DNA of 64,000 bases from Rhizopus arrhizus (lineage: Eukaryota > Mucoromycota > Mucoromycetes > Mucorales > Rhizopodaceae): positions 1,116,001-1,180,000 of the forward strand of contig JAKZZE010000016.1 in NCBI GenBank assembly GCA_024220505.1, read 5' to 3'. The stretch's first letter is position 1. Each line of letters begins with the position of its first letter. Position numbers and translations under genes: made by a program. Below are positions 1 through 64,000 of this stretch, one piece after another. The notes under the pieces were generated by a model that saw only the letters and a program-made list of their open reading frames with translations, searched no databases and was not told the DNA's origin.

Positions 1-1456
1 TTTTTTGCATGATGACGATTTTCAATATTGGTACGAAGTGACCAAGCACCAAGATCTTCAAGACCAAAAGAAAAATCACGTTGAAGATTTGTATTGTAAC
101 GAGCAGGAAATGCTGTTGAGCATTTATTACAAGGTACAGTTGCATTGAATGAAGTAAACCCACTAACCTTTCGGCTAGCAGGAATATCACAAGCAATCAA
201 AAACAGAGCAGCACGAACTTTGACAGGAGCATTGGGAGAATCAGCTGTACATGTGAAGAAGTCACCATAATAGAGATCCTTTAGCTCCTTCACCAAAACT
301 TGCAAATAGTTGTTGATTTGCATGTCTTTAGGCTCTTTGGGTCCAGGAATAACACAAACCAAGATGATATTTTCTTTTTTGTATCTGATGGATCTTGGAA
401 GATTGTTTATCGTCAAGTAAACAGCACCAACAGAGTACACGGTTCTTTTTGAAGATTGAAACCAATCGACATTCAAAGTGAACAGAAGAGATCTAGCTTG
501 ACTGGTAAATATATTACCATCTCTATCTTTGAATTCATTCCAAAATTGACCATCATAGATATCGTACATAGTGTTGTTATGACGAGTACGATAGCGCCAT
601 GCTTCAATTGCTGATTCAAAGCCTGGTCGTGAGAACATCACTGTCAAAGCGTACTTGATCGAATTGAATGCCGAGACCTTGTTAGCGTACATCTTGCTTG
701 CACCAATATTCACAGATTGAAAGAGCTGTGCATTGCAAATGCCTTGGAATTCGGAAAAAGTACACCTTGAGTCACAATGAATTGCTTCAGGTTCATATAG
801 TGTGTGGCATTCAGGGCAGACAACAAGGCGAAACATACCTTTATAGGTATAATCGATTCCAACAGCATTTCGAAGAGTATCCAACTTGGCAGGAAAGATT
901 GGTTCGTAATTCAAGAGGATAACAAGATCGTTAGCAAATTTCATTACTGTTTCCGCAGCATATTCAGAAATGAAAAACAGCTGGAAATAGGTCAAGAAAA
1001 TTGCTATAAAAGCAACAACATCATTTTGGAATCCTTCAAGTTTAACTAAAAGTTGACAAAGTAAGTATTTTATCTTTTACTAACACAATTTTAGAAGACG
1101 TTTACCTTTGGGCACATTAAATTCAACAACATCCATACAACTGGAGGCATCATCTTCACCATCGTCAGTGATTTGCCAATTAGAAAAGTCTTCATCACCA
1201 TCATTCTCAGAATCATTTTCACTTGACGGAATCACTTCATTATTGGCATTAACTTCTGGAGTTGCCTCTGATTCACCTGTTTATATATGATGCGTTAGCA
1301 AAAGAATTATTTTAATGTAAGTAACAAACCTTTAACAGCTTCTTTTTTTCTATGGCGAGCAAGAGTCCATTGCGTAACAACTTGGTACTTGCCTACTTCT
1401 CCTCCAGAGCATTGGGTACAGTAACAATGGAATTTGTATGGGCTTGAAGAGTACAT
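1..1456 (-). CDS. Tnp2-family (CACTA/Plavaka-like) transposase, 5' part of a spliced gene, runs off the left edge
   Basis: The minus strand reads as three exons: 1456-1330, 1276-1106 and 1045 to beyond position 1. The introns (1277-1329, 53 nt; 1046-1105, 60 nt) have GT donors and AG acceptors and the frame is kept across both. The start ATG is at 1456-1454. Exon 1 has a Cys-rich start (CYCTQC) typical of this protein group. Exon 2 is acidic and Ser-rich. Exon 3 has a likely membrane-like hydrophobic stretch, a CPEC..C zinc-type motif, and then the conserved Tnp2 stretch with NVDWFQ, GAVYLTINNLPR and VIPGPKEPKD, followed by CDIPASRKVSGF and CNKC. Proteins of this kind are transposases or domesticated relatives in Mucoromycota (established knowledge of the family, not searched here). 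No stop is seen up to the edge. The CACTA-like elements further right lack a transposase, so this type of protein is a candidate partner (inference). Confidence 0.8.
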
Positions 1457-3560
1457 TATAAATACAATAAAGAATGTGTGTTACTAGATATATACTGTTT
1501 GATTAATAGCAACAATTGATGTTATTTATACTTTTTGAATATACAAATTTTTACCGTTATTTCAATTCATCGGCTAAAAATAATAATACAAGGAGGATGG
1601 GAAGATGCAGGAAAGATAATGGATAAATATGACATGTTGTCTTCTTGACGAATCAATCAAGAATGGTGTGAATTGTTCATTGATTTAACAATATTTATCA
1701 AATAGGATTACATTGATCTGCTATCCTTAAAAACAGGTTCCGATATGGTTCTTTAAATACCGATATGAACAATACATCAAAGACGATCATTGCAGAAGTC
1801 TCATATTTATTTATAGAGATATGGTTTTACTATGATTCAGTAGTATTAAATTTATCTATGAGTATTTGCTTTTTGTATAAATACAACAAAAACTTTTATA
1901 CAATTGATATGTCGCTTTATGAACTCCTTATATACAGCTTCAAAATCAAACAATAAGAACCTTTAATACTCAGTTTGAAGTTCCAGAGGAAGAACAAGTT
2001 TCAATTGATGTTGTTATGTTACCGACATTATACAAGTGCCGCTAAACAAGAATAAATTTTTCATCAAGTAAAATCAATTCAACTTTTGTGTTAAGATATT
2101 TGAATCTTTTCCCATCATATTCAGTATTATATTGATTGACTTACATAAGTGCACTACTTTACAAAAAAAAATGATGGAGTTTAGTTAAGTGTACTGCGGT
2201 AATCCAAAAAAAAAAAAGAAAAAAAAAAAGGCAAAGTAATGATATTCTTAATCAAAGATAGGACAAAAAACTCATTAATAAAGGCATATATATTGAATAA
2301 TAAATTGTAATTAGCACACAAAGGCAAATGAATTAAAACATCTGCAGTTGACGTCTCAGCTAGATTTTTTTTTTTTCAAAGTACTTAATCAAAAAAAAAA
2401 TTTCCAATTTCAGTGCAATTTCTAAAACCGCTTTTTATAACCCAAAGTAAATCTCTGTATGCCCTATAAATAAAACGAAGGTCCTGTAAGTAGGTTTGTT
2501 CAACTTAAGACAATTTGTAAAAGTAAGTATTCTTTTGCAATGTCACTTTAACATTCTTTTTTTTTAACATGCACGTAATTCCAACATTGCTTTTTTCACA
2601 TGCAAGTAATTCCGACATTGCAATTGTCTAATTTCAACATTACTTTTTCTTTTTTTCTAAATCTATCAAATGTTCTATTTTATTTCATTAACAATAACTC
2701 TTTCTTATAGTCTCTGTTATAAGGAATCTCAAGACATGTAAATTCACTTGATGTTAATATTGTTGTTTCTTTTTGCAATTAAAAATAAAAATGATTACCA
2801 AACCCATACCCTTCTATTTTCTGCTTAGCTTTAGTCCTTTAAACATTGCACTATCATCTTTGATAGATGCTATTTTCCTTACGGTCAAAAAAAGAAATAC
2901 CATTTTCTTTTTTCTTTTTTCTTTTTTTTTTTCCTTTTTCCTTGTTCATTTTTGTTTCTAGCTTTTATCTTTTATTTAACGTTTATATTTATTACTTCCC
3001 TATAGACCATTCTTTTATTTCAATTGTAAATAATTAATTTTACACTTCGTTGGATAAAAGCATTGAACTCATGTTCCCTTTCACAATTTAAGCAATATTG
3101 CTCTCTATCTTCTCATTATAAACGTACAATTTTTTTTTGGGTAGATATACTAAGTACTCTCTTTTTTTTTTGCAGTATAGCAAATCGAGTATGCTTTGCA
3201 AGAGGACGTCGCAACTCAAGCAGTTAAATTTCCGAGCTTACAGTCCAATGGATTTACGTTATTGACCTTTGTTGAAATTAAAAAATCATACACTGAATTT
3301 GAAAACTTTTCATTTTCCCAATTTATAAGTTTGCATGGATTCATGTAGTACAAAAGAGACAAAAATTTTTTTACAAGAAATACAATTTCTTTTTATTCAA
3401 TATACAGATTATAAACATATATATATCGTTATAGATATAACATATGTTTTTTTCTAGGTTTTTTTTGATACAAATATTATATATCTATCCTGCAAATTCA
3501 AATTTGTATTATTTTATTCGAAGTTCAACTGTTAAAACACCCGAAGTATAATAATTTAGA
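1457..3560. other. AT-rich intergenic stretch, no supported gene
   Basis: About 2.1 kb of AT-rich DNA with many A and T runs. A small reading frame at 2773-2961 is low-complexity (Phe and Ser from T-runs) and is not supported. There is a good donor-like GTAAGT near 2523 and a pyrimidine-rich acceptor-like TGCAG near 3174, but no coding exon joins them convincingly. No terminal inverted repeat that would close an element around the Tnp2 gene was found. Confidence 0.5.
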
Positions 3561-3564
3561 ATAT

Positions 3565-3636
3565 AGGGATTGGGTGCAGTGCAGAGGACACTCAACCCAT
3601 ACGGTAGCGCCTTAACCACTACGACAAACACCCACA
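3565..3636 (-). other. tRNA-like (SINE-like) sequence
   Basis: The minus strand holds a good box A (TAGTGGTTAAGGCG in context) and a weak box B-like GGTTGAGTGTCC, and the ends can pair (GGGTG with CACCC). The anticodon and T arms do not fold as a normal tRNA. It could be a degenerate tRNA gene or the head of a tRNA-derived SINE. It lies directly beside the old upstream flank of the tRNA-Asp gene, which LINE-T1 has pushed 5 kb away. Confidence 0.3.
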
Positions 3637-3638
3637 CC

Positions 3639-3654
3639 TTCTTCGGTAGTATAG
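3639..3654. repeat. Target site duplication of LINE-T1 (displaced tRNA-Asp 5' end)
   Basis: Sixteen bases identical to 8656-8671, the first 15 nt of tRNA-Asp plus one upstream base. This copy is an orphan tRNA 5' fragment at the LINE tail. Confidence 0.95.
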
Positions 3655-3916
3655 ACGAAGATTTTTATTAATATATATAAGGAGTATATTGACAAGCGAT
3701 AAATATCATGATAGTCATACTCAAGAAACAAAAAGAAAAGACAAGAGGCAAAAAACACTCGCAGAGCACACAAGAGCGAAAAAAAGGAAAGAGAAAGGCC
3801 AATGGAAACGCTAACTACTGAGCAACTCGTCAACACCATGGTCTCCTCCGCATCGTGCACTAAAATGGTTTGGCAGTGGGAGGTAGAAGCCAGAGGGTGG
3901 ATCAGAGCGCTTGTCA

Positions 3917-6900
3917 TTATGGAACAGCAGCAGCAGAGGACTTGTCAATCCAGACTTGACCTGGCAGAGAAGACGAGTTGTACTCGATGTCAGGATGACA
4001 GATCTTGTCAAAGTGACAGAGGATCTGACAAAGAGCGGACCAGAAAGGCGGACACCGAGCAGAAGCAGAGACAGGAAGCAAGTTCAAGACATAGTCTATG
4101 TGGTGACCCACATAGTCAGGCGGCGGAACAGGCAAGCAGCACCAGAGAGCAGAAGGAACCAAGGTACAGACCATAAGGTGCGAGCGAGAAGTATCGCCAA
4201 GACCACAAGAACAGGGAGCAGGCTTGCCTGGGATCCAACCCATGCGCCATCTGATGAGACGAGACCGGTCAGCACGGGAGGCAGGCAAGTAGAGGATGGG
4301 ATCCACCCGAAGAACAGGACGACAAGCGCGGATCAGAACCTGGGGAGTGGACTGTAAAAAGCTTTGAAATTGATCTTGACGATACCTTCGCAACCAAGAA
4401 GCAAGACAAGAAGAAGAGATAGGAGCATCCGAAGGGTAATCAAGAACGATTTGCCGCTTACGGAGCTGTGTCAGCAATGAAGACGAGACAGAAGAAGACA
4501 GCAGAGACAAGAGACAGTCATCAGGAAGGCCATTGAACCGAAGGCAGAACTTCAGAACCAAGGTATCAGCTCTAAAAGTCATTGATGGCAAGTTGGTAAT
4601 GTGCCGAAGCACCACAGTCGAAGCAGTTCGGTGACCACCGACAAGCATTCGTAGACACCGATCTTGAGCACGGTTAAGCTCTTCACCGTCCTTTCTTGTA
4701 AGTCGAGCAATAGCTAGGCCATACTCGAGCTTAGGACGGATGAAGGCAGCAAAGAGACGAGAAGAAAGAAGCAGAGTAAAGCCTTGACGGTTAAGACCCA
4801 TAGAGTGAAGTTGAGCCATAGCCGCCAAGGTACTGGAAGAACGATGCTTTATCATGGCAGACACCGAGATACCTTTACCATCAAAAGGTACACCAAGATA
4901 AGTAAACTCTTCAGCAGTAGGAAGGTCTTGATCATATAGAGACATTCGAATATACCGACTTGATGTAGAGGCAGGTGCATTCAGAACAGCACATTTGGGT
5001 GGACTCCACTTGTAACCAAGAGTCAGAGAATGGATCTGCGCTAGGTCCAGCATATGCCGAACTTCGCTAGCAGACCCAACCAGCGCCACATCATCCGCAT
5101 ACAACAGACTGTTGATGGGTGTGGGCGTAGGAGACGAGGAAGACAAAGCAGCAGTACCAACCAAAGGACCAAAGGGAAGACCATCAGTGACCAGAGCACC
5201 AGGACCAGGAGTGCCAGAAGGAGACACCGATAACACCGAGGTGGTTGTTGCAGAAGCAGCAGAACGAAGCAGAGCTGGCAATGTGTTGACATAGATCGAG
5301 TACAGGTGAGGACTCAAGACAGAGCCCTGAAGGACACCTGTACTCGGCACAAACGGATCAGAGACATTGTTCTGCAACAACACAGACACCGAGACATCAT
5401 CAAACATGTCGGCCAACAAGGACACCAAGGACAGAGGAGCAGAAGAGGCGAGCATCGATTGCCATATGATACGACGATCGACTGTATCATAGGCTGACTT
5501 GATATCCAGAAAAGCGACCACAGGATAATGATTGTGTCGGCGTCGGTAAGAGTGCATTAGATCATGAAGACAGAGAGCTTGATCCAATGCACTACGCTGG
5601 TGACGGAAACCACCTTGAACTACATCGAGCGGAGGAGAGACATCTTCAACAAAGGGAAAGAGACACATCTCAAAGAGCTTGCGAACGATGGAGGTCAAGG
5701 AGATTGGACGATAGTTCCCTGGCGAGGTAGGATCACCCTTTTTGTGGATGGGGACCACCTGTGCTTGACGCCAGAGAGAAGGGGTATACGACCACTGGTA
5801 GCAGATACTAAAGAGCAAGGAGAGCAGTGGGGCCAGAACAGACTTGATGGGGAGGAGCATCTCCGTACGCAAGTGGTCAGGACCAGGAGCCTTACGCAGA
5901 GGGAGACGTCGCATCAGTGAACCCACACTGTCAGCAGAGAACGAGGGCATACCAGGGTCTTGACTATCGAGGTCAAAAGGCACCATACCAGAGACAGAGG
6001 GCAGAGGGTCAGGACGCCTTGACGGAAGACCGTCACCAGAGTAGACCGAGGCAAGGTGTTGACGCATCGCGTTCGCACCTGCAGCAGGGCCGTCAGGATG
6101 AGTAAACCCAACCTGTTGACGTCGTCGGTTCCGAATCACCTTCACCTTCGACATCGCACGAGCAAGTTCGCCACGGGCCAGAGAGTCACAGAAAGCACGC
6201 CAAGAGAGACGTTTGGCAGACTTGAGAGCAGAGCGGAAACGGACTTGAGCAACCTGATGTCGATCCCACCACAAGGCCTTGTCGATGCCAATGGCTCGAC
6301 GCCATTTGCGGTAGTGGTGTTCACGAACATCGGCGAGTTCTTGCAAGTGCGTATTCCAGAATGGCTTCCATTGGGAAGGTCGAGAAGAGCGAGAGCCAAC
6401 CGACTTGTTGAGTGCACTATAGATCGCCTCGTTCAGAGTGTCATTGAGAGCGTCTATAGGCGGAGCAGCAGAAGGAGGACTTGACTTCAGAGCTGTGAGC
6501 TGATCAACCAATGGAGAGACCAAGGACTGGAATGTGGCCACGTACAGACTACAGACATCGGGTTCCTTCAACCGAGAGAGGTTCCATAGCCGACGGGCAG
6601 AAGAAGAAGAAGAGAGAACGGGCTGCGATGGATAACCATCAGGGACTGCATAGTCAAAGGACAAGGACAACAGTTTGTGGTCAGAGCCAAGAGAGAGATC
6701 ACTATAGACTTGCATCCGAGGGGACCGAAGGACAGAGGTCATGTTGGTCAAGAAGTAGTCGATCATACTTTGCTTGACTTGACCACCACGAAAGGACAAG
6801 AAAGTAGGCACCCCAGGAGCGAGAGTCGAGTTCAGAACAGAGAGACCATGTTCTTCACACCAGCGAAGCAGCACCGAACCTCGAGCATTGGCAACGGAAT

Positions 6901-7486
6901 CACCCGTTAGTGCACCAAGACGCGCGTTCAGATCACCACAGATGATCGTATCGTCTGTCAAGGGCAACGAAACCAACACAGAAGAGACCTCGTCGTTGGA
7001 CAAGGAAGGGGGCAAATACAGGCAGATGAGACGCAAGGAGCGACCCAACCGCAGACCCAGAGCATACTTGGTATGAACCGGGAACTGTACCACAGCCATC
7101 GGACACCGAGGAGACACCAGAGCAGAGACACCTTGAGAGCCACGATAGCTGTTGATCACAGGAGAGCCATACAGATTGAACTGGGTCCAAGAGGTACGGA
7201 TCCTGTGAGGCGGGAGCAACCAGGTTTCGGTGATGAAGACCAAGGAAAACGACTGGCAGTGACGAAGAAGATCTTCGGCTGTGGATTCTTGAAGCCCATT
7301 GGCATTCCACAAGCCGATTGTGAGCGGGATAAATGATGATGAGGATGACAAAGGAGAGGATGGACCATGGGAGCCATGAGAACCAGAGGAAACCAAAGGA
7401 GAGGAAGGAGATGACAGATCTGGGACCATACCAGATGTAGCAGAGACCGAGGATGCATTATAACGACAAGTATTACTACTCATCAT
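3917..7486 (-). CDS. LINE-T1 ORF2: apurinic-type endonuclease and reverse transcriptase
   Basis: A 1189-residue frame. The N-terminal third is an APE-type endonuclease: LWNANGLQ, ITETW, CGDLNARLG and GSDHK motifs in order. The central third is a reverse transcriptase: KAPGPDHL, VVPIHKKGDP, FLDIKSAYD, GVLQGSVLSP and LLYADD. About 50 Ser/Pro/Gly/Thr-rich residues are inserted between the GSVLSP and YADD motifs. The C-terminus has a CSC..H..C zinc-knuckle-like pattern and no RNase H. It would nick target DNA and prime reverse transcription of the element RNA. The ATG overlaps the stop of ORF1 (TAATG), suggesting termination-reinitiation. It is very close to ORF2 of LINE-T2, with differences concentrated in the segment after the RT. 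Confidence 0.95.
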   Translation of the reverse strand: MMSSNTCRYNASSVSATSGMVPDLSSPSSPLVSSGSHGSHGPSSPLSSSSSFIPLTIGLWNANGLQESTAEDLLRHCQSFSLVFITETWLLPPHRIRTSWTQFNLYGSPVINSYRGSQGVSALVSPRCPMAVVQFPVHTKYALGLRLGRSLRLICLYLPPSLSNDEVSSVLVSLPLTDDTIICGDLNARLGALTGDSVANARGSVLLRWCEEHGLSVLNSTLAPGVPTFLSFRGGQVKQSMIDYFLTNMTSVLRSPRMQVYSDLSLGSDHKLLSLSFDYAVPDGYPSQPVLSSSSSARRLWNLSRLKEPDVCSLYVATFQSLVSPLVDQLTALKSSPPSAAPPIDALNDTLNEAIYSALNKSVGSRSSRPSQWKPFWNTHLQELADVREHHYRKWRRAIGIDKALWWDRHQVAQVRFRSALKSAKRLSWRAFCDSLARGELARAMSKVKVIRNRRRQQVGFTHPDGPAAGANAMRQHLASVYSGDGLPSRRPDPLPSVSGMVPFDLDSQDPGMPSFSADSVGSLMRRLPLRKAPGPDHLRTEMLLPIKSVLAPLLSLLFSICYQWSYTPSLWRQAQVVPIHKKGDPTSPGNYRPISLTSIVRKLFEMCLFPFVEDVSPPLDVVQGGFRHQRSALDQALCLHDLMHSYRRRHNHYPVVAFLDIKSAYDTVDRRIIWQSMLASSAPLSLVSLLADMFDDVSVSVLLQNNVSDPFVPSTGVLQGSVLSPHLYSIYVNTLPALLRSAASATTTSVLSVSPSGTPGPGALVTDGLPFGPLVGTAALSSSSPTPTPINSLLYADDVALVGSASEVRHMLDLAQIHSLTLGYKWSPPKCAVLNAPASTSSRYIRMSLYDQDLPTAEEFTYLGVPFDGKGISVSAMIKHRSSSTLAAMAQLHSMGLNRQGFTLLLSSRLFAAFIRPKLEYGLAIARLTRKDGEELNRAQDRCLRMLVGGHRTASTVVLRHITNLPSMTFRADTLVLKFCLRFNGLPDDCLLSLLSSSVSSSLLTQLRKRQIVLDYPSDAPISSSCLASWLRRYRQDQFQSFLQSTPQVLIRACRPVLRVDPILYLPASRADRSRLIRWRMGWIPGKPAPCSCGLGDTSRSHLMVCTLVPSALWCCLPVPPPDYVGHHIDYVLNLLPVSASARCPPFWSALCQILCHFDKICHPDIEYNSSSLPGQVWIDKSSAAAVP

Positions 7487-8457
7487 TATAATGATCCAAA
7501 GCTTGAACGAGAGGCAGGACGGTCTTGATCATACTGATCCAGAAGCATTTCATCGTCGGGTTGGTCACGATGGCGAGGGAAAGCAGGACGATCTTGCTTG
7601 GCAGCCAAAACATCAGAAACAGCTTCGTCAGACACCATGGCATTGGCCAAAAAGAAACGAGAGACAGCAACAGCAACAGGATAGCGCAAGCGCTCAAGGG
7701 TACGAAGACAGCGTTCATTGGATATATAGGCCATCTTTTCTTGACGTACCTCAAGAGACGCAGAAGCAAAAGCAGGGTCGGCAACGTTGTCAGGATCCAA
7801 GGGATCGAACTGATCAAGGATCTTGATCTTTGCTTTCTCAAGCAAAGAGACGAGAGCAGGCTTGTATTGAAGGTGAACAAGCAGACCAACAACGGAGTGA
7901 GCGGGGAAAGAAACATCCAACACCCGCCAGGTATCAACACCCAAGCGACCAAGACGACGACGAGCTTCAGTGTAAGTCATCTTACGGGATCGAGGTATAT
8001 AAATATATTCAAAGCCTTGCTCACCAGTAACAGGCTGAAAACCACGAGCAGCAGCGGCACGGCGACGGAGTTTGTTCTTGGAACCACGAGAAGCAACAGT
8101 AGCCCAAGAAGAGGCAGCAGTACCCAAGGAGGGCGAAGAAACGGTCTCTTTAGCACCATTTGGGGCACCAGGAGAAGAAGCAGCGGCATTTGAACTTGGG
8201 GTGTCCATAGGGGCCCCGGCGGTTTGTGCGGCTAATTGAGCACGCAAAGAATCAATTTCATTGGCCTGATTCTTGGTCAGTTCCAACAAGCGAGCGTTTT
8301 CAAGCTGGAGTTGCTCTAAGGCACTCAAGCGGGCAGTAAGATCTTGGTAAGCAGCAGCCAAGGACTGGAGTGTGACGTCAGCATTTGAATTTGCTGAGTT
8401 AGAGGAGGCGGCGGCGTTGGGGATCCTTGAACCCAAGTTTTTTCTTAAGGGTCCCAT
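7486..8457 (-). CDS. LINE-T1 ORF1: coiled-coil, nucleic-acid-binding-type protein
   Basis: A 323-residue frame upstream of ORF2. Residues about 30-80 have heptad-like Leu spacing (coiled coil), then an Ala/Ser/Pro linker, then a very basic KNKLRRRAAAARGF segment, then a compact domain with GFEYIYIPRSR and YTEARRRLGRLGVDTWRVLDV. Such ORF1 proteins bind the element RNA (family knowledge). The start ATG at 8457 is near a 200-nt leader that begins at the tRNA junction. It differs from the LINE-T2 ORF1 much more than the two ORF2 proteins differ from each other. Confidence 0.85.
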   Translation of the reverse strand: MGPLRKNLGSRIPNAAASSNSANSNADVTLQSLAAAYQDLTARLSALEQLQLENARLLELTKNQANEIDSLRAQLAAQTAGAPMDTPSSNAAASSPGAPNGAKETVSSPSLGTAASSWATVASRGSKNKLRRRAAAARGFQPVTGEQGFEYIYIPRSRKMTYTEARRRLGRLGVDTWRVLDVSFPAHSVVGLLVHLQYKPALVSLLEKAKIKILDQFDPLDPDNVADPAFASASLEVRQEKMAYISNERCLRTLERLRYPVAVAVSRFFLANAMVSDEAVSDVLAAKQDRPAFPRHRDQPDDEMLLDQYDQDRPASRSSFGSL

Positions 8458-8656
8458 ATTCTTTGTTAAACTTGAAACTGGAAAAAAGCGATGTAAACTT
8501 GACGTATTCGAAAAATTAAAGAAACCAAAAGGTGTATTTTTGAAAGATGAATCGAATGGTGCAAAAATTGGAGATGGATGGCTTGATTTGGTGGAGTTAT
8601 CGGCTTTTTTGAAAAATAAACAAGTTTACCTTTTTAACCAAAAGCGAAAGAAAAGT

Positions 8657-8728
8657 TCTTCGGTAGTATAGTGGTGAGTATCCCCGCCTGTCACGCGGGA
8701 GACCGGGGTTCAATTCCCCGCCGGAGAG
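8657..8728 (+). tRNA. tRNA-Asp (anticodon GTC)
   Basis: A 72-nt cloverleaf: acceptor TCTTCGG pairs with CCGGAGA (one T-G), box A TAGTATAGTGG, anticodon stem CCCGC/GCGGG at 8683-8687/8695-8699 with GTC at 8690-8692, and box B GGTTCAATTCC. No intron and no encoded CCA. A TTTT run at 8751-8754 is a likely Pol III terminator. The first 15 nt are the target duplication made by LINE-T1, so the gene survived the insertion but lost its native upstream flank. Confidence 0.97.
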
Positions 8729-8828
8729 TAATTCCCATAATCGTCACGTATTTTGATCATAATTTTGGTATGTTTGTCGAAGCAAGTTATTGTAGCATAA
8801 ATGATGAAATTTTGGATCTGAAGAACGT

Positions 8829-9439
8829 TGTAACACACAAGAATAAAACGGCGGAATTTAAATCGTTGCAGTTTACAATGTAACAAACAAGAATGAAACG
8901 TCGGAATTTAAATCGTTGCAGTTTATAACGAACGCCTTGCAGTTTACAACAACCACCTTACACTATACAACAACCGCCTCTTATGTTATAACAACCATTC
9001 AAAATACCAAAAACAGAACAAAATCATAAAACCCAAAAACATATAAATAACCTCACATAATAATCTCAAAAAATATTACTTCACTTCTAACTTCCTAACT
9101 TCTCTCTTATTTATTTTTACTTTTTCTTTTTATCAAATAAATATTCTTTTAAAGAGGCAAACTATCTCTTATTTTATTTAACATCAAGAACAAGAAGTCC
9201 CTTGAAGCTATTATACTTCATTGTAAATCCCCTTTTTTATTTTACTTTATCTTTTTATTTTTATTCTACCTTAACTAAAACAGTTTGATCTACTTTATAA
9301 GATCTGGTGGTCACTATAACAAGCGAATCAAACCAAATCCAACTCATATAAAAACAATTATTATATCAATTACAACTTAAATCTGTTTATTTAAACCTCA
9401 ACTCAACACACTCAAACGAACTAGTAAAAATTTATTACA
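8829..9439 (+). repeat. Solo LTR, family LTR-A, 100 bp downstream of tRNA-Asp
   Basis: Starts TGTAACACAC and ends TTTATTACA, with a 4-bp duplication ACGT at 8825-8828 and 9440-9443. It matches, in inverse orientation, the solo LTR at 57466-58029. A 50-bp stretch at its start is duplicated in tandem (8829-8878 and 8879 onward), which explains its extra length. It contains a CATATAAATA box and the recurrent TGGTGGTCACT motif at 9305-9315. No internal retrotransposon genes remain. Confidence 0.85.
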
Positions 9440-9494
9440 ACGTCATACCTTTTGTTCCACTTTTGTTGTTGTAACACCACTACGGCGCAAAGAA

Positions 9495-9568
9495 TCCTGC
9501 TTGAAGGATACGAATACTGCTTGAAGGATACGAATACTGCTTGAAGGATACGAATACTGCTTGAAGCA
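9495..9568 (+). repeat. 20-bp subterminal tandem repeat of the CACTA-like element
   Basis: The unit GAATACTGCTTGAAGGATAC is repeated about 3.5 times next to the left inverted repeat. Subterminal arrays of this kind are usual transposase-binding regions in CACTA elements (family knowledge). Copy B has essentially one unit at the matching end (near 35500-35520). Confidence 0.8.
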
Positions 9569-11028
9569 TTTTTTTACAGTGCTACTGGTGTATTTTTGAG
9601 TTTATTTTTTGGTTGTTCTCCGCATTTTTTTTTAAAATGCTCCATTCATTTTTATCGCTCCACCTTTTTTTTTTTTGCAGGTAAATATTGAAATGGGCTG
9701 GATCTACTTGGCAAAATCACTTTTTAAACTATATAAAACCTGAGTTTTGCTGTTAAAAGACGTAACGAACCGATATTACACAACTTGCATTTTCTGCATT
9801 ATGATTGTAATGGTCGTAAAAAAAGATTCCTTTTCATTAGTTTTTTTAAGCAATTACAAAGAAAGTAGATTGTGTACAATTTTTTATTTTTTTAAAAAAA
9901 ACATTCTGCGACTCTCTTTTTTGTTTCTATCTTGAACTATATTTTATGGTTGTTTTTAGAATAGATAATTTGCAACAACAAAAAAAGAGACAACTTATAA
10001 CTCCATTACTGCCAAAAATGTAAAAAAAGAACAAAGCTTACGTTTTTTTAAGCCTCTGTCACTTGTCGTATCTTAAACCACCTCCACATCTTGTGCTCTA
10101 GCTGATATGTTTTTTAATGGAAACTTAAAATGTGAAAAAGAAGACATGTAAGCATTATGGCAAAGAGTCAGTAATGCACCTGTACCTTTAGTTCTATTTA
10201 TTTTAGCAAATTTAAACAAGATATGCTTTAATTGCTGTAACTTTTCTTTGTATCCAATTGTAGTACTGCTTCATTATACTTTTACTAGTCGAGTTACATT
10301 ACAAACTTTTTATGTTAATTGAACTGAGAGTAATTTGTCATAGTTGTGAATCTTTATTTTTTTGTATTAAATATGAAGGAATAAACTGAAGAATATAAAT
10401 GCGTAATAGATATAAAAAAGAGTTGTATAAACTATTATCAAATTCAGACCATATACAATAAAGTAATTTGTTTATAAATTACTTCTTCATTGGGTAAAAA
10501 TATTGATTTGAGTAGGTTGACCTTTGTTATTATACTTTTTCTCTGTTATAGTCAGTTTAATTGAAGCCAAAGGAATTCAATCTGTTTGACTACTAACAAT
10601 TGTTGTAATCATGAATTAAATAAACTGAATTTCAAAAATAATAATAATAAAAGAAAAAAAAAAAAAAAACGAGTTTGCAAATGCTCTGGGATGACGTCGT
10701 TATAACTTACAAGTGTTTCAAAAAGTACAAGAAACTTCCGATTGTACTTCTTTTCTTTCTTCATGTAATCCTGCTACGAAATTCTTACGGCTCGTAATTA
10801 TTTTTACTATTCTAAACACTTGCTAACAATTAAACTGTTATTATCTATCTTGTACCTTAATCTAGTTTTTACAATTATTTAACAAGAATTAGCTTTTTTT
10901 TAAGGTAAATAGTGATCGTTTGTTGATATACATTGCATCTAATGTATGTTTATAGTATATGAGCTACATTCCGTTTAGTCCTATGCTTTATGAAATATTT
11001 AGTAGAAAAAAAGTCTTTATTTGGTAGG

Positions 11029-11060
<32 letters not shown>

Positions 11061-11563
11061 ATACAAGTTCAGTACTCATAATGAAAAAAATCTTATTTTG
11101 ATTAGCATATTGGATATAAGGCTATAAATCCCTTTAACAATAACGTAACACTGTAGAGATAATGGAAGGTGTCAAATAACATATCATTTTGCAGTGCAAC
11201 TTGTTAACAGATACAAAACCTGAAGCTTTGTTTAAAAACTCTTAAAACGATTTTTTTTATTACAGCTACAAAACGTATAAAAATAGTTTCTTGTAAAAGG
11301 TTTTAAGCATAGAAACATATGCATAGAATTTATTTGGATTATAGTCGAAGAGTGATTTACGTGAATACAGCAATACATAAGAGAAGATTAGATATATATT
11401 TTGGATGGAGTTTTGATGGTAATTAAAAAAAAAAAAAAAGGAACATGGAAAAAGAAGTTATTAAATCATAGACATAGGCATAAAAGCATAAAAAAATAAA
11501 AAAAAAGAAGGCTACATAAATGAAATGAAGAAAAAGGCATTAAAGATCGGAAAGCATACCATT

Positions 11564-11629
11564 ATGTCTACCACCCGTTCTGCCACTCGTCCTACTTCTC
11601 GTCGTCAAAATAAAAAGAGAAGAATATAA
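11564..11629 (+). other. Conserved 21-codon micro-ORF inside CACTA copy A
   Basis: ATG at 11564 to TAA at 11627-11629. The peptide is Arg/Ser/Thr-rich (starts MSTTRS, ends QNKKRRI) and reappears in copy B (33401-33466, minus) with one residue changed (Ala to Gly). GC content is higher than in the AT-rich surroundings. It could be a leftover exon of a lost gene or a real small peptide; not decided. Confidence 0.3.
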
Positions 11630-13394
11630 TTGTTTCTTTTTCCTTTTATTGTTTTATCTTTTGTTAAATAAATTCTACTATTGTTTGTTAAATGTCGTTT
11701 AGAATTGTCTTGTCATGACTAGATCTCCATGATGGTAATGTTGGTACTTTTTTATATAGCTTAGTTATTATTCTTCAATGCCATTGGTCCTATGACGTTA
11801 ATTATATGAAATAAACTTGCATGGATTTTAAAGCATTTTTTTATTTATTTTTTTTTTATGGCTCTTCTTTTTTTTTTTCGTATATTCATTATTACTCTAC
11901 TTTGTTAACAGTTTTTGATACTTTTAGTTATTGCTGATATGCACCATGTTTTGAAAACAAAATAGCTAAAACTAAATCAGCTCAAACAGTCAACGCATTA
12001 CAAATGAAAAAAAAAATAACAATTATTATGTTGCATGGGTATGAAGTTGTTGAATGTTGTATTCCTTTTAACCATTTCTTTTTATCTTTGCTTATAGTAA
12101 GCTCTAGTATTCTTTTACTTCAAATATTGCGAGAGCTTTAGTCAAACAAGACGTTTTTAACGAATGGTTCACTAATGAAAAGAAAGCTTAGTTATGGTTA
12201 CATTACAACATGCAACAACCCTTGCTCTTCCTTATATCTTTATTTGTATTTCTTTCCGCTCCTTACCTTGACGCTTTACTGACTCTATCTGTAGTGTGCA
12301 ACCTAGCTGTATAATCAATACTCTATCATGCTGTAGACCAGTTTGTCGCAACTATTCATCCTCTGCTTTTGTATACTATGCTTGGTGTGTTGTTTCATAT
12401 TGTGTATGCTGTTGATATTAGGTAAAATTATACTCTATGCTGCTTCAGATAGATTGAACCTTAACCAACAACATATTGTATAGATAGTATGTTTGAACAA
12501 GACAAAAGGTATAATTTGTTTGCTTGTTATTTTTTCTTAACTGATGTTTCTTATTTATTAGATTTTAATACTTTGTTTTATTTTGCAATGTGGATTTTGT
12601 ATGAAGCGACTGTGATGATATTAACGATAACAGCAATGATGATAGAGTATTATGAAACCCAATAAAGCATAGGCGCACGGACTTGAGGAAAAGTAACAAT
12701 GGTTGTATAAGACAATTATCCATCATGTGATAAAAAAAAAAAAAGGAAAACAATTTTCGTAAATAGAAGTAAAATTGCACATGTTTAAATATTAATTATT
12801 CTGTTGAATGTAGATTGCAATGTAGATTGTTGAAAGTAATTAAATCTGCTAAATGGGTTGCATTGAATATTGTCGAGGACAGGTAAGTAATGACGTACGA
12901 TTATATTGGATCTGTTCATTCTGTATTCCTTTTCTTTTATTATTCCTTTTCATTTGTTATTATTTTTTTTTGTTATTACTTTTTTTTTTTATTCAAATGT
13001 ATATTAAATGAATAACATAATAAAATAAATAAAGCATCGTATTATTAAATCATTTAAATTTGTCCATTTATACTGCCCTATACAATAATAAGCCTACCCA
13101 TTTTACTGGACATAATTGATTAAACATAGCCATACTCTGCTTATATACAGAACAGCTAATGTCTGCCTCGTCCAATTAAATTGTTATACTTTAGACCAAT
13201 TTTACTCCATTTTACTCCAATTTTGCCTCATCCAATTAAATTGTTATGTGAAAGCGTATGAGAGTTCATGTAGCATCATGTTTTATTCCAATTTTATTCT
13301 AAATTATGCTAAATTCGACATTTTTAGCATCTTTATTTTACTAATCCGCGCCTACAATGAGTGTTATGCGGAGATTTTTTGCGCCGTAGTGCAC

Positions 13395-14079
13395 TGTAAC
13401 ACACACAATGGGAAAATATTAAAAAATTGTACCACAAGATTTGAATGAATACAGACAGTGTCTGAATTCAGATGACTATGTAGATTCATACAAAAATTTT
13501 CCACACTAAAAACCAAAAACAACAGATAATCAGAAAACTCCAAAAACATATAAATACCTCGACTTACTTACTTTTAAACTTACTTACTTACTGTTAACTT
13601 ACTTTATTTACTTTGCTTTTTGATTATTTTAATAAATATCATTCAAAGTAAATCTCCTTTGTTTTTCTTTTATTTTACTTAACATCAAGAACAAGAAGTC
13701 CCTTGAAATATATACACTTCATTGTAAATCCTTTTTATTTTATTTTATCTGTATTTTACCTTGTTATTCTTACTTTACTCAAAACAGTTTGATCTACTTA
13801 ATAAGATCTGGTGGTCACTTTACTCAAGCAACTTATATTCAAATCATTACTCTTTTTGGAATCAAATCCTACCTAAACTTTTGATCTTATATCAAGACTC
13901 TCTTAAATCAAACCTATTTAACACTATAAAAACCTTACAAACTCCAGTCTCACAACAATATGAAAATATCAAAAAATTGTACCACAAGAATTGAATCAAT
14001 ACAGTAAACTGTTGTAACAAATAAGCTAAAAAATGAGAATGGTCAAAAAAATGAAAAAAGTCCAAAAAAATTTATTACA
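13395..14079 (+). repeat. LTR-like sequence related to LTR-A
   Basis: Starts TGTAACACACAC and ends TTTATTACA like LTR-A, and shares blocks such as CAAGAAGTCCCTTGAA and AAGATCTGGTGGTCACT (13804-13819). A block of about 45 bp with AATTGTACCACAAGA occurs near both ends (13413 and 13964). No matching target duplication was found at these borders; CACTA copy A is inserted immediately at its left border. Confidence 0.55.
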
Positions 14080-14217
14080 TATAAATATCACAACCATTTA
14101 GTCAAAGAAAAAGGATAGTACAGTTCTACTCATATATTTTATTATATACTATTCAATAAACAGGCAGCCTTCTCATAAAAAATTCCTGATCCCTTTATTT
14201 TTTATCTTTATCTTTTA

Positions 14218-15854
14218 CAGTAGGTGAAAAAATACGAGCAACCTCTGTTCGATTTGTCTTCATATCTTTTTATTTTCGTGTGTACATTCACCAGAGCTTT
14301 GACATCACACAAACTAATTAAGGCAACAAAGATACATACAATACACTAAAGAGTTTGACTGTACTTGAAGTGCAAGCTTTTTAAAAAGGGAAAGACAGTC
14401 ATAAAATAGCCAATGATGATTTTTCAAAATTCGCTATGTTTATTTAATATTTTCTATATCTTCCCTTTGCTTTAAATAGTGCTTCTACTTTGGCTGGCAT
14501 ACTATTGATGTGCCCCTTGCAAGCATTTGCATTGAGTTTATTTCGCTCTACATCCACAAATTGCTAAAGCTTTCTGACACCTCTTTCTCCGACTTCATGT
14601 GGTGTCAGATTAAGTTTGAGCTGATGCCAAACATGCTTTATATGATTTAAATCCAGACTTTGAGCACACCAATAATTTATATACCTTACACTGATACCGC
14701 GTACCTATACAGTTATGATTTTTAATTTATACGTTAGGCCGCTATCATTCTGAAGGTGTGCATCAGACATCTTCAAATAATGGTACTCTAACGTATTCAT
14801 GTAAATAATGCTAAGTATATGCATACAAGTCGTTGAGTTTATGTTACCATCATAAAGCTGACATGTCTAAGCTGGTCCCTGAGCAGGCATGTGACAACAC
14901 ATGTTCATCCTACGGCTGCTGTGCTTTACTGTAATGTCGATGTGATGAGGAAGCAAAATGTCATTTTATACTACTCTATACTGCTTTACTCCATCTGATC
15001 ACTAGATGCTAGTCTTTGCTTCAGCTGAGAACGCTACTGGTCGTCACTCTTGACTTGACCAGTTGCGATGCCTTTTTGCTCAGGTCATCTGCTTTTTTCA
15101 ATGATCCTTTTTTAAAAATGCCTTCTTTTTTTTAGCTCTCGGTGGCAGTTTATGGATCTCAGCGCGTTTACTCCTGAACGGTACATCAACAAGTAACCAA
15201 GCTTACCCAACTCCCTAAATAGCTCTTTCGTTATTGTTCGATGACCAGTAATAATACGCAGCTCGATATAGTGCTTCATGGTATAAGAGACAATAGTATG
15301 TCTTGCAGCCTGCAGGTGTGAATTTCATAGAAAAAGCTTCCTAGTATATCTTTTAGCTGTGCAAGAATGAACGTAATATTTATCTGTGATATCCTCTGGC
15401 TTCATACTATTTAGTGATATATCTTTTATTTCTGGATTGCTTTTCCATTGGTATAGATTTAGGCATGATGATGAGAAGTAGTGAGAGAAATTGAGTAAAA
15501 AAAAAGAAAGCAAGGGCTCTTGAAGTTGCACTTGCTTTTATATGAATACAATAAGGAACACTCACAGTTCCATACAAGTACGCTATATAGTCTTCCGATA
15601 TGTTCTTTGTTGACTTAAATGTAAACGTATGATTACCGTACATAATTTAAGCTGGTCGGAAGTCAAAATTTTAAATTCGCATTCTCATCTCTCTCTCAAT
15701 TTCCAGTATTACTACATGAGACCTTTACTGTTTCAAGACACATGACCCCGAAAATATACCATAGGAGTCCCAAGCCGGTAGTTGGCATGCACCTTTTGAT
15801 ATAGCGAAAAAAGTCGATTTTGCCAAAAGGTTGCTCGTATTTTTTCACCTACTG
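14218..15854 (-). mobile_element. Tc1/mariner element M2, copy A
   Basis: Inverted ends CAGTAGGTGAAAAAATACGA at 14218 and its complement ending at 15854, each next to TA. Length 1637 bp. It contains a decayed transposase on the minus strand. A second copy (M2-B) is split over 31561-40758. Confidence 0.85.
14444..15466 (-). pseudogene. Decayed Tc1-like transposase of M2-A
   Basis: The ATG at 15466-15464 begins MPKSIPMEKQSRNK. Blocks of the family can be followed in shifting frames: a helix-turn-helix-like start, LKKKKAFLKKDH, a degenerate end of the catalytic domain (QSLDLNHIKHVWHQLKLNL, with the usual NPIE changed) and the C-terminal SMPAKVEALFKAKG. Many stops and frameshifts make it non-functional. 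Confidence 0.7.
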
Positions 15855-15865
15855 TATCTTACTTA

Positions 15866-17522
15866 CAGTGACCTGCAAAACTGTCCCAATGTTTCGTAAT
15901 TTTCTCTTCTAGGGCTTGTAGCACCATAGTTGTTAAGCTAATGTACACCTTATTGTATATCATTCGATAGCCAAAATCTTGTAGTACCAAAAAATGTAAA
16001 GCAAAAACAAATTAAAACAGCGCAGATCGAGATAGGGGATAGGAAACAAGCAGTGCATTGGGACAGTTTTGCGGCACTTTTGAAAAAAAAAAAACAAAAA
16101 ACGATGGAATAGCGACCCACAAGTTGTATAGATGTACCAAACTGCTTGCAAATGTGCATTGTACGTCTCTAAGTCGAACTTTACTCACTGCTGAAGTTTT
16201 AAATTCCTACTGATTTATTACTCGCTCATTATATCTCAACATGAAACAAGACTCTCAAGATACAGTTGTTCAAGCAATTTCTTTACTTCAACAAGGTAAG
16301 TCGGTTCGGGAAGTGGAAAGGGTTACTGGCTTGAGTAAGAGTGCTGTTGGGAGACTCCGAAAAACCCATTGCTTTGGACTTGGAAAGTCAAAAGGCGGTC
16401 GACCTAAGTTACTATCTGCGGCTGATGAACGCTATTGTGTGCGCCAAGTGACCAAAAACCACATATCCAGTGCAACAAAGGTGGCTAAGGAGCTAGAAAA
16501 AGACACTGGAAGAAAAGTAAGTGTCGATACCGTGTGCAGAGTCCTTCGTAAGGCCGGTCTTAGTGCGATCGAGAAGCCGAAGAAGCCTTTGCTTAGTGCG
16601 AAAAACATTCGCAAGAGGCTTTCTTGGTGTATGGCTCACAAGAACTGGACAGTAGATGACTGGAAACGCGTTGTTTGGTCGGACGAGACAAAAATCAATA
16701 GATTTAACTCTGATGGACGCACCTGGACTTGGATTCGATCCGGAGAAAGCCTGAAATCCCATCACGTCAAGATGACCGTTAAATACAGTGGAGGCGATAT
16801 CATGCAGTGGAGTCCCATTACCTATGCTGGGGTTGGTTGGATGTGCAAAATTAATGGTAATATGGAAAAAACACTGTACAAAGAGATTTTGGAGGATGAA
16901 CTGGAGCGTACAACTGGGTATGGAACCAATAAACTAGGGCTAGAAAGACATCAGGTGATTTTCCAACATGACAATGATCCTAAACATACGTCCAAATTAG
17001 TCAAAGAATACCTTGAACAGCAATTCTACAACATCCTAGAGTGGCCAGCACAGCCCCCTGACTTAAATCCAATTGAAAATATGTGGTCATTGTTAAAGAG
17101 AAGGCTGAATGATTATGAAACAGCACCAAAAGGCATGAATGAACTATACGAACGAGTAACTAAAGTTTGGTACGACTTAGTGAAGCCGGAAGAGTGCCAA
17201 AAGATCATAGAAACAATGCCTAAGCGTATCAAGCAATGTATCGAGAATAAAGGACGCTGGACTGACTATTAATGTCAAATAAATAAACCATTTTGCTTTT
17301 TTTCAAAAGTGCCGCAAAACTGTCCCAATGCACCGCTTGTTTTCTATCCCCTCTGTCTCCGTCCGCGCTGTCTTAATTTGTTTTTACTTTACATTTTTTG
17401 GTACTACAAGATTTTGGCTATCGAATGATATACAATAAGGTGTACATTAGCTTAACAACTATGGTGCTACAAGCCCTAGAAGAGAAAATTACGAAACATT
17501 GGGACAGTTTTGCGGGTCACTG
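15866..17522 (+). mobile_element. Tc1/mariner element M4, intact
   Basis: Ends CAGTGACCTGCAAAACTGTC and complement, flanked by TA (15864-15865, 17523-17524), 1657 bp. The inverted repeats are long (about 220 bp). At the inner edge of each, the core GCAAAACTGTCCCAATG appears again in inverse orientation (16055-16076, 17308-17329). The transposase frame is open, so this is the best candidate here for an active mariner. Confidence 0.95.
16241..17272 (+). CDS. M4 transposase (Tc1-like, DD34E)
   Basis: 343 residues without a lesion. Residues 1-110 hold two helix-turn-helix units (SVREVERVTGLSKSAVGRLR and VSVDTVCRVLRKAGL). The catalytic triad is Asp148 (WSDETK), Asp244 (FQHDNDPKH) and Glu279 (PDLNPIEN), spacing DD34E. 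The usual HGGG..MVWG block is changed to YSGGDIMQWS. The C-terminus KGRWTDY is typical of the family. It would bind the element ends, excise the DNA and insert it at TA. Coding DNA lies centrally between the long inverted repeats, as expected. Confidence 0.95.
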   Translation: MKQDSQDTVVQAISLLQQGKSVREVERVTGLSKSAVGRLRKTHCFGLGKSKGGRPKLLSAADERYCVRQVTKNHISSATKVAKELEKDTGRKVSVDTVCRVLRKAGLSAIEKPKKPLLSAKNIRKRLSWCMAHKNWTVDDWKRVVWSDETKINRFNSDGRTWTWIRSGESLKSHHVKMTVKYSGGDIMQWSPITYAGVGWMCKINGNMEKTLYKEILEDELERTTGYGTNKLGLERHQVIFQHDNDPKHTSKLVKEYLEQQFYNILEWPAQPPDLNPIENMWSLLKRRLNDYETAPKGMNELYERVTKVWYDLVKPEECQKIIETMPKRIKQCIENKGRWTDY

Positions 17523-17588
17523 TATCAAGAGTATGTCAGTTCGTTGTAGAGCATTAATTAAAGCTAAAGGGGATTATACACGATATTA
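17523..17588 (+). pseudogene. C-terminal scrap of another Tc1-like transposase
   Basis: Just right of M4 the plus strand reads IKSMSVRCRALIKAKGDYTRY and a stop, the standard C-terminus of this transposase family (compare SMPxRxxAVIKAKGGY). The rest is missing: only about 9 bp separate M4 from M2-A on the other side. M4 probably landed in this older element. Confidence 0.65.
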
Positions 17589-17899
17589 AATAAAAGACGA
17601 TTCAGTTGGAAAAATTGTTCGAATGCATATGCTTGACTCTGTTTGTCCTTACTATATATGGAAGTAATCCCGTAACCTTTATATGCAGTGGAAAAATGGT
17701 TCCAATGTTTTCGTCTCGCAACTTCAACGCTTTATAACTTTTGAACTACAAACGGTAACGACTCACAAAAACATGCATTTTGTAGCGCTTTTGTAGCTTA
17801 TATTAGTGAAAAAATTTTTGTTTGCACTGTTACACAATCGGGAATAAACTAACATTAAGTACAATAACCAACATTGGAACCATTTTTCCACTACATGCT

Positions 17900-18265
17900 T
17901 TATTTTATTAATATGGCTGAAGGAAAAGATACGATGCAAGGGGATTCCGGACCGGGTACTTGTCCTACATAGGATCCAATTATGGCAATCGGTGCGCCCG
18001 AATTTTCCGGATCGAATGGTATAATTTTAATGACCGCCGCACGTAAACTCAGCTCGTAAATCGCATAATATTGATAAAAAACTACCTTTGACGGACTAAA
18101 AAAGAAGGATTGCGTGCCCGCTGTTTGTTGCACAGAGGCATCCATTACCTCAAACGATTCAAATAATGTTTTCGCTTCTAACGATGGTATTTTCGAGGCA
18201 GTCACTGTACCACCCGATGAGCTACGGGCATTGAAAGACGAAAAAACTATTTGGCTGACCGTCAA
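17900..18265 (-). CDS. Unknown 121-codon reading frame in the left arm of M7
   Basis: The frame starts with TTG at 18265 rather than ATG, so the true start or an upstream exon is unknown. The peptide is of mixed composition (SQIVFSSFNARSSSGGTV near the start, PFDPENSGAPIAIIGSYVG later) and is not low-complexity. It is not recognised. Its residues are identical to those of the right-arm frame. Base composition is richer in GC than the flanks. It could be a captured gene piece. Confidence 0.35.
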   Translation of the reverse strand: MTVSQIVFSSFNARSSSGGTVTASKIPSLEAKTLFESFEVMDASVQQTAGTQSFFFSPSKVVFYQYYAIYELSLRAAVIKIIPFDPENSGAPIAIIGSYVGQVPGPESPCIVSFPSAILIK

Positions 18266-18534
18266 GTAAGGTTACGGCGTGATTGCAGGCCGGATACTGC
18301 CCATATTTGAAACTTACACCCAATTATGGATCTATTTAATGATTCTGCACCAAACGATGATACATGTGAAGTGGTCACAATAGTATTCAGAAAGCATGGG
18401 CTTCCAATCACTAAAACGCCACATTGGTTAAGTGTTCTAACTATAAAAGTAGGGACAAAGAAGAATTAGCGAGACCGAGTGATAGTTTTAAAGTCGATTA
18501 CTATTATTAAAAAGAGATATCAATGCTACTTATT

Positions 18535-18785
18535 TTAGCTCGAGTTCTACCTGAGATTATATGACTAAAAATAGTAACGACCGACATGATTTGACATGTA
18601 TAAGAAAAATTTTATAAACTGATGTTAATAATCAACTGTTGAGATGAAAGTGAAACTTGGCTATTTAGGGCAGTGATAATTATCAGGTTCTATTCTTATT
18701 CAAACTCATTTGTAAAGATTTAGTCCAGAACGATAAGACTGTATCTTATTGACATGTCAAAACATGACAACGACATTTATATACA
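18535..18785. repeat. About 240-bp repeat shared inversely with 31290-31525
   Basis: Blocks such as CAACTGTTGAGATGAAAGTG and the stretch around GATAATTATCAGG match 31290-31525 on the opposite strand at high but imperfect identity. One copy lies inside M7, the other just left of CACTA copy B. No function seen. Confidence 0.65.
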
Positions 18786-19438
18786 TATTCAAGTAGCAAA
18801 CAAGTACATTGTTCCACATATGAAATACTCTAATAATCACATGGTTACTACTCGCAAATTAATACACTTGGTTATACCTCGGAAAATAATACACAAGGTT
18901 ACAATGTGATGTTGGGGTAGTTAGTAATCGATTAAAGTTGATAATGAAGTACTACCGCATATGTTATGTTCTGGTAAAGTAATTAAGGAATAACAATAAA
19001 ACCAAAGAATACTTTTTGAGACTGAACTTTATTTAAGACAATCTTAATTTTTTTAAAAAGAAATCATTACAAAGTCTACCATTTATATTCTTCTATCAGT
19101 TGGCGGGTAAATGAGTAGTTATGAGCGTAGATCCAATAATTGACATGTTTGATTGAAGAATGATCACTGAATCGATTATGAAAATTTTTAATTCGTTGCT
19201 TTTATAGATCTTATTGTTCTTTAACTGATCTGGGAGAATTGTCCCGTCTTCATTGAGAGGAAAGATATATTTATATGAAATGCCTCCAGTCAGATCAAAG
19301 TTGACTAGGTACCTGATCCATTATTATCCATTTACAGAAATGATGAATAGTAATGGTCATGACTTATTTATTGTTCAGGTTTACTTTATAGAATGAATCT
19401 AATTGTGATAGTTTTATATAAAAAATAAAAAGAATATA
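18786..19438 (-). other. M7 interior with a weak protein-like stretch
   Basis: No intact gene. On the minus strand between about 19330 and 19085 one frame reads FDLTGGISYKYIFPLNEDG and, after an apparent frame change, NYWIYAHNYSFTRQLIEEYK and a stop. This looks like the eroded C-terminal end of an unidentified protein. Confidence 0.3.
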
Positions 19439-21068
19439 CAGTAGCGGACAAAACTGGTGCACAAAAATTAAAATCAACATTGTATCTCCGCCATATGTCT
19501 GCGACTTTTGTGGCATATACCATCTGAAAGACAGTCCAAAATATACATTATGTTATGTAAACCGGAACTGTGCCGGACATCCCCCAGGCATAAGGTCATT
19601 TTTAGTGATTTTTTGCATATTTCAATTTTCGCCAAAAATGTAGTGATTGTCTAGCCTTCTTTCAATTTTCCCCATATCTCTCCCGTTTGCTTTCAGATTT
19701 CACAGCATATTAGTAAATTTTAGTAGCTCTTAAAAAATATATAAAACTGTACTTATTTTGTATTTCCCATTGAGTCCCCCCTTTTGTTTTTACCCTATTC
19801 ACTATAACAAAGTACTAGCCTTATATGTTTAAGAAAATAAGCAACTGTAAAAACGAAACTCTGAGATCTCGAACACGCCTAGTTCGTACGACAGCAGATA
19901 TTTCTAGAGTAACAAGGATCTCTAAATGGACAATCAACAGGAGAAAGAGGGAAGAAAGAAACTTAATGTCTTGTGATCATGAAGGTATTCCGCTATTAGC
20001 CTGAAAAGTTATTAGTTCAGTCATCAACCTAGAGCTTGGACAAGGTCCGCTACACACAGTTCCTGATGCTCAGCACATTTTGAGGACCTTAAGATACAGT
20101 GTTAGCAGACTGTCAGTCTAAAGGCACAGTAGGAAGCTAGATTTTGAGTCTGGAAGTAAGGAATCGAAGAATTTCATCAGCTGTATAAGTCGGAAAAAGC
20201 GATGAATGTGGTATCACGACAAGCCATTGTATACTATAGAGGGCTGGAAGTCTGCTATCATTAGCAATGAAACAAATATGAACATTATGGATGCAGATAG
20301 TATACACTAATATTGAAAGCAAGTCGAGCAACCTTAGCGATTTTTTCACGGTGATCAAACAATGAAGCATGCTGGCTGCTCTGTTATGTTTTAAGGCTGT
20401 ATTAGATATTGAGGACCAGAATATGTGTGTCAGGTATACGATGGTATAATGAACTCATAAATGTACACATATATTTCGCTTACTTCATACCACAAAAGCC
20501 TAGCGTATAGTAGTCTAAAACGTCGTAATCTCTCGTTTCAGTATGACAATGACACAAGGCACAAGTCAACGCATGTCACAAACTCAATATTTGATAACAG
20601 CGCTTCTGTGCTACAAGTTTAGCCGCCACTAATCCCGGCCTAAGTCCGCTTAAGCATGCCAGGTGGCAATTGATGGCAAAGGTATGATGATACGACACTA
20701 GATCAAAAAGGGTCGATGATCTTTGGAAAAGAATAGTTAAAGAGCCGGGTTCTTTTACTGAAAATGATATACACGCATATTATTAGCATATGCAAAGAAG
20801 AATATCCGATAATATCAAGAGATGAGATGATTATATAAAGTCTAAGATTTTAGCCACTTTTGCGGTTTTTAGAAAATATAAGATTTTATAAATTCAAAGC
20901 ACGCTTATCGCTCAGTTTTAACAATGTCATGCTTAGAACATACATAGATTACAATGACTAGTATATCCTCCTTCTAGTACAGTTTCATGACTATTGCAAT
21001 TACCATGAGCAGGTAATGGTAGTTAAAAGCTAAAAAAAAGTTTTGTGCACCAGTTTTGTCCGCTACTG
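19439..21068 (+). mobile_element. Mariner M1, copy a (dead transposase)
   Basis: Ends CAGTAGCGGACAAAACTGGT and complement, flanked by TA (19437-19438, 21069-21070), exactly 1630 bp. The transposase relic is at about 19825-20845, plus strand: MFKKISNCKNETLRSR, then recognisable RISKWTINR and FQYDND blocks broken by many stops. Copies b, d and f have the same length and share these breaks. Confidence 0.9.
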
Positions 21069-21355
21069 TATTTTATTTGATAAAGATTTAAATTATTATC
21101 TTTTATCAATTTTAATATACTTCTTTTAGTTGTGATTATTCAATGTCCGTTATGATCAGACACTGTTCTACAACAGCATACACTGTCTGTGAGCCTATGT
21201 AGCTTTTTAGTGATTGGAAGCCCATGCTTTCTGAATACTATTGTGACCACTTCACATGTATCATCGTTTGGTGCAGAATCATTAAATAGATCCATAATTG
21301 GGTGTAAGTTTCAAATATGGGCAGTATCCGGCCTGCAATCACGCCGTAACCTTAC

Positions 21356-21721
21356 TTGACGGTCAGCCAAATAGTTTTTTCGTCTTTCAATGCCCGTAGC
21401 TCATCGGGTGGTACAGTGACTGCCTCGAAAATACCATCGTTAGAAGCGAAAACATTATTTGAATCGTTTGAGGTAATGGATGCCTCTGTGCAACAAACAG
21501 CGGGCACGCAATCCTTCTTTTTTAGTCCGTCAAAGGTAGTTTTTTATCAATATTATGCGATTTACGAGCTGAGTTTACGTGCGGCGGTCATTAAAATTAT
21601 ACCATTCGATCCGGAAAATTCGGGCGCACCGATTGCCATAATTGGATCCTATGTAGGACAAGTACCCGGTCCGGAATCCCCTTGCATCGTATCTTTTCCT
21701 TCAGCCATATTAATAAAATAA
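21356..21721 (+). CDS. Unknown 121-codon reading frame in the right arm of M7
   Basis: Inverse twin of the frame at 17900-18265 with the same residues throughout. TTG at 21356; an in-frame stop lies at 21347-21349, so no longer N-terminus is possible without splicing. Perfect conservation over both arms fits gene conversion or a young inverted duplication rather than proven selection on the protein. Confidence 0.35.
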   Translation: MTVSQIVFSSFNARSSSGGTVTASKIPSLEAKTLFESFEVMDASVQQTAGTQSFFFSPSKVVFYQYYAIYELSLRAAVIKIIPFDPENSGAPIAIIGSYVGQVPGPESPCIVSFPSAILIK

Positions 21722-23378
21722 AGCATGTAGTGGAAAAATGGTTCCAATGTTGGTTATTGTACTTAATGTTAGTTTATTCCCGATTGTGTAACAGTGCAAA
21801 CAAAAATTTTTTCACTAATATAAGCTACAAAAGCGCTACAAAATGCATGTTTTTGTGAGTCGTTACCGTTTGTAGTTCAAAAGTTATAAAGCGTTGAAGT
21901 TGCGAGACGAAAACATTGGAACCATTTTTCCACCCACTGTAGTTAGTGATGGATAATGCTAGTATCTATAAATCGAAACCAATGATTCGAAAAATGGAAG
22001 CTAGAATTAATAAAATAATGGACAGTGGGTCAAAAAACTGCACCAACGTAACCTAATTTCTCGGAAATAAGAGCACAGATCTGTCAGTTTATCAGCAAAC
22101 GTTATGAAACTTGAACCAAACAAAGTTAATACTATTATAATCTATTGACAAGAATTTCAAAGTCAGAAGCTGAGTATAAACTTAAAGCGCGCCCAGAAAA
22201 AAGCGGAGGTCGGTTGGTGCAGTTTTTTGACTTTTAAAATAAAAGTGGGTTTGATATCATATGCCCGGACTGAGTCCTTTCCGACAGATTTAAATTAGTC
22301 CGTGGAGCATCTAGTCACACTGGGGGCCTTAAAATAAACTTTTTTGCAATTGCTTTCCTTTTTTTTTCTTTCCTATTTCACCCAAACGCATCATACATCG
22401 CCGGTGTCCATCCATCATTAGAGATGCCCAAAGCGCTTCCGTCCGATGTTCAAAACAGTATCAAAGCGTTATTGGAAGATAGAGCTGACCCTGCAGTCAT
22501 TGGGAAACGAGTTGGAGTGCATAGAAATACCGTTAATAAGTATACAAATAAGTGGATGCATAATAGAATACGTAAAAGTGGAGGTAGATCGAGCATTGTG
22601 ACAGAATCAACACGTCGATACATCAAGAGACAAGTACTCACGGGTTGTTCGAAGGCTGCCAAGGATGTGCAAATGAAGTTGGAGGAGCTTGGACACCCTA
22701 TGTCGTAGCAATCGGCCATCAATGTTTTACATTCAGTTGAAATTTATGCTGAGATCAAAAAGAAGAAGCCATTATTGACTGAAAAGCGCAAGAAGGCTCG
22801 ATTGGCATGGGCCAAAAAGCATCAATATTGGACAGTACATGATTGGCGACGTGTGATCTTTTCTGATGAGACCAAAATTAACATTTGGGGCTTTGATGGT
22901 TGCAAATATTATTGGAAAAAAAATGCGATCGTTTACAGCCCCATCATATCGACATTACTGTGAAGCATGGAGGCGGTGGTCTCATGTTATGGGATTGTAT
23001 AACCAGCGCAGGACCTGGATACGCATGTCCTATCTATGATGGTACCATGAATTCAGAGCTATACCAAGAAACTCTTGCTACAAGTCTGAAGGACACCAGG
23101 GAGTACTATGGTCTGAATTGGAAAACATCGGTATTTCAGCACGACAATGATCCTAAACATCGATCAAAGTCCACAACGCAATGGATGAAAGATAGTGGCA
23201 TGGTTTACATTGACTATTGGCCATCACAAAGTCCAGATCTTAATCCTATTGAATATATATGGCATCATTTGAAGTTAAAGCTGAGCATGTATGATAATAG
23301 GGCGACCAGCATCCATGAACTGTGGGAAAGAGTCGAAAATGAATGGAATTCGTTTACTAAGGAACAATGCATCAAATA

Positions 23379-25037
23379 CAGTAGGTGGAAAAATGGTCCG
23401 GATGTTTTTAAATTATTCACAAATACCGCTATAGCTTTACCAAATCTCAACCAAATTGAACAGAACAAACATTATTTTGAAGAGAAAACATTACTTTATT
23501 TTTAGTGAAAGTTTGATATGTCACACAAAAGTTCAAAGGGAGCTACAAAAGATCAAATATTTCAGCAACATCCGGACCATTTTTCAGGGTGCCTTATAGA
23601 ATTTTAATTACCCAGATTGTTCAATGCTGCTGACTCAGAAGCCGTCACTTTTGTCTCAGATGATTAATAATACATTAGATTCGTATTAATAATCAAAAAA
23701 AAATATAAATATCTACTTTTTTTTGCTGATTTAGCACGTCTTCTTCTTCTTTCGTTATTATTGCTGTTTTATACAAATATGGTTCGCTCTTTGCCTTTGG
23801 ATGTACAAGATAACATCAAGTCCTTACTCAAATCTGGTCATTCTTACTCATCCATCATAAAACGAGTGCCTGGAGTCAAGAAAAGCACCATCAGCGACTA
23901 TAAGCGAAGGTGGTTTCCTAACATGGGGCCCCTTAAATCAGGCTGCAAGTCCGAAATTACTGCTACAACCAAGTTCTACATCAGACGGTCAGTCATAACA
24001 GGTAAATTAAAGACGGGGAAGGATGTACAACGATATTTATGTGACGTTGGATGCGCAATTGACTACTCTGCTTGCTTAAAACTTTTAAAATCGATGGGAT
24101 TCCAGGCCCGTATTAAGAAGCGCAAGCCGTTTTTAAAGGCTATTCATATGAAAAAGCGACTTGCATGGGCCAACGCCTACAAGGATTGGACAAAAGATGA
24201 TTGGCATCGTATGGTATTCTCTGACGAGACTAAGGTAAACGTTTGGGGATCAGACGGTGTGAAATACTACTGGAAGAGAGTAGATGATAAGCTTCGATTC
24301 CACCATCTTGACTTAATAGTAAAAGGAGGTGGAGGCAGCGTTATGATGTAGGGCTGTATTACATACGATGGTCCTGGGTATGCTTGTCGTATCTATGATG
24401 GAATAATGAAGAAAGAGGATTACGAACATATATTGGACACAACGCTAATGGACACCCTAAATTACTACAATTATGACCCTAAAAGCATCTACTTCCAGCA
24501 GGATAACGATCCGAAACATACGTCGAAGGTCGCAAAAGCTTGGTTTGAAGAAAACAACTTCGACAGCAAGTCTGTTTACAGTTGGCCAGCTCAGAGCCCT
24601 GATCTAAACCCGATTGAACACGTTTGGCATCACCTGAAGCTAAAGTTAAGTGCATATGAAACCAGAGCTAAAGGCGTACATGAACTATGGGATCGAATCG
24701 AAGAACAATGGGCGAGATTTACAAAAGATGATTGTAGAAAGTATATGGACAGTATGCCAGATAGAATCAAGGCTGTTATTCAAGCAAAAGGGGGATATAC
24801 GGACTACTAACAGATATTATGGAACACCCTGAAAAATGGTCCGGATGTTGCTGAAATATTTGATCTTTTGTAGCTCCCTTTGAACTTTTGTGTGACATAT
24901 CAAACTTTCACTAAAAATAAAGTAATGTTTTCTCTTCAAAATAATGTTTGTTTTGTTCAATTTGGTTGAGATTTGGTAAAGCTATAGCGATATTTGTGAA
25001 TAATTTAAAAACATCCGGACCATTTTTCCACCTACTG
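23379..25037 (+). mobile_element. Mariner M9 inside M3-a
   Basis: Ends CAGTAGGTGGAAAAATGGTC and complement, flanked by TA (23377-23378, 25038-25039), 1659 bp. Long inverted repeats of about 210 bp, each with an inverse inner copy of the end motif (23569-23591, 24825-24847). The ends resemble those of M7. Confidence 0.92.
23779..24810 (+). pseudogene. M9 transposase (DD37E) with one nonsense codon
   Basis: From ATG 23779 (MVRSLPLDVQDN) to TAA 24808-24810, about 343 codons. Catalytic blocks FSDETKVN, FQQDNDPKH and PDLNPIE are present, with 37 residues between the second Asp and Glu. The only lesion is TAG at 24349-24351 where relatives have Trp (MVWG block). A single base change separates it from an open frame. 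Confidence 0.85.
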
Positions 25038-25674
25038 TATATAGACAGTATGCCCGACAGAATACAAGCAGTATTAGCAGAAAAGGGTGGCTCCACTCGA
25101 TTTTAAGAAAGTCGAAAAACTGCACCAACCGACCTCCGCTTTTTTCTGGGCGCGCTTTAAGTGTATACTCAGCTTCTGATTTTGAAATTCTTGTCAATAG
25201 ATTATAATAGTATTAAATTTGTTTGGTTCAAGTTTCATAATGTTTGCTGTAAAACTGACAGACCTATGCTCTTATTTCCGAAAAATTAGGTTATGTTGGT
25301 GCAGTTTTTTGACCCACTGTATCTCCCCCCTTACTCGCCTGAGCTAAATTCTATTGAACAGTTCTGGGCCATAGTGAAAGGAAAAATGAAGGGCCATCGT
25401 TTGATGAAAGAAGAGACATTATCTTCTACAATTGGTGATGCATGTAATGACGCTCGTTTTAGTGATCTTTATGGCTTTTGCCTTCATTCCAAACGTCAAA
25501 TTAAAAATTGCTTTAAACGAACTCCATTCTAAGTCTTTCATTGAATAAATATCTACTAATTTTAACTACAAATCAACTGAATTGTTACAAGAACCGAAAC
25601 ACTATATCGTTAAGCGCTATGAATTAAACCTAGCAGCACATTTTCCTCTTATTATGGTTTATTCATGTTTGACC

Positions 25675-25886
25675 GACAGTTTGTTTTTGCATTAACCAAC
25701 AACCATTTTTTTTATAACCGACAATTTCATTTTTTCGTGATCGGCAATTACTTTTTTTGTAACCGACAATATCCGCCAGCCGGACTGTATACAACAAGAT
25801 GTACATTAGCTTAATAACTATGGTGCTACACGCCCTGGAAGAGAAAATTACAAAAAATTGGGACAGTTTTGTCAGCCATTGTAGTA
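25675..25886. repeat. Short imperfect repeats and a truncated M4-like end
   Basis: At 25675-25775 the words ACCGACAATTT / ATCGGCAATTAC recur about every 27 bases. At 25784-25886 the sequence matches the right end of M4 (17420-17522; GGGACAGTTTTG core), so it is a deletion remnant of an M4 relative. Confidence 0.55.
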
Positions 25887-26115
25887 TCAAAACAATGTTT
25901 TAGATGTAATGGATCGTTATGCTAATGGATGGGTGCGTTATTCTTTATCAGATAATATCCGCGAAATTTTTTTTTTTTGTAAAATAAGTTATTTTATTAA
26001 ACTTGGAGTCACACATCGCGGAGTGGTGTGACTAGATTATTATTCAATGAGTAAATCTGGAATATAAGTATCATAGAGAAATAGTATTATCGAAACGGAA
26101 AGGAAATTAGTGTAA

Positions 26116-27463
26116 TTATTCGATCAAAAGATGTTCATTTGTAAGTGCAGAGACTTGTGAGATAATTTTGGAGATGATTAGATTGGGTTGATATGGAACT
26201 TTGTGGATGACGAATTGCCAATGAAAGTACCCTATGTACCATAATGAAGTAGACACAACGATGAATAGTTGTTGGCGCAAATGACGAGAGAAGCAATCTG
26301 GAGGTTTGAGAAAACGAAGTAGCTGCCATATTGATTCGGATTGCAGATTGAAGTCAGGATAGAATTTGTGAAATATAGATTTCCAAATTGAGTATTTGAT
26401 TGAACAAAAGATCAAAAAGTGTTCCATTGTTTCTTCGTGGTCTTGACATAATCGACATTGATTGGAATCGGTTGTTTGAATATAGTGTAAGTAGGACATC
26501 GTGGGTAGCTTAAAGTTAAGTACCCTATACCACACTGTACGTGCTTGAAGGAGCATACTTGTTCTCCAAAACAACTTTATACGAACTTTGGGGATATTGA
26601 CCTTGGATTGATAGTGGGAGAAGCTTACTATTTGTCTGAATTTAGATGACGTGAATTTCTGCCATATTTGTTGATTGCGGAATTGTTGAAAAAGAGTGTC
26701 TGCCGTAAGGTCATCCTCTATGACTGGTGGGTCAGCCAGAATGTATTTCCATAGGTACGGCTGTATCCTTATTGTTCTATGTTGTAAAATGTCTTTGTAC
26801 AAACGGTAGCACAACCCAGGTTTAATTGCATATTCGCCTCTGACTCTTATCCGTAGTCGATTAATAGTATCATCATAGATGAAGAAATGGGACGCTAGGA
26901 ATCTTGGATGTCGTATGAGCCAATGAGAGTCAGGAATCGAGATGAAAAGTTTTGCGAGTGGTAGTAGTAATAGATTTGAGAGAGACAAAGCCGAGAAGTC
27001 AGGTTCTAGAGGGAAATGATCAAAAGCTTTATATATGGAATGCATGATTGATAACGGTTGATTGAGATCATGTTTCCTGAGAGCCGGTACAAAAAGAGAG
27101 ATACTATAAAAACGATCATTACCAGCTATTAGAGATAAATGGTGCTTAATGGTAGACTGAACCAAAGAGGGATAATTTGTATTATTAAAGATATGACGAA
27201 GATGTCGAATCTGTAGTACTATATGTTGTACCCGAGGATTTAAAACACCTAAACCACCTTGAGCAATTGGTAGGCATAGTTGATCAAAGGATATCAGCGG
27301 CCGTTTATGCTGCCATACAAAAGCATAAATAATTTTTTTCAATTCTGTGAAAAAGGCCTGCGTTGGATGTAGCAATCTGAGACAATACCATATTTTGGTC
27401 AAAATCAGAGTGTTCATGATTGTTGCGCGTCCTCGTAGTGAAATCTGGCGCTGAGAATATATA
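26116..27463 (-). pseudogene. LINE-B ORF2, C-terminal part
   Basis: Continues the reverse transcriptase frame after M1-b without a shift. It contains the post-RT region and the zinc pattern CRLCQDHEETMEHFLIFC (C-x2-C-x7-H-x4-C), common at the end of L1-like ORF2 proteins. The stop is followed by about 145 nt and the poly(A). The frame itself is unbroken apart from the M1-b insertion. Confidence 0.85.
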
Positions 27464-29093
27464 CAGTAGCGGACAAAACTGGTGCACAAAAATTAAAATC
27501 AACATTGTATCTCCGCCATATGTCTGCGACTTTTGCGGCATATACCATCTGAAAGACAGTTCAAAATATACATTATGTTATGTAAACCGGAACTGTACCG
27601 GACATCCCCCAGGCATAAGGTCATTTTTAGTGATTTTTTGCATATTTCAATTTTCGCCAAAAATGTGGTGCTTGTCTAGCCTTCTTTCAATTTTCCCCAT
27701 ATCTCTCCCGTTTGCTTTCAGATTTCACTGCATATTAGTGAATTTTAGTAGCTCTTAAAAAATATATAAAACCGTAGTTATTTTGTTTTTCCCATTGAAT
27801 CCCCCCTTTTGTTTTTACCCTATTCACTATAACAAAGTACTAGCCTTATATGTTTAAGAAAATAAGCAACTGTAAAAACGAAACTCTGAGATCTCGAATA
27901 CACTTAGTTCGTACGACAACAGATATTTCTAGAATAACAAGAATCTCTAAATGGACAATCAACAGGAGAAAGAGGGAAGAAAGAAACTTAATGTCTTGTG
28001 ATCATGAAGGTCTCCCGCTTTTAGTCTGAAAAGTTACTAGCTCAATCACCAACCTAAAGCTTGGACAATGTCCGTTGCATACAGTTTCCGATACTCAGCA
28101 CATTTTGAGGACCTTAAGACACAGTATTAGCAAATTGTCAGTCTGAAGGCACTGTAGGAAGCTAGATCTTGAGTCTGGAAGTAAGGAATCGAAGAATTTC
28201 ATCAGCTGTATTAGCCGGAAAAAGCGATGAATGTGGTATCACGACAAGCCATTGTATACAATAGAGGGCTGGAAGTCTGCTATCTTTAGCAATGAAACAA
28301 ATATGAACATTATGGATGCAGATAGTATACACTAATATTGAAAGCAAGTCGAGCAACCTGAGCGATTTTTTCACGGTGATCAAACAATGAAGCATGCTGG
28401 CTGCTCTGTTATGTTTTAAGGCTGTATTAGATATTGAGGACCGGAATATGTGTGTCAAGTATATGATGGTATAATGAACTCATAAATATACACATGTATT
28501 TCGCTTACTTCATACCACAAAAGCCTAGCGTATAGTGGTCTAAAACGTCGTAATCTCTCGTTTCAGTATGACAATGACACAAGGCACAAGTCGACGCATG
28601 TCACAAACTCAATATTTGATAACAGCGCTTCTGTGCTACAAGTTTAGCCGCCACTAATCCCGGCCTAAGTCCGCTTAAGCATGCCAGGTGGCAATTGATG
28701 GCAAAGGTATGATGATACGACACTAGATCAAAAAGGGTCGATGATCTTTGGAAAAGAGTAGTTAAAGAGCCGGGTTCTTTTATTGAAAATGATATACACG
28801 CATATTATTAGCATATGCAAAGAAGAACATCCAATGATATCAAGAGATGAGATGATTATATAAAATCTAAGGTCTTAGCCACTTTTGCGGTTTTTAGAAA
28901 ATATAAAATTTTATAAATTTAAAGCACGCTTATCGCTCAGTTTTAACAATGCCATGCTTAGAACATACATAAATTACAATGACTAGTATATCCTCCTTCT
29001 AGTACAGTTTCATGACTATTGCAATTACCATGAGCAGGTAATGGTAGTTAAAAGCTGAAAAAAAGTTTTGTGCACCAGTTTTGTCCGCTACTG
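27464..29093 (+). mobile_element. Mariner M1, copy b (dead transposase)
   Basis: Same ends as M1-a, TA at 27462-27463 and 29094-29095, exactly 1630 bp. The transposase relic (about 27850-28870, plus) carries the same stops as copies a, d and f. It interrupts LINE-B after the RT domain and therefore came later. Confidence 0.92.
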
Positions 29094-30225
29094 TATGTAC
29101 TTGATCCTTCACCTTTGCTATCAATTGGTTCTGTAAAAAACTTCGCTGAGCAGTAGTGAACATTATGCGATAACCGAGGTATCTAAATGGTTCGGATGAC
29201 CTATCAGTATGGTATACTGAGATCTTTTGTTGTAGTAAATATGCTTTCCATAATTCATTCGGGTATCCGCTCAAAGCAAAAGCTTCTGTCTTTTCTTGAT
29301 TGAACTTGGCATTAGAGACCATTGAGTACCGATTTAAATGATGGTGTAGTCGATTATAGTCGGGCACACTATCTACTATGATGCATATATCATCTGCATA
29401 TGCTAAGGTCTTCACACGATTTTCGATACCTGTGTTGAAATATCTGTAACCAATCATATCATTATCTTGATTTATTGCCAGAAGCAGAGGTTCCAATGCC
29501 AGGTTAAAAAGGATTGGGGACAGTGGATCCCCCTGTCTTAAACCTCGTTGTTGGTTAATAATAGGAGTAAAGTATCCGTTCACATTAATCTGTACCATAT
29601 TCCCGAAGAAAAGATGGTTGATACAACGTATAAAACTTTTATGGAAACCAAAGGCTGTTAGAACTCTAACCAAATATTGAGGATTCACCCGATCATAGGC
29701 TTTTTCTTGATCTAGGAGTAGACCGATACCAGTATGCTTGCTGAGCCTCGCTTGTTGAACTATGAGATGAAGGAGAAGTCCATTATCACCTATGAAGCGT
29801 CTTCGCATAAACTCTGTTTGTGATGGATTAATGATGTTGTTAGCAATGTTTGATAGTCGTAAGTTGATAACACGAGTGAAAATCTTTGCATCACAATTGA
29901 TCAATGATATCGGTCTCCAATTCTTTAAATCAGCTAAATCGCCTTTTTTTGGCAATAGACGTACACGAATATCTTTCCAAGATGACGGGGTCTCTTCTTT
30001 TGTCAATGCGTTGTTATATACTTCCAATATAAGCTTTTTGAGTGACGGAATGGCGAACAAGATGTGCAGGTATTGATATCCCAATCCATCGTTACCGGGA
30101 CTACTCTGTTTGGGGCTGCGTTGTACTTGCTCCAACAGTTCATCCATTGTGATATTTGACATCAGTGCGTCGTTTTCACACTGATCTACTGATCTACTAA
30201 AATGAATAGTGTTTAAATAATTGTC
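29094..30225 (-). pseudogene. LINE-B ORF2, reverse transcriptase part
   Basis: Reads from the truncation point (DNYLNTIHFSRS) into SSPGNDGLGYQ, VRLLPKKGD, NWRPISLINCD, LLDQEKAYDRV, QRGLRQGDPLSP and LAYADDIC, all standard RT blocks in order. An open frame extends to 30276, but its first codons come from the antisense of the DDE relic, not from the LINE. It resembles L1-type elements, a different family from LINE-T. Confidence 0.9.
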
Positions 30226-30420
30226 AATATCCGCGAAATTGTTCATGACGACGTTCAAAAGCACATTGAAAGCCATGGCTGTCGGTGTGTGTATCTACCT
30301 CCTTACTCTCCTAAATAAATCCAATTGAGGAATTTTGGCTTGTTTTCGAAAGCGAGTTTAAAAGAGAACAGCTGTTGGATGAGGAAACACTGATTCATCT
30401 ATTTGTCATCAGTTATATCA

Positions 30421-31560
30421 TACTCGTTAATTATTAATCCATGACATGAAATATTATCCGTGTATGAAAAGTATAAATAGAGTATCATTTTCTTATTAAA
30501 TAAAGCAATCTCTTTATCGAGTCTAGTCCTCTCTTGTTCCTTTCTATTCTTGGATAAATCACTAATGACAAGAACTGCAGATGCTTGCAACCGCGTCTTG
30601 TATAGTGACCTACAACGATTTTGCAGATATTTTGCATCCAAATTTAACGACTGTCTTAACCGTAAGCCTATTTAATAAACTTTTGTATTTCTCGTATACA
30701 ATAATGTCTGAATTTTTTTATAAAAAGCGAACTAAATTGTTTTTACTTGGTCCGTGGTTTTTCATTTAAAAAGTGTGCTAATTTTCTTCGTAAAATGCAC
30801 GAATAATTTTTCGACATAGTGGACTTTGTTTTTATCTCTACACAATCTATTTCTAAGTTAGTTTATCTGGTTTATTTTAGTATGTATGTTTCCGTTAGCC
30901 TACATATGTTTAAAATCACATTTAACACCAGTGCGCCCTCGTGTATTATACGTACAAGCGTATATGTACATCAAATATAACTTTTGTAAAACCTTTGCAG
31001 CGTAACTAAACAGTATTATACGCTTTTATATACACAAAAAAATTTGCAAAAAATTAAACCAATTTCAAAACGGAAAAAAGTTAAAAGTTTATAAATAGCT
31101 TAGATATATATACACTGGAGCACTGCTCAAAAAATACTGTAAATATTGTTTTATTATTTACGCCTATGTATGGTTAGACTTCCGATCAGTTGGAGTAAAT
31201 AGCGTCAAGTAGTGTAAATATAATTATACTGCAGATAGTTTATAGTAAAAATTAGGATCATGCTTACTGATAAAGTATAAGAGAGTACTTGTAATGTTTT
31301 GACATGCCAATAAGATACAGTCTTATTGTTCTGAACTAAATCTTTACAAATGAATTTGAATAAGAATAGATCCTGATAATTATCACTGCCCTAAACAGCC
31401 AAGTTTCACTTTCATCTCAACAGTTGATTATTAACATCAGTTTATAAAATTTTTCTTCTACATGTCAAATCATATCGGTCGTAACTATCTTTTGTCATTT
31501 AATCTCAGGTCTTGCTCAATTAATAAAAAGAAAAACAGAAGAGATTCACTTCGTATGATA
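30421..31560. other. AT-rich stretch with a shared repeat, no gene
   Basis: No supported coding region. 31290-31525 is the inverse copy of 18535-18785. The last bases (TA at 31559-31560) are the target of M2-B. Confidence 0.5.
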
Positions 31561-33962
31561 CAGCACTACGGCGCAAAAAATCTCCGCATTTCGCTTCTTG
31601 TAGACGCAGATTAGCAAAATAAAAATGCTAAAAATGTCGAATTTAGCAAAATTTAAAGCGAAATTGAAGTAACATTGGAATAAATATAATGCTACATGAA
31701 CTCTCATACGCTTTCACATAACAATTTAATTGGATGAGGCAGGTTTTAGCAAAATTTAAAGCAAAATTGGAGTAAATCTAATGCTACATGAACTCTCAAA
31801 CGCTTTCACATAACAATTTAATTGGATGAGGCAGACATTAGCTGTTCTGTATATAAGCAGAGTATGGCTATGTTTAATCAATTATGTCCAGTAAAATGGG
31901 TAGGTTTATTATTGTATAGGACAGTATAAATGGACAAATTTAAATGATTTAATAATACGATGCTTTATTTATTTTATTATATTATTCATTTAATATACAT
32001 TTGAATAAAAAAAAAAAGTAATAACAAAAAAAAAATAATAACAAATGAAAAGGAATAATAAAAGAAAAGGAATAATAAAAAAAAAAAGGAATGCAGAATG
32101 AACAGATCCAATATAATCGTACGTCATTACTTACCTGTCCTCGACAATATTCAATGCAACCCATTTAGCAGATTTAATTACTTTCAACAATCTACATTGC
32201 AATCTACATTCAACAGAATAATTAATATTTAAACATATGCAACTTTATTTCTATTTACCAAAATTGTTTTCCTTTTTTTTTTTTTATCACATGATGGATA
32301 ATTGTCTTATACAACCATTGTTACTTTTCCTCAAGTCCGTGCGCCTATGCTTTATTGGGTTTCATAATACTCTATCATCATTGCTGTTATCGTTAATATC
32401 ATCACAGTCGCTTCATACAAAATCCACATTGCAAAATAAAACAAAGTATTAAAATCTAATAAATAAGAAACATCAGTTAAGAAAAAATAACAAGCAAACA
32501 AATTATACCATTTGTCTTGTTCAAACATACTATCTATACAATATGTTGTTGGTTAAGGTTCAATCTATCTGAAGCAGCATAGAGTATAATTTTACCTAAT
32601 ATCAACAGCATACACAATATGAAACAACACACCAAGCATAGTATACAAAAGCAGAGGATGAATAGTTGCGACAAACTGGTCTACAGCATGATAGAGTATT
32701 GATTATACAGCTAGGTTGTACACTACATATAGAGTCAGTAAGGTGTCAAGGTAAGGAGCGGAAAGGAATACAAATAATGATATAAAGAAGATCAAGGGTT
32801 GTTGCATGTTGTAATGTAGCCATAACTAACTTTTCTTTTAATTAGTGAACCATTCGTTAAAAACATCTTGTTTGACTAAAGCTCTCGCAATATTTGAAGT
32901 AAAAGAATACTAGAGCTTACTATAAGCAAAGATAAAAAGAAATGGTTAAAAGGAATACAACATTCAACAACTCCATATCCATGCAACATAATAATTGTTT
33001 TTTTTTTTTTCATTTGTAATGCGTTGACTGTTTGAGCTGATTTAGTTTTAGCTATTTTGTTTTCAAAACATGGTGCATATCAGCAATAACTAAAAGTATC
33101 AAAAACTGTTAACAAAGTAGAGTAATAATGAATATACGAAAAAAAAAAAAAAAAAAAAGAAAAGAGCCATAAAAAAAAAATAAAAAAAAAATAATGCTTT
33201 AAAATCCATGCAAGTTTATTTCATATAATTAACGTCATAGGACCAATGGCATTGAAGAATAATAACTAAGCTATATAAAAAAGTACCAACATTACCATCA
33301 TGGAGATCTAGTCATGACAAGACAATTCTAAACGACATTTAACAAACAATAGTAGAATTTATTTAACAAAAGATAAAACAATAAAAAGAAAAAGAAACAA
33401 TTATATTCTTCTCTTTTTATTTTGACGACGAGAAGTAGGACGAGTGCCAGAACGGGTGGTAGACATAATGGTATGCTTTCCGATCTTTAATGCCTTTTTC
33501 TTCATTTCATTTATGTAGCCTTCTTTTTTTTTATTTTTTTATGCTTTTATGCCTATGTCTATGATTTAATAACTTCTTTTTCCATGTTCTTTTTTTTAAT
33601 TACCATCAAAACTCCATCCAAAATATATATCTAATCTTCTCTTATGTATTGCTGTATTCACGTAAATCACTTTTCGACTATAATCCAAATAAATTCTATG
33701 CATATGTTTCTATGCTTAAAACCTTTTACAAGAAACTATTTTTATACGTTTTGTAGCTGTAATAAAAAAAAATCGTTTTAAGAGTTTTTAAACAAAGCTT
33801 CAGGTTTTGTATCTGTTAACAAGTTGCACCGCAAAATGATATGTTATTTGACACCTTCCATTATCTCTACAGTGTTACGTTGTTGTTAAAGGGATTTATA
33901 GCCTTATATCCAATATGCTAATCAAAATAAGATTTTTTTCATTATGAGTACTGAACTTGTAT

Positions 33963-34016
<54 letters not shown>

Positions 34017-36478
34017 CCTACCAAATAAAGACTTTTTTTCTACTAAATATTTCATAAAGCATAGGACTAAACGGAATGTAGCTCATATACTATAAACATA
34101 CATTAGATGCAATGTATATCAACAAACGATCACTATTTACCTTAAAAAAAAGCTAATTCTTGTTAAATAATTGTAAAAACTAGATTAAGGTACAAGATAA
34201 ATAATAACAGTTTAATTGTTAGCAAGTGTTTAGAATAATAAAAATAATTACGAGCCGTAAGAATTTCGTAGCAGGATTACATGAAGAAAGAAAAGAAGTA
34301 CAATCGGAAGTTTCTTGTACTTTTTGAAACACTTGTAAGTTATAACGACGTCATCCCAGAGCATTTGCAAACTCGTTTTTTTTTTTTTCTTTTATTATTA
34401 TTATTTTTGAAATTCAGTTTATTTAATTCATGATTACAACAATTGCTAGGTCTATCGTTCTTTAGTAGTCAAACAGATTGAATTCCTTTGGCTTCAATTA
34501 AACTGACTATAACAGAGAAAAAGTATAATAACAAAGGACAGCCTACTCAAATCAATATTTTTACCCAATGAAGAAGTAATTTATAAACAAATTACTTTAT
34601 TGTATATGGTCTGAATTTGATAATAGTTTATACAACTCTTTTCTATATCTATTACGCATTTATATTCTTCAGTTTATTTCTCCATATTTAATACAACAAA
34701 ATAAAGATTCACAACTATGACAAATCACTCTCAGTTTAATTAACATAAAATGTTTGTAATGTAACTTGACTAGTAAAAGTATAATGAAGCAGTACTACAA
34801 TTGGATACAAAAAAAAGTTACAGCAATCAAAAAATATCTTGTTTAAATTTGCTAAAATAAATAGAACTAACGGTACAGGTGCATTACTGACTTTTTGCCA
34901 TAATGTTTACATGTCTTCTTTTTTACATTTTAAGTTTCCATTAAAAACATATCAGCTAGAGCACAAGATGTGGAAGTGGTTTAAGATACGACAATTGACA
35001 GAGGCATAAAAAACGTAAGCTTTGTTCTTTTTTTTTACATTTTTGGCAGTAATGGAGCTATAAGTTGTCTCTTTTTTTGTTGTTGCAAATTATCAATTAT
35101 AAAAACAACCACAAAATATAGTTCAAGATAGAAACAAAAAAGAGAGTCGCTGAATGTTTTTTTTTAAAAAAATAAAAAATTGTACATAATCTACTTTCTT
35201 TGTAATTGCTTAAAAAACCAATGAAAAGGAATCTTTTTTACGACCATTACAATCATAATGCAGAAAAATGCAAGTTGTGTAATATCGGTTCGTTACGTCT
35301 TTTAACAGCATAACTCAAGTTTTATCTAGTTTAAAAAGTGATTTTGCCAAGTAGATCCAGCCCATTTCAACATTTACCTGCAAAAAAAAAAAAAAAAGTG
35401 GAGCAATAAAAATGAATGGAGCGTTTTAAAAAAAAATGCGGAGAACAACCAAAAAATAAACTCAAAAATACACCAGAAGCACTGTAAAAAAATGCTTCAA
35501 GCAGTATTCGTATTCTTCTACAAGCATTCTTTGCACCGTAGTGCAGTAGGTGAAAAAATATGAGCAACCTTTTGGCAAAATCGACTTTTTTGAGACTCCC
35601 ATGACATGTTTTTGTGGTCATGTGTCTTGAAACAGTAAAGGTCTCATGTAGTAATACTGGAAATTGAGACAGAGATGAGAATGCGAATTTAAAAATTTGA
35701 CTTCCGGCCAGCTTAAATTATGTATAGTAATTATATGTTTACATTTAAATCAACAAAGGACATATCGGAAGACCATATAGCGTACTTATCTGAGACTCTG
35801 AGCGTTCCTTATTGTATTCATATAAAAGCAGGTGCAACTTCAAGAGCCCTTGGTTTTTTTTTTTTAACTCAACTTCTCTCACTACTTCTCATCATCATGC
35901 CTAAATCTATACCAATGGAAAAGCAATCTAGAAGTAAAAGATATATCACCGAATAGCATGAAGCCAGATGATATCACAGATAAATATTACGTTCGTTCTC
36001 GCACATTTTAAAGATATTCTAGGAAGCTTTTTCCATGAAATTCACACCTGTCTGCTGGAAGACATGCTATTGTCTCTTCTGCCATGAAGCACTATATCGA
36101 GCTGTGTATTATTACTGGTCACCTAACAATAGCGAAAGAGCTGTTTAGGGAGTTGGGTAAGTTTGGTTACTTGTTGATGTACCATTCAGGAGTAAACGCG
36201 CTGAGATCCATAAACTGCCATCGAGAGCTAAAAAAAAAAAGAAGGCATTTTTAAAAAAGGATCATTGAAAAAAGCAGATAACCTGAGCAAAAAGGCATCG
36301 CAACTAGCCAAGTCAAGAATAACGACCGGTAGCGTTCTCAGCTGAAGCAAAGACTAGCATCTAATGATCAGATGGAGTAAAGTAGTATAGAGTAGTATAA
36401 AATGACATTTTGCTCCCTCATCACATCGACAATACAGTAAAGCACAGCAGCCGTAGGATGAACATGCGCTGTCACATA
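31561..36478 (+). mobile_element. Mariner M2, copy B, first half, with CACTA copy B in its tip
   Basis: The first three bases (CAG, 31561-31563) are separated from the rest (35544-36478) by CACTA copy B, which duplicated CAG. The segment matches M2-A from 15854 down to about 14886 on the opposite strand. A decayed transposase starts at ATG 35897 (MPKSIPMEKQSRSK). The remaining part of M2-B is at 39903-40758, now in opposite orientation. Confidence 0.8.
31564..35543 (-). mobile_element. CACTA-like DNA transposon, copy B (inverse to copy A)
   Basis: Ends CACTACGGCGCAAAA and TTGCACCGTAGTG, flanked by the 3-bp duplication CAG (31561-31563, 35544-35546). Length 3980 bp, alignable with copy A in inverse orientation. 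A run of 53 T (33964-34016) corresponds to 31 A in copy A (11029-11059). The 21-codon micro-ORF is at 33401-33466 (minus). Two tandem-like subterminal blocks of about 90 bp (31685-31840) contain AACAATTTAATTGGATGAGG. No transposase. Confidence 0.87.
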
Positions 36479-36583
36479 CAGTAGCGGACAAAACTGGTGC
36501 ACAAAAATTAAAATCATCATTTCATCTCCGCTACATGCTTGTGTCTTTTGTGGCATATACCATCTGAAAGACAGTCTAAAATA

Positions 36584-38241
36584 CAGTGAGTTAAAAAACC
36601 GTTTCAGTAAAATTGAAACTCACACATTTATCCTTTTTTGAAAGAAATATTTAGAGTATACGTGTTCTTTTTTATTATGTTATTATATGGCTTTTTTGCA
36701 ACAAAGCAATGTACATCTCATCTTAATCTATGAACTACATCTTAAGCAATGGCCATTTTAAAAAAAGGGGATGACTGAAACGGTTTTTTAACTAGGTAAA
36801 AAAATACTAATATATAGTATTTCCACCCTTAGCTTTTATTACAGCTTGAACTCTAGCCGGCATACTATCAATATATTTACAGCAAATATCTTTATCAAAT
36901 GTTTCCCATTCAATTTTGATTCTTTCCCATAGTTCATGGACACCTCTTGCCCTTTGCTCGTATAAAGCTAACTTCAACTTTAAGTGTCGCCACATGTGCT
37001 CAATTGGGTTCAGGTCAGGCGATTGAGAAGGCCAAGGCAATACTGGGTACTTTGCTTCTTCTATAAGATAAGTCGTCGTTATCTTGGCAGTGTGTTTCGG
37101 ATCGTTATCATGCTGAAAGATGAAATCACCATCTCCTAATCGGTAGTAATGAAGGGTATCTGCCAGTTCGGTTTTTAGGATATGGATGTAATCGGATGCA
37201 GTCATTCTGCCGTCGTATATCTCGCAGATATATCCAACTCCATGAGAAGTCATACAAGCCCACACCATAACACTTCCACCGCCGTGTTTTACGGTTGGGA
37301 TTACATGATGAGGCTGTAATGGGCTTCCAGGTAGACTCCAATAGAATTCAACTCTATCAGAGCCCAAACGTTGATTTTCGACTCGTCAGAGAAGATAACC
37401 TTTCTCCAGTCGTCAGTAGTCCAGTACCTGTGAGCAAGTGCCCATTCCAAGCGTGCTTTCCTGTGTTTTGCTGACAAAAGAGGTACCTTTCTTTTTGGTC
37501 GGGCTTTGAATTCTAGGCTCTTTAAGGCGTTTAGGGTGGTGTTGTAAGTCAACCTTGGGTAAATGGCCTTAAAATAATCGAAGACCTCAACACCTGACTT
37601 CAATCGTCCTAAGATTACCATTCTCTTCATGAGGGACTTGCTTGCTTCAGTTAAGATCTGAGGTCGTCCGCCACTGTTATCAGGTCTTTGGATATTCCAT
37701 TTTTTGCAATATCGATGAACAGTGGCTTTAGAGAGAGTCAAGCGATTAGCAATCTCTTCATAAGACAAATCAGACTCTAAGAGCACTCTCAAATCATTTT
37801 GAGTATCTTGGGAAATGGAGCGAGTCATTTTTAATAAAGATTGGGTTGAAAATGTAAAATGAAAAAGGATGAAATTTATTACGCGTCTATTAATAAAATA
37901 ACGTGTTTATATACTCGTTTTTTTAATAAATGCAAAGTATTATACTCTTCTCCTAACTTTATGTGTATTGCATAAATTAAAAATGAAGTCTGCATAGTTG
38001 TAATTGATATTTATGTTTTTTTAATGAACTTAAAAAACCGTTTCAGTGCACCGACTGTAGTAATTTTATAAGTTTTAGGGAGCAAATATTGAAAAAGCAA
38101 TACTATTTTTATATTGTATTATACATCAGAGCTAGTGCTTTCATATGATGTATGAAATGTAGCATTTTATTTGGTATATCAGTAGTTATGGTAGCAAAAC
38201 CATATTTAGGAAAAACACTGAAACGGTTTTTTAACTCACTG
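36584..38241 (-). mobile_element. Mariner M5 inside M1-c
   Basis: Ends CAGTGAGTTAAAAAACCGTT and complement, flanked by TA (36582-36583, 38242-38243), 1658 bp. Inner inverse copies of the end motif at 36774-36793 and 38028-38047. Confidence 0.93.
36807..37828 (-). pseudogene. M5 transposase (DD35E) with one frameshift
   Basis: Start MTRSISQDTQNDLRVLLESD at 37828. Helix-turn-helix (SYEEIANRLTLSKATVHRYC), then IFSDESKINVW. One base is missing in a G-run at 37363-37365; the other frame continues with GSDRVEFYW, VKHGGGSVMVWACM, FQHDNDPKH and PDLNPIEHMW to AKGGNTIY. Everything else is intact, so this is a single-lesion copy. Confidence 0.9.
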
Positions 38242-38270
38242 TATACATTATGCTATGTAAAGCGGACCTA

Positions 38271-39900
38271 CAGTAGCGGACAAAACTGGTGCACAAAAAT
38301 TAAAATCAACATTGTATCTCCGCCATATGTCTGCGACTTTTGTGGCATATACCATCTGAAAGACAGTTCAAAATATACATTATGTTATGTAAACCGGAAC
38401 TGTACCGGACATCCCCCAGGCATAAGGTCATTTTTAGTGATTTTTTGCATATTTCAATTTTCGCCAAAAATGTGGTGCTTGTCTAGCCTTCTTTCAATTT
38501 TCCCCATATCTCTCCCGTTTGCTTTCAGATTTCACTGCATATTAGTGAATTTTAGTAGCTCTTAAAAAATATATAAAACCGTAGTTATTTTGTTTTTCCC
38601 ATTGAATCCCCCCTTTTGTTTTTACCCTATTCACTATAACAAAGTACTAGCCTTATATGTTTAAGAAAATAAGCAACTGTAAAAACGAAACTCTGAGATC
38701 TCGAATACACTTAGTTCGTACGACAACAGATATTTCTAGAATAACAAGAATCTCTAAATGGACAATCAACAGGAGAAAGAGGGAAGAAAGAAACTTAATG
38801 TCTTGTGATCATGAAGGTCTCCCGCTTTTAGTCTGAAAAGTTACTAGCTCAATCACCAACCTAAAGCTTGGACAATGTCCGTTGCATACAGTTTCCGATA
38901 CTCAGCACATTTTGAGGACCTTAAGACACAGTATTAGCAAATTGTCAGTCTGAAGGCACTGTAGGAAGCTAGATTTTGAGTCCGGAAGTAAGGAATCGAA
39001 GAATTTCATCAGCTGTATAAGTCGGAAAAAGCGATGAATGTGGTATCACAACAAGCCATTGTATACAATAGAGGGCTGGAAGTCTGCTATCTTTAGCAAT
39101 GAAACAAATATGAACATTATGGATGCAGACAGTATACACTAATATTGAAAGCAAGTCGAGCAACCTTAGCGATTTTTTCACGGTGATCAAACAATGAAGC
39201 ATGCTGGCTGCTCTGTTATGTTTTAAGGCTGTATTAGATATTGAGGACCAGAATATGTGTGTCAGGTATACGATGGTATAATGAACTCATAAATATGCAC
39301 ATATATTTCGCTTACTTCATACCACAAAAGCCTAGCGTATAGTAGTCTAAAACGTCGTAATCTCTCGTTTCAGTATGACAATGACACAAGGCACAAGTCA
39401 ACGCATACCACAAACTCAATATTTGATAACAGCGCTTCTGTGCTACAAGTTTAGCCGCCACTAATCCCGGCCTAAGTCCGCTTAAGCATGCCAGGTGGCA
39501 ATTGATGGCAAAGGTATGATGATACGACACTAGATCAAAAAGGGTCGATGATCTTTGGAAAAGAATAGTTAAAGAGCCGGGTTCTTTTACTGAAAATGAT
39601 ATACACGCATATTATTAGCATATGCAAAGAAGAATATCCGATAATATCAAGAGATGAGATGATTATATAAAGTCTAAGATTTTAGCCACTTTTGCGGTTT
39701 TTAGAAAATATAAGATTTTATAAATTCAAAGCACGCTTATCGCTCAGTTTTAACAATGTCATGCTTAGAACATACATAGATTACAATGACTAGTATATCC
39801 TCCTTCTAGTACAGTTTCATGACTATTGCAATTACCATGAGCAGGTAATGGTAGTTAAAAGCTAAAAAAAAGTTTTGTGCACCAGTTTTGTCCGCTACTG
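38271..39900 (+). mobile_element. Mariner M1, copy d (dead transposase)
   Basis: TA on both sides (38269-38270, 39901-39902), exactly 1630 bp. Relic transposase about 38657-39677, plus strand, with the shared stops. It is in inverse orientation to M1-f, and the 2.36 kb between them appears to have been flipped. Confidence 0.92.
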
Positions 39901-39902
39901 TA

Positions 39903-40758
39903 TAATACACTAAAGAGATTGACTGTACTTGAAGTACAAGCTTTTTAAAAAGGGAAAGGCAGTCATAAAAAAAGCCAATGATGATTTTTCAAAATTGGCT
40001 ATCTTTATTTAATATTTTCTATGTCTTCCCTTTGCTTTAAATAGTATTTCTACTTTGGCTGGCATACTATTGATGTACCTCTTGCAAGCATTTGCATTGA
40101 GTTTATTTCGCTCTACATGTCGTATTTACTCTAATAATTTCCTTAATGTCGTGTGAGATCACTTAAAAGATTCTTAAAATTAATAATTTGACTGTATATC
40201 ATATATAGCGCTTCGTGCTATGTACGATAAACAGCCCACATAATTTATACCGTACTACCTCGGACCCTAAATCATATTGTTATATTCTAAGACGTAGTTT
40301 GTATTGAATGGGCTCTCTCTCTCGTCCTTACTCAATAAAGAGGTTCAAGAGACTCATCGATTATTTAATTTATCTGTTAATTTTATTAATCGAGAGAACA
40401 ACACGCCTATTCCACACTACATCCACAAATTACTAAAGCTTTCTAACATCTCTTTCTCCGACTTCATGTGGTGTCAGATTAAGTTTGAGCTGATACCAAA
40501 CATGCTTTATATGATTTAAATCCAGACTTTGAGCACACCAATAATTTATATATCTTACACTGATACCGCGTACCTATACAGTTATGAATTTTAATTTATA
40601 CTTTACGCTGCTATCACTCTGAAGGTATACATCAGATGTCTTCAAATAATGGTACTCTAACGTATTCATGTAAATAATGCTAAGTATATGCAGACAAGTC
40701 GTTGAGTTTATGTTATGGTCATAAAGCTGACATGTCTAAACTGGTCCCTGAGTAGCTA
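39903..40758. mobile_element. Mariner M2, copy B, second half (inverted), with a solo LTR
   Basis: Matches M2-A 14339 to about 14886 in the same orientation as M2-A, opposite to the first half of M2-B at 35547-36478. Together the halves make M2 except about 120 bp at one end. The solo LTR at 40118-40416 interrupts it. Confidence 0.8.
40118..40416. repeat. Solo LTR (299 bp), separate family
   Basis: Starts TG and ends CA and is flanked by the 5-bp duplication CTACA (40113-40117, 40417-40421). M2-A shows the empty site (CGCTCTACATCCACAA). Length and 5-bp duplication differ from LTR-A and the Ty3-like element, so another LTR family was active here. Confidence 0.88.
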
Positions 40759-42261
40759 CAGTAGCGGACAAAACTGGTGCACAAAACTTTTTTTCGGCTT
40801 TTAACTACCAGTTCTTGCTCATGTTAGTTGCGATAGCTATGAAACTATACCAGATAGAAGACATACTAAACCTTGCAACTTACGCGAAGTTCAATAATTG
40901 TATTGCTAAAAATGAGGGAGTAACAGGTTCTTTATTTATAAGAATACATATTTTTAAAAAAACCATAAAAATAGTTAAAACCTAAAAATTCGTATAATTG
41001 CCTCTTCGTTTGATAACAGCAGCAATTCGCTTTGGCATGCTTTCGTGGTATGGCTGAATATCAGTTTTAGCAAAAGAGTTCCACTCTTTATCAATCCTTT
41101 TCCAAAGATCATCTATACTTTTGGGTCTGGTATCGTATCGAGATAGCTTTGACTTTAACTGCCGCCAAACGTGCTCAATGGGATTTAGATTGGGATTTTG
41201 TGGCGGCCAACCTTTTAATGCCGATATCCCATTATCAGATATCCATTTAGTGGTGTGCCTTGACTTGTGTTTTGGGTCATTGTCATGCTGAAAGAAGATA
41301 TCACGATGTTTCAGACCGTAATATGCTAGGCTTTCTCGGTACGTAGTGGACAAAATATGCGTGTAGACTTGTGAGTCCATTGCACCATCGTATACTCGAC
41401 AAGCATATTCTGGTCTTCGAGATGTAATACAGCCCCAAAGCATAATAGAGCCTCCACCGTGCTTCATTCTTTGATCAGAATGAAAAGATCGCCAAGGTTT
41501 CTCGACTTGCTTCCAATAGTAGCGTATACCCTCGGCACCCCAAACATTGATCTTTGTTTTATCACTGAAGACCACAGACTTCCAGTCCTCCACAGTCCAT
41601 GATGCTTTGTCACGACACCATTTTATTTGCTTTTTCTGGTTTGGATAGCTGATGAAAGGCTTGTGTGTCTTAAGTCCAGACTTGAAACCTAGCTTTCGAA
41701 GAAGCCTTATGACCGACCGTTTGCTAATATTGTAACCTAAGGATCTCAAAAAGAGCTGAGCATCGGAAGCTGTGCCTAAGAGACCTTGTCGAAACTTTAG
41801 GCGGATGATTGCACTAGTTATTTTGCTGACTACAAGCGGTCGACCACCACGGTCATGAGTTTTCATGTTCTTTTCTTTCTTCTTTATCCTCTTTATCGTC
41901 CATTTAGAGATTCTCGTTGCTCTAGAAATATCCATTGTCGTGCGACCTGAGCGTATTCCAGATTTCACAGCTTCTTTTTTGCCGTAGCTAATTTTTTGGA
42001 CATAGAGTACTGGTACTTTGTCATAATGAATAGGGTAAAAGCAAGAAAGTGAGATTCAATGAGAAATGCAAATTAAGCAAGGGTTTATATATTTTTTTAT
42101 AAGCCATCGGAATGCACTAGTGTATTATGAAATTTTACTGTGAACTACAAAGAAATGAATAAATTCGAAAGAAGGATAAACAAGTACTACATTTTTGGCG
42201 AAAATTGAAATATTCGAAAAATCCCTAAAAATGACCTTATGCCTGAAGGATGCCCGGCATA
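40759..42261 (-). mobile_element. Mariner M1, copy e: main 1.5 kb of an element with a nearly intact transposase
   Basis: Begins with the M1 right end after TA 40757-40758 and stops at TA 42260-42261 where M1-f starts. It is the missing part of M1-c. It differs clearly from the dead copies a, b, d and f and keeps the catalytic residues. Confidence 0.88.
40982..41968 (-). CDS. M1-e transposase (Tc1-like, DD35E), start region disturbed
   Basis: 328 open codons with ISRATRISKWTIKR (helix-turn-helix), VVFSDKTKINVW, MKHGGGSIMLWGC, FFQHDNDPKHK and NLNPIEHVW; spacing DD35E. The usual SDET is SDKT, but the Asp is kept. The frame opens with GTG, not ATG. The likely ATG at 42024-42022 lies one nucleotide out of frame because the run at 41975-41980 has six A (minus strand) where seven would restore it. 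An internal ATG (MDISRA) could start a shorter protein without part of the DNA-binding domain. Confidence 0.8.
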   Translation of the reverse strand: MKSGIRSGRTTMDISRATRISKWTIKRIKKKEKNMKTHDRGGRPLVVSKITSAIIRLKFRQGLLGTASDAQLFLRSLGYNISKRSVIRLLRKLGFKSGLKTHKPFISYPNQKKQIKWCRDKASWTVEDWKSVVFSDKTKINVWGAEGIRYYWKQVEKPWRSFHSDQRMKHGGGSIMLWGCITSRRPEYACRVYDGAMDSQVYTHILSTTYRESLAYYGLKHRDIFFQHDNDPKHKSRHTTKWISDNGISALKGWPPQNPNLNPIEHVWRQLKSKLSRYDTRPKSIDDLWKRIDKEWNSFAKTDIQPYHESMPKRIAAVIKRRGNYTNF

Positions 42262-43891
42262 CAGTAGCGGACAAAACTGGTGCACAAAACTTTTTTTCAG
42301 CTTTTAACTACCATTACCTGCTCATGGTAATTGCAATAGTCATGAAACTGTACTAGAAGGAGGATATACTAGTCATTGTAATCTATGTATGTTCTAAGCA
42401 TGACATTGTTAAAACTGAGCGATAAGCGTGCTTTGAATTTATAAAATCTTATATTTTCTAAAAACCGCAAAAGTGGCTAAAATCTTAGACTTTATATAAT
42501 CATCTCATCTCTTGATATTATCGGATATTCTTCTTTGCATATGCTAATAATATGCGTGTATATCATTTTCAGTAAAAGAACCCGGCTCTTTAACTATTCT
42601 TTTCCAAAGATCATCGACCCTTTTTGATCTAGTGTCGTATCATCATACCTTTGCCATCAATTGCCACCTGGCATGCTTAAGCGGACTTAGGCCGGGATTA
42701 GTGGCGGCTAAACTTGTAGCACAGAAGCGCTGTTATCAAATATTGAGTTTGTGGTATGCGTTGACTTGTGCCTTGTGTCATTGTCATACTGAAACGAGAG
42801 ATTACGACGTTTTAGACTACTATACGCTAGGCTTTTGTGGTATGAAGTAAGCGAAATACATGTGTATATTTATGAGTTCATTATACCATCATATACTTGA
42901 CACACATATTCCGGTCCTCAATATCTAATACAGCCTTAAAACATAACAGAGCAGCCAGCATGCTTCATTGTTTGATCACCGTGAAAAAATCGCTCAGGTT
43001 GCTCAACTTGCTTTCAATATTAGTGTATACTATCTACATCCATAATGTTCATATTTGTTTCATTGCTCAAGATAGCAGACTTCCAGCCCTCTATTGTATA
43101 CAATGGCTTGTCGTGATACCACATTCATCGCTTTTTCCGGCTAATACAGCTGATGAAATTTTTCGATTCCTTACTTCCAGACTCAAGATCTAGCTTCCTA
43201 CAGTGCCTTCAGACTGACAATTTGCTAATACTGTGTCTTAAGGTCCTCAAAATGTGCTGAGTATCGGAAACTGTATGCAACGGACATTGTCCAAGCTTTA
43301 GGTTGGTGATTGAGCTAGTAACTTTTCAGACTAAAAGCGGGAGACCTTCATGATCACAAGACATTAAGTTTCTTTCTTCCCTCTTTCTCCTGTTGATTGT
43401 CCATTTAGAGATTCTTGTTATTCTAGAAATATCTGTTGTCGTACGAACTAAGTGTATTCGAGATCTCAGAGTTTCGTTTTTACAGTTGCTTATTTTCTTA
43501 AACATATAAGGCTAGTATTTTGTTATAGTGAATAGGGTAAAAACAAAAGGGGGGATTCAATGGGAAATACAAAATAACTACGGTTTTATATATTTTTTAA
43601 GAGCTACTAAAATTCACTAATATGCAGTGAAATCTGAAAGCAAACGGGAGAGATATGGGGAAAATTGAAAGAAGGCTAGACAAGCACCACATTTTTGGCG
43701 AAAATTGAAATATGCAAAAAATCACTAAAAATGACCTTATGCCTGGGGGATGTCCGGTACAGTTCCGGTTTACATAACATAATGTATATTTTGAACTGTC
43801 TTTCAGATGGTATATGCCACAAAAGTCGCAGACATATGGCGGAGATACAATGTTGATTTTAATTTTTGTGCACCAGTTTTGTCCGCTACTG
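42262..43891 (-). mobile_element. Mariner M1, copy f (dead transposase)
   Basis: TA on both sides, exactly 1630 bp, inverse to M1-d. Transposase relic about 43505-42485 on the minus strand with the shared stops. Its left neighbour is M1-e and its right neighbour the middle of an M6 transposase, so the two sides do not belong to one target. Confidence 0.92.
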
Positions 43892-44269
43892 TATATATTG
43901 GACACAACACTTCGGGAAACAATGGAATACTATGATATGGATTGGTCTACAGTATATTTTCAGCACGATGGTGATCCAAAGCATCGTTCCAAGTCAACCA
44001 TCCAATGGCTAAATGCTAATAGAGTCAACTATATTGATGACTGGCCAGCTCAAAGTCCTGATCTTAACCCAATTGAGCACCTCTGGCATCATTTGAACTT
44101 GAAGCTATCGTTATATGGCAAGAAGGCCAAAGGTGTTCATGAATTGTGGGAAAGAGTTGAAAAGGAATGGAACTCCTTTGACAAAGAAGTTTGCAGAAGG
44201 TATATTGACACTATGCCTGCGCGTATTAAGGCAGTAATCGATGCCAATGGTGGATCTACGAAGTATTAA
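43892..44269 (+). pseudogene. M6 transposase, C-terminal half (DD35E)
   Basis: Reads ILDTTLRETMEYYDMDW, then FQHDGDPKHR, PDLNPIEHLWHHLNLKL, RYIDTMPARIKAVI and GGSTKY, stop. The frame is open but the DNA-binding domain and the first catalytic Asp are missing. Confidence 0.88.
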
Positions 44270-44504
44270 GTCATCTATAACATAATAAAAGTAAAAGGAA
44301 AAAACTCTAAAAATAAACCTACAACACTTCTACCGCTTTTGCGGACTGTAAAATAATACTCTGAAATTAAAACTTTCATGAGATGTAACAGAAAGTCAAA
44401 CAAGCATGTCATAAAGTTGTTGCATCATCTAAGTCACTATACATGCTCACAGAGGCTAAAAACAGAAAAAATGTCTGACGTTTTTAGAGTTTTTTCACCC
44501 ACTG
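43892..44504 (+). mobile_element. Mariner M6, right half only
   Basis: From the M1-f junction to the end ...TTTTTTCACCCACTG at 44504, next to TA (44505-44506). An inverse inner copy of the end motif is at 44298-44313. The left half is absent from the window. Confidence 0.8.
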
Positions 44505-45181
44505 TAACTACAGTAAATTAAAGTTCATGTTCTTCATCCAAACTGTAATTATGCATGATTGTATCGGGGACTAAATCATTGTTCGTGTTACAATATGATA
44601 ACATGAATAAAGTTCAGAAAATGAGCAGATCCAATATTATTTTATTTGTGGGCTTGTAGGTTTGTGTTTTAATAGAGTAAGTTTGCTTGTAAAGCTTGAT
44701 TTAAGGTTGTGATTGCCTTGTAAGTTGTTGTTTTATATAGGATTTAAGCAGATGCTTGATAAGTAGTGACCACCAGATCTTATGTGTAAGATGAATACGA
44801 TGTTTCTTGATAAAAGTTAAAGTAGCGTAAAAAGTTTAAGTGAACAGGGACTTTCTTGTTAAAGTTTGTTAATTATTGATTAAAAATATATGATTTATTT
44901 AAACTGACTAACAATTTCTTCAAAAAAAATGATATATATATGTTTTTTTTTTTCTTTTTTCGACTTTTTTTCATTTTTTTTTTTTTTTAGCTTTTCTTAT
45001 TTTTGCGGCTATTACTATTTCTTTGACAATGGTTGTTAAAATAATTTAAATTATTGTAACTTGTTAGTACTTGGGGATTGGATTGTATTAAAGTGTTGTA
45101 GATTTGTTTAATTTGAGGTTAGAAGCCTTGAATGACTTGAGTTTGATTAACTTGATTGAACGTTTAACAGTTCTTTTGATA
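44505..45181 (-). repeat. LTR-derived remnant
   Basis: No gene. Contains the LTR signature AGTGACCACCAGATCTTATG (44765 on) and GGGACTTTCTTG, arranged as in the minus-oriented LTRs further right. A second LTR-like start, TGTAACTTGTTAGTACTTGG, is near 45055. Borders are not clear. Confidence 0.5.
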
Positions 45182-46774
45182 CAGTCCTGCTGTTAACTGC
45201 CTAACAAAAATAAAATTTAAGATAATTCCCGCAAAAATAAAGCTAAACTTTTTAAATTTTAATGGAACAGTGCTAAAACAACATATTTTTATTGAACAAA
45301 TTTTTATAGCACACTAATTAGTAAAATGTGGCGGAATTTGAAAAAAATGAAAAATGACTATAAAATCAATCTGACAGCAAATCTTTAACGCTTTGTATAT
45401 CCACCTTTAGCCTTGATAACCTCTTCAATTCTTTTTGGCATACTCTCGTAATACCTCTTCATGTCCTCTTTAGTGAATTGTTCCACTCTGCATCAAACCT
45501 ATCCCACAATTCATCCATATTTTTGGGCTTGGTGTCATATGCATCTAATTTCAACTTAACATGATGCCAGAGGTGTTCAATTGGGTTTAGGTCGGGACTA
45601 TTTGCTGGCCAGTCTTGAATATAGTTAATTCCGTTATCTGCAAGCCATTTTTTAGTGAGTTTCGATGTGTGTTTTGTATCTCCGTCCTGTTGAAAGATGA
45701 CTTCCTCATTGCTGAGACTGAAGTGCTCGAGTGTATCCTTATAGGAAGTATCCAAGATATGGGTGTACAGCTCTGATTTCATAGGATACTCAATAATACG
45801 GCATGCGTAACCTACTCCTGATGATGTCATGCATCCTCAAACCATCATTGAGCCTCCGCCACCTTTTAATTGAGTCTGATAATTATGTGGTCGAAGTGGG
45901 TCATCCTTATGTTTCCATGTAATTTGAGCTCCATCTGATCCCCATCTGTTGATTTTGGTTTCGTCGGAGAATATGACCTTGTTCCAGTCCTCTACAGTCC
46001 AGTCACGGTGTTTTTTGGCCCATTCCAATCGCTTTTTCTGGTTAGTTCTCTTGATTAAAGGCTTCTTTTTCTTGTACAGAGTTTTAAGGCCGAGGGATCT
46101 CATTAGTTGTGTCGTAGATGAGTACTGCAATTTGTAACCAAGAGACCACAGATATCTTTGAACATCCTTTGCTGATAATAAGAAGCCTTTTCGGACTTTA
46201 AAAGCTATGACTTGCTTTGTAAAATCGGGAACGGTGCTGACTCTACCACCACGGGGTTTGACGCGATCAGGATCAACTTGCTTTTTCATGAGAATAACTA
46301 GGGCTCTAGACACTCCAGTGGCTTGTACAATATTTTTAGTACCCTTTCCGGCCTTAATTAATGAAATGACGTTATTGCGTGTGTCATTGCTGAGTTTATA
46401 AGGCATTACAAAGAAGTAGTTGTCAAGTGTAGAAGTAGAGATGTGATGGGGGAAATGAAGAGAAAAGTGTCGCTTTTTTATACATTTTTAGCTTCTCTAC
46501 GTCATGATGGTACGTTATGTACGTTATCATTGCATCATGTACGCCAAAATAGGGTTTAAAGTACATTTAATCATACTTACATGATTTTCCATTTAACCCA
46601 AAATCAATTTTTCTTGATTTAGATTTTTGTGTAACAAGCTAGAATTACGTCATTCTTTTCTTCTTATACTATGACGTATGGGCTATCTAATGGTTTTTAT
46701 TTTGTAGTTCTGACGTAATTATAGCACTGTGCAGTCCATTTTATGGTTTCGTTAGGCAGTTGACAGTAGGACTG
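45182..46774 (-). mobile_element. Mariner M8
   Basis: Ends CAGTCCTGCTGTTAACTGCC and complement with one or two mismatches, flanked by TA (45180-45181, 46775-46776), 1593 bp. No inner inverse copy of the end was seen, unlike most other families here. Confidence 0.9.
45385..46406 (-). pseudogene. M8 transposase (DD35E) with a stop and a frameshift
   Basis: Start MPYKLSNDTRNNVISLIKAG at 46406. VIFSDETKINRW, GGGGSMMV, then TGA near 45834 in place of Trp, then GCMTSSGVGYAC, FQQDGDTKHT and PDLNPIEHLW. Near 45470 one base is lost; the other frame carries FTKEDMKRYYESMPKRIEEV to GGYTKR at 45385. Confidence 0.88.
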
Positions 46775-47062
46775 TATAGTAATTTTGTTTTAAGTAGTGA
46801 CCACCAGATCTTTATAGATCAATAAAGTTAAGAGTGAGATTGTTTTATAAAAGATAAAAATAAAAGGGATCTTTCTTGATTCGTGATGATTCAGGTATCA
46901 GATCAGAAAGAATAAGTAAAAAATAAAAAGAAAAGAAAAGGTATCTGTGACCCAATAAGAAACAATTGCTTTTAAGCACAAGAAGATTTTGTTTATTGAA
47001 TGTTTTTCATTTTGTTTAAAAATATTCATCTTATTTATATAAAATATGGCGTGGCTTATTGT
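46775..47062 (-). repeat. LTR-derived remnant right of M8
   Basis: Continues the LTR-like sequence interrupted by M8; carries AGTGACCACCAGATC at 46796 and GGGATCTTTCTTG. No gene. Confidence 0.45.
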
Positions 47063-47751
47063 TGTAATTTTTATGTTGCTTTAATGGCTTGTAAGAGTTA
47101 ACGGTTTTGAAATAGAGTAAAGTTGATGAAAATGGATAAAAAAATAAGAGTTGGGTAGAGTATTGATATTAGGTTCGCTTGTAAGTGACCACCAGATCCT
47201 GTTAAGTTGATCAAACTTGTTTTATATTCAGATAACTTGATAAGAGTATTAAAAGGATTTACAATGAAGATAATTGGCTTCAAGGGACTTGTCTTGCTTG
47301 TGTTTTAAGAGTGTTATACCAAAAGATTCAGGGATAAAGATACTTGGTTTATTGATAAAATATATTTATATTGTTAAGAGAAGTAAAGTCAAGAAAAAGT
47401 GAAGTTTTGTCAAAAGAATGAAAAGCTAGGCTTTTTATAGGCAAAAATATAAAGTTCAATTTTTACAAAATGTAAACATATCAAAAGGTTAAAAAATATG
47501 AAAAGGTTAAAAAAATATCAAAAAGTAAAAAAATATCAAAAGGTTAAAAAAAAAATATCAAAAGGTTAAAAAAAATATCAAAAAGTAAAAAATATATCAA
47601 ATGGTTAAAAATTTGTCAAATAGGTAAAATAATGACAATTTGTAAAGTGATTTACAAATTGTCAAAAATTAAAGCTTGAAAGAAGTTTCGGAGTTCAAAT
47701 CTTCATAATCATAGCTATAACAATCCATGTCGGAGTTGTTTTGCGTTTCAT
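47063..47751 (-). repeat. Diverged LTR related to the Ty3-like element
   Basis: Starts TGTAATTTTTATGTTGC and parallels the first 300 bp of the LTR at 47756 (GGCTTGTAAGAGTTAACGG and AGTGACCACCAGATC at 47184). Its second half is different and holds a 14-16-bp minisatellite with AAATATCAAAAGGTT (about 47475-47630). The Ty3-like element sits directly at its right end. Borders not confirmed by a duplication. Confidence 0.6.
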
Positions 47752-47755
47752 CCAA

Positions 47756-48392
47756 TGTAATTTTTTGTTGCTTCAATGGCTTGTAAGAGTTAACGGTTTT
47801 GCAATAGAGTAAAGTTGATGAAAATGGATAAAAAAATAAGAGTTGGGTAGAGTATTGATATTAGGTTCGCTTGTAAGTGACCACCAGATCTTGTTAAGTA
47901 GATCAAACTTGTTTGTAATAAAATAACTTGATAAGAGTTTTAAGAGTGTTTACAATGAAGATAATTGACTTCAAGGGACTTGTCTTGCTTGTGTTTTAAG
48001 AGTGTTATACCAAAAGATTCAGGGATAAAGATACTTGATTTATTGGATAAAATATATTTAAGGTAAGTAAAGTTAAAATATATATAAGTCAAGAGAAGTG
48101 AAGTAAAATAAAAATAAAAGCTTGTCTATTTTATAGACAAAAGAAAATAAAGTTTGATTTTTGAAGTAAGCTTTTCTTTTTGAAATAAGCTTTACTTTTT
48201 GAAATAAGGTTTGATTTTTGAAATAAGGTTTGATTTTTGAAATAAGGTTTGATTTTTGAAATAAGGTTTGATTTTTGAAATAAGGTTTGATTTTTGAAAT
48301 AAGCTTCAATTTTTGAAATAAAGTTCAAAAATTGAACAAGGTTCAATATGGGGTACTCACTAGGCGCAATCGTCATAATTTGCTTCGTCACA
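47756..48392 (-). repeat. 3' LTR of the Ty3-like element
   Basis: 637 bp. Contains five copies of a 19-bp unit GAAATAAGGTTTGATTTTT (48201-48295), where the other LTR has one. Subtracting four units gives exactly the length of the other LTR (561 bp without its insertion). The purine-rich TTGGGGCGGG on the minus strand just outside it (near 48395-48406) is a likely polypurine tract. Confidence 0.93.
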
Positions 48393-49151
48393 GATGCCCG
48401 CCCCAACAGTTTGGTCGTCCTCGAGCATTGAGATCTTGCCCCATGTATCCAATCTTTTGATCTTTTTGTGTAGAGAACTGTGGACAGTATAGCCATTTAG
48501 CAAGAACCTTAGGGCCTCGTTTCTGGATGATGTATAAATTTGAATGCTTCTTTCATTTTTTCTGGGTTTTTCGAACTTGATGTGGCTCCAATCCACAATT
48601 GTCGTTGCTAACCTGTTTAGTACACGTTCATTGATATGTTCAATTTTTTCTTGATCCTTCTGGTGGAGTTGTAACAGGTCAAATTCTTCCTTGATATTTT
48701 CTTCATAGAGGACAACAATGGGCTTCATGTCCGGTGTTTCCCAAGACCAGTTTTCAAGTTCAGTAAGTATTTCTTCATTGTAATTTACTCCATATTCAAT
48801 AGGTACTTCATTATACGCTGGGTTTGCTATCATGTTTTCAAACTCTTCTTTGTCCACTTCTTGTTGGATCTTTAATACCAGCTTATCAATGTAGTCCTTC
48901 TTAGTTGCAGTTTCTTCTTCAATGAGAAATTCAAAATCTTTTAGACCTTCTTCATTCTCCATGTAGTTAATGTATAGCTCCAGACCTTCCCTTAGGCCGT
49001 TTGTTCCCTTTGCCACATATAGTGGTTTGAAATAATCTTGCAACAACCATTTGATATGCCCAGAAGCATTCCCATTACCTTCTTGGATGTCTTTGGCCAT
49101 TTTTTCAACAGTAATTTTTGCCTGTTCTTTGAGATATTGAGTTTGATCCAT
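48360..49151 (-). CDS. Extra ORF of the Ty3-like element, unknown function
   Basis: 263 residues, acidic and largely helical in composition (MDQTQYLKEQAKITVEKMAK at the start; many Glu/Lys/Leu). No signal peptide, membrane segment, zinc knuckle or chromodomain is seen, so it does not look like a classical env. It lies after integrase, where env or accessory genes sit in other LTR elements. It is preceded by its own A-rich leader. The last ten residues (CDEANYDDCA) are encoded in the LTR, beyond the polypurine tract. The frame is unbroken. Confidence 0.75.
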   Translation of the reverse strand: MDQTQYLKEQAKITVEKMAKDIQEGNGNASGHIKWLLQDYFKPLYVAKGTNGLREGLELYINYMENEEGLKDFEFLIEEETATKKDYIDKLVLKIQQEVDKEEFENMIANPAYNEVPIEYGVNYNEEILTELENWSWETPDMKPIVVLYEENIKEEFDLLQLHQKDQEKIEHINERVLNRLATTIVDWSHIKFEKPRKNERSIQIYTSSRNEALRFLLNGYTVHSSLHKKIKRLDTWGKISMLEDDQTVGAGICDEANYDDCA

Positions 49152-49265
49152 GTTTTGTTATTTATTTGCTTGATGATATTTTTTTTTGATAATAAAGTCG
49201 ATATATATATTGTTGAAAAACTGTTGTGTAACTTTTTGTTTCATTTTTTTTTTTTTTTTTTCACT

Positions 49266-50615
49266 TTACTGAAACAATTCATTCGTTTCCTTGTCCAAAA
49301 CCAAACTTGAAACATTTCTCTCGTTTTCAGCGTTCCACATTGTATTTGGTATAACATACGGTTTCAGTCTATTCCCATGAACTCTTCTTATCCGAGTATC
49401 ATTTGGATTCGTATTTTTAATGTGATACGTTCCTTTTCCCAAGTTATTTTGAATGATGTAAGGGCCTTCCCATTTGTCTTGTAGCTTTCCCGACCAAGAT
49501 GTAGACATATAATCTTTGTACAGGAGAACCATATCACCGAGTCTGAAAGGGGGCTTCAGTTCTTTTCGTTCATCTAAGATCTTGTTTTCTATAGCTTTCT
49601 TTTGAGCAGCCTGAGTTTGCTTAATGGCCTGTGCTGATTGCTCACGCACCCAATTAAGATTATGAATTTGGTGAGTGGTCCTGTGCCATAACACTGTTTC
49701 AAATTTGTGAGAGCTTTTCTCAAATACTCGATTGTCTATATCAAACGGCGTTTTTGGTTCATAGCCATACATTAAGAAAAATAGCGACTGTTTTGTCGTA
49801 GCTTGCTTAATTGAACGATATGCAAATAAGGTAGCTGGTAGATAGAGATCCCAGTCTTCTTTTTCAGTGTCTGATCGTTTTTGTAGAATCTGACCAAGTG
49901 TTCGATTGAATCTTTCAATCAGGCCATTACTTTGTGGGTTGTACGGTGTTGTAGTCTTGTGAATAATAGAATAAGCTTGGCAAACTTTTCGTACCAAACC
50001 ACTTAAGAAAGGTTTTCCGTTATCAGTAACCATGATGGTTGGGCATCCATGTCTGCAAATAATATCTTCGTATAGAAATAGGGCAATCTCTGAAGAAGTC
50101 TGAAATCGTAACGGTCTTGCTTCAACATATTTTGTGAGGTAATCAATTGCTGCGACAATATACCGGTGTCCTGATCTTGAGGTTTGTACGTGTTTCACGT
50201 CCAATGCCACTCTATCAAAAGGTTTTATTGAAACGGGAACTGGATAAAGTTCTTCTTTCAATGATTTTTTCCCAAAGACTTGGCATCTAGAACACGTTTG
50301 GACGTATTCAAAAATATCCTTCGCCATGTTGTCCCAATAGTACCGAGTTGCAATTTTATGTAAGGTATTATTGTATGCTAAGTGTCCACCTAGAGGATGT
50401 TGATGATACGCATTCATCATTTCTTGGGCTTCTTGCTTGTTGAGAACCTTTCGTATGGTTCCATTTTCCGTATTGTATCTATATAATGTGTCTTTGTACA
50501 AAGTGAAATTAGGGGATTCCCTAATGAGGAATTTTTGTAAGCTTCTTGTTTCATCTTCTGGAATTTGCATAGTTTGCAAATAAGTTGCCATCTGATCGAT
50601 TTTTCGTTGTTCCAT
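49266..50615 (-). CDS. Integrase ORF of the Ty3-like element
   Basis: 449 residues. Zinc domain H-H-C-C (H73/H78 region, C108, C111), catalytic core Asp139 (ALDV), Asp198 (VTDNG) and Glu234 (LIERF), spacing D35E. Near the C-terminus is a GPY-type module (WEGPYIIQNNLGKGTYHIK) and no chromodomain. It starts with its own ATG after a 244-nt gap behind the RNase H stop, whereas integrase is normally fused to RT in Ty3-like Pol. The frame is open, so either a spliced or reinitiated product is made, or the fusion was broken. Confidence 0.92.
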   Translation of the reverse strand: MEQRKIDQMATYLQTMQIPEDETRSLQKFLIRESPNFTLYKDTLYRYNTENGTIRKVLNKQEAQEMMNAYHQHPLGGHLAYNNTLHKIATRYYWDNMAKDIFEYVQTCSRCQVFGKKSLKEELYPVPVSIKPFDRVALDVKHVQTSRSGHRYIVAAIDYLTKYVEARPLRFQTSSEIALFLYEDIICRHGCPTIMVTDNGKPFLSGLVRKVCQAYSIIHKTTTPYNPQSNGLIERFNRTLGQILQKRSDTEKEDWDLYLPATLFAYRSIKQATTKQSLFFLMYGYEPKTPFDIDNRVFEKSSHKFETVLWHRTTHQIHNLNWVREQSAQAIKQTQAAQKKAIENKILDERKELKPPFRLGDMVLLYKDYMSTSWSGKLQDKWEGPYIIQNNLGKGTYHIKNTNPNDTRIRRVHGNRLKPYVIPNTMWNAENERNVSSLVLDKETNELFQ

Positions 50616-53204
50616 TTTTTGATATATTATTATTTTGTGTTACTGTTTTGAGTTTTTGCAATCTTATTGTTTCAGGATTTCTTTTGTTGATGTGGAATTT
50701 CTTTTTTTTTTTTTCTGCTTAATTTGGTTTTGTACTGTTTTTAATGAATTTTTCAGGATTATTTATTTCAACTACCCCTCCCTGCCTCCATGTAGTTTGA
50801 TAAAAATATAAAGTTGATAATATATACAAGTTGTTAATTAATTGTGAGTGTTGAGTTTTCTAGTATCCGAGTCGAGATAGGAAGTCGGCGCTTTCGTTGA
50901 CTCTTCCAGGTCGATACTTCACCTCGAATTCATATTCTGATAAGATAGTAATCCATCTGGCGATTATTCCAGTGGGATTTGGCGTTTTTAGCAACCCATT
51001 TAGAGCCGAGTGATCGGTAATCACGGTAAACTTTTTTCCAAGTAAATAGGGACGGAATAATTTTACTGCCCATATGACTGCCAAACATTCTAATTTAGTG
51101 GGAGCGTAATTCGATTCAGTTGACTTGAGGCCACGACTTGCATAGACAATTGGGTGTTCATGACCATTTTCATCCAATTGGGTTAATATAGCACCAAGTC
51201 CTAATTTGGATGCGTCGGTTACTAGTATAAATGGTTTGTTGAAGTCAGGTCTTGACAAGATAGGTGCAGTAGTAAGTAATTTCTTTAATGTTTCAAATGA
51301 TTCAGTAGTCAAGCTTGTCCAAGGGATTTTCTTTGTGGTTTTTGTTTGATCATGCAAAGGTCTTGCAATAGCAGCAAAGTTCTTAATAAAACGTCTATAA
51401 TAGGATGCTATTCCAAGGAATCCTCGAACTTGTTTAATTGTTCTTGGTTGTGGATATTCGACTATTTTTTGAATTTTACTAGGATCTGTTTGCAATCCTT
51501 CTTTAGTAACGATATATCCAAGAAATTTAAGATGGTCCTTGAAGAAGAAACATTTTTCTGGATTTAATTTGAGATTCGCTACTTGGATGCATTAAAACAC
51601 TTGTTCTAAATGTTGCAATTGATCTTGATGATTGAGAGAATATACATTTAGGTCGTCAATGTAAGCGACTAAACACTTGTTGATAAGAGGCCGGAAGCAT
51701 AAATCTATTAATCGTTGAAAAGTTGCTGGGGAATTTGCAAGACCCATTGGCAGTGTGTTATAATGATACGTGCCAAACTTTGTTGTGAAAGCTGTTAGTT
51801 CTTTACTATCTTCTTCCAGGGGAACTTGATGAAATCCAGCTCGCATATCCAAAGCTGAGAAAACTTTTGCCTTGCCTAATGTATCCAGCAAATCATCAAT
51901 GCGAGGTAAGGGATAGGCGTCTTTCTTTGTAACTGAATTTAGCTTTCTATAATCTATCACCATTCTGTATTCGCCATTCTTCTTTTTTACTAATATCACA
52001 GGGGCTGCCCAGGGACTATTTGATGGAGCAATTACACCCAACTTGCAATATTTATCTAATTCTTTTTGCAGATGCTCAGTCTCGATAGGACTCATGCGAT
52101 AAGGTCGATGACTTATAGGCATAGTATCTTCTTTTATCGTGATCTTATGCTTTATCAAGTTTGTGTATCCGATTGTGTTATTGTCCCAATCAAATATATT
52201 CTCGTACTTCTTTAGTAACTTCTGTAAGCTTTGTTTAATATCTTGACTTATTTCTCCGACTTCAAGTTTCATATATTTGTCCGGTTCTAGCAGCGTGCTT
52301 TCTTCATTCTTTTCTTTATTATTTGATTCAGACATTTCCATCACACACAAGTGAGGATTCGTGTCAACATTATATGCTTGTACTATGGAATCTTCCTGTG
52401 GATTGATCTTTTCAATGATGCCGATTTCTTCATCAGGGTCCAATAATATATCTTTTGATGATCGATTGTATATTCGAATCTCTATACTTCTACGATTTGT
52501 GATCAGATTTAAACAAGAGTCAAAATATCCCATGGCATTCATTATTTTAGGGTTTGTTATTTCCAAGTTATATATTATATCCTTCCTTTCGTTCTTCAAC
52601 TTTCTGATCCATATTGTTTTTGAAGTATTTGATGCTATAGTCAATCCATGTGAAGGAGCTTTCAGTAGCATGTCATTTCCTTGACTTAATACGTTTATGT
52701 CGTCTTCTTTATCATTTTCCAATAATAGAAGCGATTCGTCTTCTTCATCTTCTAATTCTTCTTCTGTCGATTCCTCTGAGCTGTCTTCAGATTCTTCGTC
52801 TTGATCTGTGCTATCGTCATCATGTTGTGGTTCTGCTTCAAAGCGTACATGTTTGGTTTCCTTTGAGTTTGTTAGGCTGATAGGGTGTTCATACTTCTGA
52901 GTATAGCTTGAGACTTTTGGCAATGTCGTATTTTTTCTTAAAAAGGATATTTCTAATTCAGCTTTCTTGTTTTTATATGCCACCTTTAGTGTTGAACTAT
53001 TGAAGTCAATTTTGGCTTTTGCTCTATTTAACCAATTGTTTCCAATAATAAGTGGGTTGGGACAAGAGGGTAAGACTTCTACAGTGCATGGAATGATCAT
53101 GTTGTCCTTGACACATATAGGTACGTCATATATAATTCCTAAAGCAGGCTGTTTGGTTCCATTTCCTAAGGTGAATATACTTTCAGAGGCAGCATCAATA
53201 TATA

Positions 53205-54840
53205 CAGTGGGTCAAAAAACTGCACCAACCTAACCTAATTTTTCGGAAATAAGAGCACAGGTCCGTCAGTTTTATAGCAAACATTATGAAACTTGAACCA
53301 AACAAAGTTAATATTATTATGATTTATTGACAAAACTTTCAAAGTCAGAAGCTGAGTATAAACTTAAAGCGCATTCAGAAAAAAGCGGAGGTCGGTTGGT
53401 GCAGTTTTTTGACTTTTAAAATAAAAATGGGTTTGATATGATATACCCGGACTGAGACCTTTCCGGCAGATTTAAATTAGTCTGTGGAGTATCTAGTCAC
53501 ATTGGGGACCTTAAAATAAACTTTTTTGCAATTTTTTTTCTTTTTTTTCTTTCCTACTTTACCCAAACGCATCATATATTGCCAGTGTCCATTCATCAGT
53601 AGAAATGCCCAAAACGCTTCCATCCGATGTTCAAAACAGTATCAAAGCACTATTAGAAGATAACATTGACCCTACAGTTATTGGGAAACGAGTTGGAGTG
53701 CATAGAAACACCGTTAATAGGTATGCAAAAAAGTGGATGCATAATAGAATACGTAAAAGTGGAGGTAGACCGAGCATTGTGACAGAATTAACGCGTCGAT
53801 ACATCAAGGGACAAGTACTAACGTGTTATTTGAAGACTGCCAAGGATGTGCAAATGAAGTTAGAGGAGCTTGGACACCCTATGTCGTATCAATCGGCGAT
53901 CAATGTTTTACATTCAGTTGAAATTTATGCTGAGATCAAAAAGAAGAAGCCATTATTGACTGAAAAGCACAAGAAAGCTTGATTGGCATGGGCCAAAAAG
54001 CATCAATATTGGACAGTACATGACTTGCGTCGTATGATCTTTTCTGATGAGACCAAAATTAACATTTGGGGCTCGGATGGTTGCAAAGATTATTGGAAAA
54101 GAAAATGCGATCGTTTACAGCCCCATGATATCGACGTTACTGTGAAGCATGGAGGCGGTGGTCTCATGTTATGGGGTTGTATAACCAGCGCAGGACCTGG
54201 ATATGCATGTCAGGACTATAATGGTGCCATGAATTCAGAGCTGTACCAAGAAATTCTTGCTACAAGTCTGAAGGACACCATGGAATACTATGGTCTGAAT
54301 TGGAAAACATCGGTATTTCAGCACGACAATGATCCTAAACATCGATGAATATCCACAACGCGATGAATGAAAGATAGTGGCATGGCTTACATTGACGATT
54401 GGCCATCACAAAGTCCAGATTTTAATCCTATTGAAGAGGTATGGCATCATTTGAAGTTAAAGCTGAGCATGTATGATAATAGGGCGACCAGCATCTATGA
54501 GCTGTGGGAAAGAGTCGAAAATGAATGGAATTCGTTTACTAAGAAACAATGCATCAAATATATAGACAATTTGCCCGCCAGAATACAAGCAGTATTAGCA
54601 GAAAAGGGTGGATCCACTCGATTTTAAGAAAGTCAAAAAACTGCACCAACCGACCTCCGCTTTTTTCTGAATGCGCTTTAAGTTTATACTCAGCTTCTGA
54701 CTTTGAAAGTTTTGTCAATAAATCATAATAATATTAACTTTGTTTGGTTCAAGTTTCATAATGTTTGCTATAAAACTGACGGACCTGTGCTCTTATTTCC
54801 GAAAAATTAGGTTAGGTTGGTGCAGTTTTTTGACCCACTG
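53205..54840 (+). mobile_element. Mariner M3, copy b, in the protease of the Ty3-like element
   Basis: Ends as in M3-a, TA on both sides (53203-53204, 54841-54842), 1636 bp. Removing it and one TA restores the pol frame exactly. Confidence 0.95.
53605..54627 (+). pseudogene. M3-b transposase (DD35E) with three stops
   Basis: Full length, no frameshift: MPKTLPSDVQNSIKALLED to GGSTRF. Three TGA codons (53980-53982 for Arg, 54346-54348 for Ser, and near 54364 for Trp) relative to M3-a. The stops of M3-a and M3-b are at different places, so they died independently. Confidence 0.9.
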
Positions 54841-55574
54841 TAAACCAAGTGTGTCAGCGAGAGCTTTAGACATGCATGTTTTTGCTGCACCACAATCAAT
54901 CAAGGTCTTGATAGATTTATCTCCAATATTAACTTTAGAGTATACTGCTGTGGTGTTTATATCCTCATCTTCTATAACTGCCATAGTTTCTTCCGGGTTG
55001 GTGACTTCAACAGGGATTCGTATGGGACGGCAAGCTGCGGCCATATTTCTTCGTAACTTAGGTGCTGCGACCATAAGGTCTCCAACAGTTATATCTGCTT
55101 TCTTATTTAAGACGTCCGACACTATGTCATAATTTAATGGAGGTGCCTTCGTTTTTCTTTTTGGTTTCTTGACCGTTCTGCTAGTTTGCATTATTTGTTC
55201 TGTTTCCATAGCTTCGGGTTGACGTGTGACAACAGGCTGATGTGAAATCAATGGTTGTTGTGTGATTATGGGTTGATGCGTAATGATAGGTTGTGTAGTA
55301 GTAACATCATTTACTTTACCCTTGGCTTTTGCGGTTGATCTCCTAACTCTTTCTCGTGTGCCTTTGCTTGGTTTTTCGTATGGAATGCTTGTAGTGACTT
55401 CAGGTGGGTACTCTGGTCTTACAGCTGCATATAAATCGTGTGTAAAGGCTGGTAAATAGGTTTCGCTTTGTGTGAGGAGTGCATTGAGATTGTGGGGTTG
55501 ATTATTAATGGATTTGTTATATTTTTGGTTATTCGATTGACCATTACTTTCATTTTTGAAAGCAACCGAACCAA

Positions 55575-56810
55575 CTAGTTTTTTGACTGGTTAGGTTGTT
55601 GTGTTTGAGGCTGTTGCGGGAGCGGTCTGTTATATTGCGGATGGTAAGTTTGATTATTAAAGTTATTTCTGTTTCGTCCTTGATTGCTATAGTCTTGTCT
55701 TCCGTAATTATTATCATTACGTTGGTAACCATTGTTATTATAAATATTATTATTGTAGTCGTTATTGTTATAACCGTTATTGTTGTAATCGTTATTGTTA
55801 TTTTGGTGTTGATTCTGATAATTATCATTGTAGCGATTACGACGATTGTAATTTCTAACAGGGCTTTGATACTGCTGTTGATTACCCAATTCATTTCGGA
55901 TGGTTTGTTGAATAAGATTGACCAGATCCTGTTGATGATTATGTTGACTAGGATATGTTCCATTGTTCCTTTGAACTTGATGAGGATAATTTTGAGCATG
56001 ATAATTATTACGAGTGATCTCCAATGTTGATAGTTGGTTAGGACCAGTTACAATTTGAGGGTTAGGCATTACAGTGTTAATCATTCCGTAAGGATGTAAG
56101 TTAGAGATTGGGATTACTTGAGCAGGCCTTTCGTTTGCATCAATCAACTCTATATTATGATCATTTGATGGGTATCTCTGATGATAAACACCATCATCAT
56201 GATATATGAGAGCGTTGTTTACATTTCTTGGTATAAATGGGTTGTCGACCATTGCGATCTTGCGTGGACGATTTGCGTTCCACCATCCTTCTGCGTGGTT
56301 TAACCAATCTTGAAATGTTCTAGCACTGCTTTGTATACAAAATTGTTTGATATCCCTTAATAAGCCTGCGCGAAAGCGGCTTTCAATTACGGCCTCACTG
56401 GTGATGTTGGCCAAATCAGCGGCTTCACGTAATCTTGAAAGGAATATTTGAGGATGTTCTTGCTCTCCTTGGATCATATCATTGAATTCCAATTCATAAT
56501 TCTGAATTAATTCAGGAGTAATATAGTGACTTTTCAAATGTTCCATAGCTTCATCGTAAGTCACTTGAGGATGATCCTTGAGTATAGTTTTTTCAAAGTA
56601 GATTTTAGCAGCTCTACGTAGTTGAGATTTGAGAATAGCGAGTTTGCGATTGTCACTATGAGTATTGCTGAGTATAAGGTAGGAATCCAGTAGCTCTTGA
56701 AAATGACGGAAGTCTTCGCCTTCATAGCCATAGAATTCGATTAATTTAGGACGATATCCTTGAACTTGGTTGCTGTTTTGCACCAACGCGATAGGTTCTG
56801 TAGTTGCCAT
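55575..56810 (-). CDS. Gag of the Ty3-like element
   Basis: 411 residues from MATTEPIALVQNSNQ. The middle is a retrotransposon-gag type capsid region (FRHFQELLDSYLILSNTHSD, RAAKIYFEKTIL, FQDWLNHAEGWW). The C-terminal 130 residues are Asn/Gln-rich with repeated YNNNGYNNND and Arg, with no CCHC knuckle. The stop TAG at 55575-55577 follows directly on the slippery heptamer. Confidence 0.9.
   Translation of the reverse strand: MATTEPIALVQNSNQVQGYRPKLIEFYGYEGEDFRHFQELLDSYLILSNTHSDNRKLAILKSQLRRAAKIYFEKTILKDHPQVTYDEAMEHLKSHYITPELIQNYELEFNDMIQGEQEHPQIFLSRLREAADLANITSEAVIESRFRAGLLRDIKQFCIQSSARTFQDWLNHAEGWWNANRPRKIAMVDNPFIPRNVNNALIYHDDGVYHQRYPSNDHNIELIDANERPAQVIPISNLHPYGMINTVMPNPQIVTGPNQLSTLEITRNNYHAQNYPHQVQRNNGTYPSQHNHQQDLVNLIQQTIRNELGNQQQYQSPVRNYNRRNRYNDNYQNQHQNNNNDYNNNGYNNNDYNNNIYNNNGYQRNDNNYGRQDYSNQGRNRNNFNNQTYHPQYNRPLPQQPQTQQPNQSKN
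55578..55584 (-). promoter_or_regulatory. -1 ribosomal frameshift site at the gag-pol junction
   Basis: Minus strand A AAA AAC in the gag phase, followed at once by the gag stop TAG. The -1 frame is the open protease-RT frame. Fifteen nt beyond the heptamer is a perfect 6-bp hairpin (CTTTCA AAAA TGAAAG). Confidence 0.8.
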
Positions 56811-56895
56811 TGTTGATAATAACTGTTTTGATATTGTTGATTCGATTTTGAATAAGTTCTTTTGATTAGTTTGATTGATTTCTTGATTTGATTTA

Positions 56896-56916
56896 ATTCC
56901 CTCGTAGTGACCACCA
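56896..56916 (-). promoter_or_regulatory. Candidate primer binding site
   Basis: Two bases inside the 5' LTR the minus strand reads TGGTGGTCACTACGAGGGA, starting with TGG as tRNA-primed sites do. The matching tRNA could not be named: a tRNA 3' end built from it does not show a normal T arm. The first 11 bases also occur in the same sense within the LTRs. Confidence 0.5.
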
Positions 56917-56918
56917 AA

Positions 56919-58047
56919 TGTAATTTTTTGTTACTTCAATGGCTTGTAAGAGTTAACGGTTTTGAAATAGAGTAAAGTTGATGAAAATGGATAAAAAAAT
57001 AAGAGTTGGGTAGAGTATTGATATTAGGTTCGCTTGTAAGTGACCACCAGATCTTGTTAAGTAGATCAAACTTGTTTGTAATAAAATAACTTGATAAGAG
57101 TTTTAAGAGTGTTTACAATGAAGATAATTGACTTCAAGGGACTTGTCTTGCTTGTGTTTTAAGAGTGTTATACCAAAAGATTCAGGGATAAAGATACTTG
57201 ATTTATTGGATAAAATATATTTAAGATAAGTAAAGTTAAAATATATATAAGTCAAGAGAAGTGAAGTAAAATAAAAATAAAAGCTTGTCTATTTTATAGA
57301 CAAAAGAAAATAAAGTTTGATTTTTGAAGTAAGCTTTTCTTTTTGAAATAAGCTTTACGTTTTGAAATAAGGTTTGATTTTTGAAATAAGCTTCAATTTT
57401 TGAAATAAAGTTCAAAAATTGAACAAGGTTCAATATGGGGTACTCACTAGGCGCAATCGTCATAATGTAATAAATTTTTACTAGTTCGCTTGAGTGTGTT
57501 GAGTTGAGGTTTAAATAAACAGATTTAAGTTGTAATTGGTATAATAATTGCTTTTATATGAGTTGGATTGGCTTGATTCGCTTGTTATAGTGACCACCAG
57601 ATCTTATAAAGTAGATCAAACTGTTTTAGTTAAGGTAGAATAAAAATAAAAAGATAAAGTAAAATAAAAAAGGGGATTTACAATGAAGTATAATAGCTTC
57701 AAGGGACTTCTTGTTCTTGATGTTAAATAAAATAAGAGATAGTTTGCCTCTTTAAAAGAATATTTATTTGATAAAAAGAAAAAGTAAAAATAAAATAAGA
57801 GAGAAGTTAGGAAGTTAGAAGTTAAGAAGTCATATTTTTTGAGATTATTATGTGAGGTTATTTATATGTTTTTGGGTTTTATGATTTTGTTCTGTTTTTG
57901 GTATTTTGAATGGTTGTTATAACATAAGAGGCGGTTGTTGTATAGTGTAAGGTGGTTGTTGTAAACTGCAAGGCGTTCGTTATAAACTGCAACGATTTAA
58001 ATTCCGACGTTTCATTCCTGTTTGTTACAATAATTTGCTTCGTCACA
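56919..58047 (-). repeat. 5' LTR of the Ty3-like element, interrupted by a solo LTR
   Basis: 56919-57465 plus 58034-58047 form a 561-bp LTR; the solo LTR-A and its duplicated ATAA lie between. Only one 19-bp unit (57364-57382). Confidence 0.93.
57466..58029 (-). repeat. Solo LTR-A inside the Ty3-like LTR
   Basis: Starts TGTAATAAATTTTTAC and ends TTTGTTACA (plus strand), duplication ATAA at 57462-57465 and 58030-58033. Inverse counterpart of 8829-9439 with high identity. TGGTGGTCACT motif at 57589-57599 (minus). Confidence 0.92.
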
Positions 58048-58156
58048 CCAAAAAAAAAAAAAAAAAAAGCGATCATTCTCAAACCATAAAAAAAAAATAA
58101 AATAAACCATAATCGTTAATCCGTGCTTCAAATCATCGAAGACAAGTGTCGAGATT

Positions 58157-58228
58157 GGGCTTCTCCGGGAATCGAACCCGGGACCTCTCGCACCCTAAGC
58201 GAGAATTATACCACTAAACCAAGAAGCC
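58157..58228 (-). tRNA. tRNA-Pro (anticodon AGG)
   Basis: The minus strand gives acceptor GGCTTCT pairing AGAAGCC, box A TTTAGTGGTATAA, anticodon stem CTCGC/GCGAG with loop TTAGGGT, and box B GGTTCGATTCC. 72 nt including the discriminator, no intron. A TTTT run about 56 nt downstream (58098-58101 on the plus strand as AAAA) may end transcription. Its first 15 nt plus one upstream base are the target duplication of LINE-T2. Confidence 0.97.
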
Positions 58229-58430
58229 AAGAACGCCTTTTCTTTCGCTTTTGGTTAAAAAGGTAAACTTGACTCTTTTTTGGAAAGCCGATATCTCTGT
58301 CAAATCTATCCATCCATCAACAATTTTTACATCAATCGACTCCTTTTGATCTATACTTTTATTTGGTCCAACTCTTATTCTGATATCTTTACTGCTTGTT
58401 GCTTAATCGTGGCTGAAAGTTTGCATCCAA

Positions 58431-59417
58431 ATGTCATCAACAAGAAATACTAGAGGATCCAAAATCCTGAATGCCGCCGCCGGACCCAATTCGTCCGAGC
58501 TCGAAGTCACAGTTCAGAATCTAAGTCACGCACTGGAAGCTGTCACTGCTCGTCTCTCTGCTTTAGAGCAGCTCAAGCTAGAGCTTGAAACTCTGCGAGG
58601 TGAGAACGCTCGCCTTACCGAAACAAACCTGTCTCAGGCCAATGAGATTGCTTCCTTGCGCTCCCAACTGGCCGCACAAACTGCCGGGGTCCCTACAAGC
58701 ACCCCTAATTCAACTACCGCTGTTTCTTCTGCTGCCGCTCATAATGGTGCTAAAGAGTCCGTTCCTTCGCCCTCCTTGGGTACTGCTGCCTCTTCTTGGG
58801 CTACTGTTGTTTCTCGTTCTGCCAAGAACAAACTCCGTCGTCGTGCCGCTGCTGCTCGTGGTTTCCAGCCTGTGTCTGGTGAACAAGGCTTCGAGTATGT
58901 TTACATACCTCGCTCTCGTAGGATGACCTACACCGAAGCTCGTCGTCGTCTCTCTCGTCTTGGTGTGGATAGTTGGCGTATCCTGGATGTTTGCTATCCT
59001 GCCCACTCTGTTGTCGGTCTTCTTGTACATCTGCAGTACAAGCCTGCTCTTCTGTCCTTGTTGGAAAAGGCCAAGATCCCTAGCTTGGATACCTTTGATC
59101 CACTTGATCCTGCCAACCTGGCTGATCCCAAGTTTGACTCTGTTTCTGCTGAGGAGCGTAGTCATGCCATCTCGCTCATCAACGATGACCGCTCTCGCAA
59201 GGCTTTAGAGCGCTTGCGCTATCCTGTTGCTGTCTCTGTCTCTCGTTACTTGTTGGCGCAAGCCCTTGTCTCTGATGAGACAGTCTCTGAAGTGCTGTCT
59301 GCTAAAGAAGACCGTCCAAAGACAACCCGCCATTACGATGACATGGCTGAAGACATGGCTCTTGATGACTATGAGCATCACCGTCCTGCCTCTCGCTCTA
59401 GCTTTGGATCATTATAA
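58431..59417 (+). CDS. LINE-T2 ORF1: coiled-coil, nucleic-acid-binding-type protein
   Basis: 328 residues from MSSTRNTRGSKILNAAAG. Coiled coil about residues 30-80, Ala/Ser linker, basic KNKLRRRAAAARG, then the same C-terminal domain as LINE-T1 (GFEYVYIPRSRRMTYTEARR). The stop TAA overlaps the ORF2 ATG. Closer to LINE-T3 ORF1 than to LINE-T1 ORF1. Confidence 0.88.
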   Translation: MSSTRNTRGSKILNAAAGPNSSELEVTVQNLSHALEAVTARLSALEQLKLELETLRGENARLTETNLSQANEIASLRSQLAAQTAGVPTSTPNSTTAVSSAAAHNGAKESVPSPSLGTAASSWATVVSRSAKNKLRRRAAAARGFQPVSGEQGFEYVYIPRSRRMTYTEARRRLSRLGVDSWRILDVCYPAHSVVGLLVHLQYKPALLSLLEKAKIPSLDTFDPLDPANLADPKFDSVSAEERSHAISLINDDRSRKALERLRYPVAVSVSRYLLAQALVSDETVSEVLSAKEDRPKTTRHYDDMAEDMALDDYEHHRPASRSSFGSL

Positions 59418-62400
59418 TGATGAGTAGTAATACTTGTCATTATAATGTATCCTCGGTCTCTGCTACTGGTATGGTCCCAGCTCCTTCCTCTCCTTTGGTT
59501 TCTCATGGCTCCCATGGTCCGTCCTCTCCTTTACCACCATCAACTTCTTCTATTCCGCTCACAATCGGCTTGTGGAATGCCAATGGGCTTCAAGAATCCA
59601 CAGCCGAAGATCTTCTTCGTCACTGCCAGTCGTTCTCTCTGGTGTTTATCACTGAAACCTGGTTGCTTCCGCCTCACAGGATCCGTACTTCATGGACACA
59701 GTTCAACCTGTATGGCTCTCCTGTGATCAACAGCTATCGTGGCTCTCAAGGTGTCTCTGCTCTGGTGTCTCCTCGGTGTCCGATGGCTGTGGTACAGTTC
59801 CCGGTTCATACCAAGTATGCTCTGGGTCTGCGGTTGGGTCGCTCCTTGCGTCTCATCTGCCTGTATTTGCCCCCTTCCTTGTCCAACGACGAGGTCTCTT
59901 CTGTGTTGGTTTCGTTGCCCTTGACAGACGACACGATCATCTGTGGTGATCTGAACGCGCGTCTTGGTGCACTAACGGGTGATTCCGTTGCCAATGCTCG
60001 AGGTTCGGTGCTGCTTCGCTGGTGTGAAGAACATGGTCTCTCTGTTCTGAACTCGACTCTCGCTCCTGGGGTACCTACTTTCTTGTCCTTTCGTGGTGGT
60101 CAAGTCAAGCAAAGTATGATCGACTACTTCTTGACCAACATGACCTCTGTCCTTCGGTCCCCTCGGATGCAAGTCTACAGTGATCTCTCTCTTGGCTCTG
60201 ATCACAAACTGTTGTCCTTGTCCTTTGACTATGCAGTCCCTGACGGTTATCCATCGCAGCCCGTTCTCTCTTCTTCTTCTTCTTCTGCCCGTCGGCTATG
60301 GAACCTCTCTCGGTTGAAGGAACCCGATGTCTGTAGTCTGTACGTGGCCACATTCCAGTCCTTGGTCTCTCCATTGGTTGATCAGCTCAAAGCTCTGAAG
60401 TCAAGTCCTCCTTCTGCTGCTCCGCCTATAGACGCTCTCAATGACACTCTGAATGAGGCGATCTATAGTGCACTCGACAAGTCGGTTGGCTCTCGCTCTT
60501 CTCGACCTTCCCAATGGAAGCCATTCTGGAATGCGCACTTGCAAGAACTCGCCGATGTTCGTGAACACCATTACCGCAAGTGGCGTCGTGCCATTGGCAT
60601 CGACAAGGCCCTGTGGTGGGATCGACATCAGGTTGCTCAAGCCCGGTTCCGCTCTGCTCTCAAGTCTGCCAAACGTCTCTCTTGGCGTGCTTTCTGTGAC
60701 TCTCTGGCCCGTGGCGAACTTGCTCGTGCGATGTCGAAGGTGAAGGTGATTCGGAACCGACGACGTCAACAGGTTGGGTTTACTCATCCTGACGGCCCTG
60801 CTGCAGGTGCGAACGCGATGCGTCAACACCTTGCCTCGGTCTACTCTGGTGACGGTCTTCCGTCAAGGCGTCCTGACCCTCTGCCCTCTGTCTCTGGTAT
60901 GGTGCCTTTTAACCTCGATAGTCAAGACCCTGGTATGCCTTCGTTCTCTGCTGACAGTGTGGGTTCACTGATGCGACGTCTCCCTCTGCGTAAGGCTCCT
61001 GGTCCTGACCACTTGCGTACGGAGATGCTCCTCCCCATCAAGTCTGTTCTGGCCCCACTGCTCTCTTTGCTCTTCAGTATCTGCTACCAGTGGTCGTATA
61101 CCCCTTCTCTCTGGCGTCAAGCACAGGTGGTCCCCATCCACAAAAAGGGTGATCCTACCTCGCCAGGGAACTATCGTCCAATCTCCTTGACCTCCATCGT
61201 CCGCAAGCTCTTTGAGATGTGTCTCTTTCCCTTTGTTGAAGATGTCTCTCCTCCGCTCGATGTAGTTCAAGGTGGTTTCCGTCACCAGCGTAGTGCATTG
61301 GATCAAGCTCTCTGTCTTCATGATCTGATGCACTCTTACCGACGCCGACACAATCATTATCCTGTGGTCGCTTTCCTGGACATCAAGTCAGCCTATGATA
61401 CAGTCGATCGTCGTATCATATGGCAATCGATGCTCGCCTCTTCTGCTCCTCTGTCCTTGGTGTCCTTGTTGGCCAACATGTTTGATGATGTCTCGGTGTC
61501 TGTGTTGTTGCAGAACAATGTCTCTGATCCGTTTGTGCCGAGTACAGGTGTCCTTCAGGGCTCTGTCTTGAGTCCTCACCTGTACTCGATCTATGTCAAC
61601 ACGTTACCAGCTCTGCTTCGTTCTGCTGCTTCTGCAACAACCACTTCGGTGCTATCGGTGTCTCCTGCTGGTCCTCCTGGTCCTGGTGCTCTGGTCGCTG
61701 ATGGTCTTCCCTTTGGTCCTTTGGTTGGTACTGCTGCTTTGTCTTCCTCGTCTCCTACGCCCACACCCATCAACAGTCTGTTGTATGCGGATGATGTGGC
61801 GCTGGTTGGGTCTGCTAGCGAAGTTCGGCATATGCTGGACCTAGCACAGATCCATTCTCTGACTCTTGGTTACAAGTGGAGTCCACCAAAGTGTGCCGTC
61901 CTTAATGCACCTACTGCTACATCAAGTCGGTATGTTCCAATGTCTCTTTATGATCAAGGCCTTCCCTCTGTTGAGGAGTTTACGTATCTTGGTGTGCCCT
62001 TTGATGGTAAGGGCATTTCTGTCCCTGCTATGATCAAGCATCGTGCGTCTGGTACTCTTGCTGCCATGGCTCAGCTCCATTCGATGGGACTCAACCGCCA
62101 AGGCTTTACTCTGCTTCTTTCTTCTCGTCTCTTTGCTGCCTTCATACGTCCTAAGCTTGAGTATGGCCTAGCCATAGCTCAGCTTACAAGAAAGGACTAT
62201 GACGAACTCAATCGTGCCCAAGACCGATGTCTAAGGATGCTTGTCGGTGGTCATAGGACCGCCTCAACTGTAGTACTTCGGCACATTGCCAATCTACCGT
62301 CAATGTCTTTTCGTGCTGACACTCTGGTGCTAAAGTTCTGTCGTCGCTCTGAGGGTCTACCCGATGACTGTCTCTTGTCTTTGCTGTCTCAGTCTGTGCC

Positions 62401-62965
62401 AGTGTCTCTTCTGTCTCGACTCCGTAAGCGGCATATCGTCCTTGATTGCCCTTCGGATGTCTCTTCATCTTCTCGTCTTGCTTCTTGGTTGCGAAGGTAT
62501 CGTCAAGACCAGTTTCAAAGCTTCCTACAGTCCACCCCCCAGGTTCTGATCCGCGCTTGTCGTCCTGTTCTCCGGGTGGATCCCATCCTGTACTTGCCTG
62601 CCTCCCGTGCTGACCGGTCTCGCCTTATTAGATGGCGCATGGGTTGGATCCCAGGCAAGCCTGCTCCCTGTTCCTGTGGTCTTGGCGATACTTCTCGCTC
62701 GCATCTCATGGTCTGCACCTTGGTTCCTTCTGCTCTCTGGTGCTGTCTGCCTGTTCCACCGCCTGACTATGTGGGTCACCACATAGACTATGTCTTGAAC
62801 TTGCTGCCTGTCTCTGCTTCTGCTCGGTGTCCGCCTTTCTGGTCCGCTCTTTGTCAGATCCTCTGTCACTTTGACAAGATCTGTCATCCTGACATCGAGT
62901 ACAACTCATCGTCTGTACCAGGTCAAGTCTGGATTGACAAGTCCTCTGCTGCTGCTGTTCCATAA
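59417..62965 (+). CDS. LINE-T2 ORF2: endonuclease and reverse transcriptase
   Basis: 1182 residues. Endonuclease: LWNANG about 52-57, ITETW 78-82, GDLN 177-180, SDH 261-263. RT: KAPGPDH about 526-532, FLDIKSAYD 653-661, GSVLSP 715-720, YADD 790-793, with a Ser/Pro/Gly-rich insert at about 735-785. C-terminal CSC..H..C. Complete and without a lesion. Almost identical to LINE-T1 through the first 850 residues and over the last 140, less so in between. Confidence 0.95.
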   Translation: MMSSNTCHYNVSSVSATGMVPAPSSPLVSHGSHGPSSPLPPSTSSIPLTIGLWNANGLQESTAEDLLRHCQSFSLVFITETWLLPPHRIRTSWTQFNLYGSPVINSYRGSQGVSALVSPRCPMAVVQFPVHTKYALGLRLGRSLRLICLYLPPSLSNDEVSSVLVSLPLTDDTIICGDLNARLGALTGDSVANARGSVLLRWCEEHGLSVLNSTLAPGVPTFLSFRGGQVKQSMIDYFLTNMTSVLRSPRMQVYSDLSLGSDHKLLSLSFDYAVPDGYPSQPVLSSSSSSARRLWNLSRLKEPDVCSLYVATFQSLVSPLVDQLKALKSSPPSAAPPIDALNDTLNEAIYSALDKSVGSRSSRPSQWKPFWNAHLQELADVREHHYRKWRRAIGIDKALWWDRHQVAQARFRSALKSAKRLSWRAFCDSLARGELARAMSKVKVIRNRRRQQVGFTHPDGPAAGANAMRQHLASVYSGDGLPSRRPDPLPSVSGMVPFNLDSQDPGMPSFSADSVGSLMRRLPLRKAPGPDHLRTEMLLPIKSVLAPLLSLLFSICYQWSYTPSLWRQAQVVPIHKKGDPTSPGNYRPISLTSIVRKLFEMCLFPFVEDVSPPLDVVQGGFRHQRSALDQALCLHDLMHSYRRRHNHYPVVAFLDIKSAYDTVDRRIIWQSMLASSAPLSLVSLLANMFDDVSVSVLLQNNVSDPFVPSTGVLQGSVLSPHLYSIYVNTLPALLRSAASATTTSVLSVSPAGPPGPGALVADGLPFGPLVGTAALSSSSPTPTPINSLLYADDVALVGSASEVRHMLDLAQIHSLTLGYKWSPPKCAVLNAPTATSSRYVPMSLYDQGLPSVEEFTYLGVPFDGKGISVPAMIKHRASGTLAAMAQLHSMGLNRQGFTLLLSSRLFAAFIRPKLEYGLAIAQLTRKDYDELNRAQDRCLRMLVGGHRTASTVVLRHIANLPSMSFRADTLVLKFCRRSEGLPDDCLLSLLSQSVPVSLLSRLRKRHIVLDCPSDVSSSSRLASWLRRYRQDQFQSFLQSTPQVLIRACRPVLRVDPILYLPASRADRSRLIRWRMGWIPGKPAPCSCGLGDTSRSHLMVCTLVPSALWCCLPVPPPDYVGHHIDYVLNLLPVSASARCPPFWSALCQILCHFDKICHPDIEYNSSSVPGQVWIDKSSAAAVP

Positions 62966-63230
62966 TGACAAGCGCTCTGATCCACCCTCTGGCTTCTACC
63001 TCCCACTGCCAAACCATTTTAGTGCACGATGCGGAGGAGACCATGGTGTTGACGAGTTGCTCAGTAGTTAGCGCTTCCATTGGCCTTTTCTCTTTCCTTT
63101 TTTTCGCTCTTGTGTGCTCTGCGAGTGTTTTTTTGTTTCTTGTCTCTTCTCTTTTGTTTCTTGAGTATGACTATCATGATATTTATCGCTTGTCAATATA
63201 CTCCTTATATATATTAATAAAAATTTTCGT

Positions 63231-63246
63231 CTAAACCAAGAAGCCA
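63231..63246. repeat. Target duplication joining LINE-T2 and LINE-T3
   Basis: A second copy of tRNA-Pro position -1 to 15 (read from the minus strand); it is the only sequence between the tail of LINE-T2 and the head of LINE-T3. Confidence 0.95.
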
Positions 63247-64000
63247 CTTTTCTTTCGCTTTTGGTTCAAAAGGTAAACTTGACTCTTTTTTTGCAAGCCG
63301 ATATCTCTGTCAAATCTATCCATCCATCAACAATTTTTACATCAATCGACTCCTTTTGATCTATACTTTTATTTGGTACAACTCATATCTCGATATCTTT
63401 CATACTTGTTGCTTAATCGTTGCTGAAAGTTTGCATCCAAATGTCTTCAACAAGAAATACAAGAGGATCTAAAATCCTGAATGCCGCCGCCGGACCCAAT
63501 TCGTCCGACCTCAAAGTCACAGTTCAGAATCTCAGTCACGCACTTGAAGCGGTCACTGCTCGTCTCTCTGCTCTAGAACAGCTTAAGCTAGAGCTTGAAA
63601 ATTTACGAGGTGAGAATGCTCGCCTTGCCGAAACTAACCAATCTCAAGCCAATGAGATTGCTTCTTTGCGGGCCCAACTGGCCGCACAAACTGCCGGGGC
63701 CCCTACAAGCACCCCCAATTCAAATGCCGCTCTTTCTTCTGCTGCCGCTCCTAACGGTGCTAAAGATACCGTTTCTTCGCCCACCTTGGGTACTGCTGCC
63801 TCTTCTTGGGCTACTGTTGTTTCTCGTTCCACCAAGAACAAGCTTCGTCGTCGTGCTGCCGCTGCTCGTGGTTTCCAGCCCGTTTCTGGTGAACAAGGCT
63901 TCGAGTATGTCTATATACCTCGCTCTCGTAGGATGACCTACACTGAAGCTCGTCGTCGTCTCTCTCGTCTTGGTGTGGATAGCTGGCGCATCTTGGATGT
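63247..64000 (+). mobile_element. LINE-T3: head of a third LINE copy, cut by the window edge
   Basis: Starts CTTTTCTTTCGCTTTTGG exactly after the target duplication, with the same 195-nt leader. It was at the tRNA-Pro site before LINE-T2 arrived. Confidence 0.93.
63441..64000 (+). CDS. LINE-T3 ORF1, N-terminal part
   Basis: Open from ATG 63441 (MSSTRNTRGSKILNAAAG) to the edge, covering the coiled coil, linker and the start of the C-terminal domain. Differs from LINE-T2 by scattered substitutions. Confidence 0.88.
   Translation, partial: MSSTRNTRGSKILNAAAGPNSSDLKVTVQNLSHALEAVTARLSALEQLKLELENLRGENARLAETNQSQANEIASLRAQLAAQTAGAPTSTPNSNAALSSAAAPNGAKDTVSSPTLGTAASSWATVVSRSTKNKLRRRAAAARGFQPVSGEQGFEYVYIPRSRRMTYTEARRRLSRLGVDSWRILD

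Follow-up and report, generated by a model that had tools for sequence, protein, structure and literature searches.

LINE copies and tRNA genes in the window

The window analysed here, a 64,000-nucleotide stretch of Rhizopus arrhizus contig JAKZZE010000016.1 (assembly GCA_024220505.1, positions 1,116,001 to 1,180,000), contains two full-length LINE copies, T1 and T2, beside tRNA genes, and the beginning of a third, T3:

1..3581 (-): CACTGC-starting DNA transposon within the SINE head; other end beyond the window
3582..3638 (-): SINE fragment (family B, tRNA-derived), the 5' end up to an interruption after 57 bases; same insertion site
3640..3653 (+): tRNA-Asp nucleotides (nts) 1-14, distal duplication copy, behind the T1 3' end
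3654..8655 (-): LINE T1, full length; head abuts tRNA-Asp
3917..7486 (-): T1 ORF2, APE-type endonuclease and reverse transcriptase (Pfam PF14529, PF03372, PF00078)
7486..8457 (-): T1 ORF1; stop overlaps the ORF2 start
8656..8729 (+): tRNA-Asp (GTC), intact, nt 1 at 8657 (ARAGORN)
8657..8670 (+): tRNA-Asp nts 1-14, duplication copy proximal to the gene
58157..58228 (-): tRNA-Pro (AGG), intact (ARAGORN)
58215..58228 (-): tRNA-Pro nts 1-14, duplication copy proximal to the gene
58230..63231 (+): LINE T2, full length, head proper from 58237; abuts tRNA-Pro
58431..59417 (+): T2 ORF1
59417..62965 (+): T2 ORF2, APE-type endonuclease and reverse transcriptase (Pfam PF14529, PF03372, PF00078)
63232..63245 (-): tRNA-Pro nts 1-14, distal duplication copy, behind the T2 3' end
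63247..64000 (+): LINE T3, in tandem with T2, head directly behind the T2 duplication; runs beyond the window

As the first-pass annotation had described, the heads of T1 and T2 face the 5' ends of their tRNA genes, transcription is divergent, and both tRNA genes are whole. The 16-bp strings that it reported are likewise present at the element ends, TTCTTCGGTAGTATAG at both 3639-3654 and 8656-8671 (T1) and CTAAACCAAGAAGCCA at both 58214-58229 and 63231-63246 (T2). Both ORF2 frames encode an apurinic-like endonuclease and a reverse transcriptase (RT), which places these elements among the APE-type LINEs; the RT matches LINE-1 ORF2p and R2 chains at the sequence level. T2 ORF2 also carries a C-terminal CCHC-like motif at residue 1085, and a Pfam search with T1 ORF1 returned no family. 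Among the best candidate ORF2 matches, 36 of 40 rows are free of internal stops. T1, T2, and T3 are probably members of one APE-type LINE family that lands at tRNA genes.

The SINE of family B is approximately 550 bp long, has a tRNA-like head with A and B box motifs (recognized by eye), as expected of a tRNA-derived SINE, and ends in TTCGTC, a 3' end common to LINE lineage A. It inserts at the same tRNA site as the LINE, and by its position the fragment at 3582-3638 is older than T1. The DNA transposon that interrupts this fragment contains a tnp2-type transposase frame at 3-1076 (PF02992, E 7.9e-16). Noncoding bodies behind some heads, considered at one stage as a second LINE-headed family, are in fact CACTGC-ended DNA transposons.

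Element ends across the genome

A head pattern without any tRNA letters, which catches unbroken heads only, matched 77 places genome-wide, and its reversed control matched none. The sequence 5' of the heads is that foreseen by the first-pass annotation: tRNA nts 14 to 1 precede all 77 unbroken heads, 73 of them exactly, and intact tRNA genes of 11 isoacceptors adjoin 20 of the 77. Ten of the 39 lineage-A ORF2 copies have no unbroken head at the expected distance; the broken heads include those of L184 and L185, the latter with unexplained non-tRNA sequence joined near the head start. Seen from the tRNA side, a LINE or SINE head abuts 8 of 12 tRNA-Asp copies; the Rfam tRNA search, in which 63 of 2878 candidates were scored, does not amount to a census.

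For the 3' ends we used an unbiased tail pattern, replacing an earlier version that contained the tRNA-side letters CTA and was thereby biased. After contexts sharing their downstream 70 bases were merged, 53 LINE tail contexts (54 places) and 37 SINE tail contexts (39 places) were obtained, of which 48 and 35, respectively, lie at the tRNA nt-14 site. Five of the seven remaining contexts are interrupted before the element end, so that uninterrupted tails lie at tRNAs in 48/49 (LINE) and 35/36 (SINE) cases, with L123 as the LINE exception and L178 as the SINE exception. TTCGTC precedes nt 14 in 45 of the 48 LINE tail contexts at tRNAs. The LINE family thus shows the constant 3' end and the target duplication that characterize target-primed reverse transcription.

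Where both ends of an element could be located, the isoacceptor was the same at both for 29/29 lineage-A LINEs (27 by script; the other two, with one base missing before the head, were read as Pro), 5/5 lineage-C LINEs, and 18/20 SINEs. One SINE (C34:18.6-19.1 kb) has different tRNAs at its two flanks, Ala and Asp, as would be expected if the arrays and shared flanks stemmed from recombination or segmental duplication rather than repeated insertion. The mixed LINE and SINE content, the 20 direct LINE junctions at 11 isoacceptors, and the duplications matched at both ends speak against such an origin, which we regard as hardly credible. The data instead support insertion of one LINE lineage at one fixed coordinate within many isoacceptors, with the tRNA rebuilt.

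By its tails, lineage A occupies eight isoacceptors. Over 1.34 kb, copies at tRNA-Gly-TCC and tRNA-Pro are 100% identical, and copies at tRNA-Asp and tRNA-Pro are 99.9% identical. In a tree of 30 rows the isoacceptor label changes 12 times, against a shuffled mean of 14.0, and 16 of 200 shuffles gave 12 changes or fewer. These observations bear on the idea that insertion is guided by read-through transcripts, whose copy of the flanking tRNA would pair with the same tRNA gene. A 14-nt complement of the target does lie behind each element, and some 5' ends carry antisense tRNA pieces, which suggests that flank can be contained in transcripts: seven heads have at least five extra bases, and six of these bear antisense tRNA 5' pieces, a level equaled in none of 3001 shuffles. 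T2 is an example, its seven extra bases (58230-58236) forming, together with the preceding A, the antisense of tRNA-Gly-TCC nts 1-8. However, the 5' pieces derive from an isoacceptor other than the target in 4 of the 6, identical elements occur at different isoacceptors, and labels are little clustered on the tree. Homing by flank was disfavored on these three grounds, and we consider an RNA guide very unlikely. Identical elements at different tRNAs also constitute a controlled comparison for the role of target letters.

Extent of the duplication

The first-pass annotation had placed a 16-bp duplication from tRNA position -1 to 15. The fixed tRNA coordinate holds for both tRNAs, but the duplication extends over nts 1-14. 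In tRNA-Gly-TCC, where nt 15 is A, the 13 tail contexts (7 LINE, 6 SINE) still show TTCGTC and then the complement of A14; the element therefore supplies the C that faces nt 15, and the end of the primer is placed at nt 14. On the other side, an A directly precedes 67/77 LINE heads and 35/37 SINE heads whichever the tRNA, and the letter at that place in the four tRNA-Asp genes lacking such a head is A once and T three times, so base -1 is probably no part of the duplication. All 11 tRNAs compared have A at nt 14, and the cut could therefore lie at either nt 13 or nt 14.

Target letters, lineages, and a natural chimera

The 57 A-type heads are found at tRNAs with W (A/T) at nt 13, while C-type heads are found at tRNA-Cys and tRNA-Thr in 17 cases and at W13 tRNAs in three. 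Two of these three have a lineage-A ORF2, and both are among the minority of C-type heads for which the ORF2 type was read. Lineage C is known here from nine tails, and its target range may be wider than these indicate; an initial statement that it takes only tRNA-Cys was dropped, as L194 at tRNA-Thr belongs to lineage C. tRNA-Thr also hosts an element that is more distantly related and has a tail of its own.

The nine tRNAs with A-type heads share the degenerate word TRGYNWA^RTKG, which corresponds to box A, and their nts 1-7 diverge, with a mean of 2.6 of 7 identical. The first-pass view that nicking is guided by tRNA gene structure or bound factors, and not by a fixed DNA word, can be kept in part. 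Letters do matter, given the word common to all nine tRNAs and the split of head types by nt 13, and the word alone looks insufficient. A plain-word reading, by which tRNA genes are struck for containing TRGYNWARTKG, accommodates its presence in all nine tRNAs as well as the window, where the word occurs exactly twice, at tRNA-Asp and tRNA-Pro, and both occurrences are used. In a small and biased sample of distinct DNA (approximately 154 kb), 6 of 31 word contexts nevertheless lie away from the tRNA starts on the list: three come from one simple repeat, one is tRNA-like, and one belongs to another tRNA gene. Scaled roughly, the same sample would give on the order of a thousand words per 50 Mb. 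Yet just 1/49 LINE and 1/36 SINE uninterrupted tails lie off a tRNA, and sufficiency of the word appears improbable to us.

At the opposite extreme, ORF proteins could be tethered to TFIIIB/TFIIIC, with the cut set by distance and letters hardly counting. The constancy of the tRNA coordinate despite divergent nts 1-7 would fit such tethering, as would the spacing of the tnp2 transposon, 59 bases from a bare tRNA-Asp and 54-58 bases from LINE and SINE 5' ends that are unrelated in sequence. There is also precedent in TRE5-A, whose ORF1 protein binds TFIIIB and whose targeting is abolished by box B mutation, according to the portion of PMC5911963 available to us. Pure tethering does not account for the division of tRNAs between head types by nt 13, and the Rhizopus boundary is exact to about 1 base, whereas TRE5 is listed with a range of 40-54 bp in the accessible text. 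We therefore hold it to be a minority possibility, and favor a target choice in which letters and tRNA-gene context both take part.

T1 offers a hint as to which part of the element reads these letters. It is a chimera, with the 5'UTR and ORF1 of lineage C and the ORF2 and 3'UTR of lineage A, and sits at an A-type target (tRNA-Asp), pointing to ORF2 or the RNA 3' end, both of type A in T1, as the part that picks the target. Two elements supply this chimera argument. Natural chimeras of this kind would allow a direct test of which LINE part chooses the target.

A model for insertion

The fixed point at nt 14, the duplication of nts 1-14, the intact gene, and the stacking of copies are observed directly. 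We consider it probable, judging from sequence, that tRNA genes serve the family as a self-renewing landing site through a full cycle of nicking and rebuilding. Within box A, the ORF2 endonuclease would nick the sense strand of the tRNA gene at A14^R15, and the freed 3' end would prime reverse transcription of the element RNA. A second-strand cut would follow at the 5' end of the tRNA, at a distance of approximately 14 nt, and fill-in of the stagger would restore nts 1-14 against nt 15 onward. The rebuilt tRNA gene could then be hit anew, with older copies pushed outward. Target letters, mainly nt 13 of box A, would be read by ORF2 (or by ORF2 with the RNA 3' end), with ORF1 presumably playing no part. 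tRNA-gene context may add to target choice, probably via Pol III factors, a role suggested by analogy and by the distances of a different transposon (tnp2).

The chances seem to us evenly balanced for a more specific version, in which one LINE enzyme recognizes box A as a site class across many isoacceptors and, after nicking at A14^R15, leaves the gene rebuilt, with LINE/SINE stacks ordered in time (youngest nearest the gene) and an ORF2 code for nt 13 W versus C that is swapped in chimeras such as T1. If true, each hit renews its own target, and tRNA genes gather stacks of the LINE and its partner SINE.

Comparison with known tRNA-targeted elements

Our search, chiefly of freely accessible literature, found no printed description of such a LINE inserting at nt 14 and rebuilding the tRNA. 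In the Rhizopus oryzae assembly, LINEs make up 3.78%; as far as the available text goes, co-localization with tRNAs is stated for LTR elements, and Figure S1, on "some transposable elements", may include LINEs (PMC2699053). That report and ours are alike in linking retroelements to tRNA genes, in fungi that are probably related. Among the 7988 scored candidates with the most shared words, the closest named protein came from Rhizopus delemar, at 89% identity over 90% of the query.

According to the accessible parts of the sources, the dictyostelid non-LTR elements TRE5/TRE3 and NLTR-A/NLTR-B lie outside the mature tRNA, with Dp_NLTR-A the closest at 2-6 bp upstream (PMC5006619, PMC5911963). They resemble the Rhizopus LINE in combining an APE endonuclease with RT and in using many tRNA genes, and TRE5 also in its orientation opposite to the tRNA. 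The contrast with TRE elements drawn by the first-pass annotation stands: they are reported to insert outside the gene at a fixed distance, whereas the Rhizopus LINE cuts at nt 14 in box A and duplicates nts 1-14, and a target duplication inside the gene is not stated for TRE/NLTR elements in the text available. Two further differences, on the same partial sources, are that a SINE shares the site of the Rhizopus LINE and that NLTR elements carry RNase H, which Pfam does not find in T1 or T2.

Dada DNA transposons also insert in box A; several tRNA genes are hit at an equivalent position (nts 8-13), with 6-bp duplications, and the elements are described, in the portion seen, as disrupting tRNA genes (PMC8869645). 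Unlike the Rhizopus LINE, which encodes RT and duplicates nts 1-14, they move by a transposase without reverse transcription.

Relatives of NeSL use a restriction-like endonuclease, and the APE domain of the Rhizopus LINE sets it apart from this type. NeSL-1_TV (tRNA-Pro), LIN15_SM (tRNA-Arg), and LIN25_SM (tRNA-Glu) are tRNA-specific non-LTR elements listed with one isoacceptor each in the accessible part of PMC4640811, compared with eight, by tails, for the APE-type lineage A. The described tRNA-targeted LINEs that we found thus lie beside tRNA genes or are listed with a single tRNA, whereas the Rhizopus family inserts within many tRNA genes at a single exact point without destroying them, which amounts to a gene-safe site genome-wide.

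LINEs and tRNA genes of the window

ARAGORN identifies two tRNA genes in the window, tRNA-Asp and tRNA-Pro, each with a 5-kb, two-ORF element beside it whose ORF2 encodes an apurinic-type endonuclease and a reverse transcriptase. The LINEs concerned are as follows.

3654-8655, minus strand: T1, adjoining tRNA-Asp
58230-63231, plus strand: T2, adjoining tRNA-Pro
63247 onward: T3, a third LINE

As the first-pass annotation reported, 16-base strings bound T1 and T2, and the same strings form the 5' ends of the tRNAs. T3 begins directly after the second duplication copy of T2, and beyond that of T1 lies the head (5' end) of a tRNA-derived SINE. After 57 bases this SINE is interrupted by a transposon that starts with CACTGC and carries a tnp2-type transposase frame. 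Elsewhere in the window, 8879-9336 and 57568-58029 are 99-100% identical in inverted order, and each starts ~130-150 bp downstream of the nearby tRNA gene (tRNA-Asp and tRNA-Pro, respectively), which suggests an element family landing downstream of tRNA genes.

Heads and tails across the genome

The genome searched comprises 50.26 Mb in 41 contigs and includes the window; all genome-wide counts are lower bounds drawn from the best candidates only. A 32-base head pattern, free of tRNA letters and allowing up to 3 mismatches, was found in at least 77 places, and the reversed pattern, searched in the same genome as a control, in none. The proposal that this family inserts at one fixed position of different tRNA genes is borne out by the sequence 5' of the heads: all 77 listed are preceded by antisense of the tRNA 5' end (nts 14..1), exactly in 73, with one difference in 3 and with two in 1. 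An intact tRNA gene adjoins 20 of the 77, representing 11 isoacceptors (Asp, Pro-AGG, Gly-TCC, Gly-GCC, His, Ala-TGC, Val-AAC, Val-TAC, Gln-TTG, Cys, and Thr-TGT). Ahead of the other 57, ARAGORN detects no tRNA gene within 130 bases, and these heads are placed after a copy of nts 14..1; in the rows read for these heads, that copy comes after a LINE or SINE tail (3' end).

The LINE tail pattern, internal to the 3'UTR, was recovered from at least 54 places, or 53 distinct contexts, 48 of which run on into tRNA nts 14..1. Four of the remaining five are broken by unrelated sequence before the element end (L130, L131, L138, and L140), and the last, L123, is the sole unbroken LINE tail context at a non-tRNA site. 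The SINE tail pattern occurs in at least 39 places (37 contexts), with 35 contexts at tRNAs, one interrupted (L170), and one off target (L178). L123 (contig position C18:416 kb) and L178 (C1:2386 kb) are the only uninterrupted non-tRNA LINE and SINE tails seen, with flanks CTACATTAGTT and CTATTTGTCTATG, respectively.

Both ends of an element generally agree. Of the 29 lineage-A LINEs (the lineage of the T1/T2 ORF2) with head and tail both located, a script assigned the same isoacceptor to the two sides in 27; the other two lack one base before the head, yet read as Pro. Agreement is also seen in 5/5 lineage-C LINEs and 18/20 SINEs, the nonmatching SINEs being one with an interrupted tail and one Ala/Asp case. 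The latter (C34:18624-19147; L136, L108) is flanked 5' by tRNA-Ala and 3' by tRNA-Asp sequence and is probably a recombinant between two stacks.

The exact insertion site

TTCGTC ends all 35 SINE tails and 45 of the 48 LINE tails at tRNAs. Nucleotide 15 is A in tRNA-Gly-TCC and Gln and G in the other tRNAs compared. In the 13 Gly-TCC tail contexts (7 LINE, 6 SINE), TTCGTC is nevertheless kept and followed directly by the complement of nt 14, so that the final C belongs to the element and the primer end lies at nt 14 or, because every tRNA compared has A there, at nt 13. An extra stretch ending in A precedes 67/77 LINE heads, and in 45/77 it consists of one A separating nt 1 from the head; the base before SINE heads is A in 35/37 and C in 2/37. 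Where a tRNA-Asp gene lacks such a head (four genes), the base preceding nt 1 is A once and T three times. With an element-derived C opposite nt 15 and an A before most heads whatever the tRNA, the minimal duplication is nts 1-14; thus, the fixed tRNA position in the first-pass annotation stands, and its 16-bp extent (-1 to 15) does not. Because the LINE 3' end is joined to the strand with tRNA nts 1-14, we infer from target-primed reverse transcription that the first nick would fall on the tRNA sense strand. At L134 and L139, the A-run before TTCGTC varies (to about 20) and TTCGTC itself is constant, a pattern suggestive of slippage by the reverse transcriptase.

Lineage-A copies lacking an intact head

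A head lies at the expected distance in 29 of 39 lineage-A ORF2 copies (best candidates only), and the ten without one fall outside the 77. In five of these (L180, L182, L183, L186, and L187), a CACTGC-type transposon end joins the LINE some 55-70 bases in, and in L181, L188, and L189 the break is further into the element. At L184, the junction lies at about head base 7, with a sequence that recurs 99% identical some 6 kb off (L052), as would be expected of the LTR pair of an inserted element; just before that second copy, a head start follows a tRNA-Pro duplication (L163). In the tenth, the lineage-A copy L185 (C14:1027.7-1029.1 kb), the head meets non-tRNA sequence at around base 6, and this sequence has no match in the sampled genome DNA; a tRNA-Asp copy lies at the 3' end of L185.

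Lineages and the probable determinants of target choice

The elements fall into three lineages: A; C, with ORF2 67-68% identical to T2 in amino acids over the part compared; and a distant lineage (37% identity) with three tail contexts, all at tRNA-Thr. The tRNA at each of the 57 A-type heads has A or T as nt 13 (W13), and C-type heads are at Cys or Thr (17) or at W13 tRNAs (3). ORF2 was read for few C-type heads; it is of lineage A in two of the three at W13. The nine lineage-C tails lie at Cys (8) and Thr (1). T1, one of two chimeras, resembles C (88-96% identity) more than T2 (51-78%) in columns 40-1200. In columns 1500-3900 the order is reversed (93-99% for T2, 61-74% for C), and in columns 3900-4500 identity to T2 is only 82-83%, yet still above that to C. 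The chimeras and the distribution of heads and tails indicate that target choice follows ORF2 together with the 3' end.

The word TRGYNWA^RTKG is common to all nine tRNAs with A-type heads, the remainder of nts 1-14 being varied. By itself this word appears too common to explain targeting, judging from a small, biased sample; within the window, however, no place other than the two tRNAs has it, so from the window alone a word-only rule would be possible. When T1, T2, and two lineage-C copies are compared, the first 40 head columns are 92-100% identical, versus only 51-53% between T2 and the other three in columns 120-300; the head may thus have a function for the LINE promoter, for the 5' flank of the tRNA, or for both.

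Probable use of several isoacceptors by one enzyme

On a tree of 30 lineage-A 3' ends from five isoacceptors, the isoacceptor label changes 12 times, against a minimum of 4 and a mean of 14.0 after shuffling (16/200 shuffles were as low), with Ala copies alone somewhat clustered (4 changes, as low in 13/500 shuffles). One Gly-TCC and one Pro copy are identical over 1.34 kb and also across their first 1532 bases. Seven heads carry five or more extra bases, and in six of these the extra bases include 5-9 nt from a tRNA 5' end in antisense, a match as high in 0/3001 shuffles; in four of the six, the piece comes from an isoacceptor other than the target, as in T2, which lies at Pro but bears Gly-TCC nts 1-8. 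Template switching could possibly place such pieces at 5' ends. The simplest reading of these sequences is that transcripts began within the neighboring tRNA copy at the source locus, in which case the hops recorded would be Gly to Pro and Pro to Gly, Ala, and Asp.

Occupancy of tRNA-Asp genes and neighboring elements

A LINE or SINE head adjoins 8 of the 12 tRNA-Asp genes found. Upstream of the unoccupied four are an LTR-like start at 11 bases, a CACTGC transposon at 59 bases, sequence at ~9 bases that also adjoins the broken SINE head L164 (L193), and other sequence (L191). Internal stops are absent from 36/40 ORF2 match rows (best candidates), and the LINE family therefore looks young.

The CACTGC transposon lies at head base 54-58 in 19/77 LINE heads and at 55-57 in 7/37 SINE heads. 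Since the spacing is alike although LINE heads have no sequence relationship to SINE heads, distance from the tRNA is the likely placement cue, which, if so, would constitute a further tRNA-targeting mechanism. It is plausible that Pol III complexes mark these tRNA sites, a view that for the LINE would be carried over by analogy from the transposon spacing. Loci with this CACTGC-ended transposon include window 1-3581, a copy with a tnp2-type transposase, L012, L015, L016, L031, L033, L036, L038, L069, L071, L192, and others. LTR-like starts are seen ~9-11 bp upstream of tRNA starts, or at like distance within LINE/SINE heads (L190, L193, L164, and L163 with L184), and long-RT elements lie ~4 kb from tRNAs (e.g., C16:414675 and C23:29907). 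For Rhizopus, PMC2699053 links Ty3-like elements to tRNA.

Comparison with published elements

Our comparison draws on PMC2699053, PMC4640811, PMC5006619, PMC5911963, PMC8869645, and PMC5391098. An APE-type LINE duplicating tRNA nts 1-14 at many isoacceptors was not found in the literature searched, which included few subscription papers, and a term search of PMC4133162 returned nothing on LINE insertion of this kind. Other elements are known for single tRNAs (PMC4640811). According to PMC5006619 and PMC5911963, the tRNA-targeted LINEs of dictyostelids insert outside the gene, the nearest being NLTR-A, 2-6 bp upstream.
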